Source: Psococerastis gibbosa
Lineage: Eukaryota > Arthropoda > Insecta > Psocodea > Psocidae
Assembly: GCA_963971405.1 (NCBI GenBank)
Contig: OZ020487.1
Coordinates: forward strand, 36,367,039-36,431,038
Length of the DNA: 64,000 nucleotides
Direction of reading: 5' to 3'
In this document: positions 1 through 64,000 of the stretch, piece by piece
Numbering within the stretch: the stretch's first letter is position 1
How the letters are laid out: the number at the start of each line of letters is the position of its first letter
Translations under genes and position numbers: made by a program
Notes under the pieces: model-generated
What the model was told of the DNA's origin: nothing
Seen by the model: only the letters and a program-made list of their open reading frames with translations
Database searches by the model: none

Positions 1-220
1 AAATGGTGCAAAAATATTTTTACAGTGTTGCACAGGATCAAAACATTCCAAGTCCATACTTTTCTCATTTTGCGTGGACTATACCCGTGTACTTATACCA
101 TATATTATACGATACCGTATCCATATAAGATGGAAAGTGAGAACATGAGATGTTAGTATTGTATCATCATACAACATAAAAAACCAGCCGAGATAACTGC
201 TCAGATAATAATCCTACAAT
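1..220. other. AT-rich flank, nothing recognised
   Basis: AT-rich sequence with no coding signal, RNA gene or repeat that I can match elsewhere in the window. Confidence 0.5.
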
Positions 221-254
221 GTCCATAGACTTGGAATATATAGACTGCTTATGC
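221..254. repeat. Left arm of a long-range inverted repeat
   Basis: This 34-bp stretch reads as the reverse complement of 2197-2230 with only a few mismatches; the shared core is ATATAGACTGCTTATG. The arms lie about 2 kb apart and enclose a palindromic MITE and a hAT-like element. They may be terminal repeats of an older DNA transposon, or two copies of one short repeat in opposite orientation. Confidence 0.5.
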
Positions 255-268
255 CATATGCGTATGCC

Positions 269-655
269 CTACTGAAAAACCGTGATGGGGCTCTGATTTC
301 TTGGCATCTTCCAATTGTTTATTGTACTAAAAAAATTGAAATTTTTTAACTTGTACACATGAAAATTTAAATTATCACCATCAAACATTTTTCGTTCAAT
401 TTCGTCAATGACATATTTTGGTAACTTATTTTTCCTTTTAAATTCAACCAAAATGCTAACATAGGATAGATATACAATACTACTGGACCACGATAGGATG
501 ACATTATTGGAACACTTATAAAATTCGAATAAACTCGGTATTCCGCTTATGCAGGTTTTCGAATGAACCAGCAGCCTGATCGAGGCGATTATAATACCGG
601 GGTTACATAAATACCCTAGGATTATAACTGTAAACAAATAAATTTTGAATAGCAC
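269..655 (-). CDS. Unrecognised 128-codon reading frame, doubtful
   Basis: This is one of the longest open frames in the window. I recognise no family. The proposed N-terminus, about 29 residues, is encoded by the MITE at 571-741. The remainder is hydrophobic then lysine-rich, with no signature motif. It could be a remnant of a coding exon or of a transposon enclosed by the 221/2197 inverted repeat. Chance openness in AT-rich DNA is just as likely. If anything is real, it is the part downstream of the MITE (269-570). Confidence 0.12.
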   Translation of the reverse strand: MLFKIYLFTVIILGYLCNPGIIIASIRLLVHSKTCISGIPSLFEFYKCSNNVILSWSSSIVYLSYVSILVEFKRKNKLPKYVIDEIERKMFDGDNLNFHVYKLKNFNFFSTINNWKMPRNQSPITVFQ

Positions 656-741
656 TTTCCATTATAAAATTATCTTGTTTACATTTTTATTACCAGGGGA
701 TTAAATAAATACCGGTATTATAATCGCCTCGATCAGGCTGC
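571..741. mobile_element. Palindromic MITE, family M1, copy 1
   Basis: A 171-bp element whose first and last 30 bases are perfect inverted repeats beginning GCAGCCTGATCGAGGCG. Partial complementarity continues inward, so the whole element can fold back. A second copy in opposite orientation lies at 9604-9773 and shares the interior as well as the ends. No coding capacity. The target duplication is not clear. Confidence 0.85.
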
Positions 742-807
742 AGGTGTTCCAAATGTTATCCAATCGTGGTTGGGTAGGTTATTAGGTTAGGTTAATTTTT
801 TTAAGGA

Positions 808-1014
808 TTTATTTATGGACGTAAGCCTACTTATAGTGACTCATAGGTCCCTATGCCATTGGATTTCGGACATTATTTGCATTGTTTCCGTTTGGATTTG
901 TGGGTATGAGCAAACTGGTATACGTTTTCGATGTCGACCTACACCAGTGATAATGGAAAAGCTGAGACAAGCTCACCATTGGCGCAATGAAACAGGCGAA
1001 GGTATGACTTAACC
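808..1014 (+). repeat. Dispersed repeat F, possible LINE remnant
   Basis: The start of this stretch resembles 49308-49342 and its end resembles 40490-40572. The latter pair share a segment that reads KLRxAxHW in one frame, faintly like the region near the end of LINE reverse transcriptases. Too degraded to assign. A short open frame (815-1012) spans it. Confidence 0.4.
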
Positions 1015-1020
1015 AAGTAC

Positions 1021-1972
1021 CAAGCACGTAGCCAGGATTTTATTTCGGGGGGGGGGGGGGCTAACTACCCGGGGGGAGGGGGGATATGGAATACCCCCAG
1101 TAAAACGGCGGGTTCACAGTTTTAGTCAGAGGTGGTCCCAGACCTCATAAAAGGTGGAGGCACTTGTCAGTAGCGTAACGATAGGTTTTCGAAGGGGGCG
1201 GTGTATAATTTGGCGCCCCTCCACTCATTTTCATAAAAGTGTATAAAATGGGGAAAACCGTTCTCATGGACGTACGCAGCCTTTACATTAATGACGTTAG
1301 TGTCCTTTGCATGAGCCAGAGGGTTCGGAGGACACCAAGGGAGGCCCGGGGCTCTCCCTCCGGGTAAAATTTTTGAAATATTGGGGTTTGCTGAGTTTGC
1401 TCATTATATGAGCAATAAGGTTTCTACATTGCAGGAATTAATCAAATTGTGCACAAGGGGGGCCCGCGGGTCGCCCCCGGGAGAAAAAGTTTGAAAATTA
1501 GTGCTTAAATAGTGGGGTTTTACTCATTTTCTGAGCAATAAGGTTTCTATATTACAGGGAATTAATCAAATTGTGCACATGGGGGGAAAAATAGGGCTGA
1601 AATAGTGGGGTTTTACGGATTTCGAGTGCAGTTAGCACTTGGATTTTAGAGGCAAGAATATAACTGCCTTCTAAGGGGGGGGGGGGGTGGGAATGTACCG
1701 CAGTGGCGGTCGCTGCGTCCGCCTCTGGTTTTAGTGTTTTTAGAAGGAGAAAAAAATTACAGGTGAAACATTAAACTGAACAATGCAAGGATAATAAAAG
1801 TGAGACCTCTACCAAACACAGAATATTGAATGAAAAAATTTAATTTAATAATATATACAAAAAACCCACTTTACTCATTTACAATAATAATCTCTTTTTT
1901 TCTTCTTTTTTTTACATTTCGGGGGGGGGGGGGGGTTCAGCCCCCAAAGCCCCCTCCCTGGCTACGTGCCTG
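1021..1972. mobile_element. Non-autonomous hAT-like element with tandem hairpin module
   Basis: The ends are inverted repeats (CAAGCACGTAGCCAGG at the left, CCTGGCTACGTGCCTG at the right), flanked by a perfect 8-bp target duplication CCAAGTAC (1013-1020 and 1973-1980), the hAT hallmark. Long G runs lie just inside both ends. The interior carries the GC-hairpin tandem unit (about 1335-1655) and, near 1169-1215, what looks like the end of another element (CAGTAGCGTAACGAT), related to 52699-52760. No transposase frame is visible, so it depends on a partner elsewhere. Confidence 0.88.
1335..1655 (+). repeat. Tandem hairpin-module array
   Basis: Two to three diverged units about 118 bp apart. Each has a GGCCC-G-run-TC-C-run-GGG core (1341 and 1461), then an A-rich spacer, then a GGGGTTTTAC motif (about 1512 and 1606). 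The same unit recurs at 14445-14765, 21183-21455, 28440-28790, 30190-30600, 50700-51400 and 51790-52040. In the best copies the core is CCCGGGGGTCTCCCCCGGG, which can form an 8-bp hairpin with a 3-nt loop. Confidence 0.8.
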
Positions 1973-1980
1973 CCAAGTAC

Positions 1981-2816
1981 AGATACGAGTCTGGTTGGGT
2001 AGTATACTGTTATATTGTATATTATCTAAAGAAAACATAAACAAAAAGTAAAAATATTCCTTTTTGTATGAGTAAATTATATTTTCCTGTTTGTAATTTT
2101 TATTTAGCAAATATCTGCCGCCAGGTGGCGCTAAGACTCCTATTTTGCCATGGGTACAAGAAAGGGATGCCGACACCCTATTGGACCAATCTCTTCGCCA
2201 TAAGCAGTCTATATACTCCGAGTCTATGGCAATAACCTTGACGTACCTCTTTTAAAATGTGTGCTCAATTAGGGCCCAAGTAAATCGTGCACTAGGCCAA
2301 GAGACAGTCCAACATACTTCCTACTCCCAAAAACTGCAAGCTCACCCAAAAAACCTCTTCCTAGCCAAAACTATACCATCTTCGTGAACATTCTGGCCTC
2401 CACAGACGTACCATTCCAGACAATATGTAATGCTCCAGGAAAACGACTAATGTGCTCACTGGAATGCTCCGACTATCGTCGTGATCATCCCAGGCACCTT
2501 CTTAGGATTTCGTGCCTTAATTAAATTCGTTTTTTTGGGTCGATTACAGCCCTTTTTTAAATTTAATTATATTAATTTAAATAACATGTATGGAACTTCA
2601 ATAAATCATAGGACGGAGAGATAATTTGTTGTAGTAATGGCATATCACTTCATTTGTGAGGTCTCTAATACGTTATGACTAATGAGTAATATTGTTCTAT
2701 TGATGAGTCATGTTTTTTATTTTTTGTTGTATTTTTTTATTTGGTTGCTTCAATCTGTGAAGTGTGAACACACTTTTACGAGCGAGTGGAAAGGGCCATT
2801 TACGAAATACGGGAGA
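1981..2816. other. No recognised gene
   Basis: Mostly unique AT-rich sequence. It contains the right arm (2197-2230) of the inverted repeat that begins at 221. Short open frames here are not supported by any motif. Confidence 0.5.
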
Positions 2817-3110
2817 AATTAAGAGTGAACGTCCCATAGGAAATTGGCAGCCTGAAATTAAATACTTGCATAATATATGCATAATATAATAGGGAATTCT
2901 TAATGTTGGCTTTTGTAGTTTTTTTCATGGTACGAATCTACTATACGCGAAATTTCAGCCCTCAATCATTTTTATGAAAAAGCGACGATACCAAAAATTA
3001 AAAATACCCTTTCATATTATGCATGAAGTAGACTTCCACAACTTAAATAAGCCAAATCTTTAAAATCTTGCTTTGTTAATTAAATACGGTAGAAAATAAG
3101 ATGACTATAA
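2817..3110. mobile_element. Old palindromic MITE, family P, copy 1
   Basis: Collinear with the reverse complement of 24128-24530. Shared stretches include GAAATTGGCAGCC near one end, a T-rich CTTTTGTAGTTTTTTTCAT stretch and an ATTATGCATGAAGTAG segment. The ends are eroded and a short AT-rich segment replaces part of the left arm. Related to the better preserved copy at 38934-39323. Confidence 0.6.
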
Positions 3111-3353
3111 AAACAACGGATTTTGGAATACCTATTTCCAACGGGACGAACACTTTTGAGATTTGAAGTTCACAATAGATTTTGCGGGGTTTTATCATCT
3201 TCAGAAATTGATGAAAACATTAAAAAAAAAATGGTGAAACAAACATGCTGTTTGGTTCCTTAACAATATATTGCAAAGAGTACAGTGGTGCAATACAACC
3301 CATGCATTAAATTTAGGGGGGGGGGGTGGAAAATGGATTTCAGGGGGTTCATT
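3111..3353. other. No recognised gene
   Basis: AT-rich, with a G run at about 3316-3326 that may belong to a decayed DNA-transposon end. Confidence 0.4.
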
Positions 3354-3361
3354 GATTGGAT

Positions 3362-3542
3362 ACAGGCCCCGACCCAAGGGGGGGGGGGCACGGGGGCCAT
3401 GGCCCCCCTAAATTTGATAAAAAGTAATAAATAATATAAGAGTTTTAGCTAAAACTACTAAAATCACTACGGATGTACCTGTCATTTATAAAAAATTTTG
3501 TTCTTGCCCCCCCCCCAATATTAAATCCTGGTTACTGGCCTG
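3362..3542. mobile_element. Short hAT-like element, family B, copy 1
   Basis: A 181-bp element starting CAGGCCCCGACCCAAGG and ending CCTGGTTACTGGCCTG, flanked by a perfect 8-bp duplication ATTGGATA (3354-3361, 3543-3550). G and C runs lie inside the two ends. The interior matches the copy at 13633-13798. No coding capacity. Confidence 0.88.
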
Positions 3543-3550
3543 ATTGGATA

Positions 3551-4059
3551 TGATACTCATTTATTTACACGACAAAAAATCAACTTTGACATCCTTCTGG
3601 CATCATTTTTAGGAATTTTATAGCTATTATAGTCATTCATTGTCCACAGCCATGCGTCCACGCTGAAGAAATACCAGCAGGCCTACTCCACTTTTCCATT
3701 CCACATCATCCGCACAATCAACATAAAAAATAATCGATATTACTTCAACATTCCTCGGTGGTGAAGTCGAACGCATACTAACATTCCCACCGAGACCTAT
3801 TGTCTGGACGCGATGTTACAGAAAATTAATAGAACGCAAGGGTATGTCACAGCCGACGGAAGTACCCTATAATACAAAACCTGAAACCATCTATTGGGTA
3901 ACAAATTAGTGCAAGGTCGTGAAGGTCTGTTGGCCTTAATGACAGAGCTTATGACTGGTTCCCAAGCTCCTACACACGAACCCAAACAGGTACAGGTACT
4001 TACTGTTTATGATCAAAATTATTGTCTAGTTGTTGACGATTTGGACTCTTAAAGGTAAT
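3551..4059. other. No recognised gene
   Basis: Unique-looking sequence. A 62-codon antisense frame (3797-3985) has no recognisable motif. Confidence 0.4.
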
Positions 4060-4067
4060 GCGGTGAC

Positions 4068-4281
4068 CAGGGACGGATCCAGCCCATTTGGGGGGGGGGG
4101 GGTAGTTATGTGTCCAAAAAGGAAAAAGATAATATGAAAGAAAGAAAATTATCTTTATTTTCCATGTGGGCGAATTTTGGGCCTATATGTAGGATCGACT
4201 AAATCAGCAGAGCGTAATAAATTCACTTACAATAGATTTACTAAATTTAGGGGGGGGGGGGGTATCCTGTATCCGGCCTTG
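4068..4281. mobile_element. Short hAT-like element, family A
   Basis: Begins CAGGGACGGATCCAGCCC and ends with a complementary sequence (CTGTATCCGGCCTTG). G runs sit inside both ends, and the interior (GATCGACTAAAT...ACAATAGATTTACTAAATTT) is shared with 46210-46378. Flanking octamers do not match, so one end may be eroded or the host site rearranged. Confidence 0.75.
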
Positions 4282-4486
4282 ATAGGGAATCCCAAACTGC
4301 TCTTATTTTTAAACATAGATTTCTGATTTTTTATGCTTGGCTTTAGAAATTTTTTCAAGCGAGTTTTTGAGTTTTTACACTAGATATTAAAAGTTTGCTT
4401 TCATAAGACCCCTGTGTCCTCACTAGACGGTGTTTTGCCTAAAAAAGAAGTGCCATCAGCTGGAGGGATTACATGATGAATGAAAG

Positions 4487-4633
4487 TTCTGGCCATGCTT
4501 CGGAGGGCATGTAAAGGAGGCGGTCCCGGGTCTTCCTAGTTGGCTGTAAGTGAGGGCTTTATAGCCCTACCTCCGCTAGGTTGGCTTAATAATAGAACCA
4601 AAAAAGTAGTTATTTATTTCTTTATTTCTTTAA
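4487..4633 (+). mobile_element. SINE-A, 5'-truncated copy
   Basis: Carries the SINE-A body (CATGCTTCGGAGGGCATG, CCGGGTCTTCCTAGTTG, a GGGCTTTATAGCCCTA palindrome, CTCCGCTAGGTTGGCTTA) and an A/T-rich tail of TTTATT repeats. The tRNA-like head seen at 19466, 45383 and 58567 is missing, as expected from 5' truncation. Confidence 0.85.
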
Positions 4634-4639
4634 AATGGT

Positions 4640-4841
4640 AGGGCATTTGTTAAGGCATAAAAATATGGTACACACCATCATTGAGCGCGCAGTAGAAGGC
4701 CCCAACAGAAGACGGCGGTCAAAGAAGGAATTTATGATTCAAGGATGCAGGAGCTCGATCGTACGAAGTACTGACGTACAGGAACAGGAACGAGAGAACT
4801 GAAGGATGATACGCAGGGAGTTGCTGCCAACCAATCGTTGA
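4640..4841 (+). pseudogene. LINE reverse-transcriptase C-terminal tail, family E
   Basis: From 4665 the frame reads a basic stretch (RRRRSKK) and ends RELLPTNR before a stop at 4839-4841, interrupted by one internal stop. The same ending RELLPTNR occurs at the LINE remnant at 62144-62663, and its DNA also at 52815-52905. The arrangement (tryptophan/glycine/histidine region, then basic linker, then short helical tail) is that of craniofacial-development-protein-like LINE polyproteins. Non-functional fragment. Confidence 0.7.
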
Positions 4842-7043
4842 CATTGTGACCTCGGATGAAGACATTACTATTGTAATGTAGAACCACTTTAATCCGAACT
4901 CCTGAAGTCCCAACGTCCACTATTCCGAACGCCACCGTGAAATAAATAAAAATAAATACTGTGCTGTACATACTCGTAATTTAGTGTACTGCCGAGCACG
5001 AGTGTCCGAAAGAAATATTCCTCCGTCATCAGACGCGCTGTAGGGTTATTGTAACATATGATAAACCATTTTATTGTACATAAAACTAACTTTTAGTGGG
5101 TAATTTGTACATTACATATGAAAATCACAATGTTTTCTAAAATCCAAACACCCCCCGGTCACAGTTACTTCGGATTAAAGAGGTTCTGCCCCCCCGCCAG
5201 AAGCAAGAGCCCTTAGTGCAGTTTATTTATTCGTCTCCCTTAATATTTAAAACATTAAGATAAAAATAAATCACATAATTTGGCATTTGCACCGCACCAA
5301 CTTTTAGAACCTTTTTCGCGCCAATTTTGTTCGTATAGCCTACTTTTCTGCATTATAGTTATTTTAAGTAACCATTTACCAATGCATTTTTTTTAATGCT
5401 TTCCAGAGTACCGAATTTTTGCCGCCACCACCACCCCCCCCCCCCCCCAGAATTTTTAAAACTCGGCGTCCCTGACTGTATAAGATATAACCATGTAATA
5501 TGACAATTCAGAAAATATTTTTCATTGGCTAAAATTATTACATGCAGTGCGGTGTTCATACAAGACATCAAAGCGAAGAAACACACTGAAATGTCCCCAT
5601 ACCTGGATTCAATTCTTTAAACTATTATTGGATATTTTTCTGAGTTTTGTCCCAAATATGAACAAAACTGGGCCAAATTCTGCAAAAAGTAGTCTGATTC
5701 ATTGGAGCGAAATAAGTCTCAATAAGTGCCGGCCATCTTCTGTCTGTAGGGCCTCGGTGTCTCGAAGCCTTCATTGAAGATGAACTCTTTATGTCCTAGG
5801 AAGAGGTCTCACCTCCATTAGCTGAGGTCTTGTTTATGTGTGGCAGGTAGGCCCACCCACTGCCTGTCGGTCAACCTATAATCACAGGCCCATGTATTGA
5901 TTTTGCGGTTTTCAGCTGTGGTCAACCCTGCTACCGCTTTTCAGAGCCGACTCTCAAAAAATAATCGATCCTTTCTTATTGTTAGGTTTTTTTATGGAAA
6001 GTAATTCCAGGAGCTCGGTTTTCATATTAAAAATAATCGATTTTGGATAAAATTATATATTGTAAATGGATTTTATTCCATTGGTGGTGGATATGATGAT
6101 TCGGTATTATAATCAAGCAGATAATGAACCTGTTTTTTTTCTTTATTTACAGCAAGTTAATACTTATTTGTCGTCTGGCTCGATGAATGATTTTTAGGTC
6201 TCAAGACGTTAACCCGATTAACGGCAGTATATTCAAAAAAGGTTTACAATAAGCCACATTTAAACGTTTCTTAAATCTACTGTATGGACCAATAAGTCTA
6301 TACGAGGGGTCCCTAGTGTAAAATATATATATTTTTTTCATGTTTTTAATGTGCGACACTATTCATTTTTAAATAGTTTTGTTTTTTAAAAAAAGTATGT
6401 AAAACAAAATATATTGTTGGGCTACATGTTTCTAAAATTGAGAGTAAACTGAAAGGTTTGACAATGGAATTAATTTTGGGAGGCAATTGAGGAGGACTGT
6501 ACGCTGCTGTGTTGAGTATATCGGGCATTCCAAAATGTGTAAAATAAAACTCATTCCCTCATATTAGGTGAAAACTGACACCTTTAAAAGCCAATAATGT
6601 TATTTAACGCCTTGTCAATTATGAAAAGTCGTGATTATTTGTCACCTTGAACCATTGTGTGTGAATGCCAATTGTTACTTGCTACTAAACGCATTTTAAT
6701 TTTAAAATTTTAATAACTAATAAATGTTGTGTCTTTTAAGCATGGGGCAATACTTAAAAATGTCGCCCCTTGACCATTTCCGAACCAGGCGAAATTTCCT
6801 ACAGTAAATTATAAAATTACACAATACAAGTATACACCTCAAAGCATTATCCAGAATTTTTCCATGAGAGAAGAGTTCTGAAATTTTTTTCATAATAATG
6901 ATTAATGACTCATGTTTCAGTTATTCCTATTTATTGCTGACCGTCTAATAACGCGGAATTTTCTGATTCTGATATAGTCCAGTATCACTGTATTTGCCAA
7001 AAGTAAGGAAAACAGACGATTTCAAGAAAGATCCGTGGGGTCC
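4842..7043. other. No recognised gene; C-run at 5431-5448
   Basis: About 2.2 kb without a supportable gene or repeat. The C run near 5431-5448, followed by GGCGTCCCTG at about 5465-5474, resembles the inner part and right end of a hAT-like element, but I found no matching left end. Short open frames on both strands lack motifs. Confidence 0.4.
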
Positions 7044-7054
7044 CAAGTAGATAT

Positions 7055-7302
7055 GAGTTGCCTATTAGCAAAAGCAATCCTGTCCACCCAGGTCGATTTT
7101 TCAGAAACCTTAAAAAACTGCTGTGCCGCAACGCCATGAGGCATAACATTACAGTTTTTAAAGCTAATTTTAACAGTATTAGAATTGCTTTTGCGTCTCA
7201 ATATCTGATTCATCGGATAGAGTATTAAAAAATAAAAGAAATGGCGCGAATGTCTCAAAACTGAAAAAAATGGAGAGGATTGCTTTTGCTAATAGGCAAC
7301 TC
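7055..7302. mobile_element. MITE with about 32-bp terminal inverted repeats
   Basis: The left end (GAGTTGCCTATTAGCAAAAG, continuing GCAATCC) is repeated in inverse at the right end (7269-7302). The element is flanked by an 11-bp direct repeat with one mismatch, CAAGTAGATAT (7044-7054) and CAAGTACATAT (7309-7319), a likely target duplication of 9-11 bp. That length would suit a Mutator-like partner, but this is inference. No coding capacity. Confidence 0.8.
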
Positions 7303-7319
7303 AATATACAAGTACATAT

Positions 7320-8299
7320 TTGGGACAAGTCACAAAAACCACCTACCCCAATGTGGGGGCGGAATTATGTCCGAAAAAAAAATAATACATTTCACTCCTT
7401 GATTTGCGAGTTCTGTTTTAACTGAAAAAAATCATTTTTTTATTACATCAAAAAATTCATTTTTTTCCTCTTTTTTTACGTCCAATCGTCGTATCTGGAA
7501 ACCTGTAAACAATTGAAAATTACTTGGTTGAAGTGTAGGAGATACATATGTCAAAACCACAGGAATAAACTTTGGAACGCTTTCCTGAAAAATTAGCATT
7601 TTGCAGTTAAAACAGTTGGCAAATCAAGGAGCAATTTGTTTTCATGGTAAGTGTAAAACGGCTTGTTCAGTTGTTCAGTAATCGTCAAATTGTCAAATGC
7701 TGCAGACCACCTGCCGCTGCCAATATTAAAATAATAACTATAGCAGTCAAGTGGAACTATCTTTGAAATATATAACCTGTTATAAGATATTTCCCAAAAG
7801 TGTGCTATGAAGCTCAGCGATGTTTTATGGTCTTCATTTGGAAGAGGTTAATGGTTTACAGCCAGAAAATCACGGAGGGACATGATTTTTCACTTTTTTG
7901 CATTTTTAACAATTCCGCATCTACAATATGTTGGTAAGAAATGATAGAATCGGATTCAGCAGCCCCGCCCCCATACCATAAAAATCGAATAAAAAATGCG
8001 GAACGGAACTTTCCGCAGAAAAGTACATAATGATTGGACTAATTGGTGAATAGGTGCATGATTGGATAGGAATGAACTGGTCATGTTCAAATGCCTTTAA
8101 CATCAAACTGTATATCTGCATCTAGTCGGTTATGGTCCCTACTCCCAGCAGGCAAAAACTAATTATTTCCTATTTAAAAATGGTATTATAATTCTTTAAG
8201 CGACAAAGCTAAACGTGATGAAAACGGAGAATCTGGGATAACTGGCCGTAGACGATCTAAAAAAGAGCTCCCAAGTTAGCGATTACTGCAAAACACTAG
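7320..8299. other. No recognised gene
   Basis: AT-rich. A 66-codon antisense frame (7921-8121) has no motif. No element boundary seen. Confidence 0.4.
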
Positions 8300-8720
8300 T
8301 TTTTTATGTCAACAAATTATAGACAACAGCCCTTCCGGCAACTAAAATATCAACCAATCCCGGCGCCACGCGTCCTTCATCCTCCTTCCGCGGCACGCCG
8401 GAAAACGACTCACGTGACAAAGATCCCAACTTTATGTGCTTTCTTTTTGTGTCACCTCCACAAACAAACTGCCCGCCTCCGTAACATGTCTGCGCGGGTG
8501 GTCCAAATCACTATAGAGCCCCCGACATGCTCCTGATTTAGTAATTACGCGGCGCATTAGTATTCTGCAGAGCGCCGCGCGGCGAATACTAAATGCACCA
8601 ATCCAATAATTAATAAGAGCATTAAACACTCCTGTTTCCATTCCATGTAGACTGGCATGTTAATCGAAAGCAACACGTCATCAAATAATGCTCGCCATTT
8701 GGTCTGGGCAGTTTTTTTTG
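8300..8720. promoter_or_regulatory. GC/CpG-richer single-copy block, possible regulatory DNA
   Basis: Base composition shifts sharply from the AT-rich surroundings. The block contains CACGTGAC, several CpGs, and a CGCGGCGCATTAGTATTC segment partly mirrored a few bases on (GCGCCGCGCGGCGAATACTA). I find no second copy in the window. It could be an enhancer, a CpG-rich promoter or a decayed exon; the short frames across it carry no motif. Confidence 0.25.
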
Positions 8721-8839
8721 CTCTCCGATCATTGTTCAAGAAGAGTTTATGCGGCAATTAGTAAGTAGGTAGAGGAGACTGGATGGAAATATGTGCTATG
8801 CTATGTGCGCAGATTACGGAACGGTCTGACCGTGAGGAT

Positions 8840-9540
8840 GTTTCCAGAGCCGTTATCAGAATCATCTCTAATGAATTCTGGCATTTTCTTCCAGCATTGA
8901 TCCGAACAGCATTACTTTTTTGCCTTGTTAGCTAGGCACCAAAGCCAACTTATTTGATCGCTACTACTGCATTGGTCTCTACAGATAGTTTCAAATCATT
9001 TCCTGATGTAGGTACCTAGTAAGCTACGGTAGGTATTGGCACACTCATCTTCAGTCGCATCCTGTCAATTGGGTGTGCAGCATATCTATCCATCTTCTCC
9101 TCCAATAATCCTGGGCCGTGCTCTTGAGTTTTAGTTAGGTTCCGCATCACGCTTGCTTGATGTCGTCTATGCATGCCTTCCATCTGGGACGTTTCCAGAG
9201 CCGTTATCAGAAACATCTCTAATGAATTCTGGCATTTTCTTCCAGCATTGATCCGAACTGCATTATTTTTTTGCCTTGTTAGCTAGGCTCCATAGCCAAC
9301 TTATCTGATCGCTACTACTGCATTGGTCTCTACAGATAGTTTCGAATCATTTTCTGATGTAGGTACCTAGCAAGCTACAGTAGGTATCGGCTCACTCTTC
9401 TTCTTCAGTCGCATCCTGTCGATTGGCTTGTAGCATATCTATCCATCTCCTCTCCATTAATCGTGGGCCGTGCTCATGAGTTTCAATTAGGTTGTAAATC
9501 TCATATTTTGTTTGATGTCTTCTGCGTATGCCTTCCATTG
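8840..9540. repeat. Direct tandem duplication, two units of about 351 bp
   Basis: Unit 1 (8840-9190) and unit 2 (9191-9540) are highly similar along their whole length, both starting GTTTCCAGAGCCGTTATCAG. On the minus strand each unit contains a frame starting MEG.HRRHQ (unit 1) or MEGIRRRHQ (unit 2) followed by an EHGP motif and then a Trp/Met-Asp segment. I do not recognise the protein. It may be the 3' part of a retroposon or a duplicated exon. Confidence 0.75.
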
Positions 9541-9603
9541 GTATTGTTGCCCTCAATGTTGTCCTCTATAATTTGGTGTTAAAATGACCTTCATGTCTGA
9601 TCT

Positions 9604-9773
9604 GCAGCCTGATCGAGGCGATTATAATACCGGTATTTATTTAATCCCCTGGTATTAAAAATGTGAACAAGATAATTTTATAATGGAAAGTGCTATTCAA
9701 AATTTGTTTGTTTACAGCTATAATCCTAGGGTATTTATTTAACCCCGGTATTATAATCGCCTCGATGAGGCTG
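9604..9773. mobile_element. Palindromic MITE, family M1, copy 2
   Basis: A 170-bp copy of the element at 571-741 in opposite orientation. The left 30 bases match the consensus end; the right end has one mismatch (GATGAGG for GATCAGG). The interior shared with copy 1 includes the TTTATAATGGAAAGTGC stretch. Confidence 0.85.
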
Positions 9774-9959
9774 CAGGTAGGTACATACTTACTATTTACT
9801 TGGCTCCCACGGATTTGGTAGTAGAGGTACGTAGAGTTTAACCTAGCCTATATGGAACACCGTTTGGGTGTGATCTCTAAATTACCCATATATTTTTAGC
9901 GTTCTTCTATAAAACACCTCAATCATCTGAAGGGGTATAATAATGCAGCTTGTTAGGAT

Positions 9960-10166
9960 ATAAATAAAATGAATTAATAAAAACGGACTTTTTGTTCGAT
10001 TACGAAGCCAACCTAGCGAAGTTACTTACACTCAACTAGGAAGGCCCAAGACCGCCTGCTTTACTTGCCCTCCGAAGTAGGGCCAGAAAATGTAGCAAGT
10101 ATGGGACTCAAACCAACAACCTTTCGGGTGAAAGTCAGAGTCTGTACCATTACTCTTCATGTCCTG
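9960..10166 (-). mobile_element. SINE-A, near full-length antisense copy
   Basis: On the minus strand it begins with the tRNA-like head (ACATGAAGAGTAATGGTA, then GGTTTGAGTCCCA as the B-box-like sequence). The CTTCGGAGGGCAAGTAAAGC body follows, then a short AT-rich tail. Part of the GGGCTTTATAGCCC segment is deleted relative to other copies. Confidence 0.85.
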
Positions 10167-10169
10167 ACT

Positions 10170-10479
10170 GATATCGTGATAAATATTAAATATTCGGATT
10201 ATTTGACTAGTAAACAAATGTGACTTTTAGTTAAGAAAACAATATAGACTAAGTAGGCAGCTATACAGCTGTATTTTAAATTTCCGGGGTAGAGATAATC
10301 CTACATGTCCTACCCCTCGATACGTTCTTGTATTTTGGTAATATTTTATTCAATCATTTCAATCTCTGCGTAAGCTGAGGTAGGGTAGCAAATTGAGTTT
10401 GATTTTATTATTGTGGCAACAATGAGACCTCTTCAATGAGCACACGTTCCCCCGGATTACCAGCAAATCCTTTCAAACT
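10170..10479. other. No recognised gene
   Basis: Unique-looking AT-rich DNA; nothing supportable. Confidence 0.4.
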
Positions 10480-10690
10480 CAACGCCAATCAGATACCGCC
10501 CCCACATCTCTCATGAAAAGGGCTTATTAGAAACAGGTATGTCGGGGCTTTGTGTGCCTGGGCAATTGCACATAAAGCTGGCAAATATTTGGCAAACACA
10601 CTTCGGCACGTGTGATTTGATCCGCTTGCATCTGCTGCTGTCCTTTGATTGACTATTTCAGAAAAGAACAAGTTATCGAATCAGCACACG
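10480..10690. promoter_or_regulatory. Non-repetitive, more complex block, possible regulatory DNA
   Basis: More balanced base composition and no repeat match in the window. It includes motif-like strings such as GGCACGTGTGA and GGGCAATTGCACA. Suggested only as a candidate conserved non-coding element; a decayed exon is equally possible. Confidence 0.15.
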
Positions 10691-11451
10691 ATTTTATTCC
10701 ATTTTTCATGGATTTCCCAAAAAGGGTAGATGTTCCGATTCCAGGTGGCAATGTACGGCTAATCTTGTTATTTTGTACCGGCCATTAGGGACAGAATATG
10801 TCAAGGGTTGTGGACATGTGTAGATATATGTTAATCCTGGATTTTCAACCCTACTACAATCCATTCTGGTCTCCTATGAACCCTTTCAGTATGTGTATTT
10901 GAATTTGTCACTACATTATTACTATTAAAGGTTTTATAATGTAAACATGCCTTTATTATAATCGATGTATCGTACGATAACTACCCTACAATGTTTGACC
11001 CAATTCGAGGATAAATAAATAGGGATCATTGTTATAATAGGCACAATATTATCATTACGTCACTGTCTACTGTAGGTTTACCCCTGGTCCGTACCCAGCA
11101 GAATCATATGGGTCCCCTCCTCCCATGACAACGTGCGTTTAGGGTACACATCTGTTTTAATATTAATGACCCATGCTGTTAGCGCACAACCAAATGATAA
11201 GATTAAAATTTTTCAGACCAAGAAAAACTGATTTCCAGGAATTTTTCCAAGGGATGAATGCTGAAGCACCCCAACTTTAAAGAGGCTCCGTACCCCTAAC
11301 TTTTTTCCAGACTAAATTAAATTACATTGCTCCTTTATCCTAAAGCATATTTTTCCCGAAAATAAAAAAAATAAACGCCTATGGTAAAAATTGTAGTACG
11401 CAGTAACATAAATAAAAGCGACTTCGATTGCAAGGCTGTAGCATGCTTGTA
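10691..11451. other. No recognised gene
   Basis: Unique-looking sequence with no supportable coding region or repeat. Confidence 0.4.
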
Positions 11452-11640
11452 CCATCGACTTCGATGGCCAGGTGGTAACGTGCTTGCGCTTGTGCGAGTT
11501 TTTACACGCCATGCAATCGGAAACGTGTCGTTCTCATCACGGGTAATAACCTACAGAGGCGACTGAAAAGGTCAATCGGATACATTCATCCAATTGTTTG
11601 TATGCAATTAATCTTTTTCTAAAAAAAAAAAAAAAAAAAA
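11452..11640 (+). mobile_element. SINE-B with poly(A) tail
   Basis: The head contains an A-box-like GGCCAGGTGGTAACGTG, followed by CGCCATGCAATCGGAAACG and the body ACCTACAGAGGCGACTGAA. The tail region is CGGATACATTCATCCAATTG...ATGCAATTAATC, ending in a run of about 19 A (11622-11640). Copies or parts occur at 20440-20630, 30768-30900, 55244-55293 and 63010-63120. The tail region matches 12049-12118, directly downstream of the LINE remnant. Confidence 0.8.
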
Positions 11641-12021
11641 CCTGTGTGAGTCTCTACACAGCACCTTGCGGTCGGAGCCGTGTCGTTACTCCAAACAAGC
11701 ACCTACGTATTGGCCCCTGGGCTCCACACTAGCCGATAGACGCCGGAACTACGACATAAAAGCTGAAATGAAGACCGCAAATATAGTCGATAAACGACGA
11801 CGACTATCATGGAGGGGCCACGTCAGGCCAGGCCAGATGAGCTTATAAGGCGGATAAAACCCATCGAAGCCGAGGGAAAACGAAGACGAGGACAGACTGG
11901 GCTGACGGTAGAAGCAAAAGTCCGCCAAGACCTCAGGATTGTAGGAGCAACCGCAGTCGAAGCACAAAAGGAGTGGAAGAGAACATGCCGTATCGCTGAC
12001 ACCTCTAAGGGACAAAAGTGA
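11641..12021 (+). pseudogene. LINE reverse-transcriptase C-terminal region, family F
   Basis: Two overlapping frames (11666-11848 and 11809-12021) form one degraded C-terminal region with a frameshift near 11820. The first reads LADRRRNYDIKAEM then RRRLSWRGHV; the second reads ARPDELIRRIKP, EGKRRRGQ and VRQDLRIVGATAVEAQ. This order of an R-x-R-N-x-D-I segment, a W-x-GHV segment, a basic GKRRRG linker and an acidic helix is standard for the end of LINE ORF2. A related fragment lies at 36690-36802. Non-functional. Confidence 0.8.
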
Positions 12022-12048
12022 GGAAAAAGTAAGTAAAAGTAAGTAGTG

Positions 12049-12133
12049 AGGCGATTGAAGAGGTTAATCGGATACATTCCTTAAATTGTTTGCACGCAAT
12101 TAACCTTTTTTTTAAATAAAAAAATAAAAATAA
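12049..12133 (+). repeat. LINE 3' tail matching the SINE-B tail
   Basis: Starts 28 bases after the LINE stop. About 85% identical over some 65 bases to the last part of SINE-B (11553-11621): GAGGCGA.TGAA.AGGT, AATCGGATACATTC, AATTGTTTG, GCAATTAA. It is followed by an A-rich AAATAAAAAAATAAAA tail. Either it is the LINE's own 3' UTR, which the SINE shares, or a truncated SINE-B inserted next to the LINE. Confidence 0.65.
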
Positions 12134-12607
12134 AATGTATGAGATTCATACCCCAGGTTACAATACATGTTAGAATGGAAAATTATATGTGCACAACAAT
12201 GTCATTCAAACTTATAAAGTTTAACAGTCTCAACATGTATGATATTATGACACATCTCTAGAAGTTCAAAATGTTTTCCTCGTCGGCGCTAAAGGGTAGC
12301 TTGGGTACATGGTACCGTTAAAAGGTACGGTTCTAGTATTGTCGTCAGGGAGGACATCACAAATAGGAGGTCCATAAAAAAAAACATGTTTTCAAGAACC
12401 GGCACGAGTGAACCCGTGCATTCTTCCCTATTTATAAATTAGTATTGGTACGGAGAGAGGTAATGAATGAATATATTGAGAAAAGCAAATAATATGAGTA
12501 GTTCAATGTTAATAATTGTCCTAGGGTTAAATTTCAGTTGCCTCGTCTTCCCCTGTTCAATAGCACTGAATTGATCTATGGGAGGATTGCATTGCCTTGA
12601 TCAGGTA
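12134..12607. other. No recognised gene
   Basis: Unique-looking DNA without supportable features. Confidence 0.4.
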
Positions 12608-12615
12608 GACCAACG

Positions 12616-13157
12616 CAGAGGCGTACAGTTATAGAATGATGGCGGGGGCAAAACTAAGTAGACCTTATGACGTCATCAGGCAGGATAGTAGTAGTATGGT
12701 TTGACACAGTCCCAGGCCACGGTGTGGGCCCATAGGACTCCAGTGGACCTCCTGATTATAGTGGATTCCGAACCACTTGGGAAACACAGTGAAGTCACAC
12801 GATTAGTTCGGAGGTGACCAGGACAAGTCCTACCATGTTTCCCTACCGGCACTGTGCACACGACCAAGTTGTCTGCAGCTTTGAACCTGCTCTGGTCCGC
12901 TGGATTCAACTTGGTATGGCGGCCGGCATCAGGCAGGATAAAGAAAAATTGAAAATATATTTTTTATATTTATACGCATATTAATAGTAGTAAAGTATAG
13001 CTGTAGATTTTACAAAGCTAACACAGGAATGCTTATATTCATATTGCTGCAAAGGGGCCAGGGGTCTCCATGAACCACGTCTTACAATGCTCGAGGGGCG
13101 AGGCTGGGCGGGGGGCAAGTTGGACCGTGCCCCCCCCCCCCGCAACTTTACGCCCTG
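12616..13157. mobile_element. hAT-like element, family C, copy 2, interrupted by a SINE
   Basis: The ends are CAGAGGCGTACAGTT and AACTTTACGCCCTG, with target duplication GACCAACG/GACCAATG (12608-12615 and 13158-13165, 7 of 8). The outer parts match 56302-56553. A SINE-C copy (12688-12926) sits inside, flanked by duplicated element sequence. The interior has a degenerate hairpin-module unit (13050-13075) and a C run near the right end. Confidence 0.87.
12688..12926 (-). mobile_element. SINE-C, copy 1, nested in a hAT element
   Basis: Flanked by a perfect 14-bp target duplication CATCAGGCAGGATA (12674-12687 and 12927-12940), typical of LINE-mediated insertion. On the minus strand it begins CGGCCGCCATACCAAGTTG and ends in a TAC-rich tail. 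Highly similar to 49343-49626. A 77-codon antisense frame crosses it and recurs in the other copies only because the repeat does. Confidence 0.88.
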
Positions 13158-13165
13158 GACCAATG

Positions 13166-13624
13166 TACTCTAATACAATACTGTAAGAATGGGCGGACAG
13201 ACAGACATTTTGTTTTTGAGTGCCTGGGACCTCAATACTTGTAAATCTGTAATCACTGTAATCTCGAACTTAAAAATTTCGGCCACCACAAAACTTTCCA
13301 TGCAGTGAAAACTAACGTGTAAATAGGAAACCAAAATAGTGCATAGGTAGCATACGGTTAATCACAGTTTTTGTGGGCATTAAATTGAGAAATTTGACTT
13401 TGTACAAAAATTATCCAGTGATGGATTCAGTGCCAGGTTTGGCTATGGGGCCAGGAGAGTCATGGCCCCAGGGCCCCCACAAATGAGGGGCCCCACAAAA
13501 AAAAGGCCTACAAAAAAGGACCCCACATAAAACTGAAAATACAAAAATTAAAAAAACTAAAGCAAATAAATATACTTGTCAAAATATTTGGCGGGAAACT
13601 GGAACTGGCTCCGATGATTAATTG
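13166..13624. other. No gene; GGCCCC-rich stretch at 13435-13510
   Basis: Contains a segment with several GGGGCC/GGCCCC motifs that may be a decayed DNA-transposon end, and near 13290-13340 a short repeat (TAAATAGGAAA context) also seen near 25720 and 56220. Confidence 0.35.
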
Positions 13625-13632
13625 CAATACTC

Positions 13633-13798
13633 CAGGCCATGCCCCCCCCCCTAAATTTGATTAAAAAAAATAATAAATAATGTAAGAGTTGTCGCTAAAA
13701 AAAATACTAAAATCAAGACGGATGTACTTTTCATTTTTAAGAAAAATTGTTCTTGCCCCCCCCCCCCCGAAAAAAATTAAATCCTGGGTACGGGCCTG
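13633..13798. mobile_element. Short hAT-like element, family B, copy 2
   Basis: Begins CAGGCCATGCC with a C run and ends CCTGGGTACGGGCCTG. Target duplication CAATACTC/CAGTACTC (13625-13632, 13799-13806, 7 of 8). The interior (TGTAAGAGTTGTCGCTAAA, GACGGATGTAC) matches 3362-3542. Confidence 0.85.
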
Positions 13799-13806
13799 CA
13801 GTACTC

Positions 13807-14429
13807 TATTTTGCATCCCGAGTCTCTATTCTATAAATGATAGTGGCATATTTGTGTAAGGGTGTAAGACTTTTTTGCCGGAGAAAGGGCACCCACACAA
13901 TTCCGACCGAGGGCGCCCCCCCCCCCCAAGGCCAAACCAGGCACTGGATGGATTGCCCCTTAAGAAAAGAAATGATCTCCAGCATCTCCCCTCGTCTGGA
14001 TTCATCCATGCGACCATGCATTGCTGGAGCATTTTATTAACAAGCTACTAATTTATTCCTAAAATGCGTGCAGGATTCATATTCCCATGACAGACGTTGC
14101 TCATTCAAGTTAAATGAGAGACCCGCGACTAATACTAATCATCCATCGATGGACAATAAGGCATCAATCGTTAAAAAAAGAGTAATTAATACCTGAGCCA
14201 TTAGTGCTATGAGTTATGAGTCTGTTTTGAAGGTATGTTGCTGTTGCAAAACATTAAACAACCTACCATGTTCTGCGCACTTTTTTTGTGTAGCTGGAAA
14301 ACAAAACGCAAACGTGGTTCGATTCCATATGAAAGAGCAAGTCTGCAATAACTTTTATGGCTTTATACAAGCAGCGCATATAGCCAGCTTGATGCTATGA
14401 TATAATATATATATGATATAAGTGTTACT
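13807..14429. other. No recognised gene; C run at 13914-13927
   Basis: A C run near 13914 may mark an old transposon end. A 63-codon forward frame (14209-14400) has cysteines but no recognisable pattern. Confidence 0.35.
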
Positions 14430-14444
14430 GCACTCAAAATGCGT

Positions 14445-14800
14445 AAAACCCCACTATTTCAGTCCTATTTTTCAAACATTTTCTCCCGGGGGAGACCTCC
14501 GGTCCCCCTGTTCACAATTATATTAAGTACTTGTAATTTATATACCTTATTCTTCTCAAAATGAATAGAACCCCAATATTTCAGCCCTAGTTTTCAAGAT
14601 TTTTCACACCGGGGGAGACCCCCGGGCCCCCTCGTTTGCAATTATACTAATTGCCTGTAAACTCTCAAAGTTACTCCTATCAAAATGCGTAAAATCAAAC
14701 TATTTTAGGTTTGTTTTCGCTAAACTTCTCCCCCGTGGGAGACCCCCGGGTCACTGTCAGGTGCCTCCCCCTTATATGAGGTCTGGGACCGCCTCTGGAT
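14445..14800 (-). repeat. Tandem hairpin-module array, antisense
   Basis: Three units of about 120 bp with cores at 14481-14508, 14608-14631 and 14729-14752, each with CCCGGGGGAGACC-type sequence. The minus strand carries the GGGGTTTTACGCATTTT motif. The flank GAGGTCTGGGACCGCCTCTGG (14781-14801) matches, in inverse, the segment at 1125-1165 upstream of the first array. So this is part of a related larger element, although I did not find its ends. Confidence 0.75.
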
Positions 14801-14810
14801 ATACCCCTGA

Positions 14811-15720
14811 CTTCCTTTCTCTTTCCATTTTTGCCTTACAGTTAATTAATTTTCCCCCTATCAACCCTTGCGAGTAGTATGCCAGAGATCTCTCCACTGT
14901 TTCACTTATAAACGATTCTAAGAAGCTGCTAATCCTAGATACAGTATATAAGGGGTCTTTACAATTTTTTTTAAACCTTTTTCGAGCATTGGTATGTATG
15001 CAAGTGACAACACAATTTTTATTTTATGCCTATTTAAAATATTGGCAACTATGCTCGTTGGTTAACCATTAGCAGCTATCTGTAGAATCGTCTTATATTC
15101 TGTTTTTCATTTCCTTCAAAAGTATATTTAATAATCTGTGATTAACCCTGGGTAAGGCACAGATTGTGGTTTCGAATCGCACCGGCTCTAATTTCTTCTT
15201 GGTACCCTATTTCGGATACAATTCATTTCAAAAATGACATCTCAACGTGGTCTACCGATACATGCAATAGAAACCTAGATTTAAGTGACATTGACTAATG
15301 GTTCTGTGCTAATACTGCACGGCTATTGAACACGAGACAATTCATTTCTTGTTTACGCTTACATTCACATAGTTATAGAAGAGATAAGATACCCTTTGAA
15401 GTGACAATAAGTGTCCATTTCTAGAACAAATCCACTAGGGAGTTCTGTGTCACCCCCTCATCTATTTCAGGTCATTTTCGCATTCCATTTTAGTTCTCAC
15501 GGTGCGGCTGTCTTTGATTCACGTAAACTTCATTGGGTTCTTCTTGTTGTAACCCTTGAAGCCATTGTTGAGCTTCAGTCTGCCTGCTGTCAAATCTGGA
15601 ATGGAAGACCCCACAGTGTCAGTCAGTGACTTGGGGAATATACTATAATAGAACGCTAATCGGAAAGAAAAGCGTTTTAGACATCTCAACAACGCGTTCC
15701 GCTCCGAATCAGTGGGAGCC
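14811..15720. other. No recognised gene
   Basis: Unique-looking sequence; short frames without motifs. Confidence 0.35.
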
Positions 15721-15727
15721 CTAATTT

Positions 15728-15967
15728 TTGGACGGGAACATTACTCGCAAGGTGAAGCATAGGGAACTTCCCCCTCCCTACCCCTCTGAAAACAGAAGAA
15801 AACGCCGATATCCTACTGAGCTGCACCCTCTAGACGAAGAAGATGAAGAAGAAAAAGAAGTAGGGGAAGACCTAGTAATGGCAACTTCGAAGCTTCAGTG
15901 GCCTGGAGGCTGGAGCCCGAAACCCCAACTACAATACACTAGGGGGTCCAGACAAGGAGATGTCTAG
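15728..15967 (+). CDS. Unrecognised 79-codon reading frame with acidic stretch
   Basis: Hydrophilic, proline-rich N-terminal half (LPPPYPSENRRKRRYP), then an acidic run DEEDEEEKEVGED at about residues 36-48, then a Trp-containing segment. The acidic run comes from a GAAGAAGATGAAGAAGAA purine repeat. I know no family with this pattern. It could be a piece of a host exon or a chance frame over a purine-rich tract. No splice sites were convincing. Confidence 0.15.
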   Translation: MDGNITRKVKHRELPPPYPSENRRKRRYPTELHPLDEEDEEEKEVGEDLVMATSKLQWPGGWSPKPQLQYTRGSRQGDV

Positions 15968-16105
15968 CGAAGTTTGAGTTTATAGAGTTCTACAGGGTCC
16001 ATGGACTTAAAGGCCTACTTCTACGTGGAAAGTTTTCAGCTTGTGGTTTTAGTTTTGGGGAGCTGAATCCGATTCTTTTAGTTCCCAAGAGAATTTCATC
16101 TTTGC

Positions 16106-16375
16106 TTACTTTACTTTATTTTTCGTGTCCAAGAGAACGTCCCAAAATCGGGTGAAATTGTAGACAGCGCTGTTGGTCTCCCACAGCTCGTCTTTCGTGC
16201 ATTGGGCTGGACATAGACTGCACTGGAACAAGTGTTCCACTTCCTTCCTCTGACCACACGAGCACAAGGTGTTGTTTGCGTCTATCAGTTGGTTTTCACA
16301 GGGGCTGCGCCGGAGCGGAGTTTGTGCAGCTCCGCCATGTTCTCCAGTCGATGTGTAATCTTTACAAGCGTGCAG
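16106..16375 (-). pseudogene. LINE ORF2 C-terminal cysteine/histidine region
   Basis: The minus strand reads LENMAELHKLRSGAAPV, then after a frameshift LCSCGQRKEVEHLFQCSLC, ending KNKVK and a stop at 16106-16108. The C-x-C-G...EH-x3-C arrangement after a short RxR-type segment is the usual end of jockey/R1/I-type LINE polyproteins. One frameshift, no intact upstream polymerase: a dead fragment. Confidence 0.7.
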
Positions 16376-17930
16376 CTATGCTTATGACCGTAACTCAGAA
16401 GCTGACAACTAGCCAACTTGACATTTTCCCCCTCGTATTATATTAAATAAAATTCTGCAGTGGCGAGCAAACGAAGTCACCCAGTTCAAGCACGAGTCAA
16501 ATTATATGGATCGCTCTGTCTCATTATTACCGTGCCGTAATAATGATGGGTTGCTTGGCCGCTTTGCTTCAAATATAACCAATAAATCAAAATAATCAAT
16601 TTTAAAGCAACTTTACTTGGTATATTATTACCAAAGGCAGGCCATCCTAATTTAATTATTTAATATCAAGATGTTTACACTTTTGCAGATTGCAATCAGG
16701 CCACCTCGTAAGTTAATTTATACTTTAGGTGCGCGTTCTATTATATATTTTATGCAACATTCTAAATGATTATTGTGCGAAATGTTCGTCTTGGTTCTCG
16801 TATTTGGTATTTGGGGATTACAATCTGCAAAATACACAACCAACCACGTTATGATTAGTGGAAATATATATATATATTAGGCCTAGTATTGTATTATACC
16901 TAGGTAATGAGTTATACAGGGCTGAAAGGGCTAAGCCGGATAGAAATCACTAATATTATTATACCCAGTCTACTTTTTAAAAATAATTTTTGTATTTCTA
17001 GGGGAGGCAAGAACGGACGGCTACACTGATACAGAGGGGAGCAGAGCTACCTTTAAGCTACATTAAATGAGTTTATTCTATTTATACCCTCCCAAAAGTG
17101 GGCTGGATCCGTCCCGGAGCTGAGGGGGGGGGGGGGCAAGTGGCCATATACGTAAGCTTAGTAGATTTTTTACCTGGCCTTATTTCAGAATAATTTATCA
17201 ATAAATTAGACATTAAAAGAGAAAACCTTATGTAACTGCAATATGTCGACCGCAGATGTTGACGAAACGTTTGGAAGTTCACTTTCAATTCGACCACGGC
17301 CCATCAGAGAAAAACTTAATTTAGAAGAATTGACTATGAACCTACTGGTTATTGTACTATATATATCGTAAGTTCATACAAAGGGCCCGCGGCAACTAAC
17401 AAATAATTAATAAATATATTAAATCAGATCATTAGATTGGAACCCTCGAAAAACAGCCGGAGATTTTTTTTACATAGCTGTATGTTTATACTATATATAT
17501 ATAGTATGTTAAGGACGCATGGAGGTGTTTCTATAACATATACCTATACATTAAAAGTTATCGTTAGTCATTAGGTACCTACAATGTAATTGTAGTGCTC
17601 CACTAAAAACCAATCAGATAGCGGCATTGGCGCCGGGTGTGCCAAGAAGAGAGTCATCAAGACATGGTGTTAATATATGAGTACCTAATTAAAACAGTAG
17701 TCTGATTATACTGATAATTTACTGTTATAATATACCTGCTTGAATTAGTAGTGGCCGACACCTGGGAGGTCTTCGTCCTATATACGTCTAAATTACATTT
17801 CGCTGCCTGGAAAATGGTTCCTAGAGACAGGGTGTTAAAATGCAATAGCTACTACTAGCACCACTGTAAATAAAATATATAATATAATAAAATAAAATAA
17901 CTGATGCACCGGGATTACACCTTATGAACA
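16376..17930. other. No gene; possible hAT fragments near 17095-17130
   Basis: At 17113-17127 GGGCTGGATCCGTCCC resembles an end of the family-A hAT elements and is followed by a G run, but no partner end with a target duplication was found. The rest is AT-rich with nothing supportable. Confidence 0.35.
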
Positions 17931-18047
17931 TAAAAAAATGTCGATAAAAAGCTAAATTTCCGTAGGCCCCTCCCCCCCCCCCATATATACGAAACTGGGG
18001 TAGGGAAAACCAATACCCTCATAGACTTGTGATGAAGTCAGGCACAG
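17931..18047 (+). repeat. Direct repeat, copy 1 (pair with 18418-18523)
   Basis: About 90% identical to 18418-18523. Shared segments include ATGTCGATAAAAAGCTA, CGAAACTGGGGTAGG and CTTGTGATGAAGTCAGGCAC. The C run is long here and short in copy 2. The two copies are 487 bp apart and bracket a MITE. Confidence 0.8.
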
Positions 18048-18100
18048 AGACGGATTTGGCTTTTGCGCGGATATAGGCACTGCCCTTGTTCCGGACATAA

Positions 18101-18360
18101 ATAATTGAGGAGGCTGTTTACAAACATGGCCAACTCCAAATTGTAGAATTTTTCAGGAGAGTGGATTTTCTGTTGAAAATTGCATTAAGTTTATAGCTAA
18201 CCCTAGACTTTCAGCGCTTCTGTGCGCAATCTGGCTGCATTCGTCACTTTATTTTACAACGTGCAGGTGGGCATTAAAATTTTCTGCAAGGTCGGATCAA
18301 AACCCCATTTTGTAAAAAAATGGAGTTGGCCACGTTTGTAACCAAGCTCCTTAATTATTG
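18101..18360. mobile_element. MITE with about 40-bp terminal inverted repeats
   Basis: The left end (TTTACAAACATGGCCAACTC) is matched in inverse by the right end (GAGTTGGCCACGTTTGTAAC). Similarity runs outward to ATAATT at each edge, with TA at both borders. No coding capacity. It lies between two direct repeat copies. Confidence 0.75.
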
Positions 18361-18417
18361 TATGTATAGAGGAGGGGGGGGGGGTCACTAATAAAACCAC
18401 TACCCATTTTTTTATTT

Positions 18418-18523
18418 TAAAAAAATGTCGATAAAAAGCTATATTTCCCTAGGCCCCCATATATATACGAAACTGGGGTAGGAAAAACCAATACCCACAG
18501 ACTTGTGATGAAGTCAGGCACAG
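18418..18523 (+). repeat. Direct repeat, copy 2
   Basis: Second copy of the sequence at 17931-18047, in the same orientation, with small deletions in the C run and near ACCCTCATAG. Confidence 0.8.
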
Positions 18524-19465
18524 TAAAAATTGAAATAACAAGGTACATACCGTACTCGTAAAAAAAAAAGTAAGGTTATTCTCCCTGACTAATATAGTAC
18601 AACAGCCACAGCCTGTGTGCGTGAGTATCCCCTTGTACAATAACTTGCTTATTAAGTGTAAGTAGGCACTATTGACTATTTTTTCTCTTTAAATCAGAAA
18701 CCGACGGTTTCTAATTAGTGGACAATCCCTACATACATATTTTCTTCTTTCCAACGTTAATCGAAGCCTTCAGCCGTTGTTTCCCTAGTGACAAGACAAT
18801 GTTTCTTAGCGTGGGACACCCTGTAAATAAATACAGGAGTGAATTAATGTTTATGTGACTCGAAGATTGATAGCAAACGAACCAGATCTTAATTACAGCG
18901 GACTACTTTGGCGGCAAAATCATTGTATTACATGTCGATTCATTGTTCTCTATCTGCCTAATGCAATTTTAATCAGCTAACTACCCGTCTTGTATAAAGG
19001 CTACTGTATTCGCTGCTCTATGACAGTTATGGTAGCTGGTAATTACATTATTAATAATTATTGTAATTATTCATAATTAGTTGACTAGGTGTTGGTTTTC
19101 AATCACTGCAGATGGCGACTGTAATTATATGGCGTTATATGAGGCTGGAACTAGTTTTGGTAGCTATCGGTATCTGTGACAAGTTAATTTAATATGTTAT
19201 TATAATTTAGGTGTGATGTGTAGTTTTGACTACATTACGATACTATAGTAGTTGATAGTAAAAAAAAAAACTGCTGTATGGGAGGAAGAATAGGAAAATT
19301 ACCCTTTTTTATTTTGGCCAGTGCCCCCCAGTGCCCAGTGGAATAATTCCAGGCTTGCTACAAGCAATGTTGTCTTACACCTAGAAAAGTTTCATGGAAG
19401 CTTTATTCATTCAACCTTCAGCTTCAAAAAACAGCTGCAAACGAAAAACAATTGAACAAGTCGGG
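18524..19465. other. No recognised gene
   Basis: Unique-looking. It includes a TAATTAC/ATTATTAATAATTATTG block (19040-19080) rich in homeodomain-like core sites, which AT richness alone can explain. Confidence 0.35.
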
Positions 19466-19690
19466 GCATGTAGAGTAGCGGTACGGACTCTGACTTTCAC
19501 CCGAAAGGTTGTTGGTTTGTTGCACTTCCTACATTTTCTGGCCATGCTTCGGAGGGCATGTAAAGCAGGCGGTCCCGGGTCTTCCTAGTTGAGTGTAAGA
19601 GAGGGCTTTATAGCCCTAACTCCGCTAGGTTCGCTTAGTAATAGAACAAAAAAAGTCAAAATTTATTTATTTATATTTATTTATTTATTT
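19466..19690 (+). mobile_element. SINE-A, full-length copy
   Basis: Starts GCATGTAGAGTAGCGGTACG (A-box-like), then ACTTTCACCCGAAAGGTTG and a decayed B box. The conserved body follows, then a (TTTA)n tail. With 45383 and 58567 it defines the full length at about 225 bp. Confidence 0.88.
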
Positions 19691-19836
19691 AATTCCACAG
19701 TTTCTGGGCATTTTAGTCACAATCTAAATAGGTTACTTTTGACTATATTAGGCTTATAAGTTATAACTTATGGTTAAGACACGAGGATGAACGAAATGAG
19801 GAACGAAAAGTATCACCTTCTGCATGTAATAATCTA

Positions 19837-20043
19837 ATGGAAGATAGAAGGGCAGAAGGCTCCCAGCAGAAGAACATAAACCCGGAGGCAGTGGTTTGGC
19901 AAGAGCACGACTTCCCTTTTCAGAGCAGCAGTCTCCAAGGTCCAAATTGCCATGATGATCGCCAATCTTCGATGGAAGAGGCATTTAAAGAAGAAGAAGC
20001 AGAAGAAGAAGCAGAAGAAGAGGTTTGTTATGAGTTGTTGTGA
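19837..20043 (+). repeat. Low-complexity GAAGAAGCA tract with transposon-like segment
   Basis: Bases 19995-20025 are a GAAGAAGAAGCA repeat. Bases 19905-19959 are about 90% identical, in inverse, to 40081-40133 (GACCTTGGAG.CTGCTGCTC), so this is dispersed repeat, not a unique gene. The open frame here, with its EEEAEEEAEEE end, is explained by the tract. Confidence 0.45.
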
Positions 20044-20439
20044 AGTGACAAGTGAGTTTCTTTGCATTTGACTCACAATCTAAATAGCCTTATTTTTGCT
20101 GTATTAAGCTTATGGCGAGTACCACCCTCTTACACAAGGAAACTACCGCGGAATCGTTGAGTGACTGCGTTCCGGATGCCCATGGCTTACACTCCCTTCA
20201 GAACGTAGTGCGCCCCTGGGGACGCCACCAGACTGGGTTTAAGCCTTATTGACAAATTCAGGTCTAGTAATTTTTGACCATGGCTCTGGTGCTTTTCAGG
20301 CATAGTCTGCTTAAGCTCTCTCAAACTTTTCTGCACAAGAAACGAAAATGACCTTGCAAAGCAAGAAAACTGAACCCCCACACAGGATGAAATTTCGCAA
20401 GACAAGAAGAGGAAAACGCTAGACAAGAAATCTTATTTC

Positions 20440-20630
20440 GAATGGCTTGTTTTTTTCTTTCTTTTTTAAGAAGATTATTCGCATGCAAGCCATTCAATGG
20501 ATGTTCCGAATAACCTCTTCAGTCGCCTCTGTAGGTAATACCTGTCTTGAGTTACGACAGGTCACTGATCGCATGATGCATAGAGACTCGAACAAGTACG
20601 AACAAGCTGCCACTATGTCATCGAAAGCGA
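20440..20630 (-). mobile_element. SINE-B, antisense copy
   Basis: On the minus strand: GATGACATAGTGGCAGCTTG (A-box-like), TTGTTCGAGTCTC (B-box-like), CATGCGATCAGTGACCTGTC, ACCTACAGAGGCGACTGAAG, and a tail related to AATCGGATACATT, ending in an A/G-rich run. This copy shows the tRNA relationship best. Confidence 0.8.
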
Positions 20631-20650
20631 ATCCCTTTTTGGAGCAGTAG

Positions 20651-21174
20651 AGCAATCACGTCGGACTGGGTCGTCCTCGAAAACTTACAAATCGAGAATA
20701 GCAAAGCCCAAAGACAGTGCTGAAGAGCAACGTTCTCAATATTGATGTAGCGTTCCAGTCCCATTCAATTCCGGTAGCGGCCGGATACTGATCTGTAGCA
20801 GAATCGCCGGGAGATCTTTGGAATTATTATAATCTAACAAGACAACTCACCCGCATCGTTTAACACCGGCCGATCATGTTTTCTTATCTATATCATATAT
20901 CAAGATAATCTGATTTACAAACAATAATTTGAAATAGTTAATTGGAAGCTGGTGTCTAGCCGTTTGTATTCTTAGTACCTGGGAAGCGTATCATTTTTGC
21001 ATTGCGCTGGGCTGGTGGGAGCTAGCTACAGAGCGCATCAAATTTTGCCTTTATGTTTATCCAATCCCTTTTATGTATTGACAAGAGAAAACCACCCATT
21101 CGTATGGTTCGGTACAAGGAATAATATAATATGTCCAAATAATTGAATTTCAAATGAGAGCTTCAGTTTTCTTC
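20651..21174. other. No recognised gene
   Basis: Unique-looking; nothing supportable. Confidence 0.35.
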
Positions 21175-21182
21175 ATTATACC

Positions 21183-21455
21183 CAGGCGCGGATCTAGGAT
21201 GAGACCAAGGAGGGGGCTAAGATTAAATTTCGATTTTTTTTTTTTTAAATAGGGCTAAAATATTGGGGTTTTACGAATTTTCAGAGCAATAAGGGTTTCA
21301 TATTATAGGTAATTAATACAAGCGAGCACAAGGGGGGCCCGGGGGTCACCCCCGGGAGAAAATTTGTGAAAAATAGGACTGAAATAGTGGGGTTTTACGC
21401 ATTTTGAGGACCCTAATGTAGATGTAGATGTAGATGTAGGGTAGATCCGCGCCTG
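21183..21455. mobile_element. hAT-like element, family D, with hairpin module
   Basis: The ends are CAGGCGCGGATCTA and its exact complement, flanked by a perfect duplication ATTATACC (21175-21182, 21456-21463). The interior holds about two module units, one complete core at about 21330-21355, and a (GATGTA)n microsatellite next to the right end. No coding capacity. Confidence 0.9.
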
Positions 21456-21814
21456 ATTATACCTACAGTTTAGTGCGTGCAGACTGCAGCCCAAGAATTA
21501 GCTCTTTCTTTTCGAAAAGCCCTGTAGCTAATTGCTAAATTATCTTGAATCTTCCATAGATCACAAGAATCGGTACGAGTGACCGCGTACAAGCTTTCCT
21601 GTTTTTGTATAGGTACTGTAATAAGTTCATAGTTAAATCTCGGCTGCCCACACATTTTCCCTATCCAAAAGCTCTGGATTGATCAACAGGACAATTGGAT
21701 AATCTAGACTTAATATAAATATCTATATAGAATACTATAAGTTAATACAACACAATAATAACGGTCTTGTATGGAATGCATTGAGCTCGGATAATCCATT
21801 ACATCTTACACTGG

Positions 21815-21966
21815 CTACATTTTCTGGCCATGCTTCGGAGGGCATGTAAAGCAGGCGGTCCCGGGCCTTCCTAGTTGAGTGTAAGAGAGGGCTTTATAGC
21901 CCTAACTCCGCTAGGTTGGCTTAGTAATAGAAACAATAAAAAGCCCTTATTTATTTATTTATCTTC
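21815..21966 (+). mobile_element. SINE-A, 5'-truncated copy
   Basis: Begins at CTACATTTTCTGGCCATGC, carries the complete conserved body and ends in TTATTTATTTAT. Lacks the tRNA-like head. Confidence 0.85.
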
Positions 21967-22539
21967 AAAACATATTTTTAAAAAGAACAGAATCCTTCCT
22001 TGGGAATGCAATCCATTGGTTTGTTCCTATATTTAGCACATAAAACATACAACATACAGGATGCATACCCCCCTTGATAGTTTGGTTCAGGGCGTTAAAA
22101 AAATAAACAAGGCTTAATTTTTATGAAAAATGACAAAAAAATTATTTATCTGAAATTGGCAAAATTTTGTAATGACTGTGCCTGTACCTCAAGGTTATAG
22201 GCGAAAATGAGTACAGCGGATTAAAACATCTTTCGTGTAAACCCTGAGGTAAAGAGAGCCAAAATTAATAGTCAATGGACTCTGCAGAAAGGCTTTATTT
22301 CATTCTATGAATTCCACTCAATGCTATCATAATAGCGTTTCTCATAAGACATGGGTCCATGGGTCAAAATAGGGAATTATCGGCAAGATGACTTGACATG
22401 GTCCATGACCCATTTAGAGGCTCCCCAGGGAAAAGAAATTTCCGAGAAAACAAGGTTTGGAAACCCCCTAACGCGTAATGAACAATAGACGTAATCGTTT
22501 CACAGGCCCGCGCCCCCGATTTGGAGGGAACAAGGCGAA
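21967..22539. other. No recognised gene
   Basis: Unique-looking sequence; nothing supportable. Confidence 0.35.
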
Positions 22540-22670
22540 TAGCAAGGAGCGGACTGGACTTTTTCCAACCCCCCTCTCGCCAAATAGATTTGAAAAAAAA
22601 AAATAACCTCATGCATGGTGGTTTAAATATAACCCGTTCTAACACACACAACAAACCCCCCAGTTCTTTA
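22540..22670 (+). repeat. Dispersed repeat G, copy 1
   Basis: Matches 23525-23645 in inverse: GGACTGGACTTT, a C run, AAATAACCTCATGCAT and CCCGTTCTAACA are shared in order. Likely fragments of one DNA transposon. The 128-codon antisense frame over this stretch (22364-22750) is rich in His and Phe runs and is not credible as a gene. Confidence 0.65.
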
Positions 22671-23524
22671 TGGTGGTGATGATGATCCTGTAAATTATTG
22701 TATGGCTTCCATTGAAAACGTTTTTGAATCGACTTTAAGGAGGTTTCCACGGTTAGAATATGTCGGCGCGAGCCAGGCCGCCCCTGCTAATGGATAAGGG
22801 ATAACGGTGTTTACGCATATTTACAAAATTCCGCAGGACAAAAATAGGTTAATGGAATTCGGCCGCAAATTGTCATGTTTGGCACCGTTATGTTTGTCCC
22901 CTTTTACCCGCAGGTGACTCTTAAGTGTTTTTAACTTTACTGTTAACTCTTTGGCGGGGTCTTATCATCATTAGACTCGCCCACGCCTGTCCAAAATAGT
23001 TTTGTTTGTCTTTCTTTTCATTTCGGTTTATTTTTCTCGCAACAAGGGGTAACATGAACATGAAAAAGAAATCAAAATGAACCTGAAAATGCTGGCAGAC
23101 TTTGGGAATGTAACCGTTAATACGGTACATACGATTAGGTACAGTATACCGAGTATACGGCATACGGAATATGGATTTAGGAATTCTCAGTTTATTTATT
23201 TAATGCACCTAACTACGGTGCAAATATCCAAAAAAACTACAAATATCCTAGATTCTACCAAACTTAAAAATAGAAAAAAAAGGAAATTACTGGCCGTAAA
23301 ACAAAACCGTTTATGTTTTTCGTACGGGATGCATGAGCGTGTTGCCCAAATTGAGGAGAGAGGGGCACCTGCCCTCCCTCCCTCGAGGTGCAAAAATTAA
23401 AAAGTAGGTATAATTCAATGAGACAAAAGCCAGAGTTATAAATAATACCCAACACGATTATAACTAAACCAAATAGCTACCCCGCCCCCCCCCCCCCCCA
23501 GCCTCGTGATACTTTTGATGCGGG

Positions 23525-23645
23525 GTAAATCGCCAAGGCCCGGGATTTTTTTTGTGTCTGTTAGAACGGGCACGATGCATGAGGTTATTTTTTTAAAATA
23601 TATCTGGTGAGGGGGGGGGGGTAGGATAAAGTCCAGTCCTCTCCT
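23525..23645 (-). repeat. Dispersed repeat G, copy 2
   Basis: Inverse partner of 22540-22670, with a G run (23612-23621) where copy 1 has a C run. The roughly 850 bp between the copies contains no other supportable feature. Confidence 0.65.
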
Positions 23646-24127
23646 TACTATACACCTTGTTTCCTCCAAATCGTACAAAACAACTAATATTCTCAGATAA
23701 TATGTCAACCCAAAATGTATAGTATAATGCATTAATAGTTAATAGTTGTAGTGACTGTAGTGTAGAATTTAATAATATATTACAGTCGACTTATACACCC
23801 TTTTATTAATTTTACTCACAGACTGAGATTTATTTTAATCGAAAACAGCTCGGCGATGAAGCATAAGCACAAGTTAACCTTCAGCCTCCCACCACACTAA
23901 TTTTCAGAATTCCAGTCCTTCAATAATAATTATATTGGTTAATTTCTTTTCACTACTTCAACACGTAGTATTGTACAGGGTGTCAGTGGTACACCATATA
24001 CTAAGCGTACCTTTTTTTTTGCGTATGTCAAAACTATTAGGGTGTGCAGTATTAATTAATCCACATCCATTACTTAGGGAGATGGCTAATCTAGAGACAA
24101 TAGAACTAAACTTAACACACCTATTAG
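23646..24127. other. No recognised gene
   Basis: AT-rich, nothing supportable. Confidence 0.35.
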
Positions 24128-24530
24128 AAAATGGTATAGTACCCCGAAAATCCGAAACCCCTTGTTGTTACTGACTTCTTATTTGTCTTTTGATTAACAA
24201 AACAAAATATTAAAGATTTGGCCCATTTACTTTGTAGAAGACTACTTCATGCATAATATAATAGGTTATTTTTAATTTTTGATATCGTAGCTTATTCATA
24301 AAAATTTGAAATTGAAATTAAGGGCTAAAATTTCACGTCAAATAGATGCATGATGTACAATGAAAAAACTACAAAACCAAAAATTAGACCTCCTTATTCT
24401 ATGAAGAACAAATTAGTCTTCCACACTACTAATTAAATGAACCAATATTTAAATAATTTGATTAGTTAATTAAATAAAAAATAAGAGGAATCAATTTTCG
24501 GGCTGCCAATTTCATGCGTACACTCATAAG
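24128..24530. mobile_element. Palindromic MITE, family P, copy 2
   Basis: About 400 bp with long, imperfect self-complementarity: TTGTAGAAGACTACTTCATG in the left half, CTTCCACACTACTAATTAA in the right. Shares both arms with 38934-39323 and is collinear in inverse with 2817-3110. No coding capacity. Confidence 0.7.
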
Positions 24531-24705
24531 CGAACGTAAAAATATCAAAATTGAAGCATTGAAGTAAGGCAAAACGGATGCAAATCTCCTTACTTAAATA
24601 AATAAATAAATATATATCTGTTACATTATACAATACAAATACAAGAAAGTATAAAATAAAATGGTCCAAATATCGTCAAAATCAGGTAGTCAGCTGCTGT
24701 CATTG

Positions 24706-25023
24706 TCATTGTGCTAGTGCCTCAGTGACAGTGTAGAAAGCTTTCTCTAAGGGATGGTTTCTTAGCAATTTAGGGAAGTTAGAAGCATTTCTCGCCGCTC
24801 TCAGTTCAATCGGGAGTTTGCTAAGGTAGGCGAATCCTTGTAGTATAGGATCCAGTCGCTCACACTAGGCTGATATGCGTGGCGCTGGCCTTACAAGGTC
24901 TCCCCGTTGCCTCGTTTTGTAGATGTGGGTGTCTCCGCTTTGTTTAAATGTCCCCCACACCTCAGGCTTTAAGATATGTAAAATGCTTAGCTTGTGTAGG
25001 CTCACTAGCACCAGTACATATTA
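24706..25023 (-). pseudogene. LINE reverse-transcriptase C-terminal domain remnant
   Basis: One minus-strand frame of about 100 codons with a single internal stop. It reads LHKLSILHILKPEVWG, then GDTHIYKTRQRGDLVRPAPR, then after the stop AYLSKLPIELRAARNASNF, PKLLRNHPLEKAFYTVTEA, and stops at 24706-24708. The TH-x-Y-x-TR segment followed by a small domain with x-LP-x-E-x-R and a hydrophobic FxxxLxxHxL is typical of LINE polymerase C-termini. Only the last part survives. Confidence 0.75.
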
Positions 25024-26647
25024 ACGCTTTAGGGGATCTGGGGTGATATAATTATGTATATATATATATATATTTCATTCAAATCCTGCCAAGGCCAAAT
25101 GTTTCTAGATCTTCTACTTTCGGTGTTGCCATGGACCACCTACTTTGTACTTAACTCGGTTTGCGTGTTGGCACTTGGGAATGGCTTTTATAGGAACACC
25201 CTGTAGCAGCGGTGTATAGCATTGCGTTTATTATTTACTTTTGGCGGCTACCAGATAATGATGGCCGTACGCTTGCGGTAAGACGACCACTAATTGTCGA
25301 AGCATCCCTACGTCTGATTGGCCCTGCCGTCATTACTTGTTATTAGTCCAAACAAGGAATTAGAAATCTAATTTCTAAGATCATTCGGTTCTCAAGGTAA
25401 TTTCCTTTGTTTGGGAATTAAGCTGAACCGCCTTTCTCTCTGATCCAAACCATAATGTAGTAGGTAGATTCCCCAGCCCCCCCCCCCCCCCCCGTGGCCA
25501 GGGCCGTATATGAGAATATTTGAGACACGTTCGAAGTTCGAATGAGAACCTGCTTTACTGCCCCTTTAACGCTTTTTCGGGATTTGCGGACCAAAAAGGC
25601 TTGCCATTGTCTTCACACTCTTCACCTCCGGAGGGACGAGGAGACTCCGAAACCCAGGACACTCCCCGGGAAGAAACGTGACATTTCATTGAAATACAAT
25701 AGGAAACCGAGTTTTTCTTACACTAATGTACTATAAATAGGAAAGCAGAACTACTTACTGCACATCGAGCGATTAATTTCCACGTGACTTTTAGTTTTGT
25801 TTTGTTTTTAAATAAAAATGTGTAAATTGTTTATCATTCGTGGGAAAAGAAATTTACATACTCAATGAGTTTTATATATTCTTAATAAAATTGCCAATAT
25901 TTGTTCAAATCCTAATTTTATCTAGTGAACGCTGCTATAGTATTTCTCGGAAATGATTTCTTTTTAATTCGAGTCTTGAACCTCTTTTTCACAGCCCACT
26001 ACTGGACTATTCCGGTTTTCCGGATGATATCATACGTAATTTAAATCACCCGGAATTTATTTACAACCACCTAAAAACAGGTTAGATTATCGAACTGAAA
26101 TCGTTTGCACACATGAATGGTCAGAAAGGCTAGCTTGTTCACAACTCATCTATTTGCAGCAATTGGTTGCTTTCTAGTTGAACTCGTCTATGTGCATCTG
26201 ATTGTGCGATACACGCAAACTAAAATATGTGAAGATGAATCCCTATGTGTATCCAATACAGGCAATACTGTGCCTAAGCTATATATAGAAGGCGAGCTTA
26301 GACATTGTTAATTAAAAATTATTTATAGCGTTGGCTATGCGTCCTATGTAAGCGATGTATTAAATTGCCAATTATTTTCGTTAGTTAACCAACTACCTAT
26401 TTTTACTGGAATCTGTTTGCTTAGTCTATGAGGCAAAGGGATCAGCTGGAAAACGTTCCGAATATTTTCAACCACTATTGATATACGGCATTGATTTTAA
26501 TTGCAATTTTCCAAGCAATACCTGTATGCAAGGTTGAAGCCAATACTATATTTTAGTGTGCAAATAGAATTCGTTACACAAAGTTCAAAATATTAAGACG
26601 AATATATTGGAGATATTAGTCAGGAACGGGATTTGAAACTACAATAG
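25024..26647. other. No gene; AT microsatellite and C run
   Basis: Holds a short (TA)n at 25056-25073 and a C run of about 19 at 25476-25494, followed by GTGGCCAGGGCCGTATATGAG. The latter looks like an inner hAT end, but no partner was found. A short repeat near 25700-25750 resembles 56200-56240. Confidence 0.35.
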
Positions 26648-26790
26648 TATCCACGCTTCGGAGAGCATGTAAAGCAGACGGTCCCGGGCCTTCCTAGTTG
26701 AGTGTATGAGAGGGCTTTATGCTTTATAGTCCTAACTCCTCTAGTTTGGCTTAGTAATAGAACAAAAAGTCTTCATTTATTATTTCTCTG
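26648..26790 (+). mobile_element. SINE-A, 5'-truncated copy
   Basis: Body begins CCACGCTTCGGAGAGCATG. An 8-base duplication (GCTTTATGCTTTATAG) disturbs the central palindrome. T-rich tail. Confidence 0.82.
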
Positions 26791-28373
26791 ATTTTCCTTT
26801 ATGGGCCTTCTAGAGGCTACCCACAAAGTTTTACCTAGATACACTCCTATTGTTGTTCCATGATAAAATAATAAAATCATATATGACTTGTCTTTAATTT
26901 TATTAAGTAGAATCACACATAGATAAGCATTGAGAAAACTGCACTCTTATTTTACCAGTCTTAATTTATGTTAACTTTAAGCCATTCATTTACGGTCATT
27001 CGGGTGAATGGTCAGGTTCAAAATTAGTTTTCCTCCCCAAAATAAAATCTTAGTGTGTGTGTTTGTGAGGGGGGGGGGGGGGGAATTGCTCAACGACCCT
27101 GCCTTATGTCTATTTTCCAATGACCAATTCTCCATGCCATTCATTATAATTTGTAAATTCAGGTCAGCTGTGAGTTCAGCCATTAGCATATCATATGTTA
27201 CATACTGCATGAATAGTATGATAAACTGTACCTAAACGTCTGCAAGAATTATTACGAGTTTCTCGTTTACTTTCAGAGTCAATTTCGATACTCAAATAAC
27301 GTTCAGTTTCTCTATGAAGAAGTAGTCATGTCCATAAAAGTTGTACTGCCCGCTTAAGGACATAACAGACATCACTTTACTTCATAAAAATTACTTCTCA
27401 ATCAGTTTATTGTGAGGTGGTAGCAGTCCCCCTTAGGCCGTAACTGAGACAGTTCAGGCTCTCGCCAGCTAACAACTTATCTGCATATAACTCAGTTCAG
27501 CTCATCATTCTAATAGGTTCGTTCGGGTTAGTGAAACAAGCGGGATGCACGCGGTCAAAGTGTTGTATCTCATCTGCGAGATTAACGAAGTAGACGCAGG
27601 CGCCATTGCCTTGTATAAAATGTTGAAGTGACTCTGCTAGAGACGGAATCATTATGGGCATGGACTGGAGCGCCGATAGGGGATCGCAAATATAGAGAAA
27701 GCAAGAAGATGACTTGAACAGCGTGGGAATACTGCAATATAATGGTCATATTTCTACACAGAAGAAAATAAATGAAGAGAAGACTAATTAGCTTCGCACA
27801 GATAATGGAGCTTGTGTGCCAAACTTGAGTTTTATATGAAACAGATAAAAAGGAAACTACAGAAAGTTTAATTTATCTAAATGTTTGGTGATTATAAGAG
27901 TAACTAACTATGTTGTAGGCTCTTGGAGGAGATTTGATAGACAGGCAGATAAAAAAAAAGCCCTATAATGTTACCAAGTGAAACTTCAACCGAGAAAATT
28001 GAAGTATGCAACCAGTTATTATATGAATCACCTAAAACCCCCGACCAAAATGCCCCTGTGCCCCCCGTCGTTATTGAGCAAGGGAATGCTAAGAAGACCC
28101 ATGATACTTATACTTATGGACTTTGTACTGTTTACCCAACGAAGAAATGAGCGCGAAGTGGGCAGTACCCCAGTTCAGGGGGGCCCAGTTTTGAAAAAGT
28201 CTGGGGGGGGGGGGCAAATGGGAGAGGGAGACCCCCCCCCCCAAATATGAAGGAAATTGTACTGTTGGATTTACCTCCTGAGGAAACTTTGTTTTAGTAT
28301 TTTTAACTATGCAACACGTTAGACTCTTGTACGCCTCGTCCATACTAAGTTGCTGCCTTTAAAAAAGCTAAAA
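26791..28373. other. No gene; G run at 27069-27083, G/C tracts at 28170-28245
   Basis: Mostly unique. 28170-28245 (GGGGGGCCCAG, AAAAAGTCTGGGGGG, C run) resembles 29255-29345 and is probably decayed transposon. Short frames near 27968-28250 run into these tracts and are not credible. Confidence 0.35.
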
Positions 28374-28381
28374 CAAAAAGC

Positions 28382-28993
28382 CATTGGCATAAATGCCCAA
28401 AATTTCTGGGGAAGGGGGGACTTTAGGACTACAAAACTTTGATCCGCCGGAGAAAAAAAATAAACAGACCCAAATTAGAGAGGTTTTACGCATATTATAC
28501 CCTAGGACAAGGGGGGCCCGGGGGTCTCCCCCACAGAAAAAAAATTGATAAACCGGCCCAAATTAGTGAGGTTTTACGCATATTATACCCTGGAGGATGG
28601 GGGTCCGGGGGTCTCCCTCGGAGATAAAAATTGATAAATGGGCCCAAATTAGTGAGGTTTTACGCATTTTGCAAGCAGTACAGTTGAGACTTGAGATTTT
28701 ACGGACGAATAAACCTACCGCAGAGGGGGGCCCGGGGGTCTCCCCCGAAGAAAACATTTGAAAAAATAGGTCTCAAATAATGGGGTTGTAAGCATTTTTA
28801 ATAATATATTTTTGTGAAAGTATACTTGGTCAATATGATGCATGAATTAGCATGAATTAATTTCCCTTTTGTTAATGAGGATACTATGCGTTTCGTTTTC
28901 GCCTTCTATAACATTTATGTCACCACAAATCTTTAGGGGAGGGGAGAACTACGGGTGCCCCTGGGGCCCCAGGACCCCCAATATACGCCAATG
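28382..28993. mobile_element. hAT-like element, family E, copy 1, with module array
   Basis: The ends are CATTGGCATAAATGCCC and TACGCCAATG. Target duplication CAAAAAGC/AAAAAAGC (28374-28381, 28994-29001, 7 of 8). The interior has three hairpin cores (28511-28532, 28599-28620, 28724-28747), each followed by an A-run and a GAGGTTTTACGCAT or GGGGTTGTAAGCAT motif, then a unique right part shared with 50660-51586. No transposase. Confidence 0.87.
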
Positions 28994-29001
28994 AAAAAAG
29001 C

Positions 29002-29467
29002 GTATTTGAATTAACTTCTTAAAGAATTTAGAATGAGAACCTAGTGTAGTACAATTATTAAAAATTAAAAATAAATCATCAATAACTTGTCACAATATTT
29101 TGAATCATAGCTCCAGCTCCATGTCGATCAACGCACTGACGTTTAGTTTATGCATTCGTTCACAAAGTTTTTCAAGTTTAAGTTTCGTACTGAATGTTTA
29201 TACTAACGTCAAAATGGAAATGCCCAGAAAAAGCAATGGGAATCGGTAGGCTTTAAGCCCCCCCACGAAAAAGTCTGGGGGGGGGGGCAAAAAGTTCCGT
29301 GCCCCCCCCCCCCCCCGTAGTGGGCCCCCCTGCCCCATTTGCAGCGATACAATTAGCAGTTGAACATTATTTTATGCTATGTTATTGAATTACTGTTATG
29401 CCGTGTAAGATCTCAATTTATTTAAAAAGTTAAAGTGTATGACTGTTTATGACTTGTATAAATATAA
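29002..29467. other. No gene; G/C tracts at 29265-29330
   Basis: The tract region resembles 28170-28245, presumably remains of one element family. Otherwise unique. Confidence 0.35.
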
Positions 29468-29752
29468 CTTGATAACAACGAACTTCTACAGGAACGAATA
29501 CAAAAGTCATACACCAAGTTTAAGAAATGTGGCAAGAAGAGAGGGTGTCCAATACAAAAGATTTATAGAACCAATGTATTTAACAAATATGGACAAGCCG
29601 AACTGCATGTAGCTATTCCGTCGGTGTTTAACGAATTACCCGACGAAATACTCATGATACAAAATATTGGTTCAGTTAAAAAATTAATAAAAAACTGGTT
29701 TTTACTAACAAAACTACGGACAATGTCTTCTTTGCATATCGTACTGAGGTGA
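29468..29752 (+). pseudogene. LINE reverse-transcriptase C-terminal remnant
   Basis: An open stretch of about 94 codons with no start: NELLQERIQKSYTKFKK, then VFNKYGQAELHVAIPSVFNE followed by LPDEI and a KKLIKNW segment. The N-x-LP-D-x-I motif followed by a lysine-rich helix is the usual end of many LINE polymerases. Downstream to about 29905 is an AT-rich 3' region with AATAAA and an A-rich end. Possibly a 5'-truncated insertion. Confidence 0.6.
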
Positions 29753-30103
29753 CATTTTGTAACCAACTCGACCAGTCAAACCCCTAAGGGGGTTTTTGGT
29801 ACCCAAAAATTGTATGCCTATAAGTTATTGTATTTTTGTAATATATGCTCCTAGTCCTAGTCAAGGGAGTACTGGAAAATTATTATTAAAAAATAAAATT
29901 CCATTACAAAAAAAATTTTAAGTAAAAATCGTTGAAATATTTATTTTTGATATTTTTTTTTCATTCAGAACTATATTGACAGCGTACTTACATTTTTAAA
30001 TTAGGGAAGTTAATTAACGTGAAATAACTAATGTTCCAGTAGCTATCACAGTGTCATGATCCGAGTCACCTGTTGATGTAGTAGTATGTACGCGTATTTA
30101 ATG

Positions 30104-30759
30104 TTATTTTTCCATGCATGGATGCAGCTCATAAAGCAAACTGTATGGTAACATGAATATGTCTTCCATGTTTAAATTATAAATTTTTCTGTTGTAAAAA
30201 TCGTAAAACCCCACCATTTTGAACTTATAATTTCCCCCGCGGGAGACCCCCGGGCCCCCTGCTTCCAGCAATATGAATAAGCATTTCAGCATTCCTCTGT
30301 AAGCCCCCCTATTTCCAGCAATTTGAATAAGCTAAAAATTCTAAACTTTCCTGCTGTTAAAATACGCAAAACCCCACTATTTTGTACTTATATTTTTACA
30401 TTTTTCCTTCGGGGCAGACCACTGGGTCCTCCTATTTCCAGCAATTTGAACATGCATTCAAACATTCCTTTGTAAGCAATTTGAATAAGCTAAAAAATTC
30501 AAAACTTTACTGCTGTTAAAATGCTTAAAACCCCACTCTTTTGGCCTTATATTTTCAAATTTTTCCTCGGGGGGAGACCCCCCATTGGTACTCACATATC
30601 TCACTTTTTCAAGTAATGCACTGCAAATTAATGTGCTTTGTTTCGCTAACAAACACACCAATTGCATAATCACTAAAAATGAATTTGGCTTGGTAGGCTG
30701 CACCCACTTTTCCCGGAATGGCCCCCTCCGAAAATCTGTCCTGGACCCACCCATGATTT
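30104..30759. mobile_element. Possible hAT-like element with antisense module array
   Basis: Three antisense hairpin-module units occupy 30190-30600 (cores 30236-30263, 30412-30432, 30560-30580). The right part ends CCTGGACCCACCCATG, and ATTTAATG follows; the same octamer occurs at 30096-30103. The left edge lacks a clear complementary end, so the boundaries are tentative. Confidence 0.45.
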
Positions 30760-30767
30760 AATGAATG

Positions 30768-30900
30768 TTTCCGATTGACCTCTTCAGTCGCCTCTGTAGG
30801 TTAGTACCCGTGTTGACTTACGACACGCCTCCGATCGCATGGCGTGTAAATACTCGCATAAGTGCAAGCACGTTATACCACCTGGTCATCGAAGTTGACA
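30768..30900 (-). mobile_element. SINE-B, antisense copy
   Basis: On the minus strand: TCGATGACCAGGTGGTATAA (A-box-like), CATGCGATCGGAGGCGTGTC, ACCTACAGAGGCGACTGAAG. The 3' tail stops soon after TCAATCGG. Confidence 0.8.
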
Positions 30901-31079
30901 AATTTATTTTAGACCAATAGACCGGGTGTCCCTCTGGGTTAAGAAACCAGGAGCCGCCACTGAATCTAGGAAACTTCTCCATTCATCTCCGTCCTGGGCT
31001 GTTTCCTTCAGTTCCAGGGAAGAGGGTTCCAAAATCTCCAGCATCTCTCAGCTCTGAAGCGTGAGTAGTGAAAGCCCAC
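30901..31079. other. Short unique stretch
   Basis: Nothing recognised. Confidence 0.3.
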
Positions 31080-31370
31080 TAAATAGAGACGATGCGTAGG
31101 CAGTTCGTGGAAAACTGTCGAAAAGTAATGGATTTGCGAGACACCCCTACAAACCAGGCTGGTGATTGCGAGATTGAAAGGTGCGAGTGGAGAGGTCGCG
31201 AGGTTAATGCCAGCCTGTTGACGTTTTGGCCCGATTTAATCACCACGTGTTACCGCTAATTGGAGCATTTTGGATTCACGCGATCCCTCTCTGCGAATTG
31301 TTAATGCCTTACTTTCCCTGCCAGCAGACGTGAGGCAATCCCATTCGGGAATGCCAGGAATTCTTATCTG
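31080..31370. promoter_or_regulatory. Non-repetitive complex block, possible regulatory DNA
   Basis: More balanced composition than its surroundings, with CACGTG, GCTAATTGGAG and GGCCCGATTTAATC motif-like strings and no copy elsewhere in the window. Offered as a candidate conserved non-coding element. No reading frame supports an exon. Confidence 0.2.
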
Positions 31371-31764
31371 AACAGGCTCATACACGAACTAAGACGCACA
31401 AAAATGAAGGGTAAAAATTCCTTAGAGATGTCTCCATATAAGGATTCTGGATGGCACAGGGTTTAGATAAATAATAATAATAATAATAAATAAGCTTATT
31501 TTGTGTTGCCAACGGACGAAGTCCAAAAAAGACATCACTTATACAATAAAAACTTAAAACAATACCCGAGAAACAAGACGTCAAATTGAAAGGAGGAGAT
31601 AAAAAAATAGCATCTCATCGATTTGTCAAATGGATAGCACCTATGTACGTAAAATAAATACCTAGCATACAATACAACACAAGGTGTGTACGAGTGGCCA
31701 TAGTTCATATGACTGTCAGAACATCGCCATTCGCTTAAATTCACTTAGGCTTAGCACAAATAGA
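31371..31764. other. No gene; (ATA)n at 31470-31490
   Basis: Contains a short AAT/ATA microsatellite. Short antisense frames lack motifs. Confidence 0.35.
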
Positions 31765-31935
31765 TACCATGAAAAAACTGCAAAACCGAAGACTAATAAT
31801 ACCCTACATGCAGAAAGTAGTCTACTACAACAATGATTAATGAATGAATATTTTGATAACTTGCTTAGTAAATTAAATAAAAAATAAGAAGTATTAAACT
31901 TCGGGCTGCCAATTTCCTACCGGACTCTTAATATA
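31765..31935. mobile_element. MITE family P, half copy
   Basis: Matches the right half of the family-P elements: CATGAAAAAACTGCAAAACC, AGTAGTCTACTACAAC, CTTGCTTAGTAAATTAAATA, CGGGCTGCCAATTTCCTAC. The left half is absent. Confidence 0.7.
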
Positions 31936-33382
31936 CTCCTACTCTTCTATACTTCCTAAAGTTTAGATACAGCCCCAGCTATACAAGTCTCTTTAAAGTA
32001 CTTAATGCTGGGATCGCCATTTCAAAAGTAAGATAAGTATTTAAAATGTAATATATTATTTACTTACTTAGGCCTACTGACGATGCTGTTCAAAGGGTCC
32101 CCAGACCTATGTCAGCTCAACCCTCTAAAGGCTAAATAATAGGCCTACTGAAGTCTGACAGTAGACCAGTCACCTCTAAGCAAACAAATTAACCCACAAC
32201 GAGAACGCAGCTGAAGGCTGAAGTCTAATCCCATTAACTAAGCACTTTTGATGAGATTTGAGTTGTAATACAATGGTATGTCCCCACCCCCTGTAGGTGA
32301 GGCAGCAATTTCCCTTTGAGCCCCAAGCTTACGGACATTCTGAATTGCCCCTGGTGGAGGTCAATGACGTGATAGTCGATATATTTTAGTCGACAACAAA
32401 AAGGTCTAGAACTAAGGAAAGAAGAATCAAACATCATAACCATAACGGTAATGTAGCTCTATTGATCGTACATAATACAGCAACTGATACATGCATAAAA
32501 ATAATTCAAAACGTGTACACAAAATATGCACTGCATTCTGTAAATTCCCTGAAAACGCGCGACCTGTCAAACATATTACAGGTAGGTTTAGTGAAAGGAA
32601 AGAAAGAACAGATAAAAAAAAAAAAAGTGTTGTCTCTTCCAAAAAAACACATAAAGAATTGCTCCAGATAGAAATCGCAGTCTAAAAAACATTCATGTCC
32701 ACAAATCGCTATGAATGAATTGGCTGCGATATCACAGAAAAGGTGAGAACAAGTTCACTGTTCTGGAGAAACTGGAGTCTGTTGCGTCTATGCAAATCTC
32801 GACAATAAACGGACGCACATGTACAAATTTATTGATGCTTCTATGGAGTTATGACAGACTGATTTTTACGATGACATGTTGTAGGTCGTTGGGGTCAGGT
32901 GAATTTTGCATCATTTTGGCGTCATTTTTCGTCAGTGTAGGCGTTTTAGGCTCACTGGGGTACATGGCGATGATTCATATATACAACCTTTATTACTCGC
33001 TTCATACGTTTTATTAAGAGACTTTTAATACTGCTTTAATATTGTGGTAGTATTAAATGATAAGCTTATTTGCTGGTAAATTGCACCAGAGTGTTCCAGG
33101 AAGACGCCCACATCTGGTTGTGTTCCGGGGTTGATGTATTGTGAGGGAATATAAAATGAGGATTTGCTTTACGGGTAATAAAACCCTACAGCAGTACAGC
33201 ATATATGGTCATGACTCATATTATTGGTAACAGCACTTTGACCACTCTTGGTTCGACACCAAACAGTATCGGACACAACAGACAGGAAAATTTGAAAATA
33301 AGTCGCAAAATTGGAGGTTTTTCAGGGCGCCTATAATATATTATATTATGTTTTTTTTTATCAGTTGGGCAGATTGCATTGG
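31936..33382. other. No supportable gene
   Basis: Unique-looking. A 100-codon forward frame (32715-33017) has a hydrophobic C-terminal third but no family resemblance. Nothing here is confident. Confidence 0.35.
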
Positions 33383-33508
33383 CCCTACACACACTAATAT
33401 TTATTGGATCCAATATTTATTTGATCGAAGGAATATTTGGCATGTTTAAGTTAAATTTTACGAGTTGAACCTGAACTTAGATATTACACTGTTCAATTTT
33501 TTTTCACA
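33383..33508 (+). repeat. Repeat L, copy 1 (pair with 63840-63984)
   Basis: Roughly 75% identical to 63840-63984 by eye: TTGCATTG.CCCT, ATTTATT.GATCGAAG.AAT, TTACACT.T.CA.TTTTT. Similarity stops near the end of the T-rich tract in both, so it could be a repeat end or the 3' part of a duplicated intron. Confidence 0.55.
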
Positions 33509-33512
33509 GAGC

Positions 33513-33721
33513 CGGTGAGTCGCATCTACAGCAAACCCCAACCTCACGAACCCTGTTTACGGCCTTGTACCAAATCTTACAATGTCACATCTCATATAGA
33601 AGAAATATTTTCCTGCCTTTTGATACTTGATTTTCGAACGTCACTAACACCAATTGGCCACAGTTTTCAGTACATGTGCTGGTTGTCCCCTTATTTCCTT
33701 TGCTGCCAAGTAGGCTATTAG
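33513..33721 (+). CDS. Possible exon with a C-x-x-P-C motif, doubtful
   Basis: A T-rich tract followed by CACAG (33496-33511) looks like a splice acceptor. Just downstream an open frame reads EPCLRPCTKSYNVTSHIEE. The C-x-x-P-C-x(3)-Y spacing is reminiscent of cysteine motifs in DEG/ENaC (pickpocket-type) channels. The frame runs on to a stop near 33720 without an obvious donor, and no neighbouring exon was found. This rests on one short motif and could be chance. Confidence 0.15.
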
Positions 33722-35553
33722 GCTTATTGACTGCTTTCAACACAAACCACCGGCCTATTCTGATCCTGATGAAACCCCCACTGGGCAAATTTTCTAAAAA
33801 AGGAGCACATATGATCAGGAAGAAAAGTTTGCCAGATTTCAGAGATGGATAAGCAAAATAACATGGTCCCACACATCTTTCCATTTGCTCTGAATATTCC
33901 CGCACCCATGCTGAGCTTATGACGATGCCGTTATTGCAGCCTATAGTTTTGGAAATAATCGGTAATCATGAAACCGATAACATGGGCTAGGATTCGGCGT
34001 GAATGAGAAGCTAAATGATGGTGGGCTCTGACCTAACTGATCCCGAATTTATTACAAGTCTGCGCCTCTATGGGAATCCTCAAGTTGCAGTTCCCGAGAT
34101 CTCAAGGGCCGTAGCCAGGGGTGAGCTGGGGATACTACATCCACACCGCTCTCCCCAAATTTTTGTAATAATTTGGGACTATCAGTGAAGGTATTGAGTG
34201 GTATAAGAGCTCTTCAAATCTGAATTTATTTTATCAAACGCCTAGATAACTTACGTCTCAGGAGCCTAATGTTGAACTTTTCAGTAAATTAATTATTGAC
34301 TTGTTGGTATTACTGGAATCTTTGCCTGCTAAAAAATACAAATGTTAGTTTGGTGCAATAAAATGAAAGAATATTATCGAAGATATTACAACCCATAATG
34401 TAGAAGTAGAAGAATTATTGAGATTTGAGAAGTTTTTTGTCTCACCTCTATAACTACAGTGTCAAGTGACAAATCGCCTTTTCCATACATGCTCCTCATA
34501 ATATATTGTTTACTCTTACAGGGGTTTTCCTCTCAATTACGTGAATACAATGGATTTAGGTTTACGGTTTTCACCTTGTTTACCAAAATATAGTAATGTA
34601 TATATTATATGTAATCTAAGAATTTCACAAAATTAACAATAGGCTAATATTACTTTAAGAGTTAAAGTTCACTTCAGTTGCGCACAGTTACATGGTTATA
34701 AACAGCTAAAGATTTAGCATTTTTAGTATTTCAGACTGCACTTCACAAGACAATTGACTGCTTGCTTGGAAATAAAATTGATCACACTAGTTTTTTGTGA
34801 CGTTGATATTTCTATTCAGAGGAGGCTGTCACGTCACTGGCACTGTTTTCTTTCTCGGAAAACCACAGAGTGTGACAAACAGAGCCGGCGAGATGAGCCT
34901 TCGAGATTAATGATCATTTACTGGGCGACAGGCCGTGAAAAAGACCAAGCCAATTGCTTGTTAGGGTAACATGCCACATGCGGAGATACAGGAATATCGC
35001 AACAAAATCGCTTCAAAACAACAATTTCTAACAGTTCATTCCAACCTTTTTCTTCTGTAAATAGCCTATGGTTTTTTTACAGTTACTGTTATTGTAGAGC
35101 TATTATGTTATATTATTATTTTATGCTTCTTTAGTATCTTTTTACTACGAGTATCTGAATTTATGTTTTCCTATTTAAATGTTAGTATAAAAAAAGTTTT
35201 GTGATCGTCAAAATTATCGATTACATGGGGGGCCCCCTTCAAAATTTTTTGACTTTATAATATTCTCCATTGAACTTTCCAGACGTGCGATATTTGACTA
35301 CATACTGCGGAATCGCAGCTCTTTTCGAAATAAAATCCTAGGTTTATTTGTGTTTCAAAGGCAGTAGCTACCTTTAAATGTACAAAAACAGCTTTCCAAC
35401 GTGTCTATGTGTTCATTACACTTTCTTATCAAACTCTTCATTATTATTCTCTAAAAACTATTTTACTTTCCCCCACTACTGTGTGAAAAATGACCCATTT
35501 CTCTGGCATAATCAGCAAACATAAGTATTTGCAAAAGCCGTTACTTAATGCAG
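33722..35553. other. No gene; hAT-like left end near 34108
   Basis: AAGGGCCGTAGCCAGGGG at about 34108-34125 resembles hAT ends in this window, but no right end was found. Otherwise AT-rich unique DNA. Confidence 0.35.
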
Positions 35554-35561
35554 ATAACTGG

Positions 35562-35722
35562 CATAGACGGATACTGGGGGTAGCTACCCCCCCCCCCCAA
35601 AATTTAGTAAAAATCTATTGTAAGTTGATTTATTACACTCTTATTTAATCGATACTGCATATGTTTCTTCTATTTTGAACGCCAACTACCCCCCACCCCA
35701 AAATGAGCCGGATCCGTCCCTG
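35562..35722. mobile_element. Short hAT-like element, family A, antisense
   Basis: The ends are CATAGACGGATACTGGGGG and GCCGGATCCGTCCCTG. Flanks ATAACTGG and ATGGCTGG (35554-35561, 35723-35730) match at 6 of 8. The interior is the reverse complement of the 4068 and 46210 copies. Confidence 0.78.
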
Positions 35723-35730
35723 ATGGCTGG

Positions 35731-36689
35731 AGTGCCGCCGTTCCAGCTTCGGCGCAGTTTGCGGATCCTTAAGTTGCGAAAAATGACACAGATTGGTAGC
35801 ACCATCAAATTTCATTGTTATCTACCAACTAGTCAACTCCATATCTCGCGTAGGCCCATACCACCGGAGCTTACATCATAGGCGATGACACAATTCTCTC
35901 ACCGATTTATAGACTAGAAAGCATTGACATACCAGATCTTCTTCGTCCATAAGCCAAACACTGGATTACTTCTTGGGTGGTGTTAGGCCTTATACGACCG
36001 TTCGTTAAGGCAAATAAGTGTCAAGATAGCACTGGATTTTTACTATAATGTCAAATGTCCCCCGTTGGGTCATCCCATTTGAAACTGGATCTCTTTCTGT
36101 TTTTCGCCATTACTTGTTCTCAGCTCATCTTCCTTCCAAGCTGAAGAATTACCTTGTCGATGTCGTAAATTCCGTTAGTCTGGCACCGAGACAACGGTCC
36201 ATGTCGTTTTGGGTTACATACGCTTTGGCATTATTTTGGGAGCAAGACCAGCTATTGTGTTCTGTCAGATACAAGGTATGCGTTTGCAGTTTTCGAATAT
36301 GGTCATATGGAGCAAGTTGTTGATTACAAATTTATAATACGGTAGATACTGTGTACCGTTTTTTTAATTTTGTAGGCTATAGCGTTAAGTACCGGTCCCG
36401 TAAATGTACACGATATTTATTAGGTAACTTAGTTGAAGTTGAAGACTACACATAAATGTTTTTCAACCAGTTTTGTTGAAATCATTTTGTTGTTGTATAT
36501 GTCGTCTGTCATGCAGTAGATATACCAGACGATTACTTTTTCAAATGGGAACTTTGTGAACATAGACCGTACTTGACGTATATTTTATTTTATTATTAAT
36601 TGTAAATTTTCCATGGCACAGCACAAGTTATACGAGAATAATACTGTATTTGCGATACAGTATATAATAGTAAAAATAACATTTGTATC
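35731..36689. other. No supportable gene
   Basis: A 91-codon forward frame (36048-36323) has no recognisable motif. Otherwise unique-looking. Confidence 0.3.
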
Positions 36690-36802
36690 AGAGGACGGCC
36701 CAGACTATAACAGCAGAAGCGAAAGTCTAAGACCTACGTATTGTAGGAGCAACTGCGGCCGAAGCACAGAACCGCAAGGAATATTAGAGAACCTGCATAC
36801 AT
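36690..36802 (+). pseudogene. LINE family F fragment
   Basis: Nucleotide match to 11890-12000: AGGAC.G.C..ACT, GCAGAAGC.AAAGTC, GACCT..G.ATTGTAGGAGCAAC, GC.GAAGCACA. It covers the basic linker and the acidic C-terminal helix of the reverse transcriptase. Out of frame and truncated. Confidence 0.7.
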
Positions 36803-37195
36803 ATACATTCTTCTTTCTTTCTTTTCCTTGTCCAGTATTCCCTGGACAAGGGGCATATATTACAAAAATACAATACATAATAATACCATCCCGCATCCCC
36901 AAGCTAGCGCTTATTTGGGACAAAAGGCTCATACAGTGCTGCTAAACAAGGCTTAATCATTTATTTTTGTTATTTATTTATAATGTTTATTTTATTTTTA
37001 TTTTGTTTTTACTTGGTTTTTTAATGTCAGTTTTTATTATTATTAACTCCCATTGACCAGCCATCTTTTTATACCCGCTTTTAACTCACCCATCTGTTTA
37101 AATTTTTTCATTTGTGGAGGAAGTTCATTAAATATCTTTGGTATAAGTAATGTTTAATCTCTCTCCGTATTTGTTATATGTTATAAACATAGTAA
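36803..37195. repeat. Repeat D-like segment
   Basis: CCTTGTCCAGTATTCCCTGG, then ACAAGGGGCATATATTA, resembles the start of repeat D (37559, 47039). Because it follows a LINE fragment it may be a LINE 3' region. The rest is AT-rich. Confidence 0.45.
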
Positions 37196-37242
37196 TAATA
37201 ATAATAATAATATTAATAATAATAATAATAATAATAATATTT
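37196..37242. repeat. (AAT)n microsatellite
   Basis: Imperfect AAT repeat, about 14 units, ending in a T run. Confidence 0.9.
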
Positions 37243-37558
37243 TTTTTTTTCCCCCAGCCGGTACCCCCAGCACTGGGAGCATTTAATAGAAATAATACAA
37301 TACAACATTAAAGAAAATAATCGTTTTTACCGGAATACTGCATGTAAGCCCCATAAGGGAGGCTTGTGGCAGGATTCGCCAGAAGACTACAAACAGTTAT
37401 TATAGGGAGTACGAACTACATTATTACAAGTGTAAATAAAATAATAATAATAATACAGTTATATAGTTAGTTAATGTTAAATAAGTTAAAGTTACCTTAC
37501 ATTATCCTGTATAAAATAAAATAAAAATAAATCAAAAGAATTAATAATAATAATAATT

Positions 37559-37853
37559 TCACTTCACTTTTTCACTTTTTTCCTTGACCGGTAACCCCGG
37601 ACAAGGTGCATATATTGAGAACAACAATTTGTTATTAATCAGCATTATCACGCTCAAGCTTCCGCTTATCGAGCGATCATAGTGCAGTGGCACTGCCAGA
37701 TATAAATATAATTAATAATAATTAATAAGAATAAACCATTGTATAGTACTCACTCCAGCTTTCTGCAATGAGTGAGATCCTTCTGAACTCTGAAGGATGT
37801 ATTTATATATATTTATTATTTATACTATTATATATTATTATATATTGATGTAA

Positions 37854-37860
<7 letters not shown>
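37559..37860 (+). repeat. Repeat D, copy 1
   Basis: Collinear with 47039-47600: CCTTGACC.GTAACCCCGG, ACAAGGTGCATATATTGAGA, ATTATCACGCTCAAGCTTCC, GAGATCCTTCTGAACTCTGA. A short intervening block (37243-37460, CCCCCAGCCGGTACCCCCAG) may be a related tail. It lacks the insertion present in copy 2. Probably a retroposon 3' part; no coding capacity. Confidence 0.7.

Positions 37861-37898
<38 letters not shown>
37857..37898. repeat. (AAT)n microsatellite
   Basis: About 14 AAT units, directly following repeat D as a tail. Confidence 0.9.
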
Positions 37899-37899
<1 letters not shown>

Positions 37900-38933
37900 T
37901 CTTTATTGAAAAAAAAATTAAGTCATAACTCAAACCCGGATACGTTAAGAATGGTCCGATTCAAATAAAATAGTATGGTTGAAATTGCACGTCAATATAG
38001 CTCAGCACTTGTATCTGGCTGAAACTTGACCTGGTTTTGAATTTAAGTTAGAGACAATTATTTTGCTAATGCCAAAAGCCACGAGGCGAAGAGATGGCCA
38101 TCAATACGCTAACTCACCGTTAACAACTATATGAATTTACCGTTAATGTTTCAATGAATGGATGAATCGTTTATTTCCCATCTCTACAAAAACAATAAAA
38201 ATATATTATAATATATTTTAAAATGTATATAATAATATGAATATAACATACAAAACAATTTGGGTATTTAGAAAGCAATAAATAAGCAGAAGGCTTGCAG
38301 ACCATTAGCTACTTGCCTAACAATTTTGATGGTAAAAATGTAGATATTCCAAGTGGAAGGGGGGGGGGGGCATCACTCGCCTACCATACCTAGGCCTAGG
38401 GCCGCTAAGATTTTAAACCCTATAAATAGTCATTGAATTTGGCGCATGCCGCAAACTTACAAGATTCAATTATTGTGTCCATATAAATTTCTGATACAAT
38501 CTGGCCTATCGGCTGACCTGTGATAGTATTCTGGCACGGTACCAGTTTTCTATCTCGTCAACGGTAGATATAATGAATATAATACGGTAATTCTCATACC
38601 TGCCCAGCTCGTAGTGGGATGACTCGTCTTCCTGAATGCTAATAGACCCAGTCTGTTCCGCAGCAAATCGCTATTGCGCTTATGCTGGTCACCTGCATAT
38701 TAACTAATTAATGGAGCATTTTGATTAGCTGGGTCTGTAATAGCTGTTTCATGAGATGTTTTAGTAGGCAGAGGCTTGAGATTGAGAAGCTCTGTGAGGG
38801 AGAGGGTTAGCTTGCAGATGCACAAATATTATAGATAATTTCCAATCAAGGTGGAGTACAAAAATGTATTTTATATAATTAAAGCGACTCCTTAATCCTT
38901 CAGTATATATGGTGACTATGCCAGGAATTAACC
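37899..38933. other. No gene; G run at 38359-38370; complex block at 38690-38770
   Basis: Mostly unique. 38690-38770 (TAACTAATTAATGGAGC, TTTTGATTAGCTGG) is a candidate homeodomain-site-rich non-coding element, weakly supported. The G run at 38359-38370 suggests an old transposon end. Confidence 0.3.
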
Positions 38934-39323
38934 TTAAAAGGACATGTTACGTAGAAAATGAGCACCCCAAAATTTGTTGTTTTTATTGACTTTTTATTTT
39001 ACTATTTAATTAACAAAGCAAGTCATTAAAGATAGAAGTTGTAGAAGACTACTTCATGAATCATAGAATGGGAAATATTAAATTTTTGGTACCTTAGTTC
39101 TCCCATAAATACCAGAACAGAGAGGATAGTACTAAAATTTCGAGTATTCTGGAAATTTTGGAAGAACTACAAAGCCGAAAAGTAAAAATACCCGATTATA
39201 TGATGCAAGAAGTAATCTTCTACAACTTACATGAGCCAAATTTTTAATAACTTGCTGAGTTAATTGAGTTAATGAAAAGTATTTAATTTTGGGGTGCCAT
39301 TTTTCTACGTGACATCCACTTAA
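38934..39323. mobile_element. Palindromic MITE, family P, best copy, TTAA-flanked
   Basis: A 390-bp element whose halves are imperfect inverted repeats of about 170 bp. The ends are TTAAAAGGACATGTTACGTA and TACGTGACATCCACTTAA, so TTAA occurs at each border (38934-38937, 39320-39323), as expected for piggyBac-type integration. No coding capacity. Confidence 0.8.
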
Positions 39324-39364
39324 GGAATTTTTGGTAGTTTTTGTATTTTAACATCGTCACTTTT

Positions 39365-39770
39365 CCGACTTCTAGCCAACAGCCATGAGCCATACTAAAT
39401 TGAGCCAACCGGATCCGAACCTGTTTAAAACTGCAGCAAACTTGGTAGTGTGCACAGAGTTGATAGGAGAACTTGGTGGAATAAGCAGGGGTGGGCACTG
39501 CGATATTTCTTTGGGGGGTCATCACCAGGGCTGCCAGAACCAGAACTTAATAAAATCCAGAATAAGATGTTATGTGTATTTTTTTCTATTTAATTCCAAT
39601 AAAATTTTGGAAGGGCATGACCCCTATGACTCCCCTTGTGCCCGCCCCTGGGGATAAGGCACCGCGCTGAGACCAGTAGTCACTGAATGTGCGTGTCGAG
39701 TCGTTGTCACCGTGTGTCTTTACTATATTCCCCATGTGGTTCGGAATCCACTGTAGTCAGTCAAACAACT
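39365..39770 (+). mobile_element. SINE-C, diverged copy, interrupted by a hAT element
   Basis: Related to SINE-C at 12688 and 49343: head CAACAGCCATGAGCCATACT, AACCTGTTTAAAACTGCAGC, AACTTGGTAGTGTGCACAG, and after the interruption ATGTGGTTCGGAATCCACTG. A hAT-like element (39486-39650) splits it. Older than the other two copies, judging by divergence. Confidence 0.7.
39486..39650. mobile_element. Short hAT-like element nested in SINE-C
   Basis: A 165-bp element with ends CAGGGGTGGGCACTGCG and TTGTGCCCGCCCCTG and target duplication GGAATAAG/GGGATAAG (39478-39485, 39651-39658, 7 of 8). No close family member in the window. Confidence 0.85.
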
Positions 39771-40990
39771 ATACCGACCCTTCTCCCTAAGGGTAGCACA
39801 AGTTAAGAAACAGACTCACTCCGACACTCCCCCCGCCAGGCTGACAGGGTTGCTTAATGCAGAAATGCTGAAAGTAGGTGTTGGAAAACAAAAAAAAACT
39901 TTTCCCACTCGAGGATACTATACCATACATATTTACATATATACACATGCATCACAAACAACAGAGTTTATGTTGTTTTAAATCAGTTCATTTAATTTTA
40001 ATTAAAATTTACCCATAAAACGGGCCTAACCCAACAGTACTATGTCGTTATGTAGACTTCAAATAATTAAACCATTTATTCATCTTGGAAATTTGGACCT
40101 TGGAGGCTGCTGCTCTGAAAAGGGAAGGCGTGCCCCCCTTGTTCTCGACTAATTTTGCGACGTAGATTCTTTCGGTTTCAAAGATTAATCCCTTGGACCT
40201 GGATTGGCCGCTAATTGCGACTCCTATCTTTAATTGAGCCCCATGATCAGTGCTGCCCACTGTCTGTTACCGGGGGCATTACAACTCCTCCATGTCGGCA
40301 CGGCACATGTTACATTACCTGACCTGACTTGCCACTTGCCAGTCAGAGCTCGTCAGCACACGTTCTCGAGGTGGCAGGTAGCCAAATACTTCTGAAATGA
40401 AGTTGCAAACTATTATTGCTAACTTTTCCTGAGTGCGACTTTTAATTTTTGAAACCAAATAAATTTTTGGTCGCTGCGTTGGTAAACTTGTCGACTCTGC
40501 GATGTCAACCCACACCGACTACATTAGTGACAGTGCACAAGCTGAGACATGCTTACCATTGGGATCGTAACAGGCGTTAGTAGCAAGTACGGGAACGAGT
40601 CGTGCAAAGAGTACTCATCTATAATCTGTATTAAGCTATTTACCATTTCCGAGTGTATTTATTTTGCAATTAAATTAAAATTACCAATCATGATTAATAT
40701 GAATGAGACATTATTTTGAACTGAATTGGCTTGTACTATTGTTGTATATGTATTCGTATTATTTGGCTAGTAGTTTATGTTAAATACTTACTTCACCATG
40801 TAATGGCATATTTTGTGTTACACATTGTAGTACACATGCTCGTTGGGGGCTTGAGACTGTCTTATTAAGCTAAGCCTCACCATTTGGCGCAAATTGCAGT
40901 CTTCAATACTGTGTCCCGTGAAAAAAATTTACATGAAATCAAATTTGAATCTGGGCTATAGCCTATTAACTTGTGTACTGATTGAATTTA
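39771..40990. other. No gene; two dispersed repeat pieces
   Basis: 40081-40133 matches 19905-19959 in inverse, and 40490-40572 matches the end of repeat F (about 945-1010). The 70-codon antisense frame over the first (40048-40260) is therefore probably transposon-derived. The remainder is unique. Confidence 0.4.
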
Positions 40991-40998
40991 GGTTCACC

Positions 40999-41186
40999 CA
41001 TGGCCGTGCCCAGGGGGTGGTCCAAGGGGTCAAGACCTCCCCCCCTCCCGAAATAATTATTTTTATACAGCCTAAACCTGTATTGTTTGAAGAATTGGAA
41101 TAAATTTATTTGAGTTTCAACACTGGATACGCACAATTTCTTTTACCCCCCCCCCCCCCGAAATCTAAAACCTGGGCACGGCCTTG
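40999..41186. mobile_element. Short hAT-like element, family H
   Basis: The ends are CATGGCCGTGCCCAGGGGG and CCTGGGCACGGCCTTG. Target duplication GGTTCACC/GGTTCAGC (40991-40998, 41187-41194, 7 of 8). C run inside the right end. The interior matches the reverse complement of 55780-55928. Confidence 0.87.
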
Positions 41187-41194
41187 GGTTCAGC

Positions 41195-43577
41195 AAAATG
41201 ACAATCAATTTAACCTTATGGACCATTTATATAAAAAAATAGGGTTCTCACGTAAGGAGCTTCCATGCTGGCGGTTCTGACAATACATTAGGTGGTACAC
41301 TTTATTACTAACCAACCGTCATATTCCAGCGAAACTATTTGCACTATTTCTGTCAGTTTTATAGTGCAACCTAAAATATTACCTCTATTAGAAGCGTAGG
41401 GCATACCTAACAATTTCCCTGACTTAATATCGCCTAAGACTAAAACACGGCACTCTTATGGGCTATAACAAGTGTAATGAAGCGTGGTTGAGTGCAACAA
41501 AAGGATGTTAAGCGTCGTTTACATTGTATAGTACCAAAGTCATAAAATTGCGAAATACTAAAATCATTCGTTTGATTTTAATAGATGTTACATACAGTTT
41601 ACCCATTCCTCTGTGCTATATACGATATATGCTCTCTAGGTGGTAAAAAAAACCACTGTTGGGGCGTCAATTATATAGGAAACTTAAGTTATGAAGATAC
41701 GCAAGTAGTGACTGCAGATGCATTAGTCTGTCAGATAAATTAACATTTATACTCGTCTGCGGTCTAGAAATAACCAAGAGCTATCAGTCTCAAGAAATAG
41801 AACGGTCTTAATAGATAGTTTGATTATATGGTAGTACCTACGTATCATTTCATTTCGTATTGTATTGTACTTAGATATGTTTATATATACACGGCAGCTT
41901 CTTATGCTGGATGCTAATTTTGAATCACATTGGTTTCAACTACAATATATTGCACTTTCCTTAGCTCTTTCTCATTAAATTTTATTTCTGTTTCTAGAGG
42001 GTTTAATTGATATGGTGAAAGGAGCGTTCCAATTTAGGTAGTGGCTTATCTGCAATGATATGAGAAGTCTTGGAACATTATTGCCTTTTGAGCTAGCTTC
42101 AATTTCTGTTAGCTTATAAATCTAGGCCACTAATACACAGTTACAAGTTACATGTATTAACTGAATGAGATACAGTAAGTCTGAGGTATCTATGCCAAAC
42201 CTATCGTAAAAGATAAAATGCGCGTATCTCTTAAATCTCGGTTCCATTGCATTACTTCAAAAGTATTGGTAAGGAATACTGCGGGCGACACAGGGTATTT
42301 ACAGACGGGCCGGATGGGTCATGGCCCAAAGCAGCAAATTTGAAAATTCGGCAAAAAGCAAAAAGAACTGAAATTTCACTGTATGCATGCTTGAAATGCT
42401 TTGTTATTTGAGAAGGCTTCCGAAATCCGAAGTTCACAGTTTTGCATTAACCTTAGTTCAACTTTGGGGGCCTACTTCCTTAACCTGCCCCCTTGGTACT
42501 GGCTATATGGTGATGAGGCCTCCGCCTGGCCCATTGTTATAGGCGGTATATTGGTAAATTCGCCTCTGGTGTGTAGCATGGAACGTCCCGTATAAAGAAT
42601 ACAAAATGTGGCAACTGACAAGTCGAATTCCTATATTGTACGTATAAACAAGCATGTACCTATATAAATTGGTAGATACAATAGTAACACGTATGAACTG
42701 CATGAAGCTTCCAATTCTCACAATTAGAAGAAATATTCCAAGAATTCCAAATCCGAGGCACACACAAAACTCACCTGAACAAATCGCCAAGAACAATATA
42801 AGAATTGAGCCTGAGCATAATTTATAATGAGAAAAAACAAGGTTTCGGATCGAACCTGAGATGGCTGGGTAAATATTAAGGTACCGTCATCACGTGTTCC
42901 CCGGTAATTCACACCATCGGACCTTATGCAGATCACAAGGCGGAAAGCGCACGTTCCCGGGGAAATAATCGTAAAAAGATGATTGATCAGATTTGGATAG
43001 CACGGCGGGGAACGGGATCTCTGGCTGTTAGCGAGCAAAGTGTGGATAATAAGGTAGAGTGCGCGGGAAATGCGGGAAAAGTGGGTAAGGGTTGACCTGC
43101 GGGACCTGACACGATGGACACTCTGTAGCTAGGTGTTTAACGAATCTTAGGGAAGGAGAAAATTGCCGATACCTTATTGTTATTACCGTACTCAATATCT
43201 GAAATTACGAGATCATGCACTGTATAAGCCTAGATGAAATCAGCATGGACCGCTCGTGTCTTAGTGATTTCTAGAGTTACGTTATATTGAACAACGTGTC
43301 CCGGGATTACACTAAAAGTCGCCAATTATGGTTGGGGCAGAAATGTTGCAGCATGTGTTGGGTGACAAAATTGAAGAAACAAAAAAAACTTGTAAACATT
43401 TGTTGGCGAAAATTTCTTCGGCCAGATTTGAGCAGGATGTCAACAGTGTATGTCTGTATGAGCTTGCTAAGCATGGAAAAGAGAGGATCGTGAACGCAAA
43501 CATGTTGCAACAAGAATAATAATAAATCGACTAATGGTAGCTTAGGCCTCCGGAATTATTGAGAATTTTAATTTTCC
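41195..43577. other. No supportable gene
   Basis: About 2.4 kb of unique-looking sequence. Overlapping 63-68 codon frames at 43287-43519 contain a lysine/leucine-rich segment (GDKIEETKKTCKHLLAK) that I cannot assign. No repeat boundaries were seen. Confidence 0.35.
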
Positions 43578-43676
43578 GCCATTCACGAGGGCTCCAAACG
43601 GACTCGCGCCAAGCCAAATGGCGCGTCCTGATCCATTTGGCTTGGCTCGAGTCCGTTTCGAGCCCTCGTGAATGGC
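43578..43676. repeat. Near-perfect hairpin, 44-bp arms with 11-nt loop
   Basis: Arms 43578-43621 and 43633-43676 are complementary with two mismatches; the loop is CGCGTCCTGAT. The arms contain CACGAGGGCTC and CCAAGCCAAATGG. It is GC-richer than its surroundings and has no second copy here. Candidates: a very short fold-back element, a replication-slippage palindrome, or a small-RNA hairpin precursor. The sequence alone cannot decide. Confidence 0.85.
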
Positions 43677-43806
43677 CAGCTTAACATTGCCTGCTATGTT
43701 AACAGTCAGGGGCCTCACAGTCGTCGAACAATTAGGGCGGAGCCCATGGTCCGGAGAAGGGGGTGACGTTTTGGGAGTGGGTGCTACTCCGATCGTTACG
43801 CTTAGT

Positions 43807-43839
43807 CATTGAATATATAACAGTGTTATATATTCAATG
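43807..43839. repeat. Perfect 33-nt palindrome
   Basis: CATTGAATATATAACA and its exact complement flank a single central G. Adjacent CTTAGTC direct repeats lie on either side (43801-43807 and 43841-43847). Could be a factor-binding site or a slippage product. Confidence 0.8.
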
Positions 43840-43914
43840 GCTTAGTCCTGAGAAGGACTCAATGGTTTCTGGACGATTAACTAATTGCTCTTGTATTCTA
43901 CTCCGAATTATTTA

Positions 43915-44062
43915 GCAAATCCGATCCCCTTGAGGATTCGAACTACCGTTCTACCGATCAAAATCCAAGCTCTCTGACAACTTGACGTTGCCCCTTCCTT
44001 TAATGACTATAAACGCAACAGGCTAACTATCCCTTTGGTAAATAATACCATTGCCATTAACC
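43915..44062 (-). mobile_element. Degenerate tRNA-derived SINE-like sequence, copy 1
   Basis: The minus strand has GGTAGTTCGAATCCTC, a good B-box-like sequence, downstream of a weak A box. CTAACTATCCCTTTGGTAAATA is shared with 44645-44830. Heavily diverged. Confidence 0.4.
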
Positions 44063-44644
44063 TTTACTAATGGATCGACTCGACTCGACGTCGTTTTCTC
44101 GGGTTATATGGTAATATTGGCAACGTCAGTCTCGTCATTTCCCGCGATAATTCGAAATCAATCAAAATTTGACTGTCAATTATTGGCACTTTGCAGTGAA
44201 AGGAGCAACAAAGCGAAACCTGGCTGGAACACATAGTTCAGAATCTCGGACATTTAATTTATAGAGCCCACTATCAATAGAATTGACAAACGATAATAGA
44301 TTTCTAGATCGGCCAGTTGCTACCTAAAACATCTGCAACATTCCTTTCTTGGCTTCTGCTCCTAAATTCGATATTTCACGTGGGTATCAAATATATACGT
44401 ATATGGGTCGCATTTTGACAAATTTCATCTATTATATAAAGTCATCGATTAAAATTGATCTGGTTACACATAAATGCACGATTCGAATAAAGTGCGCTAA
44501 TGAGTCTGTTAAGGAAGGAGTTAGTACAGACAATTTATACAGCTCAGTTGTTTTCTAAGACTAACTGCAATCATTTACACAGCTCAACCAACAGCCTATA
44601 AGGTGACGCGGTCCTATACTTATACTATGGGCTGAAATTAGAGA

Positions 44645-44830
44645 GTCAAGAAAAATATGGACTTGGTGGGATTTGGACCCTCCCTCGACCTATGCCAAAG
44701 TGTAAGTTTGACTTACATTCCTTGCTGAGTTCATAGTTCATCGAACAATTAGAGCCTCTAATAACTACAGGTATTAACACAGTAGACAATGTAAGTCCAA
44801 CTATCCCTTTGTTAAATATCTAGACTACAC
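44645..44830 (-). mobile_element. Degenerate SINE-like sequence, copy 2
   Basis: GGGTCCAAATCCCACC on the minus strand is B-box-like. CCAACTATCCCTTTGTTAAATA matches copy 1, and TCGAACAATTAG also occurs at 43724-43735. Assignment tentative. Confidence 0.35.
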
Positions 44831-45382
44831 CTTGTAGCTATTGATTCTTTAAAAACAGATGATTTCTCACATTCGAGGCATTCCATTTTCTGCTGGCCGT
44901 TGGACACAAAGAGAAGTATAGCAAGGCAGACAAATGGATCGCAGTGAGAGGTATTGATGGCCGCTGACAGACCAGACATAGCGGCTAATTGTGGGTTAGC
45001 GCGGCGTAATTAATAGATTGATCGGGCCCACATTTGGGCATGCGCTCCGAATCCAGGTGCCCTTTGGCCCCATTGTTCTGCATGGTCCAGCCAGTTGAAG
45101 GAAAGATTGTCGTAGGTGTGGCAATGTGAATCAGAAACGGCAAGGGCAATAGGCAGCCGTTTTTTTTTTAATATCTGCTGCAGACTTTGCTCCAGCGGGC
45201 GTGCCCCGGGCAAACCGAAGTGGAAACATCTAGCGGCTAATTCTTTCAACACCGAGAAAAGACCAAAAACTACCTTTAGCTGTGCACCGACTGTGGCGTC
45301 AGTTCGGCAGAATACTAGAAGTGTCTACCTTGGACACGAAAAAGTAAGTAAAGATAGGGGAAAATATGAATTACCCTGGGAA
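44831..45382. promoter_or_regulatory. GC-richer unique block, possible regulatory DNA
   Basis: Between about 44900 and 45170 the sequence is non-repetitive and CpG-containing (GCGCGGCGTAATTAATAGATTG, GGCATGCGCTCCG). No frame is convincing. A weak candidate only. Confidence 0.2.
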
Positions 45383-45612
45383 CATGTAGAGTAGTGGTAA
45401 AGATTCTGACTTTACCCCAAAAGGTTGCTAGTTTGAGTTCCACAATTGCTACATTTCCTGTCCACGCTTCGGGGAACATGTAAAGCAGGTAGTCCCTGGC
45501 CTTCCTAGTTAAGTGTAAGAGCTTCACTGCCCTTACTCCGCTAGCCACTAGGTTGACATAGGAATAGAGCAGAAGTCATTATTTATTTATAATTCATTTA
45601 TAATTATATAAA
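45383..45612 (+). mobile_element. SINE-A, full-length copy
   Basis: CATGTAGAGTAGTGGTAAAG head, GGTTGCTAGTTTGAGTTCC B-box region, CCACGCTTCGGGGAACATG body, a shortened central segment, and a TTATTTATTTATAATT tail. Confidence 0.85.
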
Positions 45613-46201
45613 CCATTAAGGGCGGCTCCCACCTACTTCCAAAAAACTTTCCTTCAGTAAATCTGACCCCCGCAGGTTGGTCCCATCGACATCTCTGGAA
45701 TGTTTTTCCGATTGACATTTGCTGATGGAAAGTTGACAATACACAATAATATGTATTGTCTAGTGAACTATCATTAAATTTTAATCCATAAAAATCGATA
45801 AAGTAAGTCCTATTTCTGGAATAGAACCTATGTCATCTACTTCTTCCTTTTAGATATTTTTATTTTATAGATTATTTCATATAAACAAATGTATAAAATG
45901 TATTAAGTACGTTTTATCAATGTTTATATATTTCAGGTGTTCATTTGGCCGATTTAGCCACTGTGGAACGACAATTTAAATTAATCCCGAAAGACACTGC
46001 TGTACACCAAACCAACCCCATTCAAAACCACTCATAAACATAAAACGCGTAAACCCCATGCGTTAGGATTTAAAAAATAAAAAAAATAACTTCCTACGCC
46101 ATGTTGTTTTCCAAAAATTTTGAACAAATGCCCTAAAGTCCCTAACCCTCAAGTCTATTCAAACAACTCTCGTCCCGGGATAATTTACATTTTCCTCTTA
46201 C
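45613..46201. other. No recognised gene
   Basis: Unique-looking AT-rich DNA. Confidence 0.35.
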
Positions 46202-46209
46202 GTTACGGC

Positions 46210-46378
46210 CAGGGACGGATACAGCCCATTTTGGGGGGGGGGGGGGGTAGCTGAGGGTCAAAATAGGAAAAACATATGTAGGATCGACTAAATTAGAGCG
46301 TAATAACTTAATTTACAATAGATTTACCAAATTTGGGGGGGGGGCACCTACCCCCCTACCCCCCTGTATCCGTCCTTG
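46210..46378. mobile_element. Short hAT-like element, family A, best copy
   Basis: A 169-bp element with ends CAGGGACGGATACAGCCC and CTGTATCCGTCCTTG and a perfect target duplication GTTACGGC (46202-46209, 46379-46386). G runs of about 15 and 9 and C runs lie inside the ends. Defines the family also seen at 4068, 35562 and 62221. Confidence 0.92.
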
Positions 46379-46386
46379 GTTACGGC

Positions 46387-47038
46387 TGCTCTTCTAGTCT
46401 TTGGAACTAGATGACATTCTAACAATGGTACATACTGGAAAAATGATAAAAGTAGAGTCCCTCGCATTTGTCTCGGCAACATGTTCACGTACTGAAACAC
46501 TGTATAGGAAATCCATCAGAGAATTGTATTTGCCCGCTGAAGTCGGCTCCTTTAGGCTGCGTTCATGCAATACGTCTGTCCGTCGCCTCGCCAGCTATTT
46601 GCATATGCTGTCCGCGTCAATACTTCTTCCCTTCAATGAGACAAACAATGGCGGCGTGTTTTGATAAAGGCGGGACATCTCGATACGGAAACTGGTGTAA
46701 AATTCAATAGTACATAATCATAAACTACCGATACCGTAACCGTATATTGCACGGCGAACTTTGTATCACCTACTTCCCCGTACCTAATTTTTCGTTTCTT
46801 TACTTTTTGACTTTCATATTCACCGTACATGGCACTGATAACTTCATTCTAATGGCGGGAGGTCACTCTTTAACCAGTTGCCGGACCATATAATGAGAAA
46901 GCGTTCGGGGGCTAGAGAGTTCATGCTCACCTGGTGGAGGGTGTGGATTATTCGATTGATGAGTTTCTGGGGAGAATGCAACAGTGTAGGTGAATTTAAT
47001 TTTTGTTGCTATGTTAATGTTATATTTTAGTTTATGTA
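46387..47038. other. No supportable gene
   Basis: Overlapping frames at 46401-46710 (87 and 80 codons) have no recognised motif. Confidence 0.3.
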
Positions 47039-47600
47039 TCACTTCACTTCACTTTTTCCTTGACCAGTAACCCCGGACAAGGTGCATATATTGAGAAAAA
47101 ACAATTTGTTCAATCAATCAATCAATCAATATATTCAAAATTAAGAATACAATACAAAATATACATATTAGAAAATGAACCCTATAGGCCATGTGGCCCG
47201 TGATGGGTTCTGTCTTAGTTGCTAGGTTAGTATTATAAGATGTTAATATTAATTATAGAATAATAATTAAATAATAAAACTAGGTATGCGGTACATTATA
47301 CATTATTTGGCAAATTGGCATTCTCTTCGTTAAGCTATTCTCCCGGATATATTATGTTTATAAACTGTGGATTACTATGCAGAAATTGCTTAATTGTTTT
47401 ATTAATTGTTATTAATTAACATTATCACGCTCAAGCTTCCGCTTATTGAGCGATCTCAGTGCAGTGACACTGCAAAATATAAAATATAATTAATAACTAA
47501 TAATAATAAACCATTATTGAGTACTCACTCTAGCCTTCTGGCAATGACTGAGATCCTTCTGAACTCTGAAGAATGATATTGTTATATATATAATAAATTT
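47039..47600 (+). repeat. Repeat D, copy 2, split by a 300-bp insertion
   Basis: Outer parts match 37559-37860. An insertion at 47111-47410 begins with (CAAT)n-type repeats and is bounded by AATTTGTT (47103-47110) and AATTGTT (47404-47410), a probable target duplication. The inserted sequence looks like the antisense 3' end of a retroposon with a tetranucleotide tail. Confidence 0.7.
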
Positions 47601-47716
47601 TTTATATATAATATAAAAATATATGTATAATAAAATGGCATTTGAAATTAAGTATTTTTTTATATCTTTTTTTATTTTCCCTATTTTGTTCAATTCTTTT
47701 AGTTTAAGTGAAATTT

Positions 47717-47782
47717 AAATAAAAGGTATAATATTTATAATATTTATAATATTTAAATAAAAGGTATAATATTTATAATATT
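47717..47782. repeat. Two-unit AT-rich tandem repeat
   Basis: TAAATAAAAGGTATAATATT recurs about 38 bp apart, with TATAATATT sub-repeats. Confidence 0.8.
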
Positions 47783-48334
47783 TGTGTTTGGTATTGTTCT
47801 ATTACCCTGACTAATATAATATAATCAGACTCTGATTCTGACTTTAAATTTCGATACGATTTTAATTTAATTTACTGTATATACATACATTATATATACA
47901 TATATATATTTTGTATTTATTATTGTAGCCTATTTATATACTGTACGTTTGTCATAAGCAGTGGTGGCTCGACCATAACCATGACCCATGAGTCCGCTTT
48001 GTCTCTTATGTACTTATTGCTGCATGGTTTCGCAATTCGCAATTGAACATATTTCATGTTGTTCAAGTACTGTTATGCCGTGTAACCAAATTTTGTCGAA
48101 ATATTTAATTTTGAGAACTGTATTGACAACTTAAAGTTTAAAAGTAGGAAAATTATTGAACGTCAAATAACTAAAGAAAGTACCTATCACAGTGGAAAAA
48201 TTAATTTAAAAAAAATACGCAGTAAACTTTACATTTTCTTACTTGACACATTAAAACATCAGACAGATTTAATAGAATAGTTATAAATCAGTAGGGGAAA
48301 TAGGCAGTTTTTAGAGAATGCTACTAACTACTCC
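47783..48334. other. No recognised gene
   Basis: AT-rich unique sequence. Confidence 0.35.
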
Positions 48335-48385
48335 TTGGCGCTACGGCCCGTGAAAGGCCTTGGCCTGGTCTGCCACATCGCACCA
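48335..48385 (-). pseudogene. Short LINE 3' remnant, family I
   Basis: GGCGCTACGGCCC, then AAAGGCCTTGGCCTGG, matches the corresponding part of 59405-59470 (minus strand: AAAGCCCACCAAGGGCTGTAGA). Only the last few codons and the 3' end are left. Confidence 0.5.
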
Positions 48386-48479
48386 GAGCTGAGAGAATAC
48401 TCTCATTTTTTTTTAAATAATTGTTCAGCATCTGACTACTTCCATACCTTTGCGGCCGTGGAACGAGAAATTAGTTAAT

Positions 48480-48970
48480 TTCGTCAAAACTACACGACCA
48501 TTTCTTGTTTACAAAATATTTTGAAAACTGGCCTCTAAGAAGGAAAATTCCTAAATCACACGAAACACCAGAAATTACTTTTATAAAATTGCAGTTAAGT
48601 TTAAGAACAATAGGCGTAACGATGAATGTTGGCAAAGAAGAATTTACTTATTCTACATTCAAGCAAATATTTGAAGTACTAGAAAACAATTTATAAGCCT
48701 TTTAAAGAGATACTACAAACATTTTTAAACTACCGGATAACGTATTGTATGTGCCCACAATACTAAATAAGGAAATTCCTTGAGACAAATTGATGACAAA
48801 TTGAAAATAATTGAACATAAACGATATCCTTCAACTATGTCAACCTTAAGTCAGAGAAAGCCGTGCTACCGTCGCTTCTTTACAGACATCTCGTCACGAG
48901 AGATTCAGAAATGTCGCATAGAGAAAGAAAGAATTGAAGAAAACTTTTCTAATAGTTGCGTATTGTAACC
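48480..48970 (+). other. Unrecognised broken coding-like stretch
   Basis: Two frames, 48505-48696 (63 codons) and 48780-48968 (62 codons), are rich in Lys/Glu and lack low complexity: TKYFENWPLRRKIPKSHETP and KPCYRRFFTDISSREIQKC. They could be pieces of one decayed gene or transposase, but I cannot name a family, and a stop-containing gap separates them. Confidence 0.25.
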
Positions 48971-49342
48971 ACGTCCGATCGAATACCTTATAAAGAAAAA
49001 GAAGATGCTCGCGTCCAGTTGCAAACACAATGTTTAGCTTAGCGGCAAATTAAAATTGCACCAATAAATTAACTGCGACAGAATCGCATAAATCGACGTC
49101 GAATTTCATGATTGTGTATTGTTAGGAAGAATGCGCGTCGTCCGTCCGTACGGGAGTTTCATGATGAATTGCATTATGGTACTAGTTCTTACGTGCGGTT
49201 ACCATCTAAACAAATGTCAACAATTTAGTTGTATATACAAACACGTATCCAGCATTTATTTGGGGGGGGGGGGGGGAGGGAGTTATTAGTTATTATTTTT
49301 GAAGAACTTTTTATGGACACAGGCCTTCTTATAGTGGCCCAT
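48971..49342. other. Unique DNA, G run at 49261-49276, then repeat F piece
   Basis: CACGTATCCAGCATTTATTT followed by a G run looks like a hAT left end. 49308-49342 matches repeat F (808-845). The TTATAGTGGCCCAT at its end is the target site of the adjacent SINE-C. Confidence 0.4.
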
Positions 49343-49626
49343 AAGTAGTAAGTAGTGTTCGTCGGGTTAATAATGACTTAGGCCTCATATTTGGGTCCAT
49401 AGAGCGACCCCGACTTGACTGTCCTATGCCAGCCCGTAGGACAGTGGACCTCCTGATTATAGTGGATTCCGAACCACTTGGGAAACACAGTGAAGTCACA
49501 CGATTAGTTCGGAGGTGACCTGGACAAGTCCTACCATGTTTCCCTACCGGCACTGTGCACACGACCAAGTTATCTGCAGCTTTGAACCTGCTCTGGTCCG
49601 ATGGATTGAACTTGGTATGGCGGCCG
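49343..49626 (-). mobile_element. SINE-C, copy 2, full length
   Basis: Flanked by a perfect 14-bp duplication TTATAGTGGCCCAT (49329-49342, 49627-49640). On the minus strand it starts CGGCCGCCATACCAAGTTC, includes AGTGGTTCGGAATCCACTAT, and ends in a TACTTACTACTT tail. Longer at its 3' side than copy 1. A 103-codon antisense frame spans it but is shared with the other copies only by descent of the repeat. Confidence 0.9.
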
Positions 49627-49640
49627 TTATAGTGGCCCAT

Positions 49641-50215
49641 TTCAGAAAGCTCAATTCCTTACACCTGAACCAAAGTGTCATTCTATATAGTGTAAATTTC
49701 CTTTTGAAGTGTCACATCATAGGCTTATCTATTATAAAATAAATGTAGCCTACTTGTGCATGTCACTGTTAAAAACTGCTATGCCAGAATTAAAATAAAT
49801 AAAATTGCAATATTATGTTATATATTCTATCTGTCAATAATCCGTCATTTGTGCATAAATAATAATATAGTAAGTCTCTACCATATGTTATAACTTTTAA
49901 ATTTATAATAGATACGTATAGTATCTACATAATGCTCATAATAGTCTCCTTAAAACAAACATCTCATCAATTAAAAGGTGGAATAGTCGCCTAAATTCCG
50001 GCCAAATTTTGAATTAAAATTAAAGCGCGGAAATATTTCCATATTTCTCGTAAAATTCCTGACATTGACCTGGCAATGCCTGACAGCAGTCTGAATCCCT
50101 GACTGTCAGGGCCAATCCCTGACGTCTGGTAACCCTACCCATAGGTACCTTTTCCAATGCCAACGACCCCATGGACTTTGGACATAACTTGTATTGTTTC
50201 CGTATAAACACCTTC
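49641..50215. other. No gene; possible hAT end near 50095-50140
   Basis: CCCTGACGTCTGGTAACCCTA (50117-50137) resembles a type of hAT terminal sequence, but no partner end was found. Confidence 0.3.
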
Positions 50216-50374
50216 AGGAGCTTCTACATGTGCTTTTGGAAGCCACAGATGAACTAAAAATATAGGTAGTTTTACTAAAAACCCTAAATATAATCCCATT
50301 AAAAAAAAAAAATTTATATATAATTTATTGTATATTAAAAAATAAAAACTAAACGTAAATATATACTTATACAA
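50216..50374 (-). pseudogene. nad4: NUMT: nuclear copy of a mitochondrial nad4 fragment
   Basis: The minus strand encodes [21 protein letters not shown], the highly conserved core of NADH dehydrogenase subunit 4, preceded by a Phe/Tyr/Leu-rich membrane segment in the correct order. ATA codons fit methionine in the invertebrate mitochondrial code. Homology stops abruptly at 50216, where the usual V-S-G-S-M-I-L sequence should follow and unrelated sequence takes over. About 50 codons survive, so it is a dead insertion of mitochondrial DNA. Confidence 0.85.
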
Positions 50375-50659
50375 ATAAAAAAGAAATGATTTTTAATGTG
50401 TTACAGGAATCAATGGACTATATTATTGTTAAGTACTCTCCATAGTCATCCAAAACAATAGATTTAACTGAATAATGGCAAGGTGCGACGAATTCCCATT
50501 TTGGCGCCAACCCCTAACCAGTAGCGTAAATAACTTTTACTGCGCCCCCCGCAAGACCTTTGGTGCGCCCTACCCTGTCTTATTATTTCATCTTTGTTAT
50601 GAGTGATTGTCAATAGTGGAATGCTAGGCCGTAGTCACGGTTTTTTTTTGGGGTGGCTG

Positions 50660-51586
50660 TACTGGCGTAAATTCCCAAAATTTCTGGGGGGGGGGGGGCT
50701 TTAGGACCCATGACCTTGAACCCCCGGAGAAAAAATCTATAAATGGGCCCAAATTAGTGAGGTTTTACGCATATTATACTCTGGAGAAAGGGAGCCTGGG
50801 GGTCCACCCCTCGGAGAAAAAAATTGATAATTAGGCCCAAATTAGTGTGGGGTTTCACCCATATTCTAACCTGGAGAAAGGGGGGCCCGGGGGTCTCCCC
50901 CGGAGAAAAAAAATTTATGGATAGGCCCAAATTAGGGAGGTTTTACGCATTTTGCAAACAGTTGAGATTTTATAGACGGATAAACTTACCACTGAGGGGG
51001 GCCCGGGGGTCTCCCCCGAAGAAAAAATTTGAAAAAATCGTCTGAAATATTAGGGTTTTAAGGATTTTATGTAATATATTTTTGTGAAAGTACTCGGTCA
51101 ATATGTTGATTTTTTTCATTATGTCTTTTTGTGAAATAAGCATACCAAGAATTAATTTACCTTTCGTTTTTGTGGATACTATGCCTCCATAACGTCTTTG
51201 TCACCAGAATTCCTGGGGAGGGGGGGGGGGCAGGACCCCCTATACACGCCAATGTTTGCAAGCAGTACAATTGAGATAATTATTATAACGACGAACAAAC
51301 CTACCATTGAGGGGGCCCGGGGGTCTCCCCCGCAGAAAAATTTTGAAAAAATACCTCTGAAGTATTGGGGTTTTAAGCATTTTGAGTAATATATTTTGTG
51401 TGAAAGTACTTGGTCAATATGTTGATTTGTTTCATGTAAAATAAGCATACTAAGAATTAATTTCCCTTTCATTATTGTGGATACTATATGCCTTTAGCCT
51501 CCATAATGTCTTTGTCACCAGAAATCGTGGGGGGGGGCTACGGGTGGACCTGGGGAGGCTGAGCCCCCCCCCCTATTTCGCCAATG
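50660..51586. mobile_element. hAT-like element, family E, copy 2, nested
   Basis: Starts TACTGGCGTAAATTCCC and ends TATTTCGCCAATG. Perfect duplication GGTGGCTG (50652-50659, 51587-51594). Module cores at 50790-50814, 50880-50903, 50994-51019 and 51310-51332. An internal CACGCCAATG at 51246-51255 shows that the right part is duplicated within the element (about 51256-51586 repeats 50970-51255). Confidence 0.87.
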
Positions 51587-51789
51587 GGTGGCTGTGATCC
51601 TATCAAGTGTATTCTTAAGAGGTTATGCTGTTTTTATGGTGTTACTCTTAAGCTATATATGATAGCATAGGTACATAAAATGTACCTATTTTAGTGGGGA
51701 CACAGCCAGACACATTTTGTAGATATGCGGATTAAATCGTTATGTTACCATTACGACAGCTTAGATTTTATAGAAATATTATTGCACGT

Positions 51790-52040
51790 AATCCAAAGAG
51801 GGGGCCCGGGAGTCTCACCCAGGGAAAAAAATTGAAAATATAAGTGCAATCCAGTGGGGTGTTACGCATTTTAACAGCAGTAAAGTCTAGATTTTTACAA
51901 AACTTACAAATGAATGCTTATTCATATTTCAGCAAACAGGGGGCCTCACCCGGAGGAAAATTTTGTAAAAATAGGCCCGAAAAAGTGGGGTTTTGCGATT
52001 TTAACAGCAGTAAAGCTTATAATTTACAGAGGAAGACATA
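51790..52040 (+). repeat. Hairpin-module array inside the 50519 element
   Basis: Two units, with GGGCCCGGGAGTCTCACCCA (51801) and GGGGGCCTCACCCGGAGG (about 51940-51957), followed by GTTACGCATTTTAACAGCAG and GGTTTTGCGATTTTAACAGC. This variant has AATGCTTATTCATATTTCAG spacers, as in the family-C elements and at 30190-30600. Confidence 0.8.
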
Positions 52041-52476
52041 TTCCTGTTACTGTACTAGATGCATTTAATTCTCAACTTTTCATTTCGGTGGGGGGGGGGG
52101 GGCTGCAGCCCAATAAGCCCCCCTTGCCTACGTTCTTGGTGGAATGGGAAGAAAAATTTTGAAGAATAAATAATAACATAGTAATGGAAAACGCACCAGC
52201 CGCTGTCTGGTTTTGCTGGTACCTAGTGCATTCTGCTGCCACTGGTGAACCGCAGTACTGGCGAGAAAGGAAATTTTTAGTTTTAAATGAGATGAAGTTC
52301 CTAATTTCATAATTATAGTCAACTTGGAAAACAAATTGATATTTATAATTTTTATTAATTACGTAGATTTCTAAATTATCTTATTATTTCTTGGAACCGA
52401 AGTGCGCCCCCAGCAATGCTGCGCCCCCCCGCGCCGCGGGGGTTGCGGGGGTGTTATTTACGCCACTGCCCCTAAC

Positions 52477-52814
52477 CTCCTCGTCAGAGGAGGGATACAA
52501 GATGCATTTTTAAATGCTACTATATTAAGACGTGCCTACGTGTGGATATTTCGCCGAAGACTATTAGAAACAGGTTATATTGTTTGTTTGAGCGCAATTT
52601 TCTTATAATTACTCGTAAGTCTATTTTTTCTGTCAAATGCAGTTTTATAGTCGAGTTTAGGCTAACTTGGAAAACGGGTTAGTAGGTTTCTCATAGACAT
52701 TAGCGTAACGATGGGGGGGGGGGACGATCCGCCACCTCGCATTGGGGCGCCAAGTTGGAGAAAAATAATAACATGCATTATTCTATACCGTAACAAAAAA
52801 TACACCATAAAACC
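52477..52814. other. No gene; hAT-like end at 52695-52760
   Basis: CATTAGCGTAACGATGGGG with a G run, then TTGGGGCGCC, resembles 1169-1215. No partner end found. Confidence 0.35.
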
Positions 52815-53030
52815 AATTAAACCGAGATAGCTGGAGGATGATATGCAGGGGGTTGCTGCCAACCAATCGTTCATATTGGGACCACAGAAGAAGAATAGAT
52901 GTTCGAGTGAACAGTGAGTGGTTTACTGGTTTGGTTGGTAGAATTCCAGATCATCTCAGTAAGAAGTTAATAGCCATATTGTCTTGACCCTCCTCCGAAA
53001 ATACCTTTTATTTATGCCACTCCATTGCAG
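52815..53030 (+). pseudogene. LINE family E, 3' terminal remnant
   Basis: GATAGCTGGAGGATGATATG, CAGGG.GTTGCTGCCAACCA, ATCGTT repeats the end of the family-E reverse transcriptase at 62600-62647. The following 3' UTR (GGTAGAATTC..., TTAATAGCC..., TATGCCACTCC) parallels 62890-62972. Confidence 0.65.
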
Positions 53031-54381
53031 GACCAGGGGAAGTTTCCGCCATTCACAAACATGGATGTGCTCCAAGACTTGGACAGAGAGGTGTTGACGG
53101 ATGTGGTCAGCTTCCTGGAGAGTATCGGACAAAAGTGGTAGGACGTTGGGCAAGCTGTTTTAGACGGTCCCTGGGCAACCTCGTTGTCCAGTGAACTCCC
53201 GATAGCAGTTTTTGTCAGATGGATTTGGTAATGGCTGTATACACCCTTAAGCCAAAAAAAAAGAAAAAAAAAATATGCCACTCGTTCAAGCCTAGGTGGT
53301 GGTGGTGGTGGTGCAATAGTAGGGGTCTTCACAGTGTTCGTGTTATCGAGTTATACCTAGTTAAGTGTGTTATATCAAGTTAAGTTAACACACCGATAAC
53401 CCGATAGCCAAGCTAACCAGCATGCTATCCTAAACGCACTTCCAAGTTGGTTAACTTGATTGATTTGAAACACGCGTTTAAAATTTTGTAGTATTTAAAT
53501 TTATTTGCATAATCTATTATCACTAGCAATTACCGTACATACTTCAAATTATAATAACCAAAGTGAACAAAAAATATAAACAAATGTGGCACTAGAATTG
53601 AGTCCTGCTCTCTTTAAACCCGTGCCACGAAAGTCTAACTACTAACACGCTGTATACTCTGTTAAATATTTTCGATATGGCATGATAACTCACTCCCGAG
53701 GTCCACTCACGATTGTGCGTGTTAACTTGGATAGCACATCTAACTCGATATCACCAATACCGTGAATACCCCTACTGGCTGTAGCACGTAGAATGCAGAA
53801 ACTTAAAAACAATCACATAGCACTGTATTCCAGTGACTGTTTTACTATTTTTAGCTAAAGAAAATAGCTAATTATCATAATTAATAGCAACGTTAACCTA
53901 CGTCCCATGTCCTTTTCAAGCCTGCCTTGAAGGCGATTTTCATACGACCTGGAAAATTCACGTCACGATTTTTTGTTGGAGTCAATTTAGGTCATGTCCT
54001 ATAGAAATAACAATACATGGGAGAAAAAAAACATTAGCAGATTCCTTATGTCCGTAGCGTATGTTCCATATGTATTATGTATAAGATCTCATAGGGAGCC
54101 CTGTGACGGGGTGTATCATACATATGCATCGTGCGAGCCACGCATTCGCATTTGCTTTGCCGGTAATGGTTAGGTTTCTTTGTTTTCCTCCAAATGGATA
54201 CCAACATAGTAGGCAGTGGAATTTATCTGTTTTCGAAATCTAACTAGTTAGCATCTTCATCACATATGTTTTTCCTGATTTGTTACTGATTGCTTATACT
54301 ATAAGACGGGTGCACCTGGTTATAGCGGTAGCATTCCTTTTAGAAACTGATGGCAAATTGCAACAATGTTGAAATACATGC
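53031..54381. other. No gene; (GGT)n at 53292-53313
   Basis: Unique-looking. Contains a GGT microsatellite. The antisense proline run it encodes is not a gene. Confidence 0.35.
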
Positions 54382-54784
54382 ATACCAACCAGCATAAATA
54401 ATTAGATTACTCGTGACTTCGTGGTATTTCATTTTAATAAACAAAAAATATAAAAAACTTAGAGTTTTAGAAAAACTTGTTATAGCAATCCGAATTAGTA
54501 AAACCCAAATAATCGTTAAGAAATTAACTTTGTCTAAGAAACCCACTTGTGTTAGTATAAAACCCTGAGCGCTTTCGGTAAAAACTGCCATCTACAAAGG
54601 GAAACCCACTAGCACAGTTACACCTTATCTGCGATTTGAGACTTGCTCAACTCGAGGAGAAGATGCAAATGTTTGGACAAAGTTAATTTCTTAACGATTA
54701 TTTGGGTTTTACTAATTCGGGTTGTTATAACAAGTTTTTCTAAAACTCTAAGTTTTTGTTATTTTTTGTTTAAATACCAACCAG
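54382..54784. mobile_element. Fold-back element, about 97-bp arms, 11-bp direct flanks
   Basis: Arms at about 54436-54534 and 54676-54772 are complementary with few mismatches and are separated by 141 bp. The direct repeat ATACCAACCAG occurs at 54382-54392 and 54774-54784 and may be a target duplication. The same hydrophobic peptide (NFLTIIWVLLIR, TSFSKTLSF) is read from both strands purely because the arms mirror each other. Confidence 0.75.
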
Positions 54785-55109
54785 GTAAGTATCAAGCAAT
54801 TCTATCCGAACTACCCCAACACATTGTATATGGTAGGGTGCGACTAGCACACATATGCAAAGTAATTTTTAATTCGAAGAATCATGAGACTGCGCAACAA
54901 AGATAATTATTCTTGAAATATCGGATACTGTATTTATAGTAGTATATATTCAATAGGCCTATGTAGTATAGGCTATATTTAATATGTCCTATTAAAAAAT
55001 AATAATACTGGCAACGGTTTTTGTATGGGGGGGGGGGGGGGGTCCAATTTTCAATTTTTTTTAAAGGTATTTTATTAATGAAAGTAGATGTTTAATTAAT
55101 TAAGTAGGT

Positions 55110-55442
55110 TTGTGGAAGATAATGTGTAAGTAAAGTATTAAAATCAAACAAATTTGCACAATTTCGACATAAACATATATATTGTTAAAAGTTAAAAAAT
55201 TAAAAATCGGTTACAGCTGTTTTTTTTTTTTTTTTTTTTTTTTTTGAAAGACTCGCACAAGTGCAAGCACGTTACCACCTGCCCATCGAAGTCGATTCGG
55301 TGTTACACCATCATCAGACTCAACACCGAAACAGCTGTAACTGATTTTTAATTTTTTAACTTTTAACAATATATATGTTTATGTGGAAATTGTGCAAATT
55401 TGTTTGATTTTAATACTTTCCACATTATATTTCGTTTCCACG
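55110..55442. mobile_element. Fold-back element with SINE-B fragment in the loop
   Basis: Arms 55132-55219 and 55332-55419 are near-perfect inverted repeats (AATCAAACAAATTTGCACAA and complement), and weaker complementarity extends outward. The loop has a T run of about 27 and, at 55244-55293, the antisense head of SINE-B (CAAGTGCAAGCACGTTACCA). The outer CGAAGTCACGAG (55440-55451) matches in inverse 54415-54426 beside the other fold-back. Confidence 0.75.
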
Positions 55443-55451
55443 AAGTCACGA

Positions 55452-55779
55452 GAGAATATATTATATATATTATATAATATATTGGATTTGTGGAAGATGA
55501 CTTTTTAATGTACTTACGGACGGATAATAGGCAGGTCTCTTACTTGTGACGGTGCAGCCGTTCCCTCGCTTGGTACTGGTCGCGGTTCTTCTTGAATATA
55601 TATTACTAGTTGACGATCCAAAATTGATAAAAGGGAAAAATATAAAACACTGGATGCAGATATAAAGAAAAGTCAGGTCAGTACGGACTTGAAAGTTAGA
55701 AGAAATAGTTTTAACATAGGTGGCGCACGAGTCGCTAACAAATGATAGGATTGGCGCCAATATTTAAATTGCGACTAGA
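55452..55779. other. No recognised gene
   Basis: AT-rich; antisense frame at 55470-55760 without motif. Confidence 0.3.
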
Positions 55780-55928
55780 AAGTCCCTTATATCCAGAGTT
55801 CAAATTCAAATAAATTTATACCAATTCTTCAAACAATACAGATTTACATAAAATGATACATTGTATCCCTAAAATATGTAATTCGGGGGGGGGGGGGGTG
55901 GACCCCTTAGCCACCTCCCTGGGCAACA
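55780..55928 (-). mobile_element. hAT-like element, family H, truncated copy
   Basis: Reverse-complement match to 41010-41130 (AAATTTATACCAATTCTTCA, AACAATACAG). Ends CCTCCCTGGGCAACAG at the right, preceded by a G run. The other end is missing. Confidence 0.6.
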
Positions 55929-56293
55929 GAAATATTTGATTGTCATTAATAACGACTACAAAACATGTGAATGTAAAGAAAATAGTTGGAGCCGTTTTTG
56001 AGAATTTTTTTTTTAGCTTTTGGAGGATAAAACCCCCAGAAATGTTAGCCCAAAATAAAAATAAAAATGGTCCCGAGGCATGATTTTTGTGAACTGACAT
56101 CCAAATCCACCGAGTAGTTTGCCCACAAATTGACGGACCGACAAAACTCAAATCGTGTAACTCCACTGAAATAACGAAATTGAAAATATTGGCCATCACA
56201 AAGCTTTCCTTATACTAACATACGATATAAATAGGAAAGCAATGATGACAATTTTCTTTCTTTCTGTTGGTACAAGAGCCAAAATAGTTTCCA
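55929..56293. other. No supportable gene
   Basis: A 127-codon antisense frame (55816-56199) overlaps the truncated hAT copy, and its distal end is encoded by that G run. No motif supports it. A short repeat at 56200-56240 resembles 25700-25750. Confidence 0.3.
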
Positions 56294-56301
56294 ACTGTAA
56301 C

Positions 56302-56553
56302 CAGAGGCGTAAAGTTATAGAATGATGGCGGGGGCAAAACTATGTAGACATGACATCATCAGGCAGGATTTAAGGAAAAATTGAAAATATAAGAGCAAAA
56401 TAGTAGGGTTTTACGCATTTTAATAGTTGTAAAGTATAACTGTAGATTTTACAAAGTTAAAAAAGGAATGCTTATATTGATATTGCTGCAAACGGGACCA
56501 TGAAGTATATGAGCCACGTCTTACACTGCTCGAGGCTCAACTTTACGCCCCTG
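56302..56553. mobile_element. hAT-like element, family C, copy 1
   Basis: The ends are CAGAGGCGTAAAGTT and AACTTTACGCCCCTG. Perfect duplication ACTGTAAC (56294-56301, 56554-56561). Carries one module unit (TAGTAGGGTTTTACGCATTT; hairpin core degenerate). Uninterrupted relative of 12616-13157. Confidence 0.92.
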
Positions 56554-56561
56554 ACTGTAAC

Positions 56562-58196
56562 CATTGAATTTCCGGTGTGTTATTAATGCTTAGAAACTAC
56601 TGTAGGTAAAATATACGCAAATGTCCAGTAGTAGGCCTACGTAGTTTACGGCATTACGGATATAATTACCCCTCCAATAAGCTATAAAATATATAAGATA
56701 ATATATATAAGATACACAATGTATAAGCTTTCCTTGACAGCAGACACCGTAATCTTTTAACAACGTATATGAAGCAACGAAGAACTCTTTGCTCTACAAA
56801 TTGTCTATCTACCAGTCCTATTAAATTTATTTGTATTTTATAATAACACAACGCCATATAAATGTAAGTGCAAACTCTCCAGAACTTAGCACTAACTACT
56901 GTACATTTTATTGCAGTAATACTACAATATATAATAACTCGCATATCAGACTGCGCATCATCGATTACTACGGAAGACTATTATTCAAGGCAAACGTATA
57001 TTACTGTATTCTGCGCTCATCTTCGCTCTTTGCAGTCTGTATATCCTCAACCTTTTCAAGAACTTCTTTCAAGGTTTCACAAACGTGGTGCACACGTCCG
57101 AACGAGTCAAGTCTAGTGAATCGTGGTAATAAATTGTAGATCGGGACCTGCAGCTGGCCCTGACCTGATGAACCGATAGCAAGCTCAAAGAAGTGTTGAT
57201 TTAAGACAACAGCTTAATTGTCGGAATGCTCGACTACTGAGGGTAGATGGCGCGATAGGGAGCCTGCAGAAGACGGGTGCAGGAGCAGAAGAGTTTTCGG
57301 GCGCGCACGATGCTATGTCTGCGCAGCACGAACGCGATGGCTATCGTCAGAGACCATCTCATAACAATGCTTCTACGACATTTTCATTAACAATTTATAA
57401 CATGCGACTGAAAATTGTTGAGATTCCAGTTTCTCTAGTTACTCCAGAAAATCAGTTTTAGGGAGATTCATCTATCTATTAAGACGGCGACCAATGATCG
57501 AGTTCCGGAAAATTTCTTCACAACTTTTCATTTCATGACCCAAAACCACCCCCCGTTCCAAATGTTATTTAATAGGTAGGTATATTATTTATGTGTACGT
57601 AGTATGTATATATCGATTTATGGATACCCTCTAACTTCCGTAAATATTACCCGATGAAACTTGGCACAAAAATTGATCATACAAATTTATTGATCGAGTT
57701 AATTAACTAGCGTGATCCATTAACTTGTTTCAAGATGGCGGCCGATTAAAACCGTTTATAATCCATATCTCAGTTAATATATGTCGCAGAGGAATGAAAT
57801 AAAATCTGACTGAAAGCCCATATTATTATCCACGATAATAGAGTTTCAAGTTTACATACTTACGCCTACGCATATAAGTATATTTACTGCATTGCACTGT
57901 CTTGAAAAAGAACTAGCTTTTTACATCATTCAAAGTCATTCCCCGTTTTAATTGCAAATTATTAAATAATTTTAAAAAAGCTAAGCCGACAACTGTCAAG
58001 GTCCGAAATCCAAACACCCCAATTAAATTAAAAATATTTATAATGACTTCGTTAGGGCAGAAATTTGGAGGGTATCTCGTATAACGTTTCGAATTAGAAA
58101 AGCAGGAGAAGCTGTAATTTACAATGACGAAGCAGTCTGCATATAAACCAGTTGAAAGAGCAGTTTGAATCCGATATGCGCTGCTGTGTACAGGTA
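56562..58196. other. No supportable gene
   Basis: Overlapping 82-102 codon frames at 56831-57139 and an antisense frame at 57913-58190 have no confident family. In the latter a FRTLTVVGLAFLKLFNN segment is faintly LINE-polymerase-like, but too short to call. Confidence 0.3.
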
Positions 58197-58291
58197 ATAA
58201 TAATAATAATAATAATTGTTTCTTTATTGCACTAGGCTCCCCTAGCGGAGTTAGGACCTTCGGGCCCTTTCTTACACTCAACTAGAGTGCT
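58197..58291 (-). mobile_element. SINE-A 3' part, antisense, with (AAT)n tail
   Basis: The minus strand reads CTAGTTGAGTGTAAGAAAGG, CCTAACTCCGCTAGG, then a T-poor stretch and an ATT/AAT microsatellite (58197-58216). The head is absent. Confidence 0.75.
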
Positions 58292-58566
58292 AGTTAATTA
58301 TTGTTACAGAGCTGTAAATACAAAAATAGTTGCGTAGTGTATGTATGTGGCAGATCTTGCATTCGTGATAAATGAACTTTAACTTACTGTTGCCTATATA
58401 GTAATTTTGGATATCATCAGAATAAAAGAGAAGTTTAATGTGGCAGGTAAATATTACTAAGTTCATATCTTCGTATAACAACATACCGTATAAAATGCTT
58501 GAAATCACTAATTGAAGGCACTAATTGGCGTCTCTGCAAACCAATCGGAAAATGGAACAAAGTCAG

Positions 58567-58795
58567 GACATGTAGAGTAGTGGTAAAGACTCCGACTTTC
58601 ACCCGAAGAGTTGTTGGTTCGAGGGCCACACTTCCTACATTTTCAGGCCATGCTTCGGAGGGCATGTAAAGCAGGCGTTCCCGGGATTTCCTAGTTTAGT
58701 GTAAGAGAGGGCTTTATAGCCCTAACTACGCTAGGTTAGCTTAGTAATAGAATAAAAAGTCAAAATTTATTTTAATTTTATTTATTTCTAAGCAG
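58567..58795 (+). mobile_element. SINE-A, full-length copy, best head
   Basis: ACATGTAGAGTAGTGGTAAA (A-box-like), CCGACTTTCACCCGAAGAGT, GTTGGTTCGAGGGCCACACT (B-box-like), then the body and a T/A-rich tail. This copy shows the tRNA ancestry most clearly. Confidence 0.9.
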
Positions 58796-59404
58796 GTTGG
58801 CGGCCTGCACTATTGGGCGAATGGTTGATAAGGATTCCGCTTCGATTGCGTCTTTTTTAAATGGCCCTTGCCAAGTTATTGGTTTATTGTCTGATTTGTA
58901 TCCTAAATTCCTAACGGACTGAGAAATTCTTAGTTTGATTATCCATAAATTAACCCTGTAGCTCTACTTGACATACGCAGTAGTCCATAGAAATGAAACG
59001 TCAAGCGGCATGCCTTATTCGTGGTGACCATATCAGTTTCAGGTACAGGTCTTGGAGTGAAGATGCGCAACCTGTTTTATTTAATGCCTACAGGTACAGT
59101 AGGCTACCAACAGATGGCAAAGTCATCGCCGTGACATTACCTAAGGTCAGGGCGATTGAATATACACTGCCGGTTTTTTTCTTATTCATGATTTTCCATA
59201 CGTCATTGCATCATTGGCTATACGTCATTTCTCCTTTTGTTGTTCTGAGTGAATTATGCTTTATATAGGCCCCTTTAGCGGGAAAGTTATGAGAAAATGA
59301 AGATTGAATAATAGAATAAGGGTAGCCGGGGGGTCCATCGTCGCGTCGGTTGAAAAATCTCAATAAGGAACATCTATTAGATCTAGCAAATTAATTGTTC
59401 CTTG
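58796..59404. other. No supportable gene
   Basis: A 91-codon forward frame (58993-59268) with a hydrophobic C-terminal third is unrecognised. Confidence 0.25.
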
Positions 59405-59560
59405 TTCTTCTTCTTCCGGCTCTACAGCCCTTGGTGGGCTTTGGCCTGCTCGACAACACTCGTCCATTCTTCTCGGTTTTGCACAACGCTCCACCATCTG
59501 GAGACTCCCAACTCGCGAAGGTCATTCTCTAACTCGTCCTTCCAGCGGTTTCTTGGCTAT
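59405..59560 (-). pseudogene. 5'-truncated LINE insertion, family I, with target duplication
   Basis: The minus strand encodes RWKDELENDLRELGVSRWW, then QNREEWTSVVEQAKAHQGL and a stop (59422-59424). This is the W-x-D-x-(L/V)-E-x-DL...NREEW...AHxGL ending of craniofacial-development-protein-like LINE polyproteins. A GAA-repeat tail follows the stop on that strand. The insert is flanked by a 10-bp duplication TTGTTCCTTG (59395-59404, 59561-59570). Only about 45 codons were inserted. Confidence 0.88.
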
Positions 59561-59644
59561 TTGTTCCTTGCACATTAGAATAATGTCTTACATTTCCCCA
59601 TTTCAACCCCCCCCCCCCTTAATGGGAAAATGTCGAGAAGGCAC

Positions 59645-60330
59645 CAAGGCCGTATTTATGTGGGGTGATCCAGGGGTCCGGACCCCCGACGTGAAAAATT
59701 CCATCATCCTCTAAGTATTTTCGTGTACCTATTTTCATTCTTTGTCAGTCCCTTCAAAAGGTCGTTTTTAAATTAATAAAAAAATAAATTTGCTCTGTTC
59801 TTTCTATATTTCCACTTGTTGTATTTACAAAAATTCAGTTTTGCTCTCTTAAGCTCAGTATACACTACTATGGGAGCCTCGGGCCTTAGGTGCCCATTCC
59901 ACCGACCGGCTAGGGCTATTTACAAAAACGGTGACGTGGTAGCAGACATTCAAGACTTAGGTTGCGTTTCCACCGGTCTCGCATTGCAGAATGCAAATGA
60001 CATTGACGGAAATTAGAATTTTTCTTTTTGTAGAAATCTATTAAAATGTTTGTACTTAACATATCCCATGACGACGCCATTTTTTAATTTTAGTTTGTTT
60101 GTGATTTTACTGTATGATCATCGATCAATTTTAACTATGGCATAGAGGAAAATAAACATTTCCGTCAATTCTGCAATGCGAGGTCGGTGGAAACGCCACC
60201 TAAGTCAGTCTTGAATGTCTGCTACCACGTCACCGTTTTTGGAAATAGCCCTAGCCGGTCAATGGAATGGGCACCATAGGCTAGCTTACCTCCCCCCCCC
60301 CCCCGTCGCAAATCTATAGCTACGGCCTTG
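59645..60330. mobile_element. hAT-like element, family G, with nested fold-back
   Basis: The ends are CAAGGCCGTATTTATG and TAGCTACGGCCTTG. Flanks GAAGGCAC and GACGGGAC match at 6 of 8. GGACCCCCG and a C run lie inside the two ends. A separate inverted-repeat element (59889-60275) occupies the middle. Confidence 0.75.
59889..60275. mobile_element. Fold-back element, about 120-bp arms
   Basis: Arms 59889-60012 and 60158-60275 are near-perfect inverted repeats (GGTGCCCATTCCA, CAAAAACGGTGACGTGGTAG, CAGACATTCAAGAC) around a 145-bp AT-rich centre. CTATGG/CCATAG at about 59869 and 60275 suggest the ends extend a little further, with a 15-bp insertion in the left end. The arms differ by small indels. 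Confidence 0.85.
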
Positions 60331-60338
60331 GACGGGAC

Positions 60339-61038
60339 GGCACTGCTGTAATATGCAAACAGTTAAAATATCTGCAACTCTCGACACTTTACTTTCTATG
60401 TTTTTCTAGCCTCTGAACCAAGCGCTAGCGCGCTCATTAGGTACTTTTTCTGGTCGGTTCATGACCATGGATAGCGATTATTTAAAATTTGACTTGGTTG
60501 CTGAGAAACTAAGATGGAATGCCGAATGCCCCCTCCATCCAAATAAATAATAATAGAAACGAACGGTTGAATATAAAATAATCAGATAATAAACGTAAAA
60601 AATGGAAAATCGTGCGTTGGAATAAACAGCGGTTTACTTTTGAAATTCCTGGACTCATTCAGAAAGGACCAAGCCTTACTTTCGGGTTTTAACATTGTTG
60701 AAGCTATAGTCTGTAAGGCGGAATCTGTTGATTTTAGGTCAAGACTATAAAGTTTCGCTATGCAGACATATACAAGTAGATGCGATAATGTAACGAAAAT
60801 TGCTGTACATAGGTACCCATTTCACGGCACTGGCGCCATATGAAATCGCGCGATTTAGTCACGGTACAGTGTTAGCTATCGACCTACGCCATATTATGGC
60901 ATAAGTGTCGCCTATTTGGCAGATGGTAATTAACAAAATTTAATTAAATTTATCGCTAATTGCTAGTTGGGGGCCACAAATCCACAGACAAGAATGTTGG
61001 CTTGTGGTACATGTGCTATTTGCTCAATATTAGCCCAA
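60339..61038. other. No recognised gene
   Basis: Unique-looking. The last 70 bases may already belong to the LINE fragment that follows. Confidence 0.35.
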
Positions 61039-61241
61039 GCTGTGGAGAACAGTATCAGTGCATTTGAAATGTGAATATGAAGACTGCTGCGCATATCTTG
61101 GAGAGGTCGTGTCCCAAATGCCGAGGTCTTGATGAGAATTGACACAGAAGCCGCTTTGTTGCTGAAGGTTCATAAACGGAAACTGAAATACTTCGGCCAC
61201 ATGATGAAGAACGAAATATAAAGCCTTCTGCATTCTATAGT
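61039..61241 (+). pseudogene. LINE reverse-transcriptase fragment, family J
   Basis: One frame reads AVENSISAFEM, two stops, RLLRISWRGRVPNAEVLMRI and KRKLKYFGHMMKNEI, a stop, then SLLHSIV. RxLRISWxxRVxNxEVLxRI followed by KRKLxYFGHxMRNE is a signature of the region after the polymerase core in these LINEs. Three in-frame stops show it is dead. The minus-strand frames over the same DNA are shadows. Confidence 0.88.
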
Positions 61242-61254
61242 CTACCGGGGAATT

Positions 61255-61572
61255 TTTTTTAGATACAATAGGGGCAAAATAGCGTAAAGTAGTAAAGTTT
61301 AGATTTTACCAACGAAAATTTGGATAACTGCAATGCAAACAGAGAGGGGGCCAGAGGAGGGGGAGGGAATGTGTGAAGAAATAGGCCTGACATTTAGGTT
61401 CTATACACCAAGTATTATCGAAATGACTCCAAACAAGATGCCAGGGGGTCAGAAATGGTTTAAAATACGGTTACAAAATTTTGGGGTTTTACACATCTTG
61501 GTGAAAGTATTTTTTCGGGAGGGGGGTCTATTAAAACCGTCTGACCACCACCCCCTCCCTCCCCCCCACCCG
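61255..61572 (+). repeat. Diverged hairpin-module sequence
   Basis: GCAAAATAGCGTAAAGTAG, GTAAAGTTTAGATTTTACC, AGAGAGGGGGCCAGAGG, and later TTTTGGGGTTTTACACATCT with C/G tracts near 61555, follow module order but are much eroded. Element ends not found. Confidence 0.5.
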
Positions 61573-62143
61573 TGAAGAAGATTGTTCTATCCGGAGGATT
61601 CAAGCACACCTCGCGTTTTTTTTTGCGAAACATTATAGCAAAGGCTTATTTCTGCAACCTAGTCAATGACCCTATACGTAATTACTACAAAAACTCACCT
61701 TAACATTTAGATAGCGCCACCAAAAAAATTAGAGCGGAAAAACATTCTGGCAGATGATCTAGAACAGGAGGTTTATGATCTAATTCTGTGAATGTTGAGC
61801 CGGAGGCACCAAGACTTCTTTTTTGTCATTTCTTAATTTTATGATCGCATAATAATCTTATGATGGTTAATTTTAATATTACGCTGTAAAAGTCATTGCC
61901 ATATTAGGATGTGAAATTTACAAGGTATCTTAGTACACTGGTATATAGCAAGTGCTTCCTTGTCTTTTTTAACACTAAGAGCTATTTAAACAGAGCAATT
62001 TGTCGTTATCTTATGATATAGTGCATGGAAATGTTTTATAATTATACCGTGCATTAGGCAATGGTTTGATGGAGTAGTGCTTATGTTGGGAACTGAAGGA
62101 CGGAAATCGAATAAAATGGTTTAAAATAGCGGCAAAAAAGGGT
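61573..62143. other. No recognised gene
   Basis: AT-rich unique sequence. Confidence 0.35.
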
Positions 62144-62990
62144 ATGTATAGTATATTTGATACTATAGCAGATAAGGAACAGAAGAGGCTTGGAGAGTTA
62201 GAAATATGGGGTTACAGAAGCATGGACAGATACAGGGGGGATAGGGGGGTAACTGCCCCCCCCCAAAATTTAGTAAATCTATTGTACGTTAATTTATCCC
62301 CCACCCCCAATGGGCTGGATCCGTCCCTATACTGAAGGATGCTAAGGAGCAGCTGGAGGGACCATGTGAAGTATGAAAGAGGGCTAGAAGGTTTTGAAGA
62401 AGAGAGGCTGCTGCTACCTCATACTGTATAAAAAGTAGAAGAGCAAAATGGGCAGGGCATTTATAAAAACACAAAAATCTGGTATACACCATCATTGAGG
62501 GCACAGACAAAGGGACCAATAGAAGAGGACGGTCGAAGAACTGAAGAAGGGCGCAGGAGCTCCAACGTATCAAGAGCTGAAGAGGAAGGTGCAGGGCCGA
62601 GAGAGCTGGAGGATGATATGCAGGGAGTTGCTGCCAACCAATCGTTGAGATTGTGACCACAAGAAGAAGATGACATTTGGTATTCAGTGTTTATGACTGA
62701 ACAGTACGCATCCCTCAAGTGTCACATGTCAGTGAAATTTACGGTTTTGCAAATATTTTGGCTCTGCCTGTTGCAGTGGGTATATACAGTTGTGCCCTGG
62801 AAGTGAAAAATGTTAGACGAAGTAAACTAATGTGAGTTGTAGTAATGCATATTTTCTGGATCATATAGATGTTTGAGCCAATGGTAAGTGGTATGGCTAG
62901 TAGAATTCAACGTCCACCCATGGCATGGAATTAATAGCCCCCCAAAATATTTTGTATATGCGCCACTCCTCTCTTATACTGTGTATTAAT
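62144..62990 (+). pseudogene. LINE family E, 3' part, interrupted by a hAT element
   Basis: Before the hAT insert: KEQKRLGELEIWGYR. After it: a segment with SWRDHV, EEERLLL, then KSRRAKWAGHL, YTIIEGTDKGTNRRGRSKN, and ESWRMICRELLPTNR with a stop near 62647. This is the post-polymerase region of a LINE ORF2, in the usual order, with frameshifts and stops. The 3' UTR to about 62990 parallels 52905-53030. Confidence 0.85.
62221..62329. mobile_element. Short hAT-like element, family A, inside a LINE
   Basis: The ends are CATGGACAGATACAGGGGG and GGGCTGGATCCGTCCCTA. Duplication TACAGAAG/TACTGAAG (62213-62220, 62330-62337, 7 of 8). The interior matches family A. Its duplication lies within the LINE coding sequence, so the hAT came after the LINE. 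Confidence 0.85.
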
Positions 62991-63009
62991 ATTGGTTTCA
63001 TCGCACTCT

Positions 63010-63120
63010 AGCGAATCTCCTTCTTTGGCATAATTGGTAGCTTGCTCGTTCTGGGGCGAGTCCCTACTCACCATGCGATCGGAGACCTGTCGTAACTCAA
63101 CACAGGTATTACCTAAAGAG
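63010..63120 (+). mobile_element. SINE-B, 5' part
   Basis: TTGGCATAATTGGTAGCTTG (A-box-like), TGGGGCGAGTCCC (B-box-like), CATGCGATCGGAGACCTGTC, GTAACTCAACACAGGTATTA. Stops near ACCTAAAGAG; the tail is missing. Confidence 0.75.
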
Positions 63121-63346
63121 ATACGTCTAGGTTACACGGTTAAATTCATTACGTGGCTAGTATCGTATGCAAATAATATTTTTATCTTTTTTTTATGTTG
63201 CAACCCTACAACTTAGTTTAGTTTATTTTGATGCTCGTTGATGTGCCCCTATCCTTCTGCTACGATACAAAGTATTGTAGTATTATATGGTATATGTAAC
63301 ACTGACATTAAATTAACTTTGGTTGAAGAGGAAACCTCCTCGTTAT

Positions 63347-63517
63347 AACCGAAATTAGAGGATATGGAAAAAACTGAGCTTGTCGAACCTACGATCTACG
63401 CCTAACCGGGGCTTAAGGGCTTGTGGTCCAGCGGTTAAGACGACGCCCCGGTTAGGCGTAAATCGTGGGTTCGAATCCCGCCAAGCCCAGTTTTTTCCAT
63501 ATCCTCTAATTTCGGTT
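63347..63517. repeat. Inverted duplication containing a tRNA-like gene
   Basis: Left arm 63347-63412 is complementary to right arm 63444-63517, including CCGAAATTAGAGGATATGG and its complement. The left arm is an inverted copy of the tRNA's 3' half plus 3' flank, with about 8 bases of the T-arm/acceptor region deleted. The 31-nt spacer holds the tRNA's 5' half. Confidence 0.9.
63417..63488 (+). tRNA. tRNA-like gene, atypical anticodon loop
   Basis: 72 nt folding as a cloverleaf: acceptor GGGCTTG/CAAGCCC (7 bp), D arm GTC/GAC around CAGCGGTTAA, anticodon stem ACGCC/GGCGT, loop CCGGTTA, T arm GTGGG-TTCGAAT-CCCGC. A box TGGTCCAGCGG and B box GGTTCGAATCC are good, and TTTTTT starts 2 bases after the 3' end as a Pol III terminator. 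Position 33 is C instead of the near-universal U. The triplet at 34-36 would be GGT (Thr), which eukaryotes rarely use. Possibly a pseudogene, the head of a SINE, or a small Pol III RNA. Confidence 0.6.
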
Positions 63518-63839
63518 TCGACGATACAAAGTGTTAAGAACGTATAGAATCGAGGATTCGGGGTTTGCTGATGAGCGCTTGAGTTATGGGTTTAAATTAT
63601 TGTACAGTACTGCAAGTTGTACTACTATTAGTATGCGTAAGTAACTAAATTAAAATCAAATACTCAACCATTACTTTAATTTTCAATCAATCAACAACAC
63701 GGATTTCACAATTTAAGTACAGTTGAAACATACGATCACATCAGAATGGGAATTCATTTTTCAGCCTTACATTTCATTAAATCCAAAAGGCGATTATATC
63801 TGAAAAGTTACAAATATACATTTTATTATTAATATTTTA

Positions 63840-63984
63840 TTGCATTGACCCTGATTACACACTATAAAATTTATTCGGTCCTATATACGGACTATATTTA
63901 TTCGATCGAAGAAATATTTGGATTGCTTAGGTTGAAGTATACAATTTGAATCTAAATTCAGTTATTACACTATCCAGTTTTTCT
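63840..63984 (+). repeat. Repeat L, copy 2
   Basis: Partner of 33383-33508 in the same orientation, ending in CAGTTTTTCTTAG, which also resembles a splice acceptor. The window ends 16 bases later, so what follows cannot be judged. Confidence 0.5.
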
Positions 63985-64000
63985 TAGACCCATATTTATT

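Follow-up and report, generated by a model that had tools for sequence, protein, structure and literature searches.

In the window, i.e. the whole 64-kb stretch of DNA that was analysed, several mobile elements have as their interior a tandem array of one short unit, and these inner segments look as though they had acquired new ends, apart from two cases of nesting. We read the sequences in this way because interiors and spacers are homologous between end types, 12 of the 15 cross-family end comparisons are at chance, and simulation shows that ends which had diverged as fast as the interior would still be recognised.

Units, elements and nesting

The unit is composed of a GC-rich hairpin, an A-run, the 19-base tail GTGGGGTTTTACGCATTTT and a spacer. 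Allowing at most three mismatches, the window contains 20 copies of the tail, whereas 100 shuffles have 0.07 on average. An iterated profile applied to the whole window retained 24 units: 23 across eight elements, with one to five units each, and one decayed unit at 61440. Within any one element of this search all units have a single orientation. The decayed half unit of F5a is absent from the profile list and was put by hand into the unit alignment. Eight units of the profile table start late (positions 4, 7, 9, 17, 18, 27, 36 and 39) and a single one stops early (position 45), with more than a few bases missing, starts past about position 40 being probably invisible to the profile search. 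Truncated units tend to begin in the hairpin or the A-run.

Target-site duplications (TSD) of 8 bp are a feature of hAT elements, as are short terminal inverted repeats (TIR) starting with CA. A strict scan of the whole window (perfect 8-bp TSD, C..G termini, at least 12 of 16 TIR matches) gave 8 elements, against a mean of 0.02 and a largest value of 1 in 100 order-3 Markov sequences; at 11 or more TIR matches, which adds 50624-52138, 10 were found against 0.33 expected. With looser settings (11 of 16 TIR matches, up to one mismatch in the TSD, any terminal base) the scan was at chance, with 19 against 12-27 in 12 order-2 Markov sequences, and the elements at 28382-28993, 28176-29332 and 12616-13157, each with one TSD mismatch, are therefore supported by homology or nesting, not by the scan. 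From their short CA..TG ends and 8-bp TSDs, the elements of Table 1 appear to be short, non-autonomous and of hAT type, in a repeat-rich genome that is eukaryotic and probably that of an animal. Amid and F3b have poor TIRs, and their left terminal bases are CT and TA instead of CA. No transposase was found; ten of the twelve open reading frames of at least 110 amino acids were searched against Pfam, and these ten gave no match.

Table 1. Elements, unit arrays and one duplication junction in the window (TSD, 8-bp target-site duplication; TIR, matches in the terminal inverted repeats)
Feature	Position	Strand	Units	Ends	TSD	TIR	Remarks
E1	1021..1972	+	none of its own	CAAGCACGTAGCCAGG / CAGGCACGTAGCCAGG	CCAAGTAC both sides, perfect (scan)	15/16	outer hAT-like element, hosts F1a
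F1a	1127..1727	+	1340-1384 (3' part lost), 1458-1529, 1586-1622 (hairpin lost)	CAGAGGTGG / CAGAGGCGG	GTTTTAGT, perfect (scan)	12/16	nested in E1; lineage I
F5a	12616..13157	+	decayed half unit and hairpin remnant only	CAGAGGCGTACAG	GACCAACG/GACCAATG, 1 mismatch (by eye)		homology to F5b; retroposon-like insert
F1b	14424..14797	-	14437-14508, 14559-14631, 14683-14752	right end truncated	looked for, none found		second F1 copy, left-end match to F1a; lineage I
F2	21183..21455	+	21247-21279 (without hairpin), 21333-21404	CAGGCGCGGATC	ATTATACC, perfect (scan)	14/16	lineage I
Outer element	28176..29332	+	none of its own	CAGGGGGGCCCA	1 mismatch	13/16 (chance-level scan)	probable, around F3a
F3a	28382..28993	+	28444, 28512, 28599, 28726 (n=4)	CATTGGCATAAA / CATTGGCGTATA	CAAAAAGC/AAAAAAGC, 1 mismatch (scan)	11/16	lineage II
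F6 region	29880..30760 (compared stretch, not element)	-	30197-30259, 30360-30429, 30519-30582	single candidate CATGGGTGGGTCC, ~30755	looked for, none found	no pair in whole-window scans	similarity to Amid; lineage III
G	50519..52468	+	none of its own	CAGTAGCGTAAATAAC / CAGTGGCGTAAATAAC	CCCCTAAC, perfect (scan)	15/16	outermost element
Amid	50624..52138	+	51800-51871, 51937-52002	E1-type, CTAGGCCGTAGTCACG / CAAGAACGTAGGCAAG	GTGGAATG, perfect (scan)	11/16	nested in G; lineage III
F3b	50660..51586	+	50721, 50790, 50881, 50997, 51311 (n=5)		GGTGGCTG both sides, perfect (by eye)	about 8/16 (by eye)	nested in Amid; F3a homology; last unit and tail duplicated
Junction in F3b	51241..51271	+					duplication; two tails aligned, 272/302 identical
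F5b	56302..56553	+	56376-56420 (half unit, n=1)	CAGAGGCGTAAAG / CAGGGGCGTAAAG	ACTGTAAC, perfect (scan)	14/16	lineage III
X	61260..61620 (compared stretch)	+	61440-61497	undefined	looked for, none found		decayed array remnant, profile E=3.1e-08

Four pairs of elements are nested: 1021/1127, 50519/50624, 50624/50660 and, less securely, 28176/28382. Perfect 8-bp TSDs are present at both levels in three of them, and the fourth has one mismatch at each level. These results change the inventory given in an earlier note on this DNA. The repeated internal unit that it described is real, and 21183-21455, 28382-28993 and 56302-56553 do carry units of their own. The units it assigned to 1021-1972 belong to the nested 1127-1727, and those assigned to 50519-52468 to the nested 50624-52138 and 50660-51586; the ends CAAGCACGTAGCC and CAGTAGCGTAAA were rejected as module carriers for this reason. 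The element at 12616 retains its decayed half unit but no full one, and two minus-strand arrays (14437-14752 and 30197-30582) were missing from that list.

Could everything be nesting, each array being tied to a single family of ends, with all remaining end types as mere hosts? This is true for two of the seven coordinates cited in the earlier note (1021 and 50519). In F1, F2, F3, Amid and F5, however, whole-window scans detected no further TSD/TIR pair separating the array from the ends (a finer look for nested duplications covered F1a, F1b, Amid, F6 and X), and F3 and F5 are each present twice, both copies agreeing in ends and interior, which makes such a reading decidedly unlikely. One end type is found both with an array of its own (Amid) and without (E1).

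Likeness of interiors and of ends

After correction for nesting, three array lineages are found under five TSD-supported end types. Lineage I is present with two of them (F1 and F2), lineage III with two clear ones (the E1 type of Amid, and F5) and two that are not clear. Between elements with different ends, interior similarity ranges from 72 to 82%: F1b and F2 are 82% identical over 162 bp of array, Amid and F5b 77% over 121 bp, and F6 and Amid 72% over 247 bp. Within families, F3a and F3b are 81% identical over 463 bp, F5a and F5b 80% over 179 bp and 90% over 60 bp, and the left 45 bp of F1b match F1a at 88.9% (score 35, against 6.7 in shuffles).

The ends of F1 and F2 score at shuffle level (7 and 7 on the left, 6 on the right). 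Their inter-unit spacer nevertheless retains clear homology, and simulated ends at 82% identity remain recognisable, with 1st-percentile scores of 12-26 or more. This pair, like that of Amid and F5b, supports the suggestion of the earlier note that the interior has passed from one end type to another. The observations on F1 and F2 also stand against a single ancestral family whose ends diverged gradually around a slowly evolving core. This explanation is disfavoured and very unlikely, even though all ends fall into a broad CA..GCG or CA..CGTA class, the units of F3a and F3b, and those of F1b and F2, follow one another in collinear order, and cores are more conserved than spacers.

In all, 20 end comparisons were made. 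The three within families and the two between Amid and E1 were matched by none of 400 shuffles. Among the remaining 15, all cross-family, the right ends of F5 and G were matched by 2 shuffles, the right ends of Amid and F5b (score 9) by 18, the left ends of F5 and G by 23, and the other 12 by at least 59; the left ends of Amid and F5b score 5, i.e. chance. The F2 ends compared with the E1 type belong to this picture (the left-end score was equalled by 59 of 400 shuffles and the right-end score by 218), and an E1 origin of the F2 ends is unsupported.

Spacers adjoining the core can also be aligned between different end types with clear homology: the alignment scores are 57.5, 62 and 34.5, where shuffled sequences average 3.2, 7.4 and 5.3. 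Equal conservation of spacers and cores did not hold up: when matched pairs from different end types are compared, core identity is 81-95% and spacer identity 68-83%, and in the multiple alignment, within a lineage, cores average 0.73 and the 45 bases after the core 0.49, with the caveat that units were collected with a profile of the core. A constraint on the core is possible, as it is somewhat more conserved than the spacers. The earlier idea of a constrained core with diversified ends explains less, the spacers being homologous too, and the hairpin stem has no covariation beyond that of shuffles. Nor do units evolve in concert within elements, because units of one element are no more alike (0.724) than units of different elements of one lineage (0.734).

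In the unit tree, the array of F2 contributes a unit that groups with one of F1 (84/79), and one unit of Amid forms a pair with one of F6 (86/89). Four of the 21 inner branches are starred; lineage III does not form a supported clade in this tree, and its grouping is based on pairwise array similarity and on spacers.

Route of transfer and possible roles of the array

Probably the array, most simply a passenger, moved between end types by nested insertion, deletion and remobilisation, and did so at least twice, in lineage I (F1, F2) and in lineage III (Amid, F5). A unit-bearing element would insert into an unrelated element, its inner ends would be lost by deletions, and the composite would then be mobilised by the outer ends. 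Nesting is directly visible in the window; that deletions and remobilisation took place, and in which order, we infer. The route is supported by the loss of detectable similarity on passing from array to ends. The 64-kb sample yielded no stage linking nested pairs to finished chimeras. When F1a, F1b, Amid, F6 and X were searched for target duplications buried within them, the numbers were at about chance level (4 inner pairs in F1a against 1.9 expected, 11 for the Amid array against 9.9), so that a buried insertion is unproven. Conservation of the core above that of the spacer is not predicted for a pure passenger.

Arrays have also been enlarged by recombination or template switching, the duplication in F3b being one visible event. 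At its junction the right terminus of F3b, ACGCCAATG, continues directly into TTTGCAAGCAG, the sequence that follows the ACGCAT of unit 3 in F3a and, with one change, in F3b. Terminus and post-unit sequence are joined at a short shared stretch, ACGC.

This fusion of a terminus to a unit is also compatible with a putative functional cassette, in which internal end-like transposase sites would aid hAT-type mobilisation despite variable outer ends. The best-conserved 7-base windows of the unit lie in the hairpin (GGTCTCC) and in the tail (GGTTTTA/TACGCAT), and the excess of core over spacer identity across end types points in the same direction. A candidate site, GCGTAAA, appears reversed in the unit as TTTTACGC and is common to the left end of F3b and the ends of F5b and G, but is missing from the F1, F2 and E1/Amid ends. 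The reversed unit aligns to the left end of F3b over 20 bases (12 of 1000 shuffles as good) and also to that of F3a (36 of 1000), in a set of ten uncorrected tests of which the other eight were equalled by at least 54 of 1000 shuffles. Short subterminal motifs can be bound by hAT transposases, e.g. Herves (PMC3143072). The hairpin is not kept by covariation. In all, this role is rather unlikely.

Preservation of the hairpin as a structure was rejected. Paired cells make up 77.8% of its stem; the figure for shuffles is 76.2%, and 70 of 500 of these reach the observed value. Its covariation score is matched by 141 of 500 shuffles. Folding six units as DNA gave z-scores between -2.26 and 1.26, of which a single one lies under -2; the other five units are no better than shuffles. 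The hairpin as a breakpoint hotspot is suggestive only. That the array is a portable transposition cassette, whose end-like sites and break-prone hairpin favour its capture by, and the mobilisation of, hAT-type elements, seems unlikely; if it were, the persisting lineage would be the interior and not the ends.

Comparison with known systems

A 17-base piece of the unit matched two viral contigs, whose surrounding 500 and 437 bases have no further likeness by eye; the hairpin pattern matched no viral contig, and a 21-base piece no prokaryotic genome contig. The sole Rfam match is one tRNA. No description of the unit was found among the papers listed in literature searches by topic. Repeat families usually take their names from their ends; should interiors switch ends, end-based classes split one lineage and join unrelated ones. 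On a small scale, the window offers an example that is resolved by TSDs and in which stages of nesting can be seen.

Helentrons and HINEs are not known to make target-site duplications, whereas those found here are of 8 bp. In foldback elements of the Tetris type tandem repeats lie inside long TIRs, which is not the arrangement observed here.

The CMITEs of Acropora corals are a direct precedent for interiors shared between different ends (PMC2872659): their families have different TIRs and a conserved internal region in common, and are a published exception to the statement of the earlier note that non-autonomous families share ends, not interiors. As here, the internal region is more conserved between families than the TIRs; tandem arrays, and the formation of a new element by insertion of one into another, are further points of likeness. 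CMITEs differ in being of piggyBac type, about 100 bp long, with TTAA TSDs, CC[C/T]T ends and tandem arrays of whole elements (PMC2872659), whereas here TSDs are of 8 bp, ends are C(A/T), tandem hairpin units lie within the element, and the TTAA and CC[C/T]T features are absent. Oyster Cg_HINE Helentrons combine flanking modules with internal satellite-like tandem repeats, but the repeat cluster retains its flank pair, and related flanks may bear different repeats (PMC7492417). The molluscan satellite phBglII400 has abrupt junctions, 13 of 16 at a 12-bp palindrome, which resembles the tendency of truncated units here to begin in the hairpin or A-run; it forms satellite arrays and is not of hAT type, and clustering was tested there but is only described here (PMC5139131). 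Tetris foldback elements are non-autonomous, with internal tandem repeats and end portions common with another MITE, but their repeats lie within the terminal inverted repeats, and ours in the interior, in one orientation (PMC4079207). In MER6 with a V domain, finally, an internal domain of one element class is borne by another, the domain there being that of a SINE and the carrier a mariner-derived MITE (PMC6887750).

A tandem unit in nested hAT-like elements

The internal unit claimed by the earlier note, a GC-rich hairpin with an A-run, a tail and a spacer, proved real: its tail GTGGGGTTTTACGCATTTT occurs 20 times in the window (at most 3 mismatches) compared to 0.07 expected. An iterated profile seeded with a consensus typed by eye recovered 24 units, with E-values between 1.6e-21 and 4.4e-06. 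The window looks non-coding: 12 stop-to-stop ORFs reach 110 aa or more (longest 140 aa), the 10 of them submitted to Pfam had no match, and there is a single tRNA. Its overall look suggests an animal genome.

Elements were sought with a strict scan (perfect 8-bp duplication, C..G termini, at least 12 of 16 terminal bases matching); it gave 8, where Markov sequences average 0.02. A looser scan did no better than chance, and its rows were admitted only where other evidence backed them. The end types that the earlier note lists at 1021 and 50519 are hosts of nested unit-bearing elements, with double nesting in the second case. The target duplications are GTGGAATG for Amid (looser scan) and GGTGGCTG for F3b (by eye from the printed sequence).

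Features of the window
Feature	Position	Remark
E1	1021-1972	no own unit; contains F1a
F1a	1127-1727	units
F1b	14424-14797 (-)	units
F2	21183-21455	units
Further element	28176-29332	probably encloses F3a
F3a	28382-28993	units
G	50519-52468	no own unit; contains Amid
Amid	50624-52138	units; contains F3b
F3b	50660-51586	units
F5a	12616-13157	decayed half unit
F5b	56302-56553	one half unit
F6	29880-30760 (-)	array region; limits of the stretch compared
X	61260-61620	decayed array remnant; limits of the stretch compared
Unit-free hAT-like	13428-13946	perfect TSD GATGGATT (strict scan)
Unit-free hAT-like	46210-46378	perfect TSD GTTACGGC (strict scan)
Strict-scan element	55157-55394	within foldback-like inverted repeat
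Long inverted repeat	54438-54772	foldback-like; 95-98% complementary
Long inverted repeat	55132-55419	foldback-like; 95-98% complementary
Long inverted repeat	567-743 with 9602-9778	95-98% complementary
D3/D4 dispersed repeats	4471-4605, 19520-19654, 21806-21940, 26651-26720, 58626-58760	mostly 84-99% alike; retroposon-like by look
tRNA-Thr	63417-63489	

The F5a insert, flanked by the 14-bp direct repeat CATCAGGCAGGATA (12674-12687, 12927-12940), is a young retroposon-like element: F5b carries the insert-free site (~56357-56370), and a stretch of the insert recurs at 49442-49626 with 98% identity.

Interiors and ends compared

Comparison of 14 element sequences with one another, after masking of nested inserts, and a 24-unit tree (one short F2 unit omitted, one F5a half unit placed in it manually) suggest, with modest support, three lineages: I (F1, F2), II (F3) and III (Amid, F5, F6, perhaps X). 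In the tree, stars mark 4 of the 21 inner branches, the last F3 unit falls with lineage I (support 86/86) and lineage III is not recovered as a clade; what supports the latter is the similarity among its units and spacers. Amid and F6 share 72% over 247 bp. The F6 array is bracketed by a perfect 8-bp repeat, ATTTAATG (30096-30763), one of 20 near-repeats where ~15 are expected; one copy adjoins a CATGGGTGGGTCC end, the other has no matching end.

If ends and interiors had diverged gradually together, the alternative raised by the earlier note, both should be about equally alike. F1b and F2 are 82% identical over 162 bp, whereas F2-F1 ends score 7 and 7 (left) and 6 (right), for shuffled means of 5.9-6.8; Amid and F5b are 77% identical over 121 bp, and Amid-F5 ends score 5 (left) and 9 (right, equalled by 18/400 shuffles). 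Simulated ends (nine, leaving out the 35-bp Amid left end and the F1a right end) have a 1st percentile of 12-26 at 82% identity; at 77% identity their 1st percentile is 8-20 and their medians are 22-36. Ends of same-family copies score 35-46, and Amid-E1 ends 15 and 32, with 0/400 shuffles as good in both cases; E1-type ends are seen both on an element that owns an array (Amid) and on one that owns none (E1).

The spacer between units, judged by alignment, is homologous across end types: 42/51 identities for F1a-F2, 34/50 for F1b-F2 and 53/64 for Amid-F5b (Amid-F6, 60/63, was set aside for its 39 gap columns). As gapped alignments flatter such percentages (heavily gapped, even shuffled spacers attain 0.73), the argument is borne by the scores: 57.5 for F1a-F2 (shuffled mean 3.2), 34.5 for F1b-F2 (5.3) and 62 for Amid-F5b (7.4).

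Array growth, constraint and precedents

Nesting of a unit-bearing element in another supplies the raw material; deletion, then remobilisation by the outer ends, may have followed, both of which we infer. The growth of arrays can be seen in F3b, where the last unit and the tail are present twice (272/302 identical) and at the joint the right terminus ACGCCAATG runs into TTTGCAAGCAG, which elsewhere comes after a unit's ACGCAT. The internal TTTTACGC is on this evidence an end-like site, in recombination at any rate; the likeness of unit and end is statistically weak (best of 10 tests equalled by 12/1000 shuffles).

The best-conserved unit windows are GGTCTCC and GGTTTTA..TACGCAT. The core, the part covered by the profile, is somewhat more conserved than the spacer, both in matched pairs across end types (0.81-0.95 vs 0.68-0.83) and in multiple alignments within lineages (0.73 vs 0.49), although units were collected with a core profile and spacer columns are poorly aligned. 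Constraint would give this pattern. Against constraint on the hairpin count the absence of covariation beyond shuffles and the folding of 5 of 6 units no better than shuffles. Concerted evolution of units within elements, also considered in the earlier note, is not observed: core identity averages 0.724 for the 27 pairs inside one element, 0.734 for the 56 pairs from different elements of a lineage and 0.661 for the 210 pairs from different lineages, and the arrays are older than the element copies.

The coral CMITEs are the direct precedent for a shared interior under different ends: PMC2872659 describes a single interior within different TIRs, a member in which TIR family and interior are at odds, and a new element born by insertion. 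In molluscs, junctions tied to a palindrome (PMC5139131) and flanks combined with repeats (PMC7492417) are already known. Unlike these coral and molluscan cases, the present elements have hAT-type ends and share an interior made of hairpin units in tandem.
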